Assembly (NCBI GenBank): GCA_900088475.1
Contig: FLMG01001546.1
Coordinates: 79,370-143,369, forward strand
Source: Hyphochytrium catenoides
Taxonomy: Eukaryota > Sar > Hyphochytriomycetes > Hyphochytriales > Hyphochytriaceae
Reading direction: 5' to 3'
Length of the DNA stretch: 64,000 bases
Position 1 is the stretch's first letter; each line of letters starts with the position of its first letter. Both the position numbers and the translations under genes were made by a program. Positions 1 to 64,000 of this stretch are shown here, one piece after another. The notes under the pieces are model-generated. The model was given only the letters and a program-made list of their open reading frames with translations, ran no database searches and was not told the DNA's origin.

Positions 1-3000
1 CCTTTGCTCTGCCAGCCTTTGCTCTGCTAGCCTCTTTTCGTTTTCAAGTTGTGTCACATGCTCCTGCTCGAGTTTGGCGATCTCTTCCTCTGCTTTTTTC
101 TTTACTTCCAGTTCAAAGTCCTCTTTCTGCTTCTTCAATGCCAGAATGCGCTGCTCTTTTTCTGCGAGAAGATTATCCTATTTGTCCATACGGCAATGTG
201 TGAGCTTTGCGCAGCAAGGGCAGCGAAGCAAGGAAGGGGCTGTTAACACCCGCAAGAATTAGGTCCAAGGGGCCGTTATGAAGTCTCATAGCGAGTAGTC
301 AGAATCAGAATTGGAAGAATTGCGTCGAGTAGAGGGGCACAAACCTGAAAAACTCTCAGCTCTTCTTGAGCTTGTTTCGCATTCCGTAGNNNNNNNNNNN
401 NNNNNNNNNNNNNNNNNNNNNNNNNNNNNNNNNNNNNNNNNNNNNNNNNNNNNNNNNNNNNNNNNATGGACGTTGTCTCCATTTCTAGTGTTAGCTGTCT
501 TTCTTTATACTTGCTCTCCAGCTGGTTTAGAGCATCCTCTTTATTAGACTCGGAAGCACCCTCTGCTACCAGTCTCGTTAAGAGTTCCGCCCTTTCTTTC
601 CCTTTCTCCTGCAGCAGCCCTCCTAGGGCCTTTCTCATTGCCGCAGAACGCTCTCCTGCTTGCTTGGCCAACAGCTCCGTTGTCTCTCTTTGGTGTCTCC
701 TTTGCATGACGATTTCAACAGCTTCGTTCACCCGATCTCCGTCAATGATGCCACTTTGTATAGTTTCCTGAAATAAGTAACATGAAGTAGGTGGCCATGA
801 CCAAGATTAGAAATTAGTGCCAAACGGTGTTTGCCTCCATCAGTTTTTGAAGATGCGTGCATTCATTATACTAGCGTCAGGAAATAGATAAAATGCACGC
901 ATCAAGAGAAGGGAACCCTTCTAAAGCGCGCATTTACAGTCCGTGATTGTACGCGGAGAGTATACGATAAGCCGTATTACTCTACTTGATACAGGATCCA
1001 AAGATAGAGGATCTAAAGAGAAGAGTGATGAAAAAAGCGCAAATAGCCAGACACATTAATCACCTGTAGAGCCTTGGCCTCTCTCTCCATATCAATTTGA
1101 GTCCTTAGATTTGAGGACTCTATTTGTTGTTCGGATATCGTCTTGGCTTTCTCCTCCTGTTGTTTCTGTGTGATCTCCTGCTGCTTCATTTTCTTCCGCA
1201 ATTCGATCCTCTTCCTTAGCTGATCTTGTTTCTTATCCTGTGATTCAGTTGCGAGAAGATACAAAATGATCAGGGTCAATGCTCTTGCCCCGAAAGCAAC
1301 CCATTTCAACGTTGGTTGGCTCTCCTGCTGTCGCTCGCTCTCTTACTGGACTACTGTCTCCGCCTTGAACGGGAATCACTGACCTTCTCAGCCTCAATGA
1401 GCCGTGCATGCTGCGTTAACTGATCGTCGTACTGCCGCTTCACGTTCGCTAACTCCTCCGTCGTGGCTGCTTCTTTTAGTAGCTTCTCCTGTAGCTCTTT
1501 CTTCTTCTCCTCAATCAGCCGGTTTGCCTCGTCCTCCTACAGTGCGCACACGCTATGTGAGTGCTGTCTGAGGTGACTTGTCGTCTTTATGCTCTACCTG
1601 GCGCTTCAACTCTGCAGCAAGTTCCTGCTGCAGGGCTGCCATGGCCTCCTTCTCCAGCTTCTCCTTTTCTTCTCGATGCTTCTTTTCGAGATCATCCCGG
1701 GCCTGCAGGCATTATCAGAAAAATAAGCAGCTTCTTCTTCGAAGCACAATCAAGGCTTCAATGTTACCCTTCGTTGCTCGTCTTCCAGGCGGAGTTCCTC
1801 ATCAGACTTGCCGCTCTCTGCAGCTGTTGACTCCACCTTCTCCCGCAAAGCTTTTTCCCAGGTACTTCCTTGGCTTTCCAATTCTTTTGTCTCGTTTTCA
1901 CTCTTGACGGTAAAGAAGAGGACATTAGCGGTTAGAGGCCCCTCACCGATCCTGTACTAAAGAGCCTAAACCTACCATCTTCTGCATCATCGCCTTCTTT
2001 TTCTCCTCTAGAGCTTTCTTTTTCTGAGCTAGCCTTTGCTCCAATTTAGAAGACGCCAGTCTTCCAATCGCTTCGCTGTCAGCGTTTCGCTTAGCTTCTT
2101 CCTTCTGGTACTCTTGGGCAACCCTCGCGGCTTCCATTTGTGCTTGATCCGCTTCGGCCTTGGCTAGGGCCTCGGCAGCCGCTTTGGCAGCTGCAGCAGC
2201 AATCTTGGCTTTGGAAGCACTCTCAAAAGCGGCAACCTCCTCCTGGAGTGTCTTCCCCTTTTCAAGCTGCGGCGCAACAAAAGTCAGAGTAATTTTCACG
2301 TTCCTGCTTATCTAGCTTTCACTCCTGAGGCTCGATTATCGAGTTCGATTACTTCGGTACAGATCTATCTCAGCGAACTTTCTAGAGGTCTGTCAAGTGT
2401 GTCTGGGTTACAAAAGAGCGTCTTACCTCCATCAGTGCGGCCAATTTGCGTTGCTGGTCTTCCAACAGCTTCTTACGCTCCGCTTCCTCCTCGCCTTGAA
2501 GTTCCTCTTCAAGCTTCTGCTTTCCGCTTTCCCCCAAGGCCATGGCCTCCATCTCTTTTTGTCTAAGTGCTCTCCTTTGCCTGTGAGGTTGATGTAAGGG
2601 TTCCTGTCGATAGTCTATATTGTGACAAAGGAGCTACCGCAATCTCTCCTCCAGCTTTTTGCTTTCTCCTTCTTGTTGGGCGGCAAGCTTTGATTCTAAA
2701 GTTTCCAGGTGCTGTTGGTGCTCGAGCTTCATCCTCTTCAGACTCTGTTCTGCTTTGTCCTTTTCGTTTTCAGCATCCGCTAGATTCTTCTCTGCTCTCT
2801 TTTTGGACTCTTCCAGGAGCACTTTGTCCTCTTCCGCTAACTGTAATGGACAGCCATGTATACAAGTGGAATTTGGACGAACTGGAGCAAAGGACTTACC
2901 TGTGATGTTGATTCCTGGTGAGAGCGACTTTCAGGAAGAGATATGCTGCTAACCTCGTCCTTTCCTTGGTCCCTAGAGCTGAAGATCGACTGCAACGCGT

Positions 3001-6000
3001 CCAAGTACCGTCCCTTTGTCTTTCCACTTTGCTCTCTAGCCTCATGTAGTGCTAGCTCCTTCGAGATGGTCCTCAGGGCACTCTGCGCTGCTCCAAGGGC
3101 CAGCCGGGCCCGGACGGCTTCTTCGAGGACGGGCCTCCTTTCTTCGACCAGCTCCTGGCGAAGCTTCTGTATAACATCCCTTCGCTCCTCTGCCATGGTC
3201 CTAACCTCTGACGCAATATCAGACTGCCGGTGCAATGCTTCAGTTAAGCTAAACCCAATAACGATAAGCTCTTGTATTTTCTTACCTCCGTGAAGCCTGG
3301 GAGACTGCCTCCTCTTTCAGATGTCCTACCGTAAGTAGTGAATGGTAAGAAGCCAAGATTGCCCAATTACCCCTGGGCACGACTAGTGGTCACCCCTTAC
3401 TTCCCATCTGATAAGCTTACTAATCACCCAGAAAAAGGCGTCTCCTGCTACTTACCCCACTCTAGCCTGCAAATCGCGGAAATGAGCATCTTCTTTTCGC
3501 TTCAGCTCGTCTAGCTTGTCCTTGATCTTTCTTTCTTGGACCTCCCCAAGCAGTACAAGTCTGTCTTCCACATTTTTCCGATGCACTTCGGCATTCACCG
3601 CTCTTTCTTGCACATCTTCCTGGAGTCTTGTTGCGGTCTCTTGCCACTCGCGAGCTACCTTATTCTCCTCCTCCGCTATCATCTCCTGACCTTGGAGCAT
3701 GATTTGCTGCTGCAGAGCCAGCTCCTGCTTGGAAACCTCCTCCTCAATCTTCTTTTCTGCCATGGCAATGTCCTCTGCTGACTGATCCTAGTTTAAGAGG
3801 CACCACATAGGTGAGTTGGTCAGCTGCAAAGTCCACCAGTGAAATGGACTTCAGGGAAATCTATCCAGTGGGAATAGTCCAATGCCTCTTCTAACCTTCT
3901 TGTCTTTAAGTTTGCCGAGCATCCGCTTTTTCCTGTTCATCAGCTGCTTCCTCTGCCTTTCAAATTCTTGCTCCAGATTGGCATACAAATCCTTCATATT
4001 CTGATCACATTTCTCCTTCATGTTTTGCATGACACTTCGCACCTCGAGGGCAGCTTGCCTCTCGGCGGTCTCCTCCACTGCAGTTCTTGCAGCGGTGGCA
4101 GCTGTCAAGCCTGCGACCCTTGTCTGGGCCAGCTTTTCGGTGACAGCAGCCAGTGCAGTCGTCTGGCTATTGTGAAGCTGCTTGAATTCTGTCTCCTTCT
4201 GCGCCAAGATAGAGTCTAAAATTTCGTCACGAGAAGCCTGCATGAACCACAGCACCTTAGTAATCGTTCTAGTTTCCTATTCGACTCGGATTAGCAGCAA
4301 AGGGTTTTGGCACTCTTGTGTTTGGAGTGGACTTTCGTCAAATACCTTCAGCTCCTGCTCTACCTCAGCCATTTTATCCGCAATCTCATTTTCGGTTGCT
4401 CCAGCTGCCCTTAAGTCCTCTTCAACCTTATTTGACAGCTCCCTGAAGATAAAGTTAGCCGTCGCTTGCTACTTAAGGGGCAGCTGGTACCCTGGTACTC
4501 ACCTTCTAGTGTGTTCAGTGCCTGACAAATGGATGGTGGCACTTAGTGCCATCTGTTTTTTTAGGAAATCGTACTCCGCAGAAACATCTCCCTGTATAAG
4601 GCGGTCTTCTAACTCCACTTCGTAACGAGCAAGCTCGGCTGAAATGGTTTTTGTCGCTTCTGACTCCTCTAGGCGCCTTTCTTCTTGCTTGCGTGCCTTA
4701 AGATGCAGAGCCTAGTTCATCGGACCGATTGGCCGAAGCGAGGGGTTGCAGTTTAGTGTTGTCTTTTAGACAAACTTAGTACAGCAATACCTTCTTCCTC
4801 TGCACTTCTTCGTCTGCCGCCCGGGCTAGACGTTCGCTTAATCTCTTGCCCTCCTCTTGATGCTTCTCTGCCAGCTCTCTTTCTACTTGTTCTTTCTCCT
4901 CTGAAGTGGCATCCGCATGGGTCAACTCTGCCAGACGACGATCTTTCTCCTCTTGCTGGGCCTTCCGGAGATTCTGTGTAGCAACTGCTTTGTCCTGCTC
5001 CAGCTTCGCTCTAAGTGTGGCCAGCTCGGATGCATCCGAGCTTTCTTGGTCCTGCTCCGCAGAAATAGGCCCATTAGAGTAAAATGGTCAGTAACTCGAC
5101 AGCGAGGATTGTTCAGACAAGGTTTAAAAAGCCACAATGCATCCATCAGAGAATAAGTAGCCCTCCCGAACTTCATAGCCAGTTTAACACTCTGCGAAAA
5201 CCCTTGAGGACACATTTGACAATACTTTACCTTAAATTTGTGATCTACCCTCAGTTTGGCCTCCGCCATGGCTATCTCAACAGCCATAGAACTGGCAAGG
5301 CTCGATGCCGCAGCGGCCTTTATTCTTGCCTCCGCAAGCCTTTCAGTAGACTCCTTTTGCAACTGAGCCCACTGTTCCCTCTCCTTATCTGTGGCATCGC
5401 TCCATTCCTTAGCTAGCTTCAGATCAAGGAGTTCTCGCTCAACCTGTGGAGAGAGATTTGTCAGACCAACGAGTTGAGTCAAGGGTTGGATCAAATGTCG
5501 CATATATATCTGAGCACTAGGGCAATAAGGAAGGTAAGAAGTTGGAAGTCCGGTCCAGAGCCGCCGAAAGGGTTTGTGAGATACCGCTTCCTCCTGTTTT
5601 AAGCCGTCGTTTAGCATGATCTTCTCGTCTTCTGCTTTTGCAGCGGCTAATTGTCCTAGCCTGACATTGCGCTTTTGCCTAATCATGAGAGTCTTAGATA
5701 TCTCCTAGAATGGCTAACGGAAGCGTTTAGTTGACCTCAATCGGTCCTCAAGTTTGCCCTTTTCCAGCTCTTTTTGAGCCACAAATGCCTGCTCCCGAAG
5801 CTTCAAACTGGCCTCGAGAGTCTCTTGAAGGAGTCTGAGCTCTTCCGCTGTCCTCAACTTGCTCACCTGTGCCAACAGAAGTCAGCATATAAAATATGAA
5901 GCGGTCATCTCGATCCGATCATTCAAGCACTTACCTCTGCAGCTGCTGCATTGTCCATTGCTGTCTTCTCTGCTTGCTCTGCAAGGACAGTTCTCTCGTC

Positions 6001-9000
6001 CTGAAGGCGTTGAGCATGTTCATTTAGTGTGGCTTCTTCATGCTCCTTAAGTTGGTCCTCCAGGTCCTTGCTTTCCTTTAGTTCCTGGTCCAAAAGATCC
6101 TGACCTACTGTGTTGTGGGGGACCGAAACCGAGAATATGGCGTAAATCTAAACGCGACGGCAGAAGGTCAACACATGCTCAACCTACCTCTTGGGAGCTG
6201 ACCACTTGAGTGCTCCTTAACTCTCCTCTCCTCAATCCTCTGTCTCAGCTTTATGTGCTGGAGCTCCCGCTCATTGGCAAGTGTAGATTGCAGCTGGAGA
6301 AGATCTTCGGCATGCACCTTTGTTCACCGAAAAGGTCGCAGCAACTACCATTATCTCCAAAGCCCATTTTCACTGCCAAATGCGTTATACATACTTTTTC
6401 GACCTGCGCGGTGAGGGCTAGTGCTCTCTCCCTTCCTTCCTCACCGGCTGCAGCGGTTGACAGTGCAGCTGCCAGGGCTGTAGAGAAGGAGGCCGCTGCC
6501 TGTCCTACCGCTAATTGTTCATCATACTCTTGTCGAACGTCGACGAGCTTCCTTGCGTAGTCTTTTCTAATAGAAGCTTCGACACCCATGAGCTCTAGTT
6601 CCATTGACTCCTAAACATCGACAAAGGTAGAGGTTGGACTCTTGATGATAACACAGATCTAGCTGGTGTGTACTTGTTCAAGGCATGCCTTACCTGCATA
6701 TTCGTAGATGACGCAGCCCCATCTCTATCAATAAGTGTAGGTCAGTGTTAGAGGTGGATTTGTTAACAAGCAATAACAGATGAAGAGGGTACCCCATGCT
6801 CAGATCCTTCAGTCGGCTCATCTTAGTTTTCTCGAAGGTTTCCAGCTGACCTAAGAAGAAGTCTTTGATGGACTTCTCCTTGTTCTGATAAGCTAGCTTG
6901 AGCTCCTCGAAATCCGACGACTTGCGCATGGCCTCCTGGCTGAGGCCCTTGGCAACTCCTTCTACCATTATTTTACTCTCTTGCTTCATCGAAGACTTAA
7001 GGGCTGCTTCCTTGTCTTTGAATGTCTTATTCAGGGACTCCAATTCCCCGAGCCTATCCTTCTTTAGCGTTAACGAAGCTGGCTGCTCCTTGAGTCGTGC
7101 TTCCTGCAATCGCTCTGCCCACTTCCTCTCAACTGCTATCTCTGAACCTATCCAAGTCTTGGTAAGCTCAATTTCCGCCCTCACTAGGTTGAGGGAGGCT
7201 TCAGTTTGGAGGCCTAAAAGTGTGACCGGGGCTTCCTCTTGAGCTATAAGAGCCGACAACTCCTTTCCATAAACTGCACGCTGATGCGACAGAACCTCGA
7301 TTTCATTTTTCGAAAGCTCCAGAGCCTCTCGCGTCGCGAGGCTCTTGACCCCGTTGTCCCTCACGAGGGCCGTAAGAGCTTTCTGCTTCTCTCCATCCAG
7401 CGCCGCTAGGACAGCGTCCCTTCCGTCCTGCACTCATGACAGTCTTTAGTAAAAGAGTCCTCAAATGTCAGACTGTAAAGGCCACTCACAGCCAGATTCA
7501 CTGCATCAGGAACAATGTGTCCTTCGTGCTCCCTCCACTTTTGCAGAATCTCTTCCCTAGATAGCTCACCTCTGTCGTCAGAAGAAATATTCTGGATTAG
7601 TGATCGAGGACTACATGACAGTTGTAGATGGCGAGGACATAACGGGGCTGAAGTAGGGAGATAATCTAAGGTGCAAACGCGGTGAAGAGAACTTCTTGGT
7701 AAATTTCTAAAGCTTCTTACCTCTCCATAGCCTCGACATCGGCTATCTTCGAACGAACCTCGTTTATGAGTTCTCGGTCTAGCTTTGCTTCCTTGAAATG
7801 GTGTTCTAGGGCTAAATCTATTAATAACTCCTCCTTTTCGAGCTGAGTCTGTCTGAAATAAACTTCGTCGTCTCCGGATCGTAACTTCGAAGTCAGCTTT
7901 TCTTTGGCAAGTTCAATTATAGATCTCTTGGCAATGACCTTTTCCTGTATCGAAGCGAGATCTCTTTCTTTTTGAAGCAAGGCCAGCTCTTTTCGCTCAA
8001 CTTCTTTGAAGAGTGCTTTAACTCTTCTAATATCAGCATCATCCTCCGTGCCCTGCAGCTCAAGCTTGAGCTTCAGCCGCTCAGTTTGGAGAGAAGCTAT
8101 CTCGTTCAACAAAGGTGAGGGAGGAGGTCCTTTTCTCTCACTAGTGTCCACAAGCCTGTCAGTTTCGGGTGGTCCCAGCGACCAGGGCGATAAATATGCG
8201 TTAGAGAGTTAAAAGGAAGCAGCAAGTCGTCTAAAATTTCACGTACTAGGGTAGGCGAACATGCGGATTGCGTGCAAAAAACGAAGTATAGGTAAATGCA
8301 AGAGCCTTATACTTCAAGATGGACTCCATAGGTGAAGAGGCATCCTGCCCCCCTGCGTGGCGACTGTTTACCTGAGGTCCTGACGCAGCTGTAGATGTTG
8401 GTCTTCAGCATCTAGTCTTGCCTTTTTGGCAGCGTTTGCCAAAGCTGCTGTGAGCCTTTCCCTGCAGGTCTCAAGAAGCTTCTCTTCAGCCAAGCCGTTT
8501 TCTTTCCTTTGTTTCTGAACCAATTCATAGTCGTCAAGCTGCACAACAAGTGATGACTCTCAGTCTCTTTTTTCGCTCTGCATTTATATAAAAGGCACTT
8601 ACATAAGGCCTCGCTGTTGGTACAGACGGTGCCATTAGGTCTTTACCCGGAGAAAAGGCACTAGGCTTCAATTGCAACAGCTCGCCTACTTCTGCTACTG
8701 CAGATTGGTTGATAACGGATACGACCTCAGACACTGCGATGGAAATGACCGGGATCATGGGCTCTGTAGAGGAGAGCAATGGGCTAACCAATGGAGGCAT
8801 CTCCTCTGTAAGAGGTTTAGTGCTTTCTATCGAAAACTGAGCAGCCTCAATCATCTTGAGCTCCTCTTCAGTTTTGTCTATCTCAGCGGCGAGAGCCTTA
8901 GCCTGCTCATGGCCCTTAGACTGAGTAATAACTTATCACTGTAAATGCCTACCTCCGAATTTCCCCCTTCCGTGGCGCCAGGATCAGCAGTCGGCCTAGA

Positions 9001-11030
9001 GCAGAAGTCATCATTTAGGGTAGATCCGGAACATACGTTTTAAGTAGGACGCCATACACTGTAAAGCTCTTCCGTCGCAGGTGTATCTGCTCTTCAGTCT
9101 TGGCGACGTTCTCAATCACGCGCTCTAAATCTCTTCTATCTTCTGAAGCCCTTTCTTCTAGTTCCTTCCTTATTTCCGGCGAGATCTCGACACCTGTATC
9201 CTCCAGAGCCATTATCTGTGATAGAAGGCGACATCGGTTACGGGCATTAGCCAAGCTTAACAAGAATGAATGCTATTCCTCCCGCTATTGCCAGCCTGTA
9301 TCTATTCATCTTACCATCTCCTGTCCCATGACTTCTACACGTTCAGCATCAGATTTAGCTGCTGCTCGTTCCATCTCAAGGTTCTCTGCCAGGAAATCCT
9401 CTTGAACTGGGGCACTATGTAGGAGAGAATCTATTTGCCGTCCCTCCTCAAGAGATTGGACGGAGGATGTCCGCTTCAACATTATTTCCTTTTCGAGGGC
9501 TTGTAAAGCTGCCCTGATTGTTTTTTGGACGTCCAACATCTTCTGGAAGGAGGAACCAGTCTCTTCCTTCACCAGTTGAAGTCTTTCTTTAGCTGCCTCT
9601 GTGGAGCTCTTCAGAGAATCAAGGAAACGAGAGAGCCTAACTGAGAGCTTCCCCACTGGGTTTAGGAAAGTGATACAAAAGAGGATGATCAAGTTAGCTA
9701 AAGTCCATTGTCTTGATCGAAGCGGAGTTATCCTACCTAATTCCTCTTCCAAATCCAAATTCTGCTTCTCGATGACACTTTGAAGAAGATTCCAGGAGTC
9801 TGTCAAAAACTTATTGAGACCCCTTTCAAAGTTGTTCATGCCTGCTGCAAAGAGATCAAGCCTCTCTACTATTGCCTTAGTATAAATGTTATCAAAGTCC
9901 CCTTCTGTCTTCGTCAACATCTCTCGGTGATTTAGAAGCTCCAGGACCTTGGAACCCTTCACTCCCTGCGCATTTGCCTCCCAAATGGCTACCGCGGCGG
10001 CGCATCTAATCTTTTCGCAACCGCAAAGCGTCATGATGCCGAGATAAGGGTTGCTTGCAAGATTGACGGGCAGCTCTCTGATACAATGCTTAAACACACG
10101 GTCCATCATCTCCTGCAGTCTATTGAAAGTCGCTGATTGCAGCTCAAGTGATACCCTATGATCCTAGTAGTCGGAGTGCATATTAGGCAGAGGTATGGCG
10201 GGACGCCGTCATCACCGTAATGTACCTTCTTCGATGCCTCAAGCATCTCAGCAATCACCCTACGACTTAACTGGAGGGTGCCTCCAGAGAGCGTCTCCGC
10301 CAACTCAGCCAGGGCATTGTGAAGGTCTTCTTGAGCCTGATACGCGTGTTATTAAGACCAATTCTTGCTGATGGCGTTTTCGCCGGTTATGGGCCTTACT
10401 GACCTCTGTCAGTCCATCCTGGAAAGACTCTCTGGCGTTAAGTTCTGCGAAGAGCTGGGTGATCATGAATTTTTCGCTTCCTCCAACAAGCTTCGCTCCT
10501 TCAGCGAGCATGACCTGTAAAATCTGCTTGATCTCATTGGCCTCAAGCTGACAAGGATAACCTCAGTAAGAGGGCATCAATCTCAGCAAGCTGAACAGAT
10601 ACCGGAAATACCTTTAGAAGCTTCTGAGCTTCTTCTGCAACCTTGTTCTGTGCCTCAAAGCTCTTGCTGTTAGACTCCTGTATTTGTCTGAGTGCTACCA
10701 TAACTGCTTCATCGACTAGTGTGTCCTCAACCGTTAATCCTTGATCTGACATATAATTGATATCAACGAAAGCTCGGAACAACTTGGGTCAGACCACTGA
10801 AGCCTTCTACCTTGAGAATCAGGCGATATGGGGAGATGGCTTGCCATCGTCTTAGCAAGCTCACCCTGCATCTCATCTTTCTGCACTTCTACTTTAGGTT
10901 GTTCTTGGAGGCCAGTCAACTCTTGTCTCTCCTTAGGCTGCACCATGGCGCCCTTCTGGTGGAGTTGGGAAAAATCCTTCTTCTTCGCCTTTTCTTTATA
11001 ACCTAGGGGGAATAATAGAGGTGGTCAAAA
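1..11030 (-). other. intracellular coiled-coil tail of the giant protein
   Basis: About fifteen or more short exons in this stretch all read as Glu/Lys/Arg/Gln/Ala-rich heptad sequence, beginning KEKAKKKDFSQLHQKG after the membrane and still open at base 1. Examples are the frames at 7433-6690, 8151-7717 and 2299-1943. Cysteine is rare, unlike the ectodomain. The last bases in the window encode a tandem pentapeptide, RLAEQ RLAEQ. I found no catalytic motif. I infer a filament-forming or cytoskeleton-linked tail. Exon borders were not all resolved. Confidence 0.65.
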
Positions 11031-14000
11031 TTACGCCGCTTGATGCGTCCTCATACTAGACATACCATTGACGGTCAACTCGCTGCCCATCCAGTTGCTC
11101 CTGCGAATATAGTATAGGGAAAGAATCACAAGGAAAATAACCCCAAAAAGTCCGCTCAACAAGCCGGATACCAATCCCCAATCTGGTGTGAGAATAATAT
11201 TCTTGGATTTGTTGGCACTTAGTTGCAAGAGGCTGGAGGAGCTGAGCGTCGTGATACTCTTTCTTGGGTCGGGACAGCTCGTCTGGCCATTCATCACAAC
11301 TATCACAGACTGGGCAGCAGGATTGCTACTCATGCTGAACACATATGTTCCTAGAGTAAGAGAGATTAGTAATGGCTTATAGGTCACCGAGACGCGTCCA
11401 CTAACCCTCTTCCAAGAATGTAAAGCCGAAATACTTGACATCGCTGCCTCCTTCTATTTGTCTTTGCAGCTGCCTGAACAGTCCGAAATCAAAGTTTTGA
11501 TTGGTGTTCAGCATGCTGTCCTTCACGTATATAGGATACACTCTACTCGTCTGCCCTGTCGTCGCTGTCAAATCGAAGAAAACACTGTCTCCTTGCTGAA
11601 GGCACACCACCGGGTTCGTAACCGACACCTCCAAGGGTAAGGCGCCCAACCGCCGCCGAGCTGAGGATGATGTGCCATTGGTCGTCGGAACAGTAGAGGA
11701 ATAGCTACCTGCAAATCAGTGAGGTTAAGGAACACAATTAATTGCATCGGGATGCCAAGGAAGAGTAAATACCTCTCATCTCTGTTGGAGAGACCAGGAA
11801 GGACACGACATCGCAAGTTGAGCCCGTCATGCACTCGATTTTGCCGCTGAAGCCTGTGAGTTTTAGGATGTCGAAACTCAAGACCGGCATGGAGTATAGA
11901 CTGCTCTTTCTTCTTACCTGGAATCTGGGAAGGCAGGACGGACACCTGCTGATTCGTCAACGGATCAATCACATTCAATCGTCCACTCTCCTTGTCCACA
12001 GTTGTCTTTTTTAGCAGGTCGCGGCAATTCGCATCACACGTCACATCTATGTCGACTTGACTATGGCAGTCGCAGATGCCAAAGCGGGAAACAAACTGAC
12101 CCCCTGCAGGACACTTGTTATCGCAGGCTTTATCTATGTTGACACATTTACCAGTCGAATCCCGCACATAACCTATGGAAAAAGAAGAGTGATGTTAATA
12201 AACTACTAGAACGAAGGAAGGTTACATCACCTACCGTCCTGACAACGGCTATAAACCTTCGGCTGGCAATCGGTATCCCCGTCTCTGTCGCTCTGAAGCT
12301 GCCAATTTTCATCATAGAACTCATACCCAGGACGGCATATACAGAGCCCATCCGACTTCTGGAAAGTCCTGAACGCCCCCTTGCATCGGCAGACGACACT
12401 ACCCTCTTCACTCGTTGAGCTGCTAGAGCACGGGCGGCAAGAGGCCTGACCGGACTCGGCGCCGAAACTACCAGCTGGACAAGGGCGACAGGCTGTCCGA
12501 TTTTCAGAACCTGTGTCGGCGTTAAAATGGCCCGCTGGACAGGGAGTCGCCGCTGCGGAACCAGGCGGACAATAATGGCCAATGGGACAAGGATATCCCC
12601 CGTCTCTCCCCGCATGGCTGGGTATTGCTGTAATAGTCTTTCCAAGGCAGACAAACCCTCCTAGACATCTAGCGCATGTCGAGCTATTAAGCTGGTCATT
12701 ATATTGCCCCGCAGGGCAGTCTTCACATCCATCAAACGTCGAATTTCTCTTGCCAGCAATCCCTGTAATACGTCCTCGCGTTCCCAGAGGACAAGGGACC
12801 GGGAAGCCAGTACCAACTGGACAATAGAAGCCCTGATATAGATTTTAGTAACTTTTGAGGGCTCCTCGTTGTACTTTAGCTTACCCGAGGACATGCCAGG
12901 GGATCTCCCGTTCCGGGTGGGCAGTAAACTCCATCCGCACATGTTATCGGTTCCCGTGACCCGGTCAAGCAAAAGAACCCAGCAGGACACAAGTTACAAG
13001 AAGCGGACCCTTCAGTCGCATAAGATCCTCCTGGGCAAATGTTTGGAAGCGTGCTACCCGACGGGCAAGCAAATCCCGCTGTGATCTCGTCAGCAAGTCA
13101 AGAATAAGACTTTCTGGAAAGTCTACTTACCTGAACAACGAGAGCAGGATGACGCTGAAGTACCACCTAGCTCAGCTCGATAGGTACCAGCCGGACATTT
13201 AGTAGCCTCCGTCGCACCTTCAAGGCAAAAGGATCCCGATGGGCAAGGATAGTCCGAATAACTCGCTAAGGCAGTCTGGTTGCATAGGAATCCCGAAGGG
13301 CAGCTGCGGCAGCTTTGTCTGGTACTCTTTTGCATCTCTTCATTGTACGTGCCGGCCAAACATGGAATGGGGGCAGATCCTGCAGGACAATAGTGGCCTG
13401 AAATAAAAAGCCAAATTAACAGATCCTTACTTCAGCCCATCAGCAAGCAAAAGACCATGACCTGCGGGACAATCCTGGCCAAGGNNNNNNNNNNNNNNNN
13501 NNNNNNNNNNNNNNNNNNNNNNNNNNNNNNNNNNNNNNNNTGCTGGACATGGACCTCCTCTGTAAAGCTTAAGTATGGTTAGAACAAGCTCTTTCAGCTC
13601 AATCGAGGGACATTACCAAGGGGTCTTGTTGAGAAAGAGGAAACATTTCGGCGTCTACTCCCGCAAGAACTAAATTCAGAGTGAGGGCTGGCTCAGGTGA
13701 CGACATCCCTGCTATACAGAAATGTCCAGCAGCACATTGGCCAGAGATGATCCCGTCGCGACAATATGAGCCGCCTGGGCATTCTGAGCAGTTTGATGCA
13801 GACGCAAGTCCGACCGTGGCGCCATAAGTTCCCAGTGGACAGGGAATTGGCTCGATTGTTCCCTCCTGGCAATAGAATCCTTTGGGACAGCTGGAAAGGG
13901 CGCTGGAGCCTTTTGGACAGTATGAGCCCCCAGGACAGGCCGAGCATGAAGTGCTTGCTAAAGTATTCGTCATCAGTATACAAAGGTGCACGGGGTGTAT

Positions 14001-17000
14001 CTTCTGATCTTTTACCTGGATTAGGATTATAGGTTCCAGCTGGGCAGTCGACTTCCACAGCAGATCCATTGACACAGAATTTCCCTGCTGCGCATGGAAA
14101 GCCTGGAGATGATGGAAGAGTTGTAGATTGTACGTGGTAGAATACTTCATCGTCAATAGAATACCTGTTCTAAGGTCCCTAGGCGCAGGAATAGATGCAC
14201 CACCTATGCACGCGTAGCCCCCGAAACAGAGCCCTCCGCCGATGGCGGTAGGGAATGGTGATTGCGCCCCACCGCTGCAGTAGAATCCTGGTCCACATGG
14301 CCCTGTTGGAGCCGTCAGCCCCGTGGCGTTGCAGAACTGGCCGGCTGGACAGGGACTACATTGAGCAACAGTCTGAAGCGTGGGAGTAAGTTATACAATA
14401 ACTAAACACAACTACATAAGAAGCAACAAATATTACTTTGAGAGCGGGCGTGGCGCTGAAGGTACCCACTGGACAAGGATACCCTACATAAGAATCAGTT
14501 CCGCTGGGACAGAAGTGACCACCTGGACAGGGAATAGGTGTGGACGCGTTGGCAGGGCAGTACGATCCTTCTGGGCAAGTCAGACATCTCTCTTGTTGAG
14601 GATATGGCTGATAGGTTCCGGCCAAGCAGGGCAACGCGACGGCAGAACCCAGCGGACAGAAAGAACCTACAGGACAAGCCAGCGTGGGCTCCTTTGTCCC
14701 AGAAGGGCAGATAAAACCTCCTGGACATGGAGTAGTAACGTTGAAAGTACCGCTGGTTGGGCAGAAGAAGCCTGCGCTGCACTGCTGACATTGGTATACC
14801 GAAGCAAGACTAGTGGCTGAAGAGTAATAACCTGCAGGGCAGGGAAGTGGTTCAGGCGTTCCTTCGGGACAGTAACTGCCAGACGGGCAGATATCTCCTT
14901 CCGTCACTGGTCCACCACGAGCAAGGGGCATTGAGGTGGTGCTTCCAGTCCTGCAGTAGAATCCTTCCCTGCAGCTACCCGAAGGAGAGGTCAAGCCAGC
15001 CTCAGCGCAGAACTTCCCCGGTGTGCATGGTGCACATTGAGAGGCTTGCTTCAAAGAAGTCTGATTACTGAAAGTTCCTTTTGGACAGGGAGTCAGCATG
15101 TACGTGGCCGAACCATTAGGGCAGTAATAGGCTGGGGGGCATGCAATTGGAGCGTCAGATCCCATGGGACAGTAGCTTCCTGCAGGACAGGTCAAGCACT
15201 GCCAAGTGCCTACCAGATTCTGATAGGTCCCACTGGGACAGGGAACAGGCGCGCCCGAACCCAGAGGGCAATAGTTGCCGATCGGACATGTATGATTGGT
15301 GGTGCCAGCTTTTCCTGGACAGTAAAATCCCTCTGGACAGAGGACGCTGGGGCTTGTCATATTGCTCTCTGGACACAGATAGCCTGCTGGGCACGCGGTA
15401 CATTGCTCTTCTTCTGCCAGTCCTGTGCTGTTAGAAAAGAAACCAGGCGGACAAGGTTTGGGAGAGAATGTGCCCTCAGGGCAGTAGAAACCCCGTGGAC
15501 AGGTGCCGCCCACCAAGCCTGCAGAGTTTCTCTGGCCCGTTGGGCGAGGATCTGCGGCACCCTGAAGACAGTAGTATCCTGCTGCACACTTGCCCGTTAC
15601 GGAGGCACTGGATGCTGTATCCGCGCAATAGTTACCGGGGCTGCAAGACGTAGGGTGCGATGAGCCCTCGGGACAAAATTGGCCCAGTGAACATGGACCC
15701 CCTACTGAGGATAGAGTAGACGGAGTTGAGGTATTAGAGCCACCTACACAGAAGTAGCCCTGCGCGCATCGGCCAGTCACGTTGGTCTGTCCCGAAGAAC
15801 GCACGTAGTAGCCGGGTGGCGCTGGAAGGCATTGGGAGGGGATGGTAAGTCCATAAGAATCGCTATAGGTCCCACTGGAACAGGGATATTCTGTCGAGTA
15901 CCGTGTTCCACCAGGACAATAGTGTCCAGGTGGACATGTGTTGGCTGCATAATCAGCGGTTCCGGTTGGACAGAAGAAACCGGCGGGACAGGTATTACAA
16001 GTTTCGCTTCCGCCATTAGCCGAATAGGTGCCTGCTGGACATGAGATCGGTGCCACAGCTCCTGCAGGACAGTATGATCCCGGTGGACACCGATCCCCAC
16101 CTACTCGAATACCCCCAAGTAACACAACCACCCCAGTAATCGGGTTAGGAACCTCGACTCCAGCCCGGCAATAGTAGCCGGCTGCACAATCGCTCGCAGT
16201 CGCCGGGCCGCCAGAACAAAACTTTCCTGCCGAGCAGAGTGAGCAGGTAGTTACCGAGGTAGCTGCAGTCGCGAGCGAAAATGTTCCAGGTCGACAAGGC
16301 TCCGGTGTCAAACTCCCAGCAGGGCAGAAAAAACCCTGAGGGCAGGCATAACCTGTAACGCCGTCGTTAGGATTCGGAATGCTGCTACCGCCTTTACATA
16401 TAAAACCAGCGCTGCAGTTCCCCGTTGGGGCCATAAGACCAAGCGAGCCGCAATATTGACTGGGCGGGCAAGAAATGCAGTCTGTGGCGGCGGTGCTATA
16501 AGAATTAGGGTTGTAGGTTCCCAGGGGACACTTCAGAGCTAGCGGTGTGCCGAGGGGACAGTACGTTCCAGGAACACAGGCCTCTCCAAAAGTCATGTTA
16601 GCAGAAGGGCATTGATACCCTATCGGACATGGAGTGCAAGTTGCAGCGCCAGGAGACATAGAATAAGTGCCTGGAGGGCAGGGCAAGGGGCTTGATGAAC
16701 CCTCCAGAGTGTAAAATCCCGGAGGAGTGATGTATTGGGTGGCATTCTCGCTCCCTCCATGACAATAATAGCCCGGCGCACATTTACCCGTAGGTGCTGG
16801 TTGTGAGCTCCCGCTACAATAATACCCTGGAGGGCATGGCTGACAGTCTAGCGCCGAGGTTGAGCCCGTATTATTATTAAAAGTACCAGGAGGACAAGGA
16901 CTTGCTTGATATGAGCCACGCGGACAGAAACCACCTGGAGGGCAAGGTCCTCCCGTACCCGGCACCGCTACAGATCCGGGGGACCCAGGAACAGACGACA

Positions 17001-20000
17001 CGGACCCTGAAATGCAGTAGTAACCAGCATCACAGAGGTTTGTTGGCGCGGGTAAACCCGCCCCATTGCAGAAATAGCCAGGACTGCACGGGAGACATTC
17101 CTCTACTGCTTTCAGACCAGTGTAATTGCCAAACGTCCCAATAGGACAAGGCTCCGGTTCTACACTCCCAGAGGCACAATAGTGCCCACGAGGGCATGTA
17201 ATAGGGGACTGAGAAGCTCCAGGACAGAACCCTCCAGCAAGACAGGTTAGACATTCCGCTAACGACCCCAATCCAGCGTTGGGGCCGTATCGGCCCGGAG
17301 GACAACTCTTCTCCTCGGGTCCTGTAGACGACCCTGGACAGTAAAAGCCGGGCGAGCAGCGTCCACGAGGGAAAGTTGAATTTGCACTACACCACCATCC
17401 CTTTGGGCATTCCAAGCAGTCCAGGGCTGACATGGCATTGGTGAGATTGTTGTAGGTTCCTGGCGGGCATGGTGTAGGCCTTGAAGTTCCTGCAGTGCAA
17501 AAGGAGCCTGATGGGCAAGGAGTCAGGGTGGAGGTGGGAACTACAGCCGTTCCTTGTGCACAGTACATTCCAGGGAAGCACACCCCAGCAAGAGCCGCCG
17601 TACTGTTTGAGTAAGCGCCACCTATCAGCATTGCAGTTTGTGACGTCCCTTCAGCGGCACAGAAGTACCCAGCAGGACATCTTGAACATTCTGCTAATCC
17701 TGCTTGCGAGAAGTAGCCTGCTGGGCAAGGAATCGGTTCACTCGCACCTTCCGGGCAAGCGTAACCTTCTGGACAGCGGTTACAGGCTGGCCAATCGCCA
17801 GGCCCCGCATCGGTAGATCCCAACCTCGAGGAATATGTGCCCCCAGGGCATGCAGCAGGAGAAATGGAGGCTGCAACGCAATAGGATCCCTTGGGACAAG
17901 CCATGCATTCTCGCTCATCGATGCGTCCAGTGTTGTTAGAGTATGTTCCTGCAGGACAAGGGTAGTCTGTTGGGGACCCTGTACCCTTAGGACAGTAGTG
18001 ACCCGTTGGACAGATCCCTGTGATCTCGCTGGAAGCTCTTGCACAAAAGTGACCTTCTGGACAAATAGTGCACTCTTCTGCAACTCTCAGATCCCTTCGG
18101 GCACTATAGGTCCCAGGAGGACAGGGAAACTGGGTGGCGTAAGAGGTACCTCCGGATCCGCTACTTGGGCAGTAGTATCCTGGAGCACAAGGAAGGGGAG
18201 GATTACTGTTACCTCCGGTCCCCTGTTGACAATACTGGCCGGCAGGGCAAGGTAAGCAATCGGTCAGGCTAGCGGCAAAAGTTAGATTGTTGATTGTGCC
18301 TGCAGGACAAGGGAACTGCGTAGCGGAAGCTGTGCCTGAAGGGCAATAGTATCCTGGACTGCATGGAAGCGACGCCACCGAGGCTCCAGTTGAGGGACAC
18401 GCAAAACCCGGAGGACAAGGGAAGCAAGGACCCGTCAGGTTCACTGTTGGGTTATATGTACCAATCGGGCAAGGGAGGGGAGATATGCTGCCCCCCGGGC
18501 AGTAGCTACCAGAGCTACAACCGTGGCAGTCGGAAACAGACGTTGCAAGTGTCGCATTGTTATAGGTTCCTGCAGGACAAGGATTGCCTGTGTAAGTGTC
18601 GGTACCCGCAGGACAATAGTACCCCGATGGGCAGGCAATGCCCCCAGAGGAGCCAGAGGGGCAGTAGTAACCTGGAGGGCAAGGAAGGCAGCCAGAGATG
18701 GAAGATTTTCCTAATTGTAGATTAAAGGTCCCTGCTGGACATGACGGTGGGGAAGATCCAGTGCCCAGCGGGCAATAAGATCCACTGGGACATAGGTTAG
18801 AGAGCATCGAGATGTAAGTCGACCCCGTAGGACAGAAGTAACCCGCTTGGCACGTTTGGCAAGCATGCGAGACGCTTCTCCCTGCCGTTATATTACCAAA
18901 AGTGCCTGCAGGGCAGCGGGTAACTGTGCTGGCGGGAGAACAATAGGAACCTAATGGACAGGCACTGCCCTCTGGGGTGGGGGATACCGAGCCTGCCGGA
19001 CAGTGATAGCCGTCCTCGCAAGCAGTGCAAGTTGCTGCGTTACCGCTGGAATAGGTACCAACCGAGCACTGCACTGGAGGCAATTCGGGATCACTGCAAG
19101 AAGAGCCCGCAGGGCAATCGGTGCAGGTGACAGATCCCCCCAAGGAATACTTGCCTGTGGGACATCGGACAGGGGCAACATCCGTTCTGGCACAGGAATG
19201 TCCTGGGCACGTATCTTGGTCAAATTGCCCATATCGAGGGAAAGACAAACATAGCGTTCTTACCTGCTGGACAGGAGGTGCATTTGTTGGCTCCTGCTAG
19301 AGAGTACTCCCCTACTGAACAAGGGACTGCTACGGCGGAATTGGTGACAGCACAGGCATAACCAGCAGGACACAGAGTACAGGATGACTGGTTACCCATT
19401 GAGAACGAACCCACTGGACAGAGTGTTCGGGAATCACTGTCCGTCAATGGGCAGTAATAACCGGGCGGACAAGGATTGCATTGCTGTTGCCCACCAACAC
19501 TGTATGTCCCCGGTGCACAAGCTAATTCAACGCTCTCATGTGTAAATGGGCAAGCATAACCAGGCGGACAAGATGTGCAACCTGCTGAGCCCACGATAGA
19601 ATAACTTCCCGGGGAGCAGTTGATGATGCCCGTCCCGTCTGCATTGGGGCAGGCCTGGCCCGGTGCACAAGGCGTACATGCTGCCTGACGACCAAGAGAG
19701 AATGTCCCTTTCGGACAGCTTTGCGATGTGCTTTGTTCCTTAGACGGACATTGCTTGCCAGCCGGACAAGCCGTGCAAGAGGCTGCACCCCCTGTGGAAT
19801 ATGTCCCATTCTCGCATGCTACCATAATGCTTGCTGTTGTGGTCGGACACGCAAATCCAGCAGGGCAGCTTGTGCAGCTCGTCTGATTACCGATACTAAA
19901 AGTGCCGAGTAGACAGAGTTGGGGAGTCCCATTCAGTGTTGGACAGGCAAAGCCCGCCGGGCAATCTTGGCACCTAACTGCTCCCGTTGCGCTATAACTT

Positions 20001-23000
20001 CCAGAAGGACATACTATAGGAGGCTGAGAAGTTAACGGACAGTAGGACCCTGCGGGACAGGTTGTGCAGGAAGTGGAGCCTGGGTTAGAGTATGTGCCTG
20101 AGCTACAGGTAACTGGTTCCTGGTCCGTCCTGGAACAAGAGAATCCAGCGGGGCAAGTTGCGCAAGAACCACTGCCGAGTAAAGAGTAGGTTCCAGTAGG
20201 ACAATTCGTCGGACTTACGCCAGGATTAGTGCATCCCTTCCCTGCCGGGCACTTTTGGCAGGTGCTGCTGCCTGCGGTGCTGTAGAAGCCAGGTGAGCAG
20301 CCTACTGGGTTCTGAGAAGATGACGGACACTCACTCCCAGCTGGACACTGCGTGCAGGAGACCGAGGCAGCCGTGCTGAATGTCCCAGACGGGCAAGGGG
20401 AGCAGGTAGAAGCTCCCAAAGCGCTAATAGTACCAGCGGGACAAGGGGTACATGCCCTAGCTCCTCCCCAGCTGAAGGTCCCTGCGGGGCACTGTTGGGG
20501 TGAGATTGCGGGATCAGCACAGCTTTGGCCAGCGGGACAAGAGGTACACGAGGTGGACCCGTTGTTTACGTTGTATGTTCCCTCAATACAGGGTGCGCAT
20601 CGGGATGACCCACCTAAGGAGAAAGTACCTGGAGGGCACGGCAGCGGGTGCAGTGCGGGATCTGAACAGGAAGCTCCAGGAGGGCAAGACACGCAGTACG
20701 CAGAGTTTAGAAGAGAGTAAGTCCCTGTCGGACAAGCAGCAGGAGCCACTTGATTTGGGCCGCAAGAAAAGCCAGCTGGGCAAGGGATACAAGCACTGGC
20801 ATTGGGCGCTGAAAACGAGCCTTGGCTGCACTCCACTGGCGCCAAGTGGGGCTGAGAACAGGAGTACCCAGCAGGACACGGTAAGCATGACGTTTGATTA
20901 GACAGTGTATTGTAGGTTCCCGTTTGGCAAGTGGAGCACACAATGCTTCCTCCTGATGAAAAAGTTCCTGGCGGACAGGAATTTGGCAGAACCGAAGCAC
21001 TAGGGCATGCATATCCAGGTGGACAAGCAAGACAAGAGGTTGATCCCAGCCCTGGGGCGTAGGTGCCCCCTGCGCATGGGACGCAGCTGGCTGAAGATAT
21101 TCCCCCAGAAGAAGATGAACTTCCGGAGGGACAAGGAATGGGCATCGTGCAGTTGCCGTGACAGTAATGACCAGGGGGGCATGTCAGACAGAAGTCTGAG
21201 CCATTCACTACGACATTGTACCGTCCTGCTCCGCAAAATTGAGGGCAGGTGGAAACGACAGGTGCAATCATAAATTTGACTTTGGCACTCTGCGGAACGA
21301 AAGATGCGTTGCTACCGTTGTATGCCAGATCTAAGCTTGCAGCTTGATGCAGCAGGCTCGAGCCGTATGCTGTTGAGTGCGATCCATTACTACCTGATGC
21401 TCGGACCGTTACAATGACGGGAACATTCCAATTCGCGGGCTCGATCTGCAGGGGCAGGTCAGTTTCTATCTCTAAGTAGTTCATTTCATGGCCGCCCACT
21501 CCTTGTTCGATCACATCGATCGTCACTGGTGCTTTTGGTCTGGAAAGGAGTGACACTGCATACGTCGTAGTCTCACCCTCCACTAAGAAAGTATCCGCTT
21601 TCAATAGGCTGATTCCGGTCACATCATTCTCATAGATGAGTACAGGCAATGTGAAGTTGCTCATTGCCTCTGTGGAGCCATCTTCCCTTTTGACCGTTAC
21701 CATGTGAACAATGGACTCCAGACGAACTGGGTTAAGCAGAGCATCGTCATCGTCGATAACTCTGACCACAATATTTTGAGGGATGGAGTAGTTCGAGGTA
21801 CTGAAACTTAGTGAAGGAGGGGAGATAGTGATCGATCCAGACGCAGGGACCATTGTAACGACCACGGGATCGGTCGGTACCTCAAAAAAGGCAATTGAGT
21901 AGCCAGCACTTTCTCCCTCATAAACCTTGACTCGACTGACATTAGAAAGAATTTGCGAAGGGCGGGTATCGTCAGCGATTGTCAAACCAGGTATGCTTTC
22001 ACTCTCATCGATCACGGTAGACACATTCTTGGTCCTCGCGCGAATTGGTCCTGTTATGCCGGCACGGGGCGGATTCATGACCCCCTCAACTTTTAGGGTC
22101 AAGCTTGTCTGAGCTGAGAGTGCCTGGTCGATCTGGATTACAAGCTTCATAAAGTTTGCTTGCCTTTCGATCATAATGGATGAGACAGATATGGTGTCAG
22201 GACTGACCATTATCAAAGGGTACTTTACTATGGCGAAGCCAGGGGGCATTTCCACCTCCAAATAGGCACCGCTTGGAATAGGGTTTCCAAGAGTAAGGTT
22301 CAGAATAAGCCTAGGTAAGCCGTTGGTTGTTGCATCACCCTCAAGTTCCACTGTAACAGGTGCAAGACGCCCAGGAGTGGTGGTCAATCCGTATCTGGAA
22401 AGGCCGGAGTCAATAAGCCTTCTTTGGCTGTCTCGAGTTTGAACATTTATCGTCATTGGGCCTGTCACGTAAGCAGGATTCCTGATACCAGTGACAGACA
22501 TGGCCACCCTGGAGCCCGATGGTATGGGCATTGCTTCTATCTCGGTCAGTAGCAGCACCCGGTTTGTGTCACTCGTTTCGAGGGAGACATTGTAATGGCG
22601 TATCTCAGAGAAGATATCCACGATAATCTCTTCCGGGGGGGTTGAGAGAGTGAGAGCAGGAGGAAGTTCGATTGTGATGACGCCATTGGACGGGATGGAA
22701 TTGACGGTTGTGAAAGAGACATTTAGAGCCGTGTGCGCTCCAGCCGCAGACCCTCCCCCAATGTATGCTACTTCAAGCTCCGTTAGCTCGCCAGGAAGTA
22801 CGTCAATTACCGTCAAACCATCCGCAGCATCCACCGAGAAGGGCTGGTCTGCTACGTAGAAGCCCGTTGTAACGCGAAAAGTTCCTAAGGGACCGGCCAC
22901 TGGAGGGAGCCTCGTCGCGCTAATATTCAGCTGGAGGAATGTGCCGCTTGGAATATTCGAAAAGTAACGACAATGAATAATGTTGTCCATCTTGCTGCAC

Positions 23001-24989
23001 TGGGACGGTATGATGTCTGGCTCCTCCCCGCTGATCACTTGTGCACTTGTAAGGTTAATAGAAGGTGGGAAATTGACAGTTAAGCTTCCCTCTGACCGCA
23101 GAGTGTTAGTAGTCGTTACAGCTATTGTAAACCCGGAAGGTAAGCCCGCCCTTACGAATCCATAGTGCTGAACTCTTGCGAAAGCTAGGTTTCCGGGCAG
23201 AATATGGACATTAGGAGAGACTGCGCTGAACTGGATTACCTTCCCGTTTCCCTCATACTGGGTACTAACAGCCAGAGCACTCAATGCAGTGCTATAACCT
23301 GGAAGCTGGATGCCTAAGAGGAGAAGGCTAATTTTGGTGCTAGGAGGCAATGGTGCCAGCAGTGAAATCTTCAATTTCCGACCATCAAGGCTGGAGTAGT
23401 GGTCGTGCAGAAGTCCTTCAGGTATCGAAGTTAGAGTGGTTTCCCGTGAAAAGGATAGGTCGCCCGGTGCCTCTATCTGGATAATGCCTTCCATTGGAAC
23501 TGGGATGGATGTCGTCAAGGTAATGTTAAGACTTCCTAGCGACCCTGCACGCAAGGTGCCTAGCGGTCGCACGGTTATCTCAGAGAAAGGTTGGGGGAGT
23601 ACTGCGGCGGTGTGAACTTCACCGCCATCGATGTGTAACAAATCCTCTGTCATTGTGTGAAGACGGAGAGAAAAGTTGCCTGCGTAACCGGGATTTCTGA
23701 GGCCCACAATTCTGAGTGACAGTGTGGAATTAGCTGCTATTGTTCCGGAAGTTGTATAATCAATCAGTATCAACTTGTTTGCAGCATTGTCACTAAGGCT
23801 GCGAATATGAAGACTTCCGAGACCTGAGCTCTGGTCCACGGCTGCACTATCCGCCTCATAAGCAGAAGGAACTATTAACTCCAGAACACCTGTTGCAGGT
23901 AGAGCATTGAAACTTTTGAAGGTTACTGAAAGAGCACTACCACTTGACGGCTCTGTAGATGAGGTAGTGACCTCCAAAAGGCTGAGGTTTCGTGGGATAA
24001 ACATGGGGTAGTCAGCCTGGAAAAAGGAATCGAGAGCCGCACCAAGGGCCGTACTGGTGACCAGACCGACATAGCTTAAATTGCCAGACGTTGGAGGATT
24101 CCTGACCCCAATTATGCTTAAGACAATAGCTGTTCCTTTCGACACAGGAGCCATGCAGCGGAACAATATAGCACCATTTGTGATAGCAGGGGGTGATGGG
24201 ATCACAGCATTTGGGGTGGAGTAGACAGCAGCATCCGAGAAATTCATACCAGGGAGAAACACCCGAATTTGGCCATTGACAGGAATGGCAGTCTGAGGGG
24301 CAAAGGAGACATTAACCGTGCTCATCGCCCCGGCTTCTATCGATGAGAACGTGAAGAGTGTCTCTTTCAATGCCGGTGGATACAAAACGTACCCCTGCAC
24401 GGCGGAAGGTCCAGCTAAGGTGATGCCATCAGCCGACAGAAGTGTCAGGCCAAACCCTCCCGTAGAACCGGCGAAAGATGGGTTCAAGACATCGCGAAAT
24501 ACAATCTCCAGTTCCGAACTTTTCAACAAACTTGACCCTGAATGAGAGAGTGCGATAGAAAAGGTATTTGAGCTAGCCTCAGAGGTAAGCGACGCCAATA
24601 TATTCTTATTGGCATCGGTAACTGTGACTACTGTCGCGCTCAAAGCTGTAAACGAGGAGGGGAAGGTGACGTTAATAAGGCCGTTCACCGGCAGATCTGC
24701 CTCCAATGTAATCACAGCCACGATGTTAGCAATGCTTCCCGTTATCTGGGAGGTTGGAAGCACAAACCCAACATCGTCCGAAGCTGCCATGTCAGTGTGA
24801 GCGCTCATAAGTAACGATACGGGAGCAATCACACATCCTAAACTTACCCAGCTTTCTGTGAGTACTTCTAAAGTCGTCTTCGAACTGTTGTGCAATAGAT
24901 AGAGACTGCAGCACCAGGAGAGTGCAAAATGCTGCAAGGAGCTGATGCCATCGGAACCCCCTCCACAGTAGGGACTTTGGGGCCATCAT
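1..24989 (-). CDS. giant single-pass surface protein, cysteine-rich ectodomain and coiled-coil tail (3' end outside window)
   Basis: The start is the double ATG at 24989/24986, followed by a basic/hydrophobic signal peptide (LLAAFCTLLVLQSLSIA). Introns I could place are 24847-24784, 19263-19203 and 14436-14373. They leave two huge exons, 24783-19264 (5.5 kb) and 19202-14437 (4.8 kb); downstream exons are short. Order of domains: about seven ~115-residue beta modules, two Calx-beta-like modules, roughly 90 GCC2/GCC3 (ephrin-receptor-like) cysteine units, a juxtamembrane beta domain, one transmembrane helix at 11177-11106, then Glu/Lys/Ala-rich coiled coil running past base 1 without a stop. 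I estimate at least 6,500-7,000 residues. No kinase or other enzyme domain was seen. The role is unknown; cell-surface adhesion, wall or flagellar anchoring is inference. The coiled-coil part could be a separate gene, but I found no stop, 3' end or new start between the two. Confidence 0.75.
390..465. other. assembly gap (76 N)
   Basis: A run of N falls in the coiled-coil coding region; the reading frame across it cannot be checked. Confidence 0.99.
11106..11177 (-). other. single transmembrane helix of the giant protein
   Basis: This 24-residue hydrophobic stretch, GLVSGLLSGLFGVIFLVILS followed by LYYI, ends in the basic stop-transfer RRSN. It is the only convincing membrane span after the signal peptide. 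It separates the cysteine-rich part from the Lys/Glu-rich tail, giving a type I topology. Confidence 0.8.
11220..11640 (-). other. juxtamembrane beta domain, possibly cupredoxin-like
   Basis: After the last cysteine unit the protein has VCLQQGDSVFFDLT, then a KDSMLNTNQNFDFG segment, then FGFTFLEEGTYVFSM. 'GDxVxFxL ... GTYVF' resembles the core of cupredoxin-like beta sandwiches, but I see no copper-ligand His/Cys/Met set, so the fold name is tentative. It lies immediately outside the membrane. A small intron separates the two halves near 11400-11350. Confidence 0.4.
12050..21250 (-). other. cysteine-rich GCC2/GCC3 (ephrin-receptor-like) repeat array
   Basis: The translation is an unbroken array of units of the form 'CPxGxxC...PxxCPxGTYSxxGxxxCxxCPAG'. 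I count about 17 full units in the 5.5-kb exon and about 57 in the 4.8-kb exon, plus roughly 15-20 in the following short exons. This is the GCC2_GCC3/Ephrin_rec_like pattern (Pfam PF07699) seen in large protist and animal surface proteins, normally disulfide-rich and rod-like. One unit near 15800-15835 has lost two cysteines (APPGYYVRSSG). The array contains a sequencing gap at 13485-13540. Confidence 0.85.
13485..13540. other. assembly gap (56 N)
   Basis: A run of N falls inside the cysteine-repeat coding region. Repetitive sequence is a likely reason for the gap, and the true missing length may differ from the N count. Confidence 0.99.
21250..21960 (-). other. two Calx-beta/cadherin-like modules of the giant protein
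   Basis: Two consecutive segments begin VKVYEGESAGYSIAFF and FLVEGETTTYAVSLLSRP. Both have the 'xEGxxxxYxVxLxxxP' opening and an acidic DDDD or END loop (VRVIDDDDALLNPV, IYENDVTG) typical of Calx-beta-like and related Ca2+-binding beta modules. They sit between the N-terminal modules and the first cysteine repeat (CPQFCGAGRY). Calcium binding is inferred from the acidic loops only. Confidence 0.55.
21960..24783 (-). other. seven tandem beta-sandwich modules of the giant protein
   Basis: Each module of about 115 residues carries the same signature: a Leu/Ile-Val-Thr strand, then 'xIPxxGxIxVxFP' (examples: LPVNGLINVTFPSSF, IPVNGQIRVFLPG, IPSNGVITIELPPAL), then a later 'GxRNPxxxG' turn (GVRNPPTSG, GLRNPGYAG, GIRNPAYVTG). 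Many N-x-S/T sequons are present, consistent with a secreted, glycosylated domain. I do not know a named family for the module. The spacing and repeated signature show internal duplication. Confidence 0.65.
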
Positions 24990-26088
24990 AACTTTACAAT
25001 TTCATAGCGAAGGCAGCTATATGCAGTTCGATGTAATGTTAAATTAATGCAGCCATAAGAGTTTGGGGCTGCCGGTGTTTTCAATAGCTTAGGTCTGGAT
25101 CATCCATGGCGTGGAGAGGATGGACATGACCATTAGCTATTGCTGGATCTTGAGTGCCAGAGCAAGATATATGAACTTCTTAATGCCTGCGCTCTTCCTT
25201 GGAGCAGATGGCGATGACATGAGCCCCTGTGTAGAGGCAAGCATTGCGTCTCTCGGCTGAAGACAGACTCGAGTCTGATGGTTTGTGGCGAAAGAAGAGG
25301 ATGACCCTTCGTTTCCATCAACAAGTCTGTCCATCTCGGTTCAAAATAAGTAGTCTCCTGAATCCAAGTACGCAAACTGATGAGACAGGCCCAGTTCGAA
25401 AGTACTGTGCAGTCAGAGATTCACCCCCCTCTTATTAGGGTACTTATTAGGATGCAAGTTGAGAGGTACTTGTACGCACATGTACTTGCTACTTGAAGAT
25501 CACCCATGCTGTAAGACTGTGATAAGAGATCGACCAGGAAACCGATACACTAGTCTCTTATCTCTTACAATTCCCCGTACTTCTTGTACTTGTGGTTAGT
25601 TCTAGGAGGTCTACTTGGCATCGTCACAAGCAGCATGGAGTTGGGGATTGGCAGATGCGTTGATGAAAGATCTTCATACAAGTATGAAGCATCAGAAGAT
25701 CGTGCCGTTCGTGCGATAGCTGGCTGGTGTAGAACCACCTATCGCCTCTTTTTCCTTTTGAATGGCTCGGTTGACGCTGTTTTTGATCTGTTCAGGAGCC
25801 TCATAGCACGTGCAGTGACACTGTCCTAGCCGAATAGGTACAGTTGTGAAACTCGGAGATAGACACTCCCTACGCAACATACAGGAGTGGTAAGACTCAC
25901 GCATCAGGTTTTGGTGAAAAGACCTGCTTCTGGAGCTGTGGACTTTCATCCTGACGCATCATGTCTTGTCTCAAAAATGAGGATGATATTATCGAGGGGT
26001 ACTAGTAGAAGCAGAGTTTGTGATGCTTCGTCACTTATGAGTTACGGTCGCAGCAGGAGCAGATAGGGGCTTGTCAGTGAGGAGGCTG
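24990..26088. promoter_or_regulatory. divergent intergenic region, no confident gene
   Basis: This 1.1 kb separates the minus-strand giant gene from the plus-strand gene at 26089. Open frames here (for example 25635-25829 plus) have no recognisable product and no clear splice link. The stretch holds five GTACTT hexamers at 25440-25591 and a near-perfect palindrome at 25672-25689. It probably contains both promoters and perhaps a 5' non-coding exon. Confidence 0.4.
25672..25689. repeat. 18-bp palindrome
   Basis: The arms CTTCATAC and GTATGAAG flank a two-base AA centre with no mismatch. It could be a protein-binding site in the divergent upstream region; function is unknown. Confidence 0.6.
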
Positions 26089-28036
26089 ATGCAGCAGTGG
26101 AAAAGTAAGAACTGCAAAACCAGGGATCTTGCAACCCTTCACCCATGGGTTCTTCGCCTCGTGCGAGAAGCGCAACGTCAGGCCGCCTTCCGGGGATTCT
26201 ATGTCTCTATTCAGCAAGCCCGGTCTGGCTGTCATTATTCCGAGAATTTTGGAAGCCCCAGCGATAGATTTAACGCTTGTTTGCCGTATGGAGGACTTTA
26301 CTTAGTCTTCCAAATATCCTTTAACCTTGCCGAGGCCTATCAGCGACTTAACCCTCCTGGTAAGGTAACTTTAGAGCTCACCTCGATGGCTTCCAAAGGT
26401 TCTAAGCTAACGGGCTGCTCTCTAACTAGATGTTATCCCTTTGGGAATAAAACAAAGGATTGATCTTGACTTTCCAGCTGGTGGGTACGACTGGGGCAAT
26501 TTGAACGAATATGAGGTCTTTTCCCTGGAGGACATGCATTTGATGCAACCGCGTTACTGGAGGCAGCACGGGGACAAGGCGCTATTCATGCTCTTAGAAG
26601 GCCTACGTGACAGGTTCACTATAGCTACCTTAGAGGTAAGAGGCCTCATTGACTCCAATTCTTGGAAAGTATTATAACCAGTGAAGCCAGAGACTAAAGC
26701 AGCGTTTGCGCAAAGAGCTCGATAATGTTAGTCTGGAATATTTGCAGACAGTGCCAGACTTGGAACTTTTCTTGGAAGGCAAGGGACCTGATGGCGAGGT
26801 GTGTCTGGATTTGACACCTAACCCTGATATTGGCTAACCTCAGGCGCACAGGTTAAAATTACCTTCTCCTTATGGAATATTGAGGACAATGTAATTGAGG
26901 AAGATCTGCTCAAACGTGGGACTCCTGCAATTCCTTACTTGTTGTCATCACCTCACCACACCTCCTTCTTATTAGGATTCGAGACGGACCCTCAGTTTAG
27001 TCGGGAAGTAGTCCTCCGCTTGACTAATTCTACGAAAGGGTTGGGGCCCGCTCTCCGCGGATCCATTACTGCCCCAGTATCCCTTCATGGAGAGAGAATC
27101 TATTTAGCCTTTAGCGTAGCTGAGTGCAGTGACCGTGATGCTAAGGGTACTCTGCAGGCGGTAATCCCTGACGCCTTACCGCTAACTAAAGCTGCCACTA
27201 AGTACGCATGGTGCATGTTCTTTCTTGTGACTCAGTAATCACCCTCTGATCTTTCGTCCTAGGTATCCTCCGAAGGCGAAGAATATATGTCTCAAGGAGT
27301 TTATCATGCTCGTAAGGCGGGTACGCGAAGCGTTGTGCCACAGTGAGACTCTTCTAGCCCCTTCCGAAAGATCCCAATTCCCTCTTTAACAGGCTGTTCT
27401 CAACAATTGGCTTCGTCGGCGACTCTTCTTCACAGCTCTCTGCAATGAGCTTGCAGGTAACGCCATACCCCTGAAAGAGTAGGGTCGATTTGCTTGCTGA
27501 CATAGACGTACTACCTTGGTCCCAGTGCTAGAGTGCGACACCGTGGACTATGGCGAGGTAAGCACCGCTCCAAGCTAGGCATGACTCCAAAATACTGATC
27601 CACCGCTAGGCCTTCGCCCTCTTGACCTTCCATAATCCTCAGGCTTTATCTCGCCGTAGCTGGATAGTACGAATCGCGGTCTCTGGCATTCTGACTCGCG
27701 AGGGGAGCATTACGGCTGAAGTTAAGGTATAGCAAGCGGGACCTCCCTGCAGCTGCCGCAGCCACGACCCGTAAGCCATTTTTTTCTTGCACAGGAGGTT
27801 GGTAGTGAAATGGAGAGCTTTAGCATGCTAGTGAAAAGTTTCGACCTGGATGTATGGGCCCCTGCTGACCACATGGCGGCGGCAGTCCACCACCAGGTGA
27901 TGCAATGGCGATGAGGGTATCTAGAGCCTTTTGGCCTTACATCTTCTCCCCCCCTCCCTCTCCCCAGACTTTGGATGCCTTAAGAGCACACATTGAGGTC
28001 TACTTCCGAGGCCTAGACCTAGAGGTGTCGCGGTGA
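26089..28036 (+). CDS. uncharacterised ten-exon protein, about 452 aa
   Basis: I reconstruct exons 26089-26359, 26430-26635, 26700-26798, 26852-27201, 27263-27311, 27393-27456, 27526-27557, 27610-27726, 27795-27896 and 27968-28036. All introns are GT-AG and the frame stays open to TGA. Introns are about 53-81 nt, and several carry CTAAC upstream of the acceptor. The product starts MQQWKSKNCK and ends FRGLDLEVSR. It has mixed alpha/beta character, with motifs such as RIDLDFPAGGYDW and KITFSLWNIEDN, and no signal peptide or membrane span. The start is uncertain: the frame is open back to 26041 and an upstream exon is possible. I do not recognise the family; an RWD-like fold in the first half is a weak guess. 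It is tail-to-tail with the next gene, 111 bp away. Confidence 0.6.
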
Positions 28037-28147
28037 TTGAAGGCTTCCATTCGCATCTTCTGCCCATAAGAGGAGAGAGTGTCAACATCTGGCTTCATAC
28101 ATCTGGCTTCATATGGGCGTTAGGCATTCTATTGACTCTACCAGCAT

Positions 28148-29695
28148 CTAGGTAAAGAATACAGCCCATTTCAGGGCGGTTGGAGCAGAGGTCGAGGCAC
28201 AGAGTCTGAGCACATGGTCGCCACCTTTCTTCGTGCCGTCAGACACCGTATACCATTCCTTCCAGTTCTGCCAGTACCTAGCGCCAGGATGCTTTGCATC
28301 CAAGGTCCAGGAGGCCTTGACAGGCATTGCATTGAGTGAGACATCAATTTCTGCTGTTGCTGTCAAGACGTAGACCCGGAGGTCAAAGTCAAGCTCAAAG
28401 ACCAGAGAGTTGTTCAAAGAGCATGAAGGAAGCGCAAGTGAAAGTTGTCGGTCATTCCGGAGTGGACTCGCCTTGCCCTGCTGCACTATCAGTGCGTCGT
28501 CGAAAGAAGCCTTTTGTTGCCTGGGACAGGACTGCCCCATGGGTTGAATGCATACCTTTGTTTTCAGCCGTGGCTCTCCGTGGAGGGGAGGCGCTACAAG
28601 GAAGGATGCCGCTGTTAGGGTGTTTGCATCCAGCAAAGGTTGCTGCTGGTTCCAAGGAAAGATGATCGAGGATGGAGATGCCCAGTCAAAGGAATAAATG
28701 TTAGACTCTGCCGCCTCAGAGCCCGTTAGCGCTTTTGCCATCAGTTTCAGGAGTTTGTAACAAATGAGATCAGCAATGATAAGATGGCTCTGCTCATTGG
28801 GGTGATGCATATCAGCAAGTACCATATTCTTGTCGGCCGCCAAAGTTTCGTTCGCAGCGATGTATTGTCCAAGTGAAACCGAGACATATGAGATGTGCTC
28901 ACGGTATACCAGATTTGCTTTTTCTTGTATTACTTCCACTGAACTTGGTGTTGGCCAGCGGTCATAGTATGGAGGATAATCGTAGAGGTTTACGAAGAGT
29001 AGGGCTGGTTGACTGGGTAGCTGCTGGGTCTTCCGGATCCACAGTTCACGGTTGGCCATTAGTTCGGATGCCCGGTCGACCTCAATGCTTCCAAGTGCAT
29101 CTGGCGCCCGCTCCATATCGTCGTTGAGAGTGAACTCAGAGGCGAGGATGTCGGGGTCAATCCCAACGAGGGAGTCCAATAGGAGAGCCGACCACAAGGT
29201 GTTGGTAGTGCCGTGAGCGCTGTTCTTCAAGATGACCCTTGAGTGCACATGGTTTTCGAGAATTGAATTAAGGAAGTGCACAACGCGGTGTGGGTAGGCA
29301 GCTATAACACCCCTCTTGAGTCCTCCGCCAGCAGTCGAGGAGCCACCGGTGACAGCAAATGTGATATTTTCTTGACGCAGAAGCAGCTTCCTGAAGGCTG
29401 CTGTAAACCTTCTATGGTCAGGGCTTGTGCCACCCATCTCAAGCAACTCCAACCCATGATGATGGCGCAATGTCTGTAGTGCACCTTCAATATCCAACAG
29501 GAGCTTACGATTAAGAGACGCAAGGCTTGAGCTCTGCAGTTGTGGGGTATCTTTAACTCCATCCGCTGCCCTTAAGAGGCCATTAGGAACCAACCGGAAT
29601 GTCTGTCCTTGCTGATAGGTGACAAAGAGAACACACACCAGCAACCCTGCCAAGGCAAGGGCTATTCGAAAGTGATCAGGTGTACATCGAGCCAT
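28148..29695 (-). CDS. membrane-anchored SGNH/GDSL hydrolase-like protein, 515 aa
   Basis: Single exon. The N terminus has a short basic head and one hydrophobic helix at residues 10-27, so it looks like a type II protein of the Golgi or plasma membrane, or has an uncleaved signal. SGNH blocks are visible: GGSSTAGG at residues 117-124 (likely nucleophile Ser119), the NSAHG segment with Gly162, EFTLND with Asn191, and DMHHPNEQSH giving Asp295 and His298. These families act as esterases or deacetylases on lipids and glycans; the substrate here is unknown. A C-terminal region of about 170 residues looks like an added beta domain. It is intronless, unlike most genes here. Confidence 0.7.
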   Translation of the reverse strand: MARCTPDHFRIALALAGLLVCVLFVTYQQGQTFRLVPNGLLRAADGVKDTPQLQSSSLASLNRKLLLDIEGALQTLRHHHGLELLEMGGTSPDHRRFTAAFRKLLLRQENITFAVTGGSSTAGGGLKRGVIAAYPHRVVHFLNSILENHVHSRVILKNSAHGTTNTLWSALLLDSLVGIDPDILASEFTLNDDMERAPDALGSIEVDRASELMANRELWIRKTQQLPSQPALLFVNLYDYPPYYDRWPTPSSVEVIQEKANLVYREHISYVSVSLGQYIAANETLAADKNMVLADMHHPNEQSHLIIADLICYKLLKLMAKALTGSEAAESNIYSFDWASPSSIIFPWNQQQPLLDANTLTAASFLVAPPLHGEPRLKTKVCIQPMGQSCPRQQKASFDDALIVQQGKASPLRNDRQLSLALPSCSLNNSLVFELDFDLRVYVLTATAEIDVSLNAMPVKASWTLDAKHPGARYWQNWKEWYTVSDGTKKGGDHVLRLCASTSAPTALKWAVFFT

Positions 29696-30290
29696 TATGA
29701 GAGAGTTACACTTGATGACGTGAAGCGTTAGATATAGATAGGACTCTAGAAACGGCGATAATCGTTGCAGCTGCAGAAGTCCGCAGGATTTGTTAGGTCA
29801 ATGCATCTCAATACAAAAGGTTGCCCATTATAACGTATGGGGGAGCTTTAGATCTCTCTCTGATGGGTTCATTATTCTTATCGGGTGGCTCTTCCGACGC
29901 AACAGATTAGACACAGCAATGACCAGCCGATTGATCACGGGACTATGACTGCTGGCAATACTTAGTTCTACAGCGCGATCTATGAAGCTGCAGTTCTGGT
30001 GGTGGCAAGCTGATGTGCTGAGTATGCTTGACTACTTCTGCCCGCTCAGCTTGCTGTCTTCATTTACAAGGGCAATCGGGGGCAAATTCATCTTGAAGGG
30101 AATCAGAGGCAAACACCTTGAAGAGGTCATCATCTAAAGAGCCGTCTTGGCGCAAGGGAAGACATGCAAGTTTACGTGTGATGGAGTGATGCGGGAGCGA
30201 GTGACAAGAGAAATGAGCTGAATGAGAAATGCCAGTCCAGATATGTCCACCTATCTAAGTATAGATGGCTCAAGGCGAATGTTCACATCA
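29696..30290. other. intergenic region upstream of tRNA cluster
   Basis: No reading frame with a believable product and no RNA gene was recognised. It must contain the promoter of the minus-strand SGNH gene. Confidence 0.5.
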
Positions 30291-30362
30291 GCATTCGTGG
30301 TCTAATGGTTAGGATTCTTCCCTTCCAAGGAAGCGGTCCGGGTTCGATTCCCGGCGAATGCA
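30291..30362 (+). tRNA. tRNA-Gly (anticodon UCC), copy 1
   Basis: The 72-nt cloverleaf has a perfect 7-bp acceptor stem (GCATTCG / CGAATGC), a 5-bp anticodon stem CTTCC/GGAAG, the loop CTTCCAA giving anticodon TCC, and the T loop TTCGATT. The B box GGTTCGATTCC is canonical. CCA is not encoded. It decodes GGA (and possibly other GGN) glycine codons. Confidence 0.97.
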
Positions 30363-30364
30363 AA

Positions 30365-30369
30365 TTTTT
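30365..30369 (+). terminator. Pol III T-run after tRNA copy 1
   Basis: TTTTT starts three bases after the tRNA 3' end. Confidence 0.8.
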
Positions 30370-30450
30370 CCAATTTTGTGAGTGGTGGAATTCTGCAAGG
30401 TAAGAGAAAGAGATATATATCAGGAATTGGTCAGAGCTATCATGGAGTGA

Positions 30451-30522
30451 GCATTCGTGGTCTAATGGTTAGGATTCTTCCCTTCCAAGGAAGCGGTCCG
30501 GGTTCGATTCCCGGCGAATGCA
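30451..30522 (+). tRNA. tRNA-Gly (anticodon UCC), copy 2
   Basis: Identical to copy 1 over all 72 bases and 88 bp downstream of it. The flanking sequence is unrelated to that of copy 1, so only the gene body is conserved. Confidence 0.97.
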
Positions 30523-30526
30523 GATA

Positions 30527-30531
30527 TTTTT
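30527..30531 (+). terminator. Pol III T-run after tRNA copy 2
   Basis: TTTTT starts five bases after the tRNA 3' end. Confidence 0.75.
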
Positions 30532-30627
30532 GCAGGTCAATAGTTGGTACTCGTACGAGTAGCTCTCAAGATTCCGTGAGAGATTCAGGGGTTATATTTT
30601 GTTGAAAAGATGCTAATTACACGCAAA

Positions 30628-30699
30628 GCATTCGTGGTCTAATGGTTAGGATTCTTCCCTTCCAAGGAAGCGGTCCGGGTTCGATTCCCGGCGAATGCA
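30628..30699 (+). tRNA. tRNA-Gly (anticodon UCC), copy 3
   Basis: Third identical 72-nt copy, 105 bp after copy 2, again with unrelated flanks. Confidence 0.97.
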
Positions 30700-30704
30700 A
30701 TTAC

Positions 30705-30709
30705 TTTTT
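30705..30709 (+). terminator. Pol III T-run after tRNA copy 3
   Basis: TTTTT starts six bases after the tRNA 3' end. Confidence 0.75.
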
Positions 30710-30808
30710 GCTGCAAGAGGGGGTGGCAATCTAGGAAGTTTCCAGCTTTACGTACAGTGGAGTGGAGTATTGTACGAAGTAGTAGTTGTACTTTAGGGGT
30801 GCTTTTCC

Positions 30809-30819
30809 TTCCCGCCAAA
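30809..30819. promoter_or_regulatory. E2F-like site upstream of POLE
   Basis: The bases TTCCCGCCAAA read on the minus strand as TTTGGCGGGAA, a full E2F/DP consensus. The site lies about 240 bp before the POLE start codon. E2F control of S-phase polymerase genes is well known in animals and plants; its use here is inferred. Confidence 0.55.
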
Positions 30820-31059
30820 TTTCAGATCACTAGCGCGCCAACATATGTAGGACCTCGCCAACCTCTCCAACCAAAGCCTTTGGAGTACGCTACCAACAGT
30901 ACAGATCTCCATGTGCTGAAGACCGCTTCCTCCCAGGAAGTCTGTTGATGATATGTCCTTGACGGTCTCAGCCATTTTCTTTTCTTCCCAATCCATGCCC
31001 TTTGACGGCATGGGAGCTCAACCTTGACACTCCTCATTGGTTAGCTGACGAACCGAGAC

Positions 31060-34000
31060 ATGATGAAGAGGGGCCCATCTCGATACCAGCAACAGCAGAA
31101 GAAAGGGAACTGGTCCAGTTCTGGCCAGGGATCCCTCCTCAATAGTAGTGGGCGGCGGCAAACAGAGGCTCGACGTCGGAGCCAGCAGGAAGATGACATC
31201 ATTGACTCAAAATATGGCTTCGAAAGATTCCGTGAAGGTAAAACCATTGGTGCTCCTTGGAGGTTTATAGGTCGCTCATGTAGTACCTTTATAGGACCCC
31301 CTCGATTAGGATGGCTTCTCAACATGCTTCCTATGACGCTGGAAGATAGCGATGGTCGAGAGGTTAGCGCTATAGAACTATTTTTTTTGGAGCAGAGCGG
31401 TGATACGTTTAAGGCAGCGGTGGCCTACGCTCCGTACTTCTACGTCCAAGTGCCGGAGCAGTTCGCCAAAGATGCTGCCACTCTTTTTCTGCGCCGGTTC
31501 ATTACCTCCGTTGCCTCTGTTACCGTTTGTTTGAAGGAGGACCTGGACATGTCAAACCACCTCTCCGGGAAGAAAGGAGTTTTTCTAAAATTTTCCTTTT
31601 GGACCGTTGCTGATCTCATGGAAGTCAGATCTGCCATTTTTCCGTCTGTCAAGAAGAACAGGGAGAGGCTTGCCGCAAATGAAGCCTACCATGGAGTTAC
31701 TACGACGGAGTTGCCAGACGACATCCTCGATCTCATCCAGGATATCAGAGAGTATGACGTTCCTTATTATGTTCGAGTCTCAATCGATCTCGACATTCGA
31801 GTCGGGGCATGGTATGAGGTCACGGCAGTGGCAGGCAAAGTCAAGGTCGAAAGGCAGGTGGACATGGTAGAAAAGGCAGAACCACGTGTCCTTGCTTGGG
31901 ATATTGAATGTACCAAAGCCCCACTAAAGTTTCCCGATGCATCGGTAGACCAGATCTTCATGATTTCCTATATGTGCGACGGCCAGGGGTACCTCATTAT
32001 CAATCGTGAGATTGTATCTGAGGACATTGAGGACTTTGAGTACACTCCAAAGCCAGATTACCCCGGACCGTTCACTATCTTCAACGAAGCTGATGAATAT
32101 CACCTCTTGCGGCGATTCTACGAGCACATACTGGAAATCAAGCCACACATATTTGTCACCTATAACGGTGACTACTTTGACTGGCCCTTCGTGGAGACCC
32201 GTTCCAAAGTTCATGGTATAAACATGCAGAAGGAGCTTGGCGTACGGGCTGAGACATCCAACGGTTCCGTGGAATACCGCGGCAGGTCCTGTGTTCATCT
32301 AGATTGCTTTTATTGGGTCAAGCGAGACAGCTATTTACCGCAAGGATCACAAGGTCTGAAAGCGGTGACAAAGTACAAACTCGGTTATGATCCTGTGGAA
32401 GTTGACCCGGAAGACATGGTAAAACTGGCTGTAGAGAATCCTACTCATATGGCTTCATACTCAGTGTCAGACGCTGTGGCCACCTACTACCTCTACGAGA
32501 AGTATGTGAACTTATTCGTTTTCTCACTGTGCACCATTATTCCCATGGGATCTGAAGATGTCTTGCGAAAGGGCTCAGGCACCCTATGTGAGGCTCTCTT
32601 GATGGTAGAAGCCTTCAAGGGCAATATCATTTGCCCTAACAAGAAGCAGTCCGAGCAAGTCAAGTTTCATGATGGACACTTGTTGGATTCCGAAACATAC
32701 ATTGGGGGGCATGTCGAATGTCTTGAGACAGGGGTCTATCGATCAGATATTCCCGAGAAGTTCAAGCTAGTACCGGCTGCCTTTGACCAGTTAATTCGCA
32801 ACATCGATGGTGACCTATCTTTCGCCATTGAGGTGGAAGCAGGGATCGACAGATCCACTATTACAAATTATGACGAGGTGCGCGCGCAAATCATCGAGAA
32901 GTTGGAGCTTCTTCGAGATACCCCGAATCGTGAAGAGCACCCTGTGATCTACCATCTGGATGTGGGCGCAATGTACCCTAATATTATTCTGACAAACCGG
33001 CTTCAGCCGTGCTCTATTGTCAACGAGACGATCTGTGCCTCGTGCGACCACAATAAGCCAGATAACAGGTGAGGTCTACAGCATTGGTACTGCAATGTCT
33101 GTTCGCCGGGTCCCCTAGCTAATCACTCCTAATCCGCGTTACAGGTGTCAGAGACAAATGGAATGGGTTTGGCGTGGAGATTTTGCCCCAGCGACTTTCG
33201 CAGAGTACAAGTCTGTTAGGGCTCAACTTGAAGGAGAGAGCATTGACGGTGTTCCTTTTCTTCAGCTTCCGTCAGCTGACCAAGCGAAGGAAGTGAAGAA
33301 GCGGTTGAAGGTCTGTTTCATCAATCTAAGCCCTCGTCAATCGTGCTTACCTCGTCCTTTCTTGTCTTTAGACGTACTGCACCAAAGTCTACAAGAAGGT
33401 GAAGGTTACCGAGGAAAAGAAGAGAGTGGATACCATCTGTATGAGAGAGAATCCTTTCTACGTCAATACGGTTCGAGCCTTTCGTGATCGAAGATATGAC
33501 TACAAAATATTGACCAAAAAATGGGCGAAACAAAAGGCGGCAGCCGAGAAAGCTGGAGACCCCCTCAGCGTTGTAGACGCGCGAGACAAGATGCTAGTCT
33601 ATGACTCTCTGCAGCTTGCGCACAAATGCATTCTAAACTCCTTCTATGGCTACGTGATGCGGAAAGGTGCTCGATGGCACTCTATGGAAATGGCTGGTAT
33701 TGTTACAAACACCGGAGCAGAGCTGATCATGGGAGCCAGACAGGTAGTGATTGCAATCGACCTCGTTGCGTTCATCGCACTGGCCAGCTAATCTCCTGAC
33801 CAATGCAATTGTCTAGCTGGTAGAACAGATTGGCCGGCCGCTAGAGCTGGACACGGATGGTATATGGTGCATATTGCCTGCCAGCTTTCCTGAAAATTTC
33901 TCTTTCACAACTCTAGATGGCAGTAAGGTCAACATATCATATCCGTGTGTGATGCTGAATGCGGCAGTGCATGAGAACTATTCAAATCACCAGTACCAGG

Positions 34001-37000
34001 TACTCTGCCACCAGCGAAGCGCCAGTGTTTACGACAACTCTGTCTACCTATTAGGTGAGCTAAGCTTCCCGGTATGCCTTTCCCTAGGACCTAGTTGACG
34101 GCACGTACAAGACAAGAAGCGAGTGCTCCATCTTTTTCGAGGTGAGAACTTGGGCCATGCGATGTGCCACGCAAACATCTTATGAAAATAATTGAAAGGT
34201 GGACGGCCCATATCGCTGTATGGTTCTCCCAGCTTCAACCGAAGAGGGGCGGCTGTTGAAGAAGCGCTATGCTGTCTTCAATTTTGATGGATCTCTTGCA
34301 GAGCTGAAAGGTTTTGAGCTGAAACGAAGGGGGGAGCTGCAGCTGATAAAAATCTTCCAGTCCCATGTCTTTGAGCAGTTCCTCAAGGTAAGCACCTCCA
34401 AGGCTTGCCATTCCTTCCTCTTGGCACCGTTGTTCTCATTTCTGTTCATCATATTGGCCAGGGAGACACTCTGCAGGCATGTTATGCCGCCGTGGCTCAG
34501 TCCGCCAACCATTGGCTTGATATCCTGGAGACGAAAGGAAAGGATCTTAGTGATGAGGAGCTGCTTGATCTTATCTCTGAAAACAGGTTAGTTCGCTTTT
34601 TTTACATTCTTGTCGAAAACACGGGTCAGCGTTCTGAATCTCCCAAGGGTGGTGCAGGACGATGACTCGATCTTTGGACGATTACGGAGAACAGAAGTCT
34701 ACTTCAATCAAGACGGCGAAAAGGCTGGCAGAGTTCTTGGGCGATGACATGGTCAAGGATAAGGGTTTGAACTGCAAGCTCGTTATTGCCAACAGGCCGG
34801 CTGGTGCCCCAGTGACGGAAAGGGCGATCCCAACCGCCATCTTTGCTGCGGAAGTTTCTGTCCGCAAACACTATCTCAGAAAGTGGTTAAATGACCCCGG
34901 TAGGTTGGTAGTTTGCAAATTAGAGAGTGAAAGGCCTTAGATCTTCTGACATAGTAACTTCTGCCCAATCCATTTCTCTGTGCATCTTAATACTACGTCG
35001 TTGAAGTTTAGCGAGACCTTTCATATTCCTTGACTTATTTAGCTTGTCCTCGTCCTCCGCTATTACTCTTTGCTGCTGCCAGGAATGAGTGACTTCGATA
35101 TCCGGGCAATTCTCGACTGGGAATACTATCGAAACCGCTTAAATAGCTGCATCCAAAAAATCATTACCATCCCGGCTGCTCTTCAGATGGTCGACAACCC
35201 TGTGCCGAGAGTGCAACATCCTGACTGGCTCGCAAGAACCGTCAAGGCAAAATCTTCTTCCTTCAAACAAAAGACCATGCACCAAATGTTTGCTCCCATG
35301 ACGGCAGATGAGCGTCAGAAGACCCTTAACGGGATAGCAGGTTCTCTTACTGGATATAACCTCTGCGCAGCCAGTCTGGTCGAGAACAGATGCATCATGG
35401 ATTTATGTACTCTTCTTTTGTACCTGTTCTGATTTACCCTCTTCAGATGCCCTCTGCTTCCCCTTCAATCTCTCTCTTACCATTGCTTTCTCCTTCGTAT
35501 CCTGCCCACTTCTTACTAGACTCAGGTTATGCTATAATGCTCCTAGATCTTCTGCGTGAGTTGTATCACATGTGCACTAACGCTGTCTTCATACCATCAG
35601 ATATGGAGGACTTTGGCACTAGTCACGTAGGCCGGAAGAAAGTCCCCACTGTCCATCGACAAAGATTCATAGTAAGTGGGAAGGAGAACGATACTGGAGC
35701 TGCTAACTTGGAAAAAGAGATGCAGCAAAATGGTGACGGCACTCAAGAGTTGGCAGAGAGGCTCCAGTCCACTTTTATTGGTCCCAGGAGGGAGGAAGAC
35801 TATACCAAGTGGCTTCAGGTTAGAAAGCAGCAGTGGAAGGAGCAGAGAAACAGAAGGAAAAGGCGCAGACAAGAGCCTCTTAACCCAGATAATACAGGCC
35901 ATGATGCTGTCCAAAGCCCTAGCAAGGTAAGGTACTGTTGGCGATCAAGTCGCTCCATGTTACTCGGAGTGGTGTAACCTCCGACATAGCTTGGGCCTCT
36001 TAACGTGGCCTAGATCTGGACGGCTTCCGCAATGCTTGTGTGACAGAAACGAGTTCTTAGGAGTTTCGACACGGAAGTAATTTACCTCCAAGCATTTTAA
36101 CATCACGTGCATGCTAGGACATGATGGGCTTCTTGCAAAACGCCTCCCGTTCTCTAGTGCAGCGATACTGGCAGGTGCTTGAGATCCAACCGCTGGATAA
36201 TCCTGGGACTTTCCAGCTGTGGGTCTTGACCGAGCCTGGGAAGCTACAGAGTGTGACCGTGACGGTGCAGCGGACGTTCTACGTAAACAGCATAACGTCT
36301 CAGGATAGCTCCTTTGGCAAACCTCTCCGCAAGCTTTTACCCCGAGGACGACTGCCCATGCATTTGTATGAAATATCAATGAGTGAGACCGCTTTCCAGA
36401 AAAATAAGAAGTATTTGTCCGACATCGTAGCTGATCCCGAAATCGAAGGTGGGTGACCGCAAAGAAGATTGCAGATTTAGAACAGAGGTGGAAGCAACAC
36501 TGAGCAGCGACGGGGAGGGATGTGCACTTTTCTTTGGAAAAGGAGAACCTGATCAGGTTTTGCAGGGGGGCTTTGTACTTCATATTGCTTCCAACGTTAA
36601 CCCGCTTATGTTCGCTGAAGGTGTTTATGAGCTCCAGACCCCACTCCATTTCCGTGCCGTCGAGAATATTGGCTGTGTGGCAGCTGTCAATGCTGCGAGG
36701 AGAAGCAGACCCATCACCTCAAAGGACCCCCTTCGTATCACTGAACTAGAATACCTCACAGCTGATGAGGGACAATATCAGTATTTAAGCCAGGTACGAT
36801 TTCAATCTGCCGACAATTTCTATCTCCATGCCAGAGTCGGGGTTAAGCACTTACACTTGAGAGTGCAAGCCTTCTCCCTCTAAGATTTCTACTCTTTGCA
36901 GAATTCTGCTTCTATGCGGCAGATCTTTTTATACTTTGCATCCACGGACGATAGGGCCGTCTTTGGCCTCTTTTTCCTGGAAAAGACCAATGGAGAGATA

Positions 37001-40000
37001 GAAGAGCTTTGGAAAGAGGGCGTGTCAGAAAACAGTTTGGTACCGGTCGAGGCGACAGCCCACGTCTGGGTCGCTGACCCTTATAGGGCAGTCGACCAGA
37101 TACCCAACCTTAATAGGCTGTTCGAGAAAACCGAGAAACCTGAAAAAAGTGCGTGCACTTTCAAGACGACTTCCGTTCCTGGCATTATGGAGGGGTTTAA
37201 TGCAGTTAGCACTGCGCTGGCGGAGTATCTGAGTCAAAAGCATGGCCCGACCATGGTTCAGTGTTTCAGGTAACCTCCTCCTAAGAAAGTTTATAGCGGA
37301 GGGACTCTTGAAGACCTCGTTGGAGCAACAACAAAGTCACAAGTACTCATCATGGCGCTTGCTGTTGTTCCTCCCTGATGGCCCATTTCTTACCCATTGT
37401 CTCTCGCTTGACCTATGTGCCGTTTACTGTCAAGCCCTATGACCAACAAGAATCTACGAAGACTTATCCCAGCCCTTACCGGTTTTCCAGTTGCTACGCT
37501 GTATTGGGCCAATGAGGACAATCAGTTCCCTCCGTTGCAGTGGCAGACCTTTGCGGCCCAACGGATGATCGAGCGCTTCCTTCAATCAGCAGAGTGGTGG
37601 ATGAATCTCCTCCATTGTGCTCGGTACTCTAATATTCCTGTGGGCAACATTGGACAAGATATGGCCATATCGATGGCGGATGTCTTCTTGGCGAGGTTTC
37701 TGCACAAGAATAATCATATTGTATGGGCTTCTCCGTCGACTAAACCCGATCTGGGAGGACATGAAGGAGATGACAACGACGCCTTCGTAGAAGATCATGA
37801 GAATGTCAGGTAAGTTCAATAGACGACCTCGGGCAGATGCACTTAGGGTTGATAGCCATGCCATAGCCAGAAAGCAGAGAGAGAGAGAGAAAGAACTGCT
37901 GTCTGAAGCGAGTGTAGAATCCCGGTAATCGATACCGTAGATCTGCAGAAATGACGATGCGTTTCCATCCTCAGGAAAAGTTAGGGCTGACACATGATGA
38001 CTTTGGCAGGGTATGTGAACCGGGCAACTATATGTCCTACTGTGTGGAACTGAACATAGAAAGCCTAGCAGTCAACACTTTGATCAATAGTTCATTTATC
38101 CACGAGATTGAAGGTGCCGAGGACTTCGCAGAACTGGAAGTGGACAATATCCAGGATTGGGAAATGGACAGGGAAGCCACAGGGTCGGCAATACTATCAA
38201 AGCTCAGTTCACAGGCAGATGATTCGTCATGTTCAAGGACATTTCGTTTGCTAAAGAAGCTCGTAGAGCAGTGGTTTAGAGACGTCACCAGAGCCCAAAA
38301 CCATATTGCGGACCATTTGCTTCAGGTAAACTTTTTGATATAAGCTGACAGTAGACAGTAGAGACCTGATGGCCAAAGAGAAATGTTGCTTCATGTGAAG
38401 GAAACAGCAAGCAGCAAAAGGAGAGAATGGTTTGAAAAGGATCGGGACTAGACACTGAGAACGATAATGTCTGATATTGCATATTCTTCCGGTTAGGAGT
38501 TAATTGGGCAACGCTCTTAAGAGTTTAGCTAACTCTACCGTGTACAGAACTTTTACCGTTGGCTGTACTCATCCACCTCGTTGCTCCACGAGCCAGTATT
38601 GCATCGGTTGGTGCATCGATTGATGAAGAAGGTGTTTATGCAGCTGCTCTCGGAATTCCGACGGCTGGGCGCTTTAATAGTCCAGGGCTCCTTCAGTAGA
38701 ATCATATTATGTACACAGAAGACTTCCGCCACTGCGGCGGCCGATTACATTAGGTAAGACTCAAATTGAGAAGGGCTCGACCTTACCATATCTGGTGGCT
38801 CAATTTTGCGACTGGATGCCTCTTGAGGCGTCCTTTTTGGACGCTGCCTCTACGATCATGACGTCCAATCTCCTTGCTTTTCTGCTTGTTAAGCTCTTCC
38901 AATCCAATGCGCCCAGCTTACACGCGCTATCCCCACCTATCGATACACACTCCCTCAACAACACCCTGTAGGGTGTACTCAGTACTGACATCTCTATCTG
39001 TAGCTTCATCTGCAACACCATTACGTCAAGACCGCTATTCAGCTGCCTCAAGCTGACTCCAAATGTTATGTGGGAGAATCTCCTCCTCCTCGATGAGGAG
39101 AACTTTGGAGGAGTTCCTGTCTCAATCTCTCCATCGCTGGAGGAGGCTAGCAAAACGCTGGGTCAGCCTGTTGAGATAGTGTCGCATTGGAACGTTGCAG
39201 AATATCTCCCTGAGGCAGTTCGAGAGTATTTCCGCACGACGGTGGCACAGTTTATTAGGGGTAACGTTGAATATAGGTAAGAGAAGCGCCTCGCGTAGGA
39301 CTACGAAGATGGAGCTGATCCTCATAGGTTCTAATTCCTTATTACCTCCGTTCTCAGGCGAAGACTCGTGGCTACAGAAGATTCAGCGAAGCAGCGTTGT
39401 ACGTTAACTCAATTTGGATGCTCATACTCTGACCTCTGTCGTCTGGTGATCTTTCCGTGATTTTGCATGCTTTATGTCGACACTGGGTTGAGGCTCGCTC
39501 TCTTTGTCCACTTTCATCTTTCTTCTGTTCATTTTAAGAGACTAATTACACCTTACTCCTAGCCGAGTTCCTGTCTGAAAAGCAAGCGGAGCATATGCGG
39601 AAGCGTATCGAGAACTTCTTCACTAATAAACTTCTGGATCTTATTCCCGAGGTCTACAAGCTTGTTCGCTTTGGTGACTGAAAAGTCTAGATCGTGACCG
39701 AATATTCCCATTCACTCGTGCCCGTCCCTTGTTGCGCTTGCCCTACTCGTGACAGCTCGCTATAATCAAGTTGGATGAGGACCATGCACCGGCGGTTGGG
39801 AAGAAGCAGAGCTCCAATTGCGGATTGGAGCTCACGAAGTATCTGTGCAGAGTTTTCAGGCTCGAGCCAGCCATAGAGTTCCAAGTGCTTAAGCTCAAAA
39901 AGACTCTTCTCCGACAGCTAAACGTGAAAGAGTTCTCTGAGGTGGGCGTTCTGTCGGTCATCTAGATTCCATTTCACTCGAATCCGTATGAATGCTTCTA

Positions 40001-40589
40001 GTGCGCGCTCTTTCGCCTGGTAAATTTACCCTTAACCTGTCATTCGCTCATCGAGGTCCTTTCTCATTATTACCTTCCCTTTCATTCAATCTTACATGAT
40101 GTGCCGTATGCCCCCACTTGCTGTTTGGTGTTGGCCTAACAGGAGTCCAAGTGGCACAATCCTGCCCAAAGCTTTATTCTTTCCGATGTCATTTGCACAT
40201 ACTGCAATCATTGCAGAGATATCGATCTGTGCAGGGACCCCGAGCTTATGGAGGCGGCACCCGAGACCGATGGACCTTTAAGCTTCTGGAAGTGTTCCGA
40301 GTGCCACTCTGCCTATGACAAGGAGGCGATGGAATTTCGTCTAGTGGAGATGCTCGAGAGACGGACTGTCAAATTTCAGCTGCAAGACCTGGTCTGCAAA
40401 AAGTGTGGACTTCCCCAGGCAGATACCATGACAGAATACTGTCAGTGTGCCGGCCGCTTCGACGCAATGATGCAGCCGGATCTTATGTATAAAGCCCTCG
40501 ACACTCTTAAGGGTATAGCGCAATACCACGATTTCAGATTGCTGCTAGAAACTGTAGAGTGGTTTGCGGCGGCAGAAAGCAGCGTCTAA
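31060..40589 (+). CDS. POLE: DNA polymerase epsilon catalytic subunit
   Basis: Leading-strand replicative polymerase with 3'-5' proofreading. Exon 1 (31060-33068) alone carries the exonuclease: Exo I with Asp281/Glu283 (AWDIECTK), Exo II ([11 protein letters not shown]), Exo III ([13 protein letters not shown]), and polymerase motif A ([11 protein letters not shown]). Exons 33145-33310, 33372-33743 and 33817-33999 carry the CysX iron-sulfur ligands ([13 protein letters not shown]), the [14 protein letters not shown] block and catalytic ELDTDGIWC. Exons 34088-34141, 34199-34387, 34462-34586 and 34658-34899 follow, then 35083 onward. The inactive second polymerase-like half follows, and the last exons hold both C-terminal zinc modules ([26 protein letters not shown]) before the TAA at 40587. 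The estimated length is about 2,150 residues (human 2,286). It looks intact. Exon borders after 35083 were only partly fixed. Confidence 0.96.
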
Positions 40590-40905
40590 TGTGTAAATCA
40601 TGATCCTTTCACCCTCTTCCGCATGCTTAAAGTAGTTCATCTAGCCTACAGAATGGCAACTGAGAACTAGAACGTCGGGACTGGCAGGGTGGTAAGCAGT
40701 ACTTAGGGCAAGTCTAGGAATGGGGGTGGGAGCTACTGGTAAACATGAGTGTTTGGGGTGCGATGGCTGTCTTAAAATCAGGTAGGGGCAAGACAGGCTA
40801 GGAGAGCAAAGAAAATCCTCACTTAGGTGATTGTTGATCCCTAGAGGAAGCGAAAGAAGTGCCATTACCGGCTCCGACTGGCCTTCTGAAAGGCTCTCTA
40901 CGACC

Positions 40906-42217
40906 CTAACTCTGGGTGGTTTTCCTCCTCTTAGCCTCAGGACTGCTAGGAGCGTGAGCCGTCGCAAAGTACTTCTTCGACTTGACAGGATCGGCCACCA
41001 TTGTCGCCTGGCCAGGTTTCCAGCCAGCTGGGCAGACCTCCCCATGTTTGTCAACATATTGAAAAGCCTAGAGTGAAGCCGTTAATAGAAGGAACAACGG
41101 GTCAGAGATTTGAGGCGTAAGGCATCGGCTCACATGGACAGCTGGGAAACACAAGCGGACTCATGAAGGGGGAAGGGAAGGACAGATCCACCAAACGACA
41201 CAATTCTATACTGCTAGGGGAGATGAAGGGTGATATACGTCGCGCTGTCAGCAACCAATGTCGTACTTACCTTTACCAATCGGAGTACTTCGTCGACATT
41301 ACGGCCGACAGGAAGATCATTCACGTACTTATGTCTAATGATGCCCTTGTCATCGATAATAAAAAGTCCTCTTCACACAGAAAGAGAGACAATGTCAGAA
41401 GCCGGACTAAGCATTTAAGGGGTGCCAGCAGGCTAATCTCTTTCCACCTCGTACTGTCTGATTCTCTGCATGTTAAGTCTAGCCGCCCACCCATGCACCA
41501 CATAAAGGGACAAGCAAAGAACGGCAACAAGATCAAGGAGATAGAGGACTCATCTCCATCGAGTGAGGACAGCAAGATTCAGGGGTCGCCAATACCTAAG
41601 GGCTACACCCACGTCTCCATCCTTCGGATCAGTGATAAGAACTCCATAATCAGTGGCAATCTTTCTAGATAGGTCACTGACAAGCGGCATCCGGATACCC
41701 TTCAGACCTCCAGCACTAAGAATAAGAGAGGATTGCTGAGATTATTCTAGGAGCATCCAATCCGTAACAAATGCCCTACTTGCGCGGTGTGGACGCCCAA
41801 GCGAGGTGAGAGAACTTGGAGTCTACCGAGATGGCGAGTACCTCAGCCTTCACATCGTGGAACTCTGAAAGTCGATCACTGAAAGCGACAATCTCCGTGG
41901 GACAAACGAATGTGAAGTCTGGTACAAGGCAGAGACGAGTGGACGAGAGGTCTCCCTATGTTAAGAATGGCACCAATGAATCCACATAAAGGTTATTCTT
42001 ACCCAGAGGGTAAAACAGCAGAACGACGTATTTGCCGTTGTATTTCTGAAGCTTGATGCGCTCAAACTTTTCATTAACCACAGCATCAGCTGAATCAGAG
42101 GTGATGGTCAGCGTTACGTATAGCCACTGTCTTCGTCAAACCACAGATAAATGATATCTAGTTCTTCTTTGCGGACATACCTTCGAACTGAGGAGCCAAA
42201 CCTCGAACTCTTGCCAT
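40906..42217 (-). CDS. typical 2-Cys peroxiredoxin, 214 aa
   Basis: Thiol peroxidase that reduces H2O2 and organic peroxides, recycled by thioredoxin. Six exons in frame: 42217-42181, 42089-42003, 41918-41780, 41715-41596, 41370-41271 and 41067-40906. Peroxidatic Cys47 lies in [10 protein letters not shown] and resolving Cys173 in GEVCPAGW. The 'GGLG' loop linked to overoxidation reads GGLK, while the C-terminal YF motif is kept (KKYFATA). After it comes a 19-residue tail ending KRRKTTQS, basic and possibly a nuclear signal. No transit peptide is seen, so a cytosolic or nuclear site is likely. It is tail-to-tail with POLE, 316 bp apart. Confidence 0.95.
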
Positions 42218-42980
42218 GGTTGCTGACCTTTGTGGAGCTTAAGGAAGGAATCTGCCGACACTGGAACAGAAGTGTTGAGCAAGGGGAATGAACAAGGGCA
42301 GTTCAGCGTTAATAGGAGCAGCTATAGGAGCACCCAGTCGTTTCAGCTCAATAAGGATAATGAGCTCTATGGAACTGATCCAAGGGCTTCACCTGCCAGA
42401 GATCTTTGGCAAATCTTCAAATAGAAATGCTCTCTTGGCCCTTGCAAATGAATGAGCAGCGGTGGAGAACAGCGGTGGAGATGATGATTGAAGATCAGCA
42501 TGAACACTGAAGACAAGAATCGTTCCTTGAGATAAATCACTGCTCTCTTGGCGTTAGCGGCTGTTCGTGCTGTAACGCCCATTTAATAGGCCGAACCAAC
42601 TTCCATCTGCTCCCTCTGCATCAGCATCAATCAAAAGCACTCTCTTTTTACTGCGGTGTGCCGTGTGCCAACCATAAGCGAGTGGGCCAAGTCATTGCGC
42701 CGCACCAAGTGCATCCTTGGCTTGAGGACAGAGTCTCTAGTTCTGAGCTTGTGCCTCAAGTGCCTTGGTCCAGGGAACTACTATACAAGCTGGATTCTAA
42801 CTGGACGGCGCCTTATAACACAGTCCTTTGAGGGATAATGCTCGAGTACTGGCGTTATTGAGACGTAGCGTTTGCTATGGAAGTCGCCCGACTTAGTCTG
42901 ATTGCCAGGGACGCCCCACGAGCACTTTCTATGCCGAACTATCAAGTAAGCTTTCTCTTGCTGTAGGCTCGAAATAAGCC
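42218..42980. promoter_or_regulatory. divergent upstream region
   Basis: This is the head-to-head spacer between the peroxiredoxin and the WW-domain gene. No coding frame or RNA was recognised. It presumably holds both promoters. Confidence 0.4.
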
Positions 42981-45699
42981 ATGAGTGGTGCCAAATCCCC
43001 TGATCAACAGAGGGAGGCTACACTCTCAACCACCATCGACCTTCATACGTTGAGCAACCTCGCATTGGCCGACTTTGAAGGCCTTCAATCTGAACCAGTG
43101 ATAGATTCTAAGACTGAAGTCGAGACCTTATCAAAGGGCTTAAGAGTGGAGACGGAAAGCAAGCTGCCTGGGGGAAACAGCACGACTTACTCAGATGTTG
43201 TAAGCTCTCAACTGCTCTTCGAATTGGCCGCAGGGCCTCTAGAGCCGTATGCACCTTCTAGCGGCTTTGCAACCGCTCCATTCAGTAGCACAGTGGTCTC
43301 AAAGGATGTGCAAAGCAACCAAGAGTTAGGCATCGAGTGCAGCACGGATCAACCTTGTGACGTCAATGGCGTACATGAGCAGAAAACACTTACCTCAGCC
43401 CAAGGAAGTGATACAGATAATGCTGCCCTTTCTGGCTTAACCTTTTCAGAGGACTCTTCATCGGCGAAAGAGGAAAGCAGATTAGTAACACCCGGCAGCC
43501 CTCAGGGTAGTAGAAGCCCTGGGGGAAGTCGCAGGCGGTCGGACACGTTTGAGAGGTGGAGAATAGTGGAAGAAGAAAAGGAGAAATGGCTAGAACAACA
43601 ACGACAACAGCTTCTCCAAAGGGAGATAGCTGACTTGCAGCCCACACCTAGGATTAATAAGGTATGATGAAGGCATTAACATTAGCTTTCTATGGTTGGC
43701 TTCTATCGTCCCTAAATCTTAATTATCAATCTCTAGCGATCGAAAGGTCTGTCTCGGAACGTTGATGATATGCTGCTATGGCACTCGAAGACGCGGCAGA
43801 AGCAGGAGCTGCAGCGTCACCTTCAGAAATCAAGAGAAGAGGCCGCTTGCTCAGGTGCTCCAGTCCTATCCTCAAGATCAATAGAGTTGGCTACCAAACG
43901 TCAACATGAAGGTAACGCCTGGCCGAGTTGGTCTTCATCTGCACAAGGCAACAACTCAAAATCCGACTGACTATCGCCGCTATAAATGATGTTGTTTTGA
44001 AGAGGGAAGCAGCTCAGACGTTGGAACTCGATTATTTGAAGATTCTGTGGCAAGAGAGAGACGCCTTCAGGACAATCGAAAGGTTCAGGCTAAAGAGTTC
44101 TCCTTCAAGCCCAACCTTGCGACGAGCGTCACTGTCACTACGAAGTCAAGCGTCACAGAGGTCGTGAGACGACAGAATGAGGAGGATAAAGGAGAGGATG
44201 ACGGCCTCTTATTTCAACCCGCAATCAATTCAAAGTCAGCCCGCATGCCCAGAGATGTGCCGATTGAAGATTGGCTGCAGAAGAAGGGCCATGACTATGA
44301 GCTGAGGCGCCAACGATGGCTTGAGATCGAGGAACTGAGGCTTGCCACAAGCAAGGTATGACTAGCGTGCGGGATAGACTACGCTGATCTAGTGCGACCA
44401 AAAGCGTTTTGTGCATCACGGAGCTAAGTGAAGAGACGTCAAAGTTAGGGAATGAAGTTGAGACCATGACTTTGTGGGCCTTTGCGAAGATAGCTGTTAT
44501 CTGCCTCGCTAAGCAATTCACTTCCTTTCTCCAGTTTCATGCGAGCACTAGGAACGTCATACTATCGCAAAGAGCTCTTGAAAGAAGAGGACAGGATCAT
44601 GAGAGCCGTCTTTTTGGCCCCTTGGAGGGGCATGTTCCGCCTCCACCGCCCTCTCCGCCACGGATAGTCGTCAAGAGGAACACAGAGTACTATGAGAAGA
44701 ATCTGAAGTGGAAGATGCAAATAGAAGAGCGGTTACATAAAGAAAGGAAGGCCCGTGAAGATAAGCTCCAAGAGACTTGCACCTTCACCCCTAAGATATC
44801 GGTCAGTCCTAACAAGGGACGACAAGAGGAGTCTGGTCGCACTCGCATTACTGGAGAGAAGCTGTTTTGGAAGGACTTGGAGTGGCTCAGAAGGAGAGAT
44901 AGCAAGCTCGCCCAAGAAAGAAAGACACTGGAGGACAAGGCGATGAAAGAATGTACCTTTCATCCGCAGCTTCAGCCTCCCAAGGGAAGTAGATCACCCA
45001 GAACTCGGTCATCAACCTTCTTCCAAGTCAACCGGCCGATGGATACCTCCCATTCGGCAGTGGCTCCGTCCGTAAACGCGGCTGTATTGTCGCTTTCGTC
45101 ACCCCCGACAGCTCATGGAGTAGGTCCAGAGTCCTTTAAAAGTCTAAGAAGCGAAGCCTCTCCATCATTAGATCAGGTAAGTCACTGGCTGCTGGCCAGA
45201 GATAGAGAGCCAATCAACGATTGACCTATGGCTCTCCCTCGTTTCCATTACTCGTTTCTAGATCCGTCTTTAACGCCTTTCTCGCTCTCATACCCCTGCC
45301 ATTAAACTGTTGTGTCTTTGTACTCTGTAGTTCCTCCAAGTCTATCAAACCAAACAGCAAGCTATCGCCTCATCCCAGGGTGTCAAGGCGATTGATCGGG
45401 CAGAGAATACCGAGCCTTTTCTCTCTCTTGACATTGGGGCCAACAATCCAGGGACTTCTGAGACCAGCGACGTCTCCTCGTTCTCACCAGACAAGCTTTC
45501 TCGGCTCTTACCCAAGGGTTGGGACCTTTATGTGACTGAGGAGGGGCTTGTCTATTACTGCAAGCAGGAGACGCAGCAGACGCAGTGGGAGTTTCCCTAC
45601 GACGACGCGCTGATGGAGTTTACAAATGCCCTTAAACCCCAAGATCTCCCTCAGTCCGCTCAGAAAAATCTCGCTGCAGAGCCCGCTGCTGAGACATAA
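42981..45699 (+). CDS. WW-domain protein with FxP repeats, 739 aa
   Basis: Exons 42981-43661, 43737-43911, 44003-44355, 44535-45176 and 45331-45699 join in frame. The N terminus is acidic and Ser-rich. The middle is charged helix interrupted by five copies of a short motif around 'F-x-P-x-[IL]': LQPTPRI (about 219), FSFKPNL (318), LLFQPAI (354), CTFTPKI (485) and CTFHPQL (543). Each follows an Arg/Lys/Glu-rich helix such as RLFEDSVARERRLQ. A proline patch (PPPPPSPP) is at 438-445. A C-terminal WW domain spans about 676-706, with Trp681 and Trp703 and a YYC core; it should bind proline-rich ligands. Similar FxP-repeat proteins occur in flagellate protists and are often cytoskeletal, but I cannot name an orthologue. 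Confidence 0.8.
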
Positions 45700-45784
45700 C
45701 TGTATGCAGCAGATAACGAATACTTATTAAATATTAATCGCAGATCAACTTAAGGCTATAAGGGCCCTTCAGAGGAAGAAAGAG

Positions 45785-47503
45785 CTAACTCGGGGCTGCC
45801 ATACTCTGCGCCATCGCTTCCAAATCCTTAATTACCTTGTTGTAGTCACTGCTCTTTACCAGAATTACGCGGAGACCCTTGGTATCTTTTGTGGCAGAGG
45901 GAGTTGCGCTCTCAGAGTTCTTGGGTGGATAGACGGAGTAAGAGACAATCGCGTCCTGTTGGAGCTGTTAGTCCAGACTTTTATACGCAGTTACTGGCCA
46001 TTACTTCTCGGGACCCGTGTTCTTGTTCGTCCAAGCTTGATCTCTCTCTTCCAACCTGGCCCAATCAGCCGCTCAAGCTTGCATTCCACCGTCTCTAACT
46101 ACCAGGCCAGGCTACGTCTACTTGACTACTTACCGCTGCGATAAGCTCATCATCAAACCGGTAGTAATACTCAGCCCCGATAGCCTCCTGAGCTGGTTTC
46201 GCTTTTTTACTTCCTTTTGCCTTCTTCGTAGTTTTAGGCTTGAAGACGGAGGCAAGCAGGAGGTAGTGACTGAACTGAAAGTTATCTTTCTCCTCTGGCT
46301 GTTGAAGAGTAGGCAAATATTGAGACGTCAGGCTAATACCATAAATAGTGTGGCAGTATTAAGTAATTGGAAGAAGGATGCTAGAGATGGACCACACTTC
46401 AACTAAGAGTTGAAACAGTCTAGGATGCGGAGGGGAAGATGCCCGGCCAGAACATATAGCAGGTGAGGGAGAGGAATCTAAAGAAGACCCACGACGTTAA
46501 GGTGGTAGGAGTGAGAGAACGCTCAACGCCTAGACAGCATGTTTGATCCTCGAACAACTACGCCAGGACAAAGTCCTGGTGGTGAGAATCTTACGATATT
46601 GTCAAGGGTCCACTCTATGTCACTCTTCAATGCGCTGTGAAGCACTGGAACCACTTGGTGGGGGATGTTGACCATCCTTTCGTTCAGCAGCAGTCCGATC
46701 CTCTTACTTTTGTCCTCTAGCGCGGTACGAAGCGTCTTTCCTTCGTCCGCACTGCCGGCGGAAACAATGAACTTCAGCAGTTCTCGAATTGGGGATTCTT
46801 CCTATAGGAAGACTTTAAAACCCAAAAGACATGGGTGCCATATAAAGGATTCGTCGTTCACCCACTCTACCTCCCGGTGGCGCCAACTTCAGCTTTCCTC
46901 CATCACCATTTATTGCAGGTTCAATATATTCTGTACTCCACCTTATTACCTTCCCTTTGCCCCTGCTTGATAGCGAGCAGACCCTCTCTCTTACTACCCA
47001 TCTTCCCTCTAATATCTGCGGTCCCCATGATGACACCAAGAGAAAGTAGTCATCCCGTACCTTTAGCTTCTTTAAGGGCAGGGCAGTGACGAAACCATAA
47101 CAATCATCCTCACCAACTGAGCTGAGAGCAGTCCCTACCTCAACCTGAACCAGACAGCAAGAGGTAAGGGGAAGATGGTAAGAACACGATAGAAAAGAGC
47201 CTATCAGGTCAAAAGGAGAGGGCGAAATACAAAGGTGTTAAAGCTGAAGCTAGCGGCAACATTTCAACTCGGATGTCTTGTACCTGTTCGAGTATTAAGT
47301 TGGCTAAGCCTGAGATATCCAGCGTCCCGGTACTTAGTGCAGTCTCCCTATTCTGGACCAGAGCTTAGTCAGCAAGGGTGCATACCTGAGCCACAAGCCT
47401 AGCTTACAAATGGAACTCCATAAGATGCCAAACCAAATTTAAATAACGAGAAAGTGGCAAAGGGGAGAGAGAAAAGAATAGTGAGAGAGAGACTGAACAG
47501 TAA

Positions 47504-47535
<32 letters not shown>

Positions 47536-47920
47536 CGAATAATCGGAACCAAGGAGGTAATCTCAAGACTAACCTAACTCACAAAGAGAAAGAATAGTTG
47601 AAAGGCTCGTCTGTGATGTACGTTTTCCATACCCCTAATCTTACCTGTGAATCAGTCCCAGCGGTTGGAGAGACGATGCTTCCCAGCGAGCTTGTCAGCA
47701 ACTGCTTGATGCTGTGAAAGTAGGTGTCTTTCATATCCGTAAAGTCAAACTCGACAGAGACAGTTTTCTCCTCTTTCTTGCCCTTTCCTTGTTTTCCACT
47801 GTCTCTTGTGGCAGGTGTTGAGAGCCAAATGTCCCCATCAGTGTCGCTTTCGGATGATAAAGACGACTCATCACCAGCTTCGTCTACTTTAGCTTTCTCT
47901 TCTGGTCTCTGTCTCTTCAT
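45785..47920 (-). CDS. BCCIP: BCCIP / Bcp1 family protein, 323 aa
   Basis: Six exons in frame: 47920-47645, 47352-47284, 47144-47061, 46801-46595, 46298-46134 and 45955-45785. The layout matches BCCIP (human about 314-322 aa) and yeast Bcp1: an acidic Ser-rich start, VEFDFTDMKDTYFHSIKQLL, DISGLANLILEQ, a GxxxxSVGEDDCYGFVTALP strand pair, LLLNERMVNIPHQVVP, and a C-terminal FSHYLLLASVF...YYYRFDDELI block. The family acts as a nuclear chaperone for ribosomal protein uL14 (Bcp1) and in BRCA2/p21-linked genome maintenance. It is tail-to-tail with the WW gene, only 85 bp between stop codons. Confidence 0.92.
47508..47535. repeat. (GA)14 microsatellite
   Basis: Uninterrupted GA repeat of 28 bases inside BCCIP intron 1 (47644-47353), preceded by another 50 bases of mostly purines. 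In the BCCIP transcript it would read as a CU tract. Confidence 0.95.
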
Positions 47921-48499
47921 CCTGCTCCAGTAACGAGGTTAACGAGGACCTGATCACCTGTGACGGAACAGTGCGAGTAGATCTTCAGCTGGCACGGCAA
48001 ACTCTTCTATGTTGAGACAAGTGCTAGTTGATGGCTTGTCATTCGGAGTAATGGTCCTGCACCCAGGGCCTTTGCCTTGCCGATTTTCTCAGCTTGTGCA
48101 AGGCATAGCAGCGAGTCCCCGTAACACTCCTACTGTAGCTAACAGGAGGCACAGCTGTTTATCACACAGAAGCGTGTCAGGTACCACCACCCGTCCAGAA
48201 CGCCCCCCAAATTAGCCATCATCCCAGAGCACCCCCAGGTCCACTAATCATATGGATCGTTTACTTCTAGAGAGTTATCGTCTTCGTATTGTAGCTATGG
48301 CTGCTTTGCTAGTGCCTCTGGCTTGTGCTGCAGCTGGCTGCTAGCAAGTTCCTGGTGCTCTTGCGGCTCGCTGCAGTTGCTGCCGCCAGTCTCTACCTTC
48401 TATTGGCATGCATGAAGCAAGACCAAAAGAGGTCGCGGCAGTTGCGAGTGGCTGAGGAGTTCCACTTAGAGCGAGAGTGAATTGACTCCACGCTCTGAG
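47921..48499. promoter_or_regulatory. divergent upstream region
   Basis: Head-to-head spacer between BCCIP and the methyltransferase gene. Short ATG frames occur at 48298 and 48412 but stop quickly; they could be upstream ORFs of the methyltransferase mRNA. Confidence 0.4.
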
Positions 48500-50323
48500 A
48501 TGGAGCAGACGTTTACACATTGGGATCACAGCTTGGAGTTTGAGATCGCAGGCACAAAGCTGTTGATGAAACAGAATCCAAACACTTTTCAGCATGGGAC
48601 GACTGTCTGGGATAGCAGGTTCGAGTCTTATACTGGCATTATGCTCGAGGTGTGCCGAATACTTACTGCTCCTCACACATTCTAGTAAGGTGTTGGCCAA
48701 GTATTTTGAGAAACACAGACGGCATTATGGTCCAAGGTGCTGTCCTATATAGAACTTTAGATGAGTCCTTGATTCCTAGCTTACAATGTCTATGCCGTCG
48801 TGGTCTCTTCTTGATGTTGCGCTAACGCTAGCCATGTCTTTGCCTTTGATTCCCCCGTTTGATGCGAAACTCTCCTGCGTTACACTCAAATGCGGACGAC
48901 ATCTTGCTGCCTACTATCTACAGGAAATTGAAGGGGAAGAAGGCTTGTGAACTGGGAGCTGGGTGCGGGTAATCTTTTCCTCCATTTGCTATTAAAGCGG
49001 TCCGGGGTCATGACAGTCTCGTTTCTACTCCTTTATAGACTCCTAGGCATATCATTTACCCTTCTGGGGTGCGATGTTATTCTCACTGACATCCCCGAGG
49101 TGCTGCCTTATCTAAAGGAGAATGTTCTAGCGAATCTTTCTACAGATAATGTGCTAGATTCGTCGTCTTGCGGAAAGGCCACTGTCCAGGAGTTTGTTTG
49201 GTAAGAAATTGATGCGATATTTCCTGAGTGAACCAAGAGTCAGTTTGCTTATGCTTGGCCGACAGGGGTCAGCAAAGCCCGGCGGAGTCCGAAGGGCCTT
49301 TTGGTAAGCCTACATGGGAGCTCGGATTATCAGACACTACTGTGGGGAATGTGGCAGCAATAGAAACTTTACAGGAGAACGGACCCGGAGAGAAAGAGGG
49401 AAAGACGGAAAGAGAGAGGAGAATCAAAGAGGGGAAGAGGGAGGGGAGAGAGACAAAGTTCATCGAAGCGAAAGACAGACGCACGCACCCAGCAAGAAGC
49501 ATTGGAGGGTTCGCTGACTAAAAGTGCACTCGAGAAAAGCGATGTCATTTAAAAAAGGGACGGTCGGCATGGAGGTAAAGAAATGGATAGATACCAACGG
49601 GATACGATGTACCGATAGAGAAAGCGTTTGGGCCAAGTGGGGTTTGCGTAAAGAGGAAGAAACCCTATTGAGGTGCTAGTGAGTGCCACTGGGACAAGGG
49701 TGTGACGCTAGAAAGGGGACAGGATAATCAAGCACAGCTCTTACCGTGTGTTTGTTACCTGAAGACTTCATTATCGGCTCTGATCTGGTCTATGACGAAC
49801 ATGTCATAGTGCCGTTAATAGAGACAATTAACCAGATAGCCACCGAGAAGGTACGTCCCGACGGTGAGAAAGAGTACAAGCACGATATATGAAGTCTGAC
49901 CTACAGCCACTTTCCAAGACTCAGATCATCCTTGCAAATGAACGGCGCTGTGAAGATGTAGATAAGGCTTTCCTCCGATTGGTCGATCAGCATTTTATAT
50001 GGAAAAAGGTCAGAGAGATAGGGTAGGGGCTGATCCACCATTACTTTATAGGTTACGCCCATTTCTCGTATCCCCTGTCTTCCCGCTATTTCCTTGGTGT
50101 CTACATGGTGCCCTGCTTCTATCGAGCTCAGAGAATCTGTCTTTGTCAATCCTGTGCCCACAGGTTCCAGCTATTAAATATCATCAAGATTATCGGAAGG
50201 GTAAGACGTATAACTGACCCCATGTGGTCCTCCGTCTTTCGTCTCATTATCCTTGGTTCATCCTTTAACCCTGTAGAGGCTATTAGCATCTTTCACATGA
50301 AGAAGAAAAAGCGGTCAAGCTAA
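48500..50323 (+). CDS. METTL21-type protein lysine methyltransferase, 224 aa
   Basis: Nine exons keep frame: 48500-48618, 48686-48736, 48924-48968, 49039-49200, 49266-49303, 49765-49850, 49919-50008, 50164-50200 and 50277-50323. The product has the class I SAM-methyltransferase core of family 16: a TTVWDS entry, motif I ACELGAGCGLLGI, acidic ILTDIPEVL, FVWG, and the family-16 signature FDFIIGSDLVYDE. The length fits METTL21A (218 aa). METTL21 enzymes trimethylate lysines of chaperones or elongation factors; the substrate cannot be told here. The tail is basic (KKKKRSS). The start is chosen at MEQTFTHW by homology. Confidence 0.88.
49387..49453 (+). repeat. polypurine tract in methyltransferase intron 5
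   Basis: Almost pure A/G over 67 bases with only three or so pyrimidines. It lies in the 461-nt intron 49304-49764, the longest intron of this gene. Confidence 0.8.
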
Positions 50324-50596
50324 AGTAGGGCGCGTAGCACATCAGCGAAGCTATTTATTGGATCTAGCGCTCAGATCGGAAGGATCTGGCACCAACTGAG
50401 AATGTGAGATATTGCTAGCGCTTGCATATTATCTAAACTGCAATAAAATGGGCAATTTTGGGTCCTGACATGGGCTATTTGGACGGTGAAGCGGTAGCTC
50501 TTCCCTTCCGCTTGCATCCATCGTTGCTCTCATCATGGCTGTCGACAACGATGCTAGGTGGACATCACTGCAGGGACAAGCAGTTAGAGTAGCCTT
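50324..50596. other. convergent 3' spacer
   Basis: 273 bp between the stop codons of the methyltransferase and the deubiquitinase. No other feature was seen; it must carry both 3' UTRs. Confidence 0.5.
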
Positions 50597-53500
50597 CTAA
50601 GTGGCGGAAGCATCTCCATTAACTCTCAATAGAAGATGATCCGCAGCGCGAATGGCCTCTCCGGCAAGGTCCCTCAGTGATGACACTGAGTAGGTTGAAA
50701 GCTGGGACAACTCACTATCTCCTGCTCCTATTGAAACCGACGTCGGTGCTTGTTTGGAGAGGTAAGGACTCTTGTCTATTCTTTCGTCGTCAACCAGCGA
50801 GCTAAGCAGCCGTCGCAACCACTGAAGAACCTTCTCACCGTCTTTGACTTGACGGAACCTTTCCGCCAAATCGTCATTCTGCCGGAGTAACAGGCAGAAC
50901 TTCGCGGCCAAGCCCAGGGCATACGCGGGACTTGTCTCCTCGAACGCGTTGATGCTTTTTGGCAGTCCTTCCCCCTTGCAACCCCATAAAACTCGCTGGA
51001 GCCTCAGTTCAGCTATAGAATCCCTGATGTTGAGCAATGCGCCAAGCAAAGAGAACAAGACGTCCAGGAACTCGATGCGGCCCAAGGCAACGTGCTCCTC
51101 AAAGAGTTCGATAACGCTTTCACTGAATGCCTGCCACTCGTAGCACCAATGAGACATAATCTCAATCACTGGCATCCACGATCCTGGATAAGAGAGAGCA
51201 TTTATGTACAAACTCTTGGACAATATGCAGCTCTGAGACCATCGATCCAGTGTGGGGTGGCTCTTCGCCTCCGGATATAACAATGTTGGCGGCCGCACGC
51301 TAACTTCCTCACCCATTCTTGGCGATGTTACGCAGAAGCGTACCAGCCTGGAAATTGTGCAAAGGCAATAATACCAGTTTGGCCTATATTGCAAGGGCGT
51401 GCCAACATCCACTGCTGGAACTCTCTTCCGACTTGCAGGTTGAAATACTGGCCCTTCAGACACAATGACAACGGTAGAATAGCAGACGCTGATTAGAATG
51501 TAGTGCATGGATCAAGGACGCAGGTAGCCAAAGAAAGCGGCTACGAGCTTGAGCAAAGGATCAGAATCAGAGACGTAAGAGAATTGACGCGGTCCAACCA
51601 AAACCTACCTATTAATGGACTTAATTCGCCAAGAATTTGGTCCGCGAAAAGCATTACAACCTTTCTATCCAGCAAAAATGCCGCTGTTCTCTCACTCAAA
51701 CAGGCGAAGCGGTGGAAGAGCCAGTAGTATTCTGTTTGATTGCGCCAATTAGCTGCGACCTCATTGATCGTAGCAGTGGACAGCAATGCATCGAAGAGAC
51801 CGATGACAATTGAGTTCGGCTTTGCCGAGACATCATCTACCATTTCGTCCAAGGATATTCCTTCACCGGTGTCTGAAGCCAAATGTGACTTAACCAGAAG
51901 ACTGTCTGATTCATACTGCAACAGGACCTGGACAAGCGCGAGCAGAAACTCTGCGAAGCCCATCCGAATTGCAGCGTTCGGACAACGTACAAGGAGTTCA
52001 AGAATGGGGTGCATATCATCGATGCAATCCAGCAGCAAGTAAACCGCAGCAGGAGTGTTCCTCTCGTAGAGCCTAAAGTATTCCCAGAGCCACGGAGCAT
52101 TGACGGCGCCATCACATGCCATCCATGTAGGGATGCCAGGACGACAAAGGCAACACGGGGCGGAGAGTGGTTCATGGAGTTAGTTGCAATCTAGGTGATG
52201 CCAGTAGAAGAGCAGGAGCACAATCGACATATTAAGTACTAGGCAAGGCATCAAAAGCAAGTCCTTGTAAACCCTATGAAGGACTAAGACGTACCGCTTA
52301 AGCTCCTTGATCATTTGCAGAGTGAGTTGGCCGTGGCCAGACTTTGCTAAGACCTCTAACAGAAAGGTTGCGCCAAGGCGTAGAAGCCTGAAGGGTGGGT
52401 CCATGAGCACCGAGCGATCCGCAGTCTTCCACAGCTCACGTGGTGGATAGTCATGTCTGTTAGCAGGCATAGCTTCACGAAAAATGTCTACCATGAAATG
52501 TGCATGCTCCTCACTAAAGAGCAACCGCGAATGTATATACTTAACGTTGTCAGCCCATACATCTTCACAGACATGTCTGGAGATTTGCAGGCCTTCGCCA
52601 AACGCTGCCAAATCAACCACTGGCTCTGCCGACAGGTCACCCTCCTTTTTCAAACCTGGATCCTCCACTCTCTTTGATATTATGGCAGACTGAGGTTCGA
52701 CTGAGGTAGCCCTGGAAGGATTATTTCGCTCATAGACCAGCATGTAAGCGTTTCGTGACCGCTGGAAAGCTCGGGCCCTGGGATTCATCGGTGAGGCCGT
52801 TTCGGTTTCTATGGGTGCGGTTATCTGTCCCCCAAAGCACTCTTCCTCCAGTCTATCCAAGGAGAAAGGTTTTATCACGGAGTCATTGAACTCAAACCAC
52901 TCATCCTCCCCTGCTGAAGCCCCTTTATTGCCTCCTCTGTGCTTGATGAAAGAGTAATAGTGCCCAGACTCAGCGCTGCCAGAATGCACAACCACTCCAA
53001 CCAAGCTGTACTCATAGTAGCTCCGAGGATAGGGAAGACCCAAGGGAAAGTGATCAGTATCCGCGCCCACAGGAACCTTTTCAGTTGTTCCATGCAGTTG
53101 TAGGAGCTCTAAGCCCTCGCGGGTATAAGGCCATAAATTTAGCTCTAAAGGGAACTCAAAGCGGTCGTTCACCTTTTCCCTGTTGAAAGTGTCAAAGTTT
53201 AGCTCAAACCGCTTCAGGTGGATGAACAAGGTGTCCGGCAAGGTCCCAATGCAATCGCGCTTCAAGGTGGGCTTGCGGTCACCACAATGGTCACAATTGA
53301 CGCCGTCAAGCACCTCTCCTTGTGTCAAGTGCTTCAAGCTACTCTGCAGATCTTTTTGACCTTTGACTTCCACCGTCATAGAAACGAAGTGCTCCTGCGC
53401 CGTTTCTCGCCCTCGATTGCACCCCCCTTGGCAAAGCAACTGCGTCGACAGTGTTCCTGAGAGGGTCTGCTTGATGAGACCCTTACGCTCCGTCTTCTCT

Positions 53501-56500
53501 ACCGCGTCATGTAGTCGGTCACAACAGGTGGTGAAGAACTCTTGCGCGTCCTGTTGAATACTAATATTGATGGGATGGCCGTCCTCATCGACACACACTT
53601 GTAGCCAAGGTTCAGGATCGTAGGCCTGTCGTTCACTCAGTAGCAAATAACCAAACATTTGCTGAAGTTGAGCTAGGAGGCGGAGCTTGTACTCATCGCT
53701 GTTCGGGTCAATGGGCTCTGGAGTTGCTGACCTCATCAGCTCATTCTCGGGGTCTCTTGTGGCCGATAATTTCCCGACCTTATGTCGGTGCAGACCCCTA
53801 ACCGTGAGAAGTCCACTCCGCAAAGACGGGATCATATAGAGCTGCTGCAGCAGGGAATTCATATAGCAGACGCACCCACTATTCACTAACCCTACAAAGC
53901 CAGTTGGGCTTCTTTGTTCTTTCGAGGGATCGTGACCCCAAAAGACGCTTTCGCTGTCGTCAGAGGTAAAAGCAGAATGCTGCTTTTCAAGGCTTGGTAA
54001 AAGCTCGTAAAGGTTCTCGGGAGTGGATTGCACGAGCTCCTCCACAAGTCGATAAGCCTGGGTTCGTGCTAGCGGCGTTTTGCACTTCGGAGGAAGACCA
54101 GGCACAGCCGAACCGTTGATGTCGCGCAACCGACCGGAGATATCAAATAAGCAGTGGTTCCATAGAATTTTAAGCAAGCTTTCTTTGCCTTCCTTCGCCG
54201 AAGCCAGCCGCTTCAGGTCGGGATAAAGTCGTAGCAGCAGGCGGATAATCATCAAAAATCCGATAAGAACGATGTCTTCGTCTCCAGAATCGGCTAATTC
54301 CATTTTTGCCTCATCTGTTTTGGACGTATGCAGGTCTCCTTCCCACTGCACGGTAGCAGAGTCCCCAGGTAAGTCCACCATTACCTGTCTGCCAGGGGTC
54401 ACTGTCCTTGCAAAGCCCCGTTCTAGTGTCTCATGGCCTTCCAACCACCGCATAATGTTCACCAACAGGTCCTTAGACCAGGAGAAGCTACCAAGCACGG
54501 ACCGGTCTTCGTCAATTAGACCGCTTTGCGTGGGTTTGGCCTTCTCGTAGAGTCTTTCAATAAGGAAGTAAAGGAGGAGGAAGAAATCCGGAGATATAAG
54601 AGAGGCAGCCACACCCTTGGGAGGGGGAAGGTTCGCCAAAAGAGTCGTTACTAAGTGGTCAACCACCGCATCCGCGACCGCCTCACCGCCTTCGACATGG
54701 GACAAGTGCTTTCGTGACGTGATACTCTGAATGCACCAAGAGAAACAAGCACGGATCCTTGGCGAATATTGGCACTGGATGAAGTCAAATAAGAGGGACT
54801 GGAAGGCTCTTTCCTCCTTCAAACGTAAGAGGATGGAAGGAGTGTCTAGGCAGCAGTTAGCCCATAAACAAAGCCCGGCCACGACTATATCCTCGCTTTT
54901 TTTGGCCAGATTCCTTTCCTTTCCCTGTATGGGACAAGAAAGTCCCAAGCTGAAGCCTGACTGAAGGATCCCGAGTAGCTGGTCCTGCAGTACTAAGGGA
55001 GAAAGATGGGGGAAAAGGGTAGAAAGGCAAGATGGGCCTCCACGTGTTTGACACGCCGAACCAACATCACGAAGCTCCTCATCTTCTTGGATGGTACGGT
55101 CCTGTACGTTCAGTATTAGGCGTCGCATAATCTGTCCGTACGTCTCTAAGGCATTCGACCTTGCGCCCGAGACTAACCTCTCACCAAGCACAATTGCCAC
55201 AATTCGGATAACAAGTGCGAGGCAATCTAGTCGCAATTCTGTGACAAAGTGGGATTCTGGCTTTTCCAAGAGACCATCACTCTTTGTCATGAGGATTTTC
55301 ATCAATAGTCCTAAGCCGCCGGATACGACAAAGTGACCACTCCAGTCAAGCTTTTGGGCCCTTCTTTCCCCACTTAACAGTGACCAAATAACCTGCAGAA
55401 CGTAGAGGAGGCGCGGCCCATGGACTTCTGAAAAGGAGAGGAGGTCTGCCCAGATTTCGCTTGTCCCATACTCTATTCGTGCCTGGATCTCTGGATTAGT
55501 AGGCAATCCCATAAGAATCTCCCAAGCATTCTTCGACACCACATCCGAGTGTCGCTCGCTTAGCAATCTGAAAAGGAGGTCAAAATTTGCGGAATGTTTG
55601 CAAATCACAACTGGCGGAAGCTCCTCGATACTGATACGACTAGAGGTATCATCGCTGGTGATGGTGGGACTCGGCGTTACTTCAGGCGTGGGTTGAACGC
55701 TTTGTGACATGGAGACAAGAATAGCGTCTCCGTCCTTGATTCCTAGTTGTTGAAGTGTAAGAAAGCGTGCGGACTCTTGAATCTCTTTCCCAGCTCTAAA
55801 TATTCTCAAATCGTTCGGAGGTACGCCGACCAGTCTGGCAATAGTAGCCTGCAGTTGCCAGGCTGTGTCCATCTCATAGGCTTCGATAGCGGTTCTCTGC
55901 CCCTTAGTTCTCGAACCTTTAACACTATTGTTCAAAGGCAGTGTGACGCGCTTTCCCTTATACAAGGAGCTATGTCGAAAAAGCACCTTGTTCGTTAGCG
56001 CTTCGGTGTAGGCGTCGTCAGCCGAAATGAAATTTCGAAGAACAAGAAGACATCGCCGGATTCTTTCCTCCGGCTTCACGCCGGCAAAGGTTTGCAAGGC
56101 CATCGACTCGTGAGATTTTGCTTCCTCGTCAAACTCTTCCACGGATTCTCGTAGATGACCTAAACACTTCTGAACTTTAGCCAGTCTAACGTTTGAAGAG
56201 TTACCAGAACCAGCCTGCTGGTAGAGAGTAGTAAGAAAGCGAATGGCTTCAAGAGCTACTGGGAGCTCCCGAGCGGCTAAGGCTATGGTCCAGAAGTCTT
56301 CAAGCCCTTCAATCTGCTTGTCAAACGACAAGACGTGAAAACTCCGAGTCGAGCCCATTCTCTCCAAGATGTGGCCTTTCTCGTGGTTGATTAGTCTGAA
56401 GAACTTCTGCAGGCAATGGAACGCCGAAACTGTGAGATCTGGACCTGTGAGGTAATCGTGGCTAGATAATAGCTCCCTGAAGATGTAGTTGTACGTGTCT

Positions 56501-59500
56501 TCCATGAAGATGACGCTGGGATCTGCGCTATCGATCTCCATGGGGCTACGAGCCTCAGAGATGCTGCTGGTGCCGTTATTTCTGGAAAGACTTGCAATCT
56601 TTCGTGCCTCCACGGCATCCGAAAAAAATGTGATGATATAGTTCTGCTCCTCTAAGGTAAAGGCCTTCAAGTTCAAGTTATCCCAGAGAACTGATATCTG
56701 CCAGTATAGCAAACATCAGAACTGCAGCCCATATGGTCCAGTATCAGAGGTTAATAGAAGTCAAGGCCGTGATCATGGGAATGCAGATCCCTGTTATAAC
56801 GATCACATAGCTGAAGGAAAGGCCAAACATACAGACCCCTACGGATAGCCACCACAGCTTTTCTTACCTCATTTTGGGAGAAGGAGAGCTTCTTGTCCGC
56901 TCGAAGCAGAGACTTCAAAAACTCCACCCGGCAGCGGATCTGATAAAAGTAAGTAAATCGACAGCCTTGGCTCCTGAAGAAAGGCAAAACCTGCTGGTTG
57001 AACTCTGCACTCTTCCCATCAGTAAGAGGGTGTACTATAAGATCAGTCTTGTTCTTTCTCTGCAGATACAGATGTACCTCCTCCTTGAAATGGATGAGGT
57101 CTGCAAAGAACGGAGGAAGAAGGTTCTGGTTCCTAAGCCACGATACTACATCTGCTCGGGTCCTAGTGAACATGTTCACGCAGCCTGAGACAATCTCCAA
57201 AGCTTGGGGGACGCTATGGTGGTTCTTAATGCTCTCCAGTGCCATTTCCATGTACCGGCGTCGAAGATGGGCACCGTAGACGCCTTCCAAAACGAGCTTT
57301 AGCTTTTGCAATGACTCTACACCCAAGCTCTCAGACACTAGTGTGCTATCTTGAGATAGCATCCAGAGCAAGTCGACTGTCTCAAGTGTGGAATCCTGCA
57401 CGAGCTGTTGATGATAGGCTGAACCGCCATACCAACCTTCATTGATGTAGGACCAAGCAGGTACCGTCGCCTCCAAATGGCACATTGCGAAAGCATAAAC
57501 TAAGTTTAGCGTGTCCATTGAGTGCGAGGATGGCGCTAGCGAACGCAGCTTAAGGACCAGCTTATGAGCCAAATCTTGGTTGAGGTTGCCTACAATCTCT
57601 TCCAATACATAGAAAGCGGTAGAGCGATGTTCCTGACTACCCTGGGACGCCTCCCAGAGCACTTCCATGATTTCCTCTGTCAAAGAGTTCTCACCAGCCA
57701 AAAAGCGTAAAATATCAGGTGAGCGGCGCATGAGCTGCTCATGCGCCAAGGGCCCAATGAAGATAGTCCTAAGTATGTGATGCTCATTTAACCAGGCGCA
57801 GAATCGCTGTGCCGAGATAGCCTTCGTTACTGGCACACGCTCAATAACATATTTGCCTGACGCAGTGGACTCCACCTTAAACCCGCGGGGGTAAAACTAC
57901 TCATGGAAAGTATCAAAAAGGTGTTAATGACAGTACAGCTAGGCGACTGATTAATACGTAGGGACTAACCTTGGAGTTGGTGACTCTCGTTCCTATTTCA
58001 TGGACTAATCGGAGTCCATTTAGCCTTAGCTCCAGCGATTTACTGAACAAAGCAAGTCTACATAGCCTCAGCAGAAGCTCCTCAGGGATAGAAGCTGCTA
58101 TTGTCCAATCGTGTAGTCTAAGCTGCAGGTGCTCCAGATGGTCAAGGGTGCTCAGTGCCAACTCTTTTGTTAGATAGCGCACTTCCTACAGGGTAAACGT
58201 AAGTCCGACTTCCATATCGTAAATTCCGTCATAACGTCGTGGCCCGTTCCCCCCATCGCTTAAGCCTCCACTTTGCCTCACGCTTACCTTGTCCGTCATG
58301 AGCTCAAACCTAGCTCGAATAGCCTCAACAAAAGTTGACAGGACTTCTTGGGCCATTCGCTTGGAAAGAATTCGACTAATATTCGCCATCGCCACCACTA
58401 GAGAATGCATGATAGGAAGGCTAACTGTCTCAGCATTCTCTTTTAGTCTATCTAAGATGGAAGTGAAGCCCTCAATCTGCGCAAAATAGTTGACGTTACG
58501 CACTAACCATAAGGAAACCCCCTCCTGCTTCCTGTAGACAACAACAGCCTCGGGTTTGTCATCATCGTCAACCACAGGCTCGTCAATGTCTAGCCGTGCA
58601 AGCCCATGGCCCCGTCTCCCACCAGATCTCGTTTTGGCCGCTGCTAGGCGTTCTGATGAGACTGGAATCCACTCGTCATAGTCCCGATTCCGACCAAAGG
58701 TAACCACAAACACCTCTTCCTCTGATGATACTTTCGCTGGTCGAGGTTGGGGACCATACGCGTTAGTATTGTGCAAAGACTCATCAAAAGAAGTCTGCCG
58801 CATCCGTTTGTCCACTATGAAGGCTAAAAACCACTCATTCGCACCGTCTCGCACGTCCACAAGGCTTCCAGGATTAAGTTCCTGTCGCCAAGAAGGGCTA
58901 CCGATTTCGTGGGCTGTCACATCGCCTATCGTGGTCCTATTGTCTGCCACTTTTTCTTTTTTGGTGCTTGAACCTTGACTCCATTCATCCTGGTGCTTCT
59001 CGTGTGGGAACACAACGATACTGGTTGGTACCCAGGTTGTCTGAGGTCGCTCTAACAATTGTACTTTGACTTCAGGTCTGGTAAGAGATTCTTCAAGGAG
59101 TATTGCTTTAAATACTTTTCCCGAGCTAACTCGCAACTCTATTTCGCTGCCAATGAGCGCGCTTAGATCAGGTGCCGGACTCTCGTGTCCAAAGAGCGTA
59201 TAGAATCTGGCGTCCGGTTTAAAGAGGTTGGCCAAGGTGTCTGTCAGCTCTACCCAATCTTCGTCAAGCTTGGCTGCAATGATGCTAAGCACATTCTGAA
59301 AGAAATCATTGATCTCCAGCACAGGAATGTTGTCATCTGGGTACCGCCGTTCTAGCAACGAGCGCGTTATTCTAGGCAGTGCAAAACGGTAGAAATGTTC
59401 TTCATGCTGATTCGACCCATGACCCTTCTCTATCCATCTGATCCAAGTGCTGAGCTTCCGAAGATCCTGCGTCGGATCAAGATTCTCTGAAGAAAGTTCA

Positions 59501-59654
59501 CTATCAGAACCGCCACAACACTGCACACCAGTTTATGGGACCTACCTGTCGATAACGCATTCTCCAAGAGCAAACAGTTTGTTTTGAAGTCTTCAAAGCT
59601 GTGCACCTGTAGCTGTTGCCGAGGGAGCCGCTGAACACTCGTATCAGTGTTCAT
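50597..59654 (-). CDS. USP9X-like ubiquitin carboxyl-terminal hydrolase, about 2,745 aa
   Basis: Large deubiquitinase. Exons 59654-59546, 59486-58288, 58185-57970, 57896-56868, 56697-52295, 52072-51609 and 51414-50597 join in frame, close to human USP9X (about 2,570 aa). Long helical-repeat flanks surround a ubiquitin-like fold (around residue 1,130-1,190, DLRIFRAGKEIQ) and the C19 catalytic domain. The catalytic domain has a Cys box GLVNSGCVCYMNSLLQQLYM with Cys1795, QQDAQEFF, a zinc ribbon (LCQGGC, CDHCGD), LFIHLKRFELNFD and a His box SGHYYSFIKH with His2097. The Cys box reads GCVCYMNS rather than the usual GATCYMNS. USP9X relatives stabilise trafficking and signalling proteins. The small-exon calls at the 3' end are the least sure. 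Confidence 0.93.
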
Positions 59655-60553
59655 TGTGAAGGGCGCTAAGGGCGTGAGACGCTCCCCGTTCCTTCACCGC
59701 GAAAATGCGCTTTAGTGGACACTCCTAATGACACGATTAGCTTTCAATATGAAGTAGCTGCCACTCTTGCTCTCTAAGCCCTCCATCTCTCTATAGGAGC
59801 ACAACTTGGGCGGCTTACCAGAGTCTGCAGGCCTCTGGCCAACTTACGATTGTCAATAATAATAGAGCGAGCGAGCTGAGGAGGAAGGAGCCTTCAGAAG
59901 CCAAACATCGTCGGAACTTCCCTCAGCTTCTTTGAGTATCTTTCTTTCTTGAGAAACGAATTTGCTGTACGAACTGTAGAAAGCAGTCGCGATAGTGCGA
60001 GTCACACGGCGCTGCTGGCGCTACTCTTTCTGACCCTTTTTCTCCTCGACCTTCAACTTTATTATCTGTGTTTACAGTGCGAGGTGTCGCAAAACGATTA
60101 TTATGGTGTTTAGCCCCAGGCCCACCCATCTTGATGAGCCCTTTCTCAGTTATGATTCGTATACATATTGACTCAATGTGTTGGGAGTGTTGGACTGGAA
60201 AGTGGGTGGGACGCTACCGAAAAAGGAGAAAAAAAAACAAACTAAACCCCCTTTTGGTTCCACCATGTAGTGTAGGCTGACTAAGAAATAAATAAACTCC
60301 TATTTAGTTAGCGCTAATAAAGTGGCAATTGCCGCACGAGGTCAGAAGGCATCTCAGGAACTGTCCCAAGCTTGCAATCCTGTATCCTTCTCACTTGTGA
60401 GGCTAGCAGCAAGCTTGTCGCGCGTTGTTCCTTCTGGTCGAGCTTCAACATTCCATGCCCTCCGTGCAGAGGCGCAATAACAAGGCCCAGGGAAACGTTA
60501 GGTCCATGAGAAAGAAGGTGGTGTTGCTCCTGGAGAAAGGACAAATCGGTGGC
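59655..60553. other. intergenic region between deubiquitinase and LRR gene
   Basis: It holds the promoter of the minus-strand deubiquitinase. Near its right end, 60544-60314 (minus) is an open frame that could be the last exon of the LRR gene through the acceptor after TTTCTCCAG. A small minus-strand ORF is listed separately. Confidence 0.4.
59923..60129 (-). CDS. possible small hydrophilic protein, 68 aa
   Basis: The ATG frame begins MGGPGAKHHNNRFATP and ends RFSRKKDTQRS. Composition is soluble and protein-like, with two cysteines in CDSHYRDC. No homologue is recognised and there is no splice evidence. It may be an unspliced 5' exon or chance. Confidence 0.2.
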   Translation of the reverse strand: MGGPGAKHHNNRFATPRTVNTDNKVEGRGEKGSERVAPAAPCDSHYRDCFLQFVQQIRFSRKKDTQRS

Positions 60554-62443
60554 CTAGCCAATGTCTGGTACTGTGGCCTGGCTATGACTCCCGATGAGCT
60601 CACATGTATGTCGCCTTAACTCATCTGAGGTGTGTCAGAGATATGGAGAATCGCTGGCGCAGACCTCAAGCAGGCGACTTTTCGCACTTCTTGGGGTTAA
60701 GCGATACCAGCAAACGGGGCTCTGCATCGTGGCGTCAGATGGAGAACAGAACGATGAATTTATTATACTTGTGGCAATGTTACCTTGAGACTTGCGACTG
60801 GTTACGAGTCGTGAAGGTGAAGAGTCGGCACCAAAAAATAAAGTGTCTGATAGCTGAGACCCCAAAAGAGATGTCAGCCTGTATCCAGAAACGACGCGTG
60901 TCGCGGTGCAACTCACCTCTTGTGCCAAGTTGTTTGGCGAATTGAGGAACTGGCTCAATCTAATTCGTCTGCGATATAGTAACCTTTTCTCCTTGGATAG
61001 GTGGCTTATCTCCTCTACAGGACCTGGTGCGGGTGGGGCGACAACGCCATCTCCGCTTGAAGTCTCCCCAACTGCCTCTGCAGGTTCCACAGGCTTCGCT
61101 ACCCTGCCCATCCCAAAAAGGTCCAGAACCAAACCTCCTGTCCCTACCAATTCGTCCGTACGGTTATAGGTTAGCCAGAAAAGCTGGTCATGAAGGTTAT
61201 TACTTACAGAAGAATGCGTCTCGGGTTGAGACATTCGCCTCGCGCTCCAGAAGGATAACTTGGACGCTATCGGTTTGGCCCTGCTCAGGCCGCTTGATTA
61301 CGCCCAAAGTACCTGTAAGCTTATCGGCCCCTGAAAAATCGTCGAGCCTTTCGTGGTAACTCCAGTCAATTTGAAGACTGACGAACGAATGCCCATTGGG
61401 CTCTAGCAAAAGTGCGGCCACAGCTTCAGGAGGAAAGGTCAGAGAGAGCACTAGGTGCACATGTTCTTGTCCTCCAGGAAGGTTCAGCGCTTGAGCTGCA
61501 ACTCTTTCGGCAGGGGTGACATCCAAATCGTCCAGAGTCGTTATCCCTGCCAGGTGGCGGATAGACTTTGCTCTATACCATGGTTGTAGGCAAAAAGGAT
61601 TGCCATACAGATAGAGCTGCCTCAGATGTTTGAGAGCTTCTAGGGCAGAAAGGGTATTGGGCAAGTGGCAGAGGTCGTTATGGGCCAGATCTAGTGATAA
61701 TAGGTTAGGGAGGCCTTTGACAAAGTTCAAACTATCCTTTAGGACGTTATATCCCAGTCCAAGATGCTTTACGTTGTCCATTCTCTCGGTCACTTGCCAT
61801 GAGCAGATCTCATTGCTGTACAGATCTAGAAGCTCAGCTTTGGGAGGCAGATAGGATACAGTTGAAAGATTGTTCTCGCTAAGATCCAATGCAGTCAGAT
61901 TCCGTAGGCGCTTTACGCGTTTGTCGAGTATCTGCCATCGAAGAAAACGTAAGTTAACACCACTCGCTAAAGTCTCTGCACCAGCGCCTAATGTACCTTT
62001 ACGCCAGATGCCTGTAAGTCTAGCGTCCTGAGTAGGTCAAAAACTCTTCTTTCTGTGACGGCTTCTTTGCCCTTAGACAGCTTCACAACAGAGTCTGCTT
62101 CCGGACTCCACTTGAAGGTCTTACTAGAACTAGAGTGCCCCTTCTTCATTACAGTGTCAGGATGGAGATTGAAGACTTCGCTAAGGTGTGGAAATGCACT
62201 TACCTTTTCCTTTTGCAGCCTCTCTTCGAACTCGTTGATCTGAAGCTTACATTCATGTTCATGAATTGGCATTTCATCTTCGATGGAGGCATCTTCCTCA
62301 GTGGTATCTTCTCCCCCTTCAGGTCCGCAGGAGGGCTGACTGGAGACGCTTCTTTGGGTCGGAACCACGCCTGTCGTCTGACGAATTAGAGTCCATAAAA
62401 CACCTGTGAAGCTTGAAAGATCCTCGTCCTGCGTAGCAACCAT
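60554..62443 (-). CDS. LRRC43-like leucine-rich repeat protein
   Basis: Exons 62443-61997, 61931-61208 and 61143-60917 join in frame for about 466 residues; the 3' exons are uncertain (stop at 60554 or 60314). After an acidic N-terminal region (DTTEEDASIEDE) come SDS22-like leucine-rich repeats: LTALDLSENNLSTV, KAELLDLYSNEIC, VKHLGLGYNVL, LLSLDLAHNDLCHLP and LRQLYLYGNPFCL. The LRR cap is PWYRAKSIRHLAGITTLDDL. The order, the 'GNPxxLxPWYR' cap and the following strands match animal LRRC43, a gene expressed in motile-cilium cells. This suggests, but does not prove, a flagellar role and a flagellate stage. Confidence 0.72.
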
Positions 62444-63131
62444 TTTTGCCGATCATTCAAGTGAGCTGCTGCCAGCCCAGCCAACCAACGTGGTCTAGCT
62501 TTCAGAATTGCGGCGACACTTTGAACCCCTGTCTTCTGGAGCCCTTTTGCGGCGTCCAACCCATCCTCACATAACAGGCGCTAGATGACCATGGAGACCA
62601 AATCCTACGCCGAGAGAACACCATGATGCCGACCCCAGCAGCGACGGTGAGTGACAAACCAATGCCTTCATCCCGCGTCAAAGCACCATGATAACGTACT
62701 TTCTACCACTAATAATTGTAATAAGGTGTGCTCTCTTCTTGCCTACAGAGAATTTTCCGTTACAAGCACAGGTACAGTACCCGTATAACACACTGCCCAA
62801 GAAAAAACAAACACCAAAGAGAGAAACCCCAAGAAAACCTATTATTACTGTACTCCAGTACTAAGCTGTTCTTATGGCAAGACACTTTCAGGTTACAGAG
62901 TTACAGCGCCCCGACCATGCTAAGTGTCAGAGGCTGGACAGCCCGAGAAAGGGCGCTTGCCACTCGTAGAAAGAACATAGAAGGCGTTTTGAAGCATCTG
63001 ATGCTGATGATGACATAGTCGTGAGAGTCTGAAGAGCCTCGAGATTCTGAGCTCTGCCAGAACCCCCAATACACACTCTGTGCTAGATGATAGCTTCCAA
63101 GCCTTAGATAAACCCTTAGCGTCTTCAGCGG
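62444..63131. promoter_or_regulatory. divergent upstream region
   Basis: Head-to-head spacer between the LRR gene and the XK-related gene. An ATG at 62623 (MMPTPAAT) runs into a good donor (GTGAGT) and could be an alternative first exon of the XK-related gene. Otherwise nothing is recognised. Confidence 0.35.
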
Positions 63132-64000
63132 ATGGAAGTGTCATCGGACGATGGAGAGAAACGTAGAGTTGACGCATGCCCAAAAGCCCTTGTCCATGTC
63201 CTTGCCGATTCTTCCGCTAAAGGGCACGAGGGCCCCCCAGAGCTCACCTGTAGCGACACATCTGGACACGAGGCATTAGGCTCATCCGGACGCATTCATA
63301 AGCGAAATGCAGAAGAGAAAGGACTGCTTGACTCACCAGCTAAAGTGAAGCTAGTCAGCCATCGCAGACTGTCGCTAGAAGAGAGGGGGGAGCTCCAGCT
63401 TCCGGCAGTGCCTATTGAGAAAAGGACCCAGAAAGCAGCCTCCGAGAACCTCTCCGCTATTATAACTCTTCTGCTGAGCATTTTTGACCTCATTGCAGAT
63501 GCTCTATCGGCTGTTTCCCTCTATCAAGAAGGAGACTACGGATGGTTCGCCGTCTGCATATTCTTTCTGCTCCTCCCTCTATTTGTTTTGATGGCAGTAG
63601 ATGGTGGCGGATGGAGAGTCGCTGTGGGCGATATCCTAAGCTTTGGCGGTTTCAAGTGTGGTTCCAGAGTGCACAGCAAGGATGGTGAGGGAGTCATCAC
63701 GAGGTTCAAGTTTATCCAGACAGTCTTCGAAGACATCCCAGAGTTCCTCCTGCAGCTGTTTCTCGCCCTCGACAAATGGCGGGAGAGGAGTGAAGCACCA
63801 ACTCCATGGATGTATCTATCCCTTGCTGTCAGTCTCCTCAGCTTGGCCTACGCTCAGACGCTTTTCTTGGATCAGGCAAAAGAAACTGCTAGCCCCTCGC
63901 CAGCTGGGTCTACACATTCGGAGCTACGGGCAACTCCTACGGAAGATCCGATCCGCAAGACTGCATCCTGTCAGAGGTGCTTCTGGAGCTTTGTCTACTA
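63132..64000 (+). CDS. XK-related membrane protein, 5' part (3' end outside window)
   Basis: The frame from MEVSSDDGEK is open to the window edge; an in-frame TAG lies 15 bases before it, so this ATG or an exon spliced at CTTCAG|CGG is the start. About 105 charged residues precede hydrophobic helices at roughly 107-130 (AIITLLLSIFDLIADALSAV), 137-155 (WFAVCIFFLLLPLFVLM) and 224-245. The FEDIPEFLLQLF segment corresponds to the 'E-x-x-PQLxLQ' helix of XK-related proteins, and the pattern 'DLIADAL...YQEGDYGWF' also fits. Family members are phospholipid scramblases or their partners. The long N-terminal extension is unusual. Confidence 0.65.
   Translation, partial: MEVSSDDGEKRRVDACPKALVHVLADSSAKGHEGPPELTCSDTSGHEALGSSGRIHKRNAEEKGLLDSPAKVKLVSHRRLSLEERGELQLPAVPIEKRTQKAASENLSAIITLLLSIFDLIADALSAVSLYQEGDYGWFAVCIFFLLLPLFVLMAVDGGGWRVAVGDILSFGGFKCGSRVHSKDGEGVITRFKFIQTVFEDIPEFLLQLFLALDKWRERSEAPTPWMYLSLAVSLLSLAYAQTLFLDQAKETASPSPAGSTHSELRATPTEDPIRKTASCQRCFWSFVY

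Follow-up and report, generated by a model that had tools for sequence, protein, structure and literature searches.

The minus strand of a 64,000-nucleotide stretch of Hyphochytrium catenoides DNA (the window; bases 79,370–143,369 of contig C439, in a genome of 42.5 Mb and 1,105 contigs) encodes a giant protein of approximately 7,152 residues. We consider it somewhat better than an even bet (a probability of roughly 0.6) that this is the product of a single gene and a type I single-pass membrane protein acting as an outside-in tether. The predicted anatomy, which runs from a cysteine array through a membrane-proximal domain, one membrane helix, and a helical tail to a conserved C-terminal domain, we hold with high confidence; for tether function, the odds fall just short of even. 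The architecture is well supported, and the mechanical role is something we infer, as a fair guess. Judged by its relatives, the protein belongs to an old, apparently unstudied family. An earlier reading of this DNA from its letters and open frames (the sequence-only reading) had described such a protein and interpreted it as a mechanical link from wall, scale, or flagellar hair to the cytoskeleton. Its observation as a whole is confirmed, and its interpretation is partly supported.

Gene Model

The gene was modeled with a self-written splice-aware gene finder, with the start refined and a further 30 kb beyond base 1 of the window included. It begins at 24,989, in agreement with the end coordinate given by the sequence-only reading, and extends along the minus strand to approximately 1.65 kb beyond base 1, with a stop at about −1,648. 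The single minus-strand coding path seen previously is borne out by 53 predicted exons joined in one frame, and the frame described as open at the window edge does leave the window and ends approximately 1.65 kb further on. The parts are as follows.

24848..24989, minus strand: exon 1, start codon (ATG at 24989, upstream in-frame stop) and signal-peptide-like segment, residues 1–47
21254..24783, minus strand: exon 2, first part, beta-rich (residues ~48–983) and Calx-beta-like (residues 984–1,224)
19264..21253, minus strand: remainder of exon 2, where the GCC2/GCC3 (Ephrin_rec_like) cysteine array begins (Pfam PF07699, E 1.4e-27)
14437..19154, minus strand: exon 3, cysteine array continued, residues 1,888–3,460 (PF07699, E 1.8e-7)
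12235..14372, minus strand: exons 4–10, end of the cysteine array (to residue 3,977) and start of the membrane-proximal domain
11406..12172, minus strand: exons 11–13, membrane-proximal domain, with a basic stretch (RRR) and the putative cupredoxin-like part (17-member alignment)
11066..11350, minus strand: exon 14, end of the cupredoxin-like part and single membrane helix GLVSGLLSGLFGVIFLVIL, residues 4,301–4,319
10865..11002, minus strand: exon 15, predicted cytosolic juxtamembrane segment, H-x-KG motif common to P0007 and P0008
1..10745, minus strand: exons 16–49, predicted cytosolic K/E/R/D/Q-rich helical tail, residues 4,384–6,784; exon 49 ends at −42
beyond base 1 to the stop at about −1,648, minus strand: exons 50–53, with the C-terminal domain, residues 6,989–7,074

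Two long minus-strand open frames (24985–19220, 1921 amino acids; 19296–14356, 1646 amino acids), with a predicted intron at 19263–19155 between exons 2 and 3, are followed by many short minus-strand exons that continue to base 1 and beyond the window edge. The donor of exon 1 at 24847 scores 5.9; the acceptor at 24783 is weaker (1.7), and the frame is kept. The 52 introns have a median length of 77.5 nt, and all 52 are GT-AG, a count that lends no independent support since the gene finder nearly demands GT-AG. N-masked runs lie at 390–465, inside a coil exon, and at 13485–13540, inside a predicted intron; 26 residues of the protein, in exon 48, are masked. The smallest exons (13, 31, 11, and 14 nt) are guesses, exon 7 (13 nt) is uncertain, and the coil sequence may be in error by approximately 100 residues. 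A first, lax model that had chained spurious exons was discarded, and a stricter setting skipped exons that a coil-trained model kept. On the minus strand of 1–10800 the coil-trained gene finder scores 613.6 (34 exons, 7,167 nt); the plus strand and five shuffles of this region each score 0, and region 35,001–45,800 scores 17.8 (plus) and 0 (minus). Although this strand and shuffle control is partly circular, the training seeds having been drawn from the same region, chance is not a sensible explanation. The adjoining gene, on the same strand from about −3.9 kb, resembles TCP-1 alpha by eye.

Ectodomain and Membrane Helix

The N-terminus, MMAPKSLLWRGFRWHQLLAAFCTLLVLQSLSIA, looks like a signal peptide by eye, as had been proposed. 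The cysteine array (residues 1,225–3,977) comprises 2,753 residues with 299 cysteines; we count 88 C-x2-G-x2-C motifs, close to the approximately 90 units noted before, and the GCC2/GCC3 assignment is upheld by Ephrin_rec_like matches above the Pfam cut-off in both long frames. The membrane-proximal domain (residues 3,978–4,300) leads to the helix, which has a hydropathy of 2.46; no other segment passes the threshold in the model that lacks exon 1 (7,107 residues). The single membrane helix of the sequence-only reading stands, and an aligned helix is found in relatives as well. That the array lies outside and the tail (residues ~4,320–6,988) in the cytosol, i.e., a type I topology, follows from established knowledge.

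The region upstream of the array is less clear-cut. It is indeed beta-rich, but the “modules” described there had been recognized by the look of the sequence alone, and a BLAST self-comparison gave no internal repeats at E 0.01. The Calx-beta-like label is only weakly borne out: Pfam gives no Calx-beta match even at E 10, but this segment can be aligned with the repeats in P0001, which carries PF03160, and in P0003. DUF2808 matches at the whole-protein level only. A search with the N-terminal beta part returned six matches, none related to the whole protein. They comprise bacterial-type giants, one of them labeled as bacterial, with Pfam domains such as Calx-beta and DUF2808, and the EukProt protein P0006, with Calx-beta-like repeats by eye. 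Helical periodicity is absent from the ectodomain (z = 0.2 and −2.0 over block shuffles).

Two further giant frames with Ephrin_rec_like matches, and IPT/TIG-like repeats by eye, occur elsewhere in the genome (C1044:30154–50148, 6,665 residues, and C483:40758–55709, 4,984 residues), each as one open frame; that on C1044 has a hydrophobic stretch at its end. A genome search found no second copy of the membrane-proximal part, so the other Ephrin_rec_like loci seem to be without it.

Relatives from Protists to Vertebrates

We searched with the membrane-proximal part and found eight relatives, P0007–P0014, among them the metamonad Aduncisulcus (P0013) and the fish Prochilodus magdalenae (P0012). 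Their tails after the helix are, in order, 3,863, 2,853, 2,706, 455, 951, 404, 378, and 1,825 residues long. Long cytosolic tails (951–3,863 residues) are thus predicted in five of the eight (P0007, P0008, P0009, P0011, and P0014), which have the membrane-proximal part, helix, and long tail as in the giant protein; P0007 and P0014, unlike it, begin at or within the membrane-proximal domain. In P0007 this domain, the helix, and all 3,863 tail residues lie in one predicted protein on a 15.9 kb contig. The claim that a cysteine-rich ectodomain is joined through one helix to a very long cytosolic helical tail is supported, and relatives join these parts in one predicted protein.

A search with the fish protein P0012 gave 83 matches, all carrying vertebrate names except P0095. 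Vertebrate relatives labeled zonadhesin, SCO-spondin, or uncharacterized (e.g., the fish si:ch211-286b4.4, and P0012) have the Ephrin_rec_like array, the membrane-proximal domain (aligned in 11 vertebrate relatives), one helix, and the peptidase-like domain, as in the giant protein. With its membrane-proximal domain, upstream cysteine array, single helix, and C-terminal domain, the giant protein fits a family made up of P0007–P0014 and the si:ch211-286b4.4-like proteins. What differs is the spacer. The distance from helix to C-terminal domain is 1,695–3,527 residues in five non-vertebrate rows, including the giant protein (2,665); in 67 other rows the median is 289 and the range 151–1,533, the longest perhaps owing to a mis-called helix. 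Vertebrate spacers are much shorter (median 289 versus 2,665 residues).

For alignment we hand-chose 20 of the 91 family sequences; P0010, P0011, and P0014 were lost because the start motif was unmatched, leaving 17 rows, and were restored for a 20-row tree. A branch with 100/100 support separates the 11 vertebrate rows from the rest of this tree, but very long branches lead to three of the nine other rows.

P0015–P0094 and P0096 form a conserved vertebrate family with ill-fitting names (zonadhesin, SCO-spondin, sodium channel beta-3). Those named sodium channel beta-3 carry an added PF07686 domain and are probably fusion models, which suggests a neighboring scn3b gene in fish. The names zonadhesin and SCO-spondin we reject: in P0012, the sole vertebrate protein scanned whole, Pfam finds only Ephrin_rec_like. 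The VWD and MAM domains of zonadhesin are absent from P0012 (E 0.1) and from the two long frames of the giant protein (Pfam, E 0.001).

Two Conserved Domains

Two previously unannotated domains emerge from these comparisons, one on each side of the tail. Neither gives a significant match in Pfam (best E 0.02), and PDB sequence searches (queries A1, P0007, A2, and A3) returned nothing convincing (best E 0.11). The membrane-proximal domain of the giant protein has the conserved cysteines and the NPxxC, YPxYxK...N...FR, and GTYVF signatures, all typical of the family; in the 17-row alignment most cysteines and signatures are kept from Aduncisulcus to birds. A basic pair is present in 15 of 17 rows, usually approximately 10–20 residues before the NPxxC motif, and the full R-x-K/R-R in five, all vertebrate. 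Lying ahead of the cupredoxin-like part, this pair is perhaps a cleavage site. The resemblance to cupredoxins comes from a structural search with a model of the P0007 copy, a weak one (pLDDT 56), which matches pseudoazurin (1pmy) and plastocyanin well and has no Foldseek match at E 0.001. The membrane-proximal part may be cupredoxin-like, with the Greek-key fold. No type 1 copper ligands are apparent by eye after EPGTYVF in the 17-row alignment.

The C-terminus of the giant protein, taken alone against nine sequences, matches P0012 (E 1.4e-6) and leaves P0007, P0008, P0009, and P0014 unmatched even at E 10. These four are placed by a profile, built from an alignment of tails first chosen by eye and then iterated, which matches 73 of the 91 family sequences; the giant protein, which helped to build the profile, matches it at E 1.8e-18. 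Among the nine non-vertebrate rows, the domain is undetected in four (P0010, P0011, P0013, and P0095), some of them perhaps truncated, and NCBIfam has no match to it (best E 0.07). A model of the P0008 copy is zincin-like and matches 5xbv, 4qhi, and 4jiu; the folding alignments were made without rows P0062, P0095, and P0076. The model points to the fold of Wss1, SprT, and minigluzincin peptidases without their catalytic glutamate, which is found in 0 of the 73 rows. The HExxH active site is likewise absent: the giant protein has HAAAR, so the metal ligands are lost too.

The Helical Tail

Between helix and C-terminal domain lie approximately 2,665 residues that are charged, proline-poor, and helix-periodic. 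In the 2,582 residues analyzed, K, R, E, D, and Q make up 44% and proline 1.1%; two stretches, 710 and 642 residues long, contain no proline, and against block shuffles the helical periodicity has z = 4.2. Power reaches its maximum at a period of 3.6 residues (1.67, versus 1.30 at 3.5). This shows a long amphipathic helix; it does not show a classical heptad coil. Of the coiled coil described by the sequence-only reading, the helix is thus borne out. In P0007, P0008, P0011, and P0014 the power is highest at 3.67 residues. Such periods fit an amphipathic helix, perhaps one built on hendecads (11 residues) instead of heptads (7 residues). P0009 shows the helical period weakly (z = 1.6), and P0095, with 4.6% proline, does not show it (z = −0.3), so the long coil is not universal in the family. 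Just past the helix, exon 15 encodes a Y-K/R and H-x-KG pattern that is also found in P0007 and P0008, and partially in P0009, P0095, and P0013.

Proposed Function and Alternatives

Little is known of how protists join their coats, scales, and flagellar surfaces to the inside of the cell, and the family offers a concrete candidate for such coupling, with two conserved, testable ends. We suggest that the cysteine array would form a stiff rod that engages the cell coat, a scale, or matrix. The membrane-proximal part might be cut at the basic pair, its halves being held together. The tail could self-associate as a coil and act as a lineage-variable spacer spanning some hundreds of nanometres if continuous (approximately 2,650 residues at 0.15 nm each), and the C-terminal pseudo-peptidase domain would dock a cytosolic or cytoskeletal partner. 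Such a tether would connect the coat with the cortex or a cilium. It may include a link to the cytoskeleton; no cytoskeleton-binding domain was recognized. Both ends are retained in vertebrates, where the spacer is short, so that docking by the ends, rather than the coil, should be the conserved function. It is tempting to go further, and here the odds are somewhat against us: the family might be a class of outside-in tethers that is ancient among eukaryotes (cysteine rod, possibly cleaved cupredoxin-like domain, helix, spacer of ~150–3,500 residues, dead-peptidase dock). Such a class would predate the split of animals and protists, would have kept its length in protists while being reduced to a stub in vertebrates, and would have been overlooked through misnaming and suspected assembly errors.

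The same two conserved ends in short-tailed vertebrate members would also suit a signaling or scaffolding receptor, whose ectodomain binds a ligand and whose tail bears no load but uses the pseudo-peptidase domain to assemble proteins of signaling or trafficking. In the available text of one report, the fold neighbor Wss1 acts by partner binding besides proteolysis (PMC4559962). A spacer of 1,695–3,527 residues, as in five non-vertebrate rows, would be expensive if scaffolding were all it did, and we regard this alternative as unlikely, if a serious one.

The sequence-only reading had proposed an anchor for mastigonemes or wall at the flagellum. The organism is ciliated, an IFT46 gene being present in the genome (E 3.7e-88), but the family also occurs in vertebrates, which are not known to have mastigonemes. 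MST1 is a precedent for cysteine-rich domains building flagellar hairs in the part of the work available (PMC11015965), and there SIP is a small protein completing a PKD2-like fold with MST3, not the cysteine-rich PKD2 partner that had been invoked. Such an anchor is improbable, in our judgment, as a description of this protein. The algal frame of that proposal is not supported, and we reject an algal reading of the organism: the genome search found no chlorophyll-binding or light-harvesting family.

Poorer still is the case for an endomembrane tether in the manner of a membrane-anchored golgin, with a luminal array and a coil that captures vesicles. A helix followed by a long cytosolic coil recalls giantin-type golgins, but some 4,300 luminal residues bearing coat-like cysteine modules would be out of keeping with a golgin, and the basic pair in 15 of 17 rows is typical of cargo of the late secretory pathway.

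A split into two genes, one for a cysteine-rich membrane protein that stops shortly past the helix and one, downstream, for an independent coiled-coil protein, has been proposed for similar giants of other phyla (PMC4132317) and would agree with the short tails of vertebrate relatives, but is very improbable: motifs shared with relatives lie on both sides of the junction of exons 14 and 15, a tail of 951 residues or more is part of one predicted protein in each of five relatives, and the C-terminal domain sits at the far end of long- and short-tailed members alike. That relatives join these parts in one predicted protein argues against a separate gene start between 11,500 and 9,000. With its tail between two conserved ends, the gene is, as far as sequence can say, a single gene for one polypeptide, neither a chimera nor two genes.

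Similar Proteins in the Literature

The sequence-only reading had proposed looking for the same domain order in related genomes and held the long tail on such a receptor to be undescribed. The combination of ectodomain, helix, and long tail is found in public proteins, and similar giants had been met in 2014 (PMC4132317), so “undescribed” was too strong. In its available text, that report describes tunicate, mollusc, and hemichordate giants that carry GCC2_GCC3 and whose C-terminal regions are alpha-helical, and suspects assembly errors joining two polypeptides. Its “exclusive proteins” (tunicate CBY10027.1, mollusc, hemichordate, and placozoan), which we compare by description only, are like ours in being very large, with an alpha-helical C-terminal region and, in some, GCC2_GCC3; they are likened there to synaptonemal proteins, and no word beginning with transmembrane or membrane occurs in the text. 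Going by these descriptions, they are likely kin of our family, which bears on the suspicion of misassembly as worded in that part of the report and links unnamed vertebrate genes to protist proteins.

The apicomplexan CRMPs and Babesia GDPs are also large, with GCC2/GCC3 or ephrin-receptor-like modules; the available parts of their descriptions give eight to ten membrane helices, versus one here, and mention no such tail, though coil segments are shown for some CRMPs (PMC9815656; PMC9843837). Membership in the CRMPs we reject, one helix standing against about nine in the conserved CRMP core. Trypanosome FAZ10, a functional analogue, is a giant coiled-coil protein that helps to tie the flagellum to the cell body; the available text reports two coiled-coil domains, a motif-free N-terminal region, and no membrane helix (PMC5358337).

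We found no paper on ch211-286b4.4 in the open-licence literature, and no name for such a family in the titles and abstract openings searched there, which is weak evidence of absence. The family is real, conserved, and, as far as this literature search shows, unstudied; its architecture is new to annotation, not to nature.

Other Genes in the Window

Upstream of the giant gene, a 549-residue frame (28148–29797, minus strand) has no Pfam match; by eye, the GGSSTAGGG motif in it is reminiscent of SGNH hydrolases. Three tandem tRNA-Gly (TCC) genes of equal score follow on the plus strand (30291–30362, 30451–30522, and 30628–30699). A large exon at 31045–33072 (plus strand) encodes a family B DNA polymerase with an exonuclease domain, by eye like the epsilon catalytic subunit. 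At 52180–56715 (minus strand) lies a long ubiquitin-specific peptidase exon, with a ubiquitin-like stretch just below the Pfam cut-off, and at 63120–63998 (plus strand) an XK-related membrane protein that is cut by the window end.
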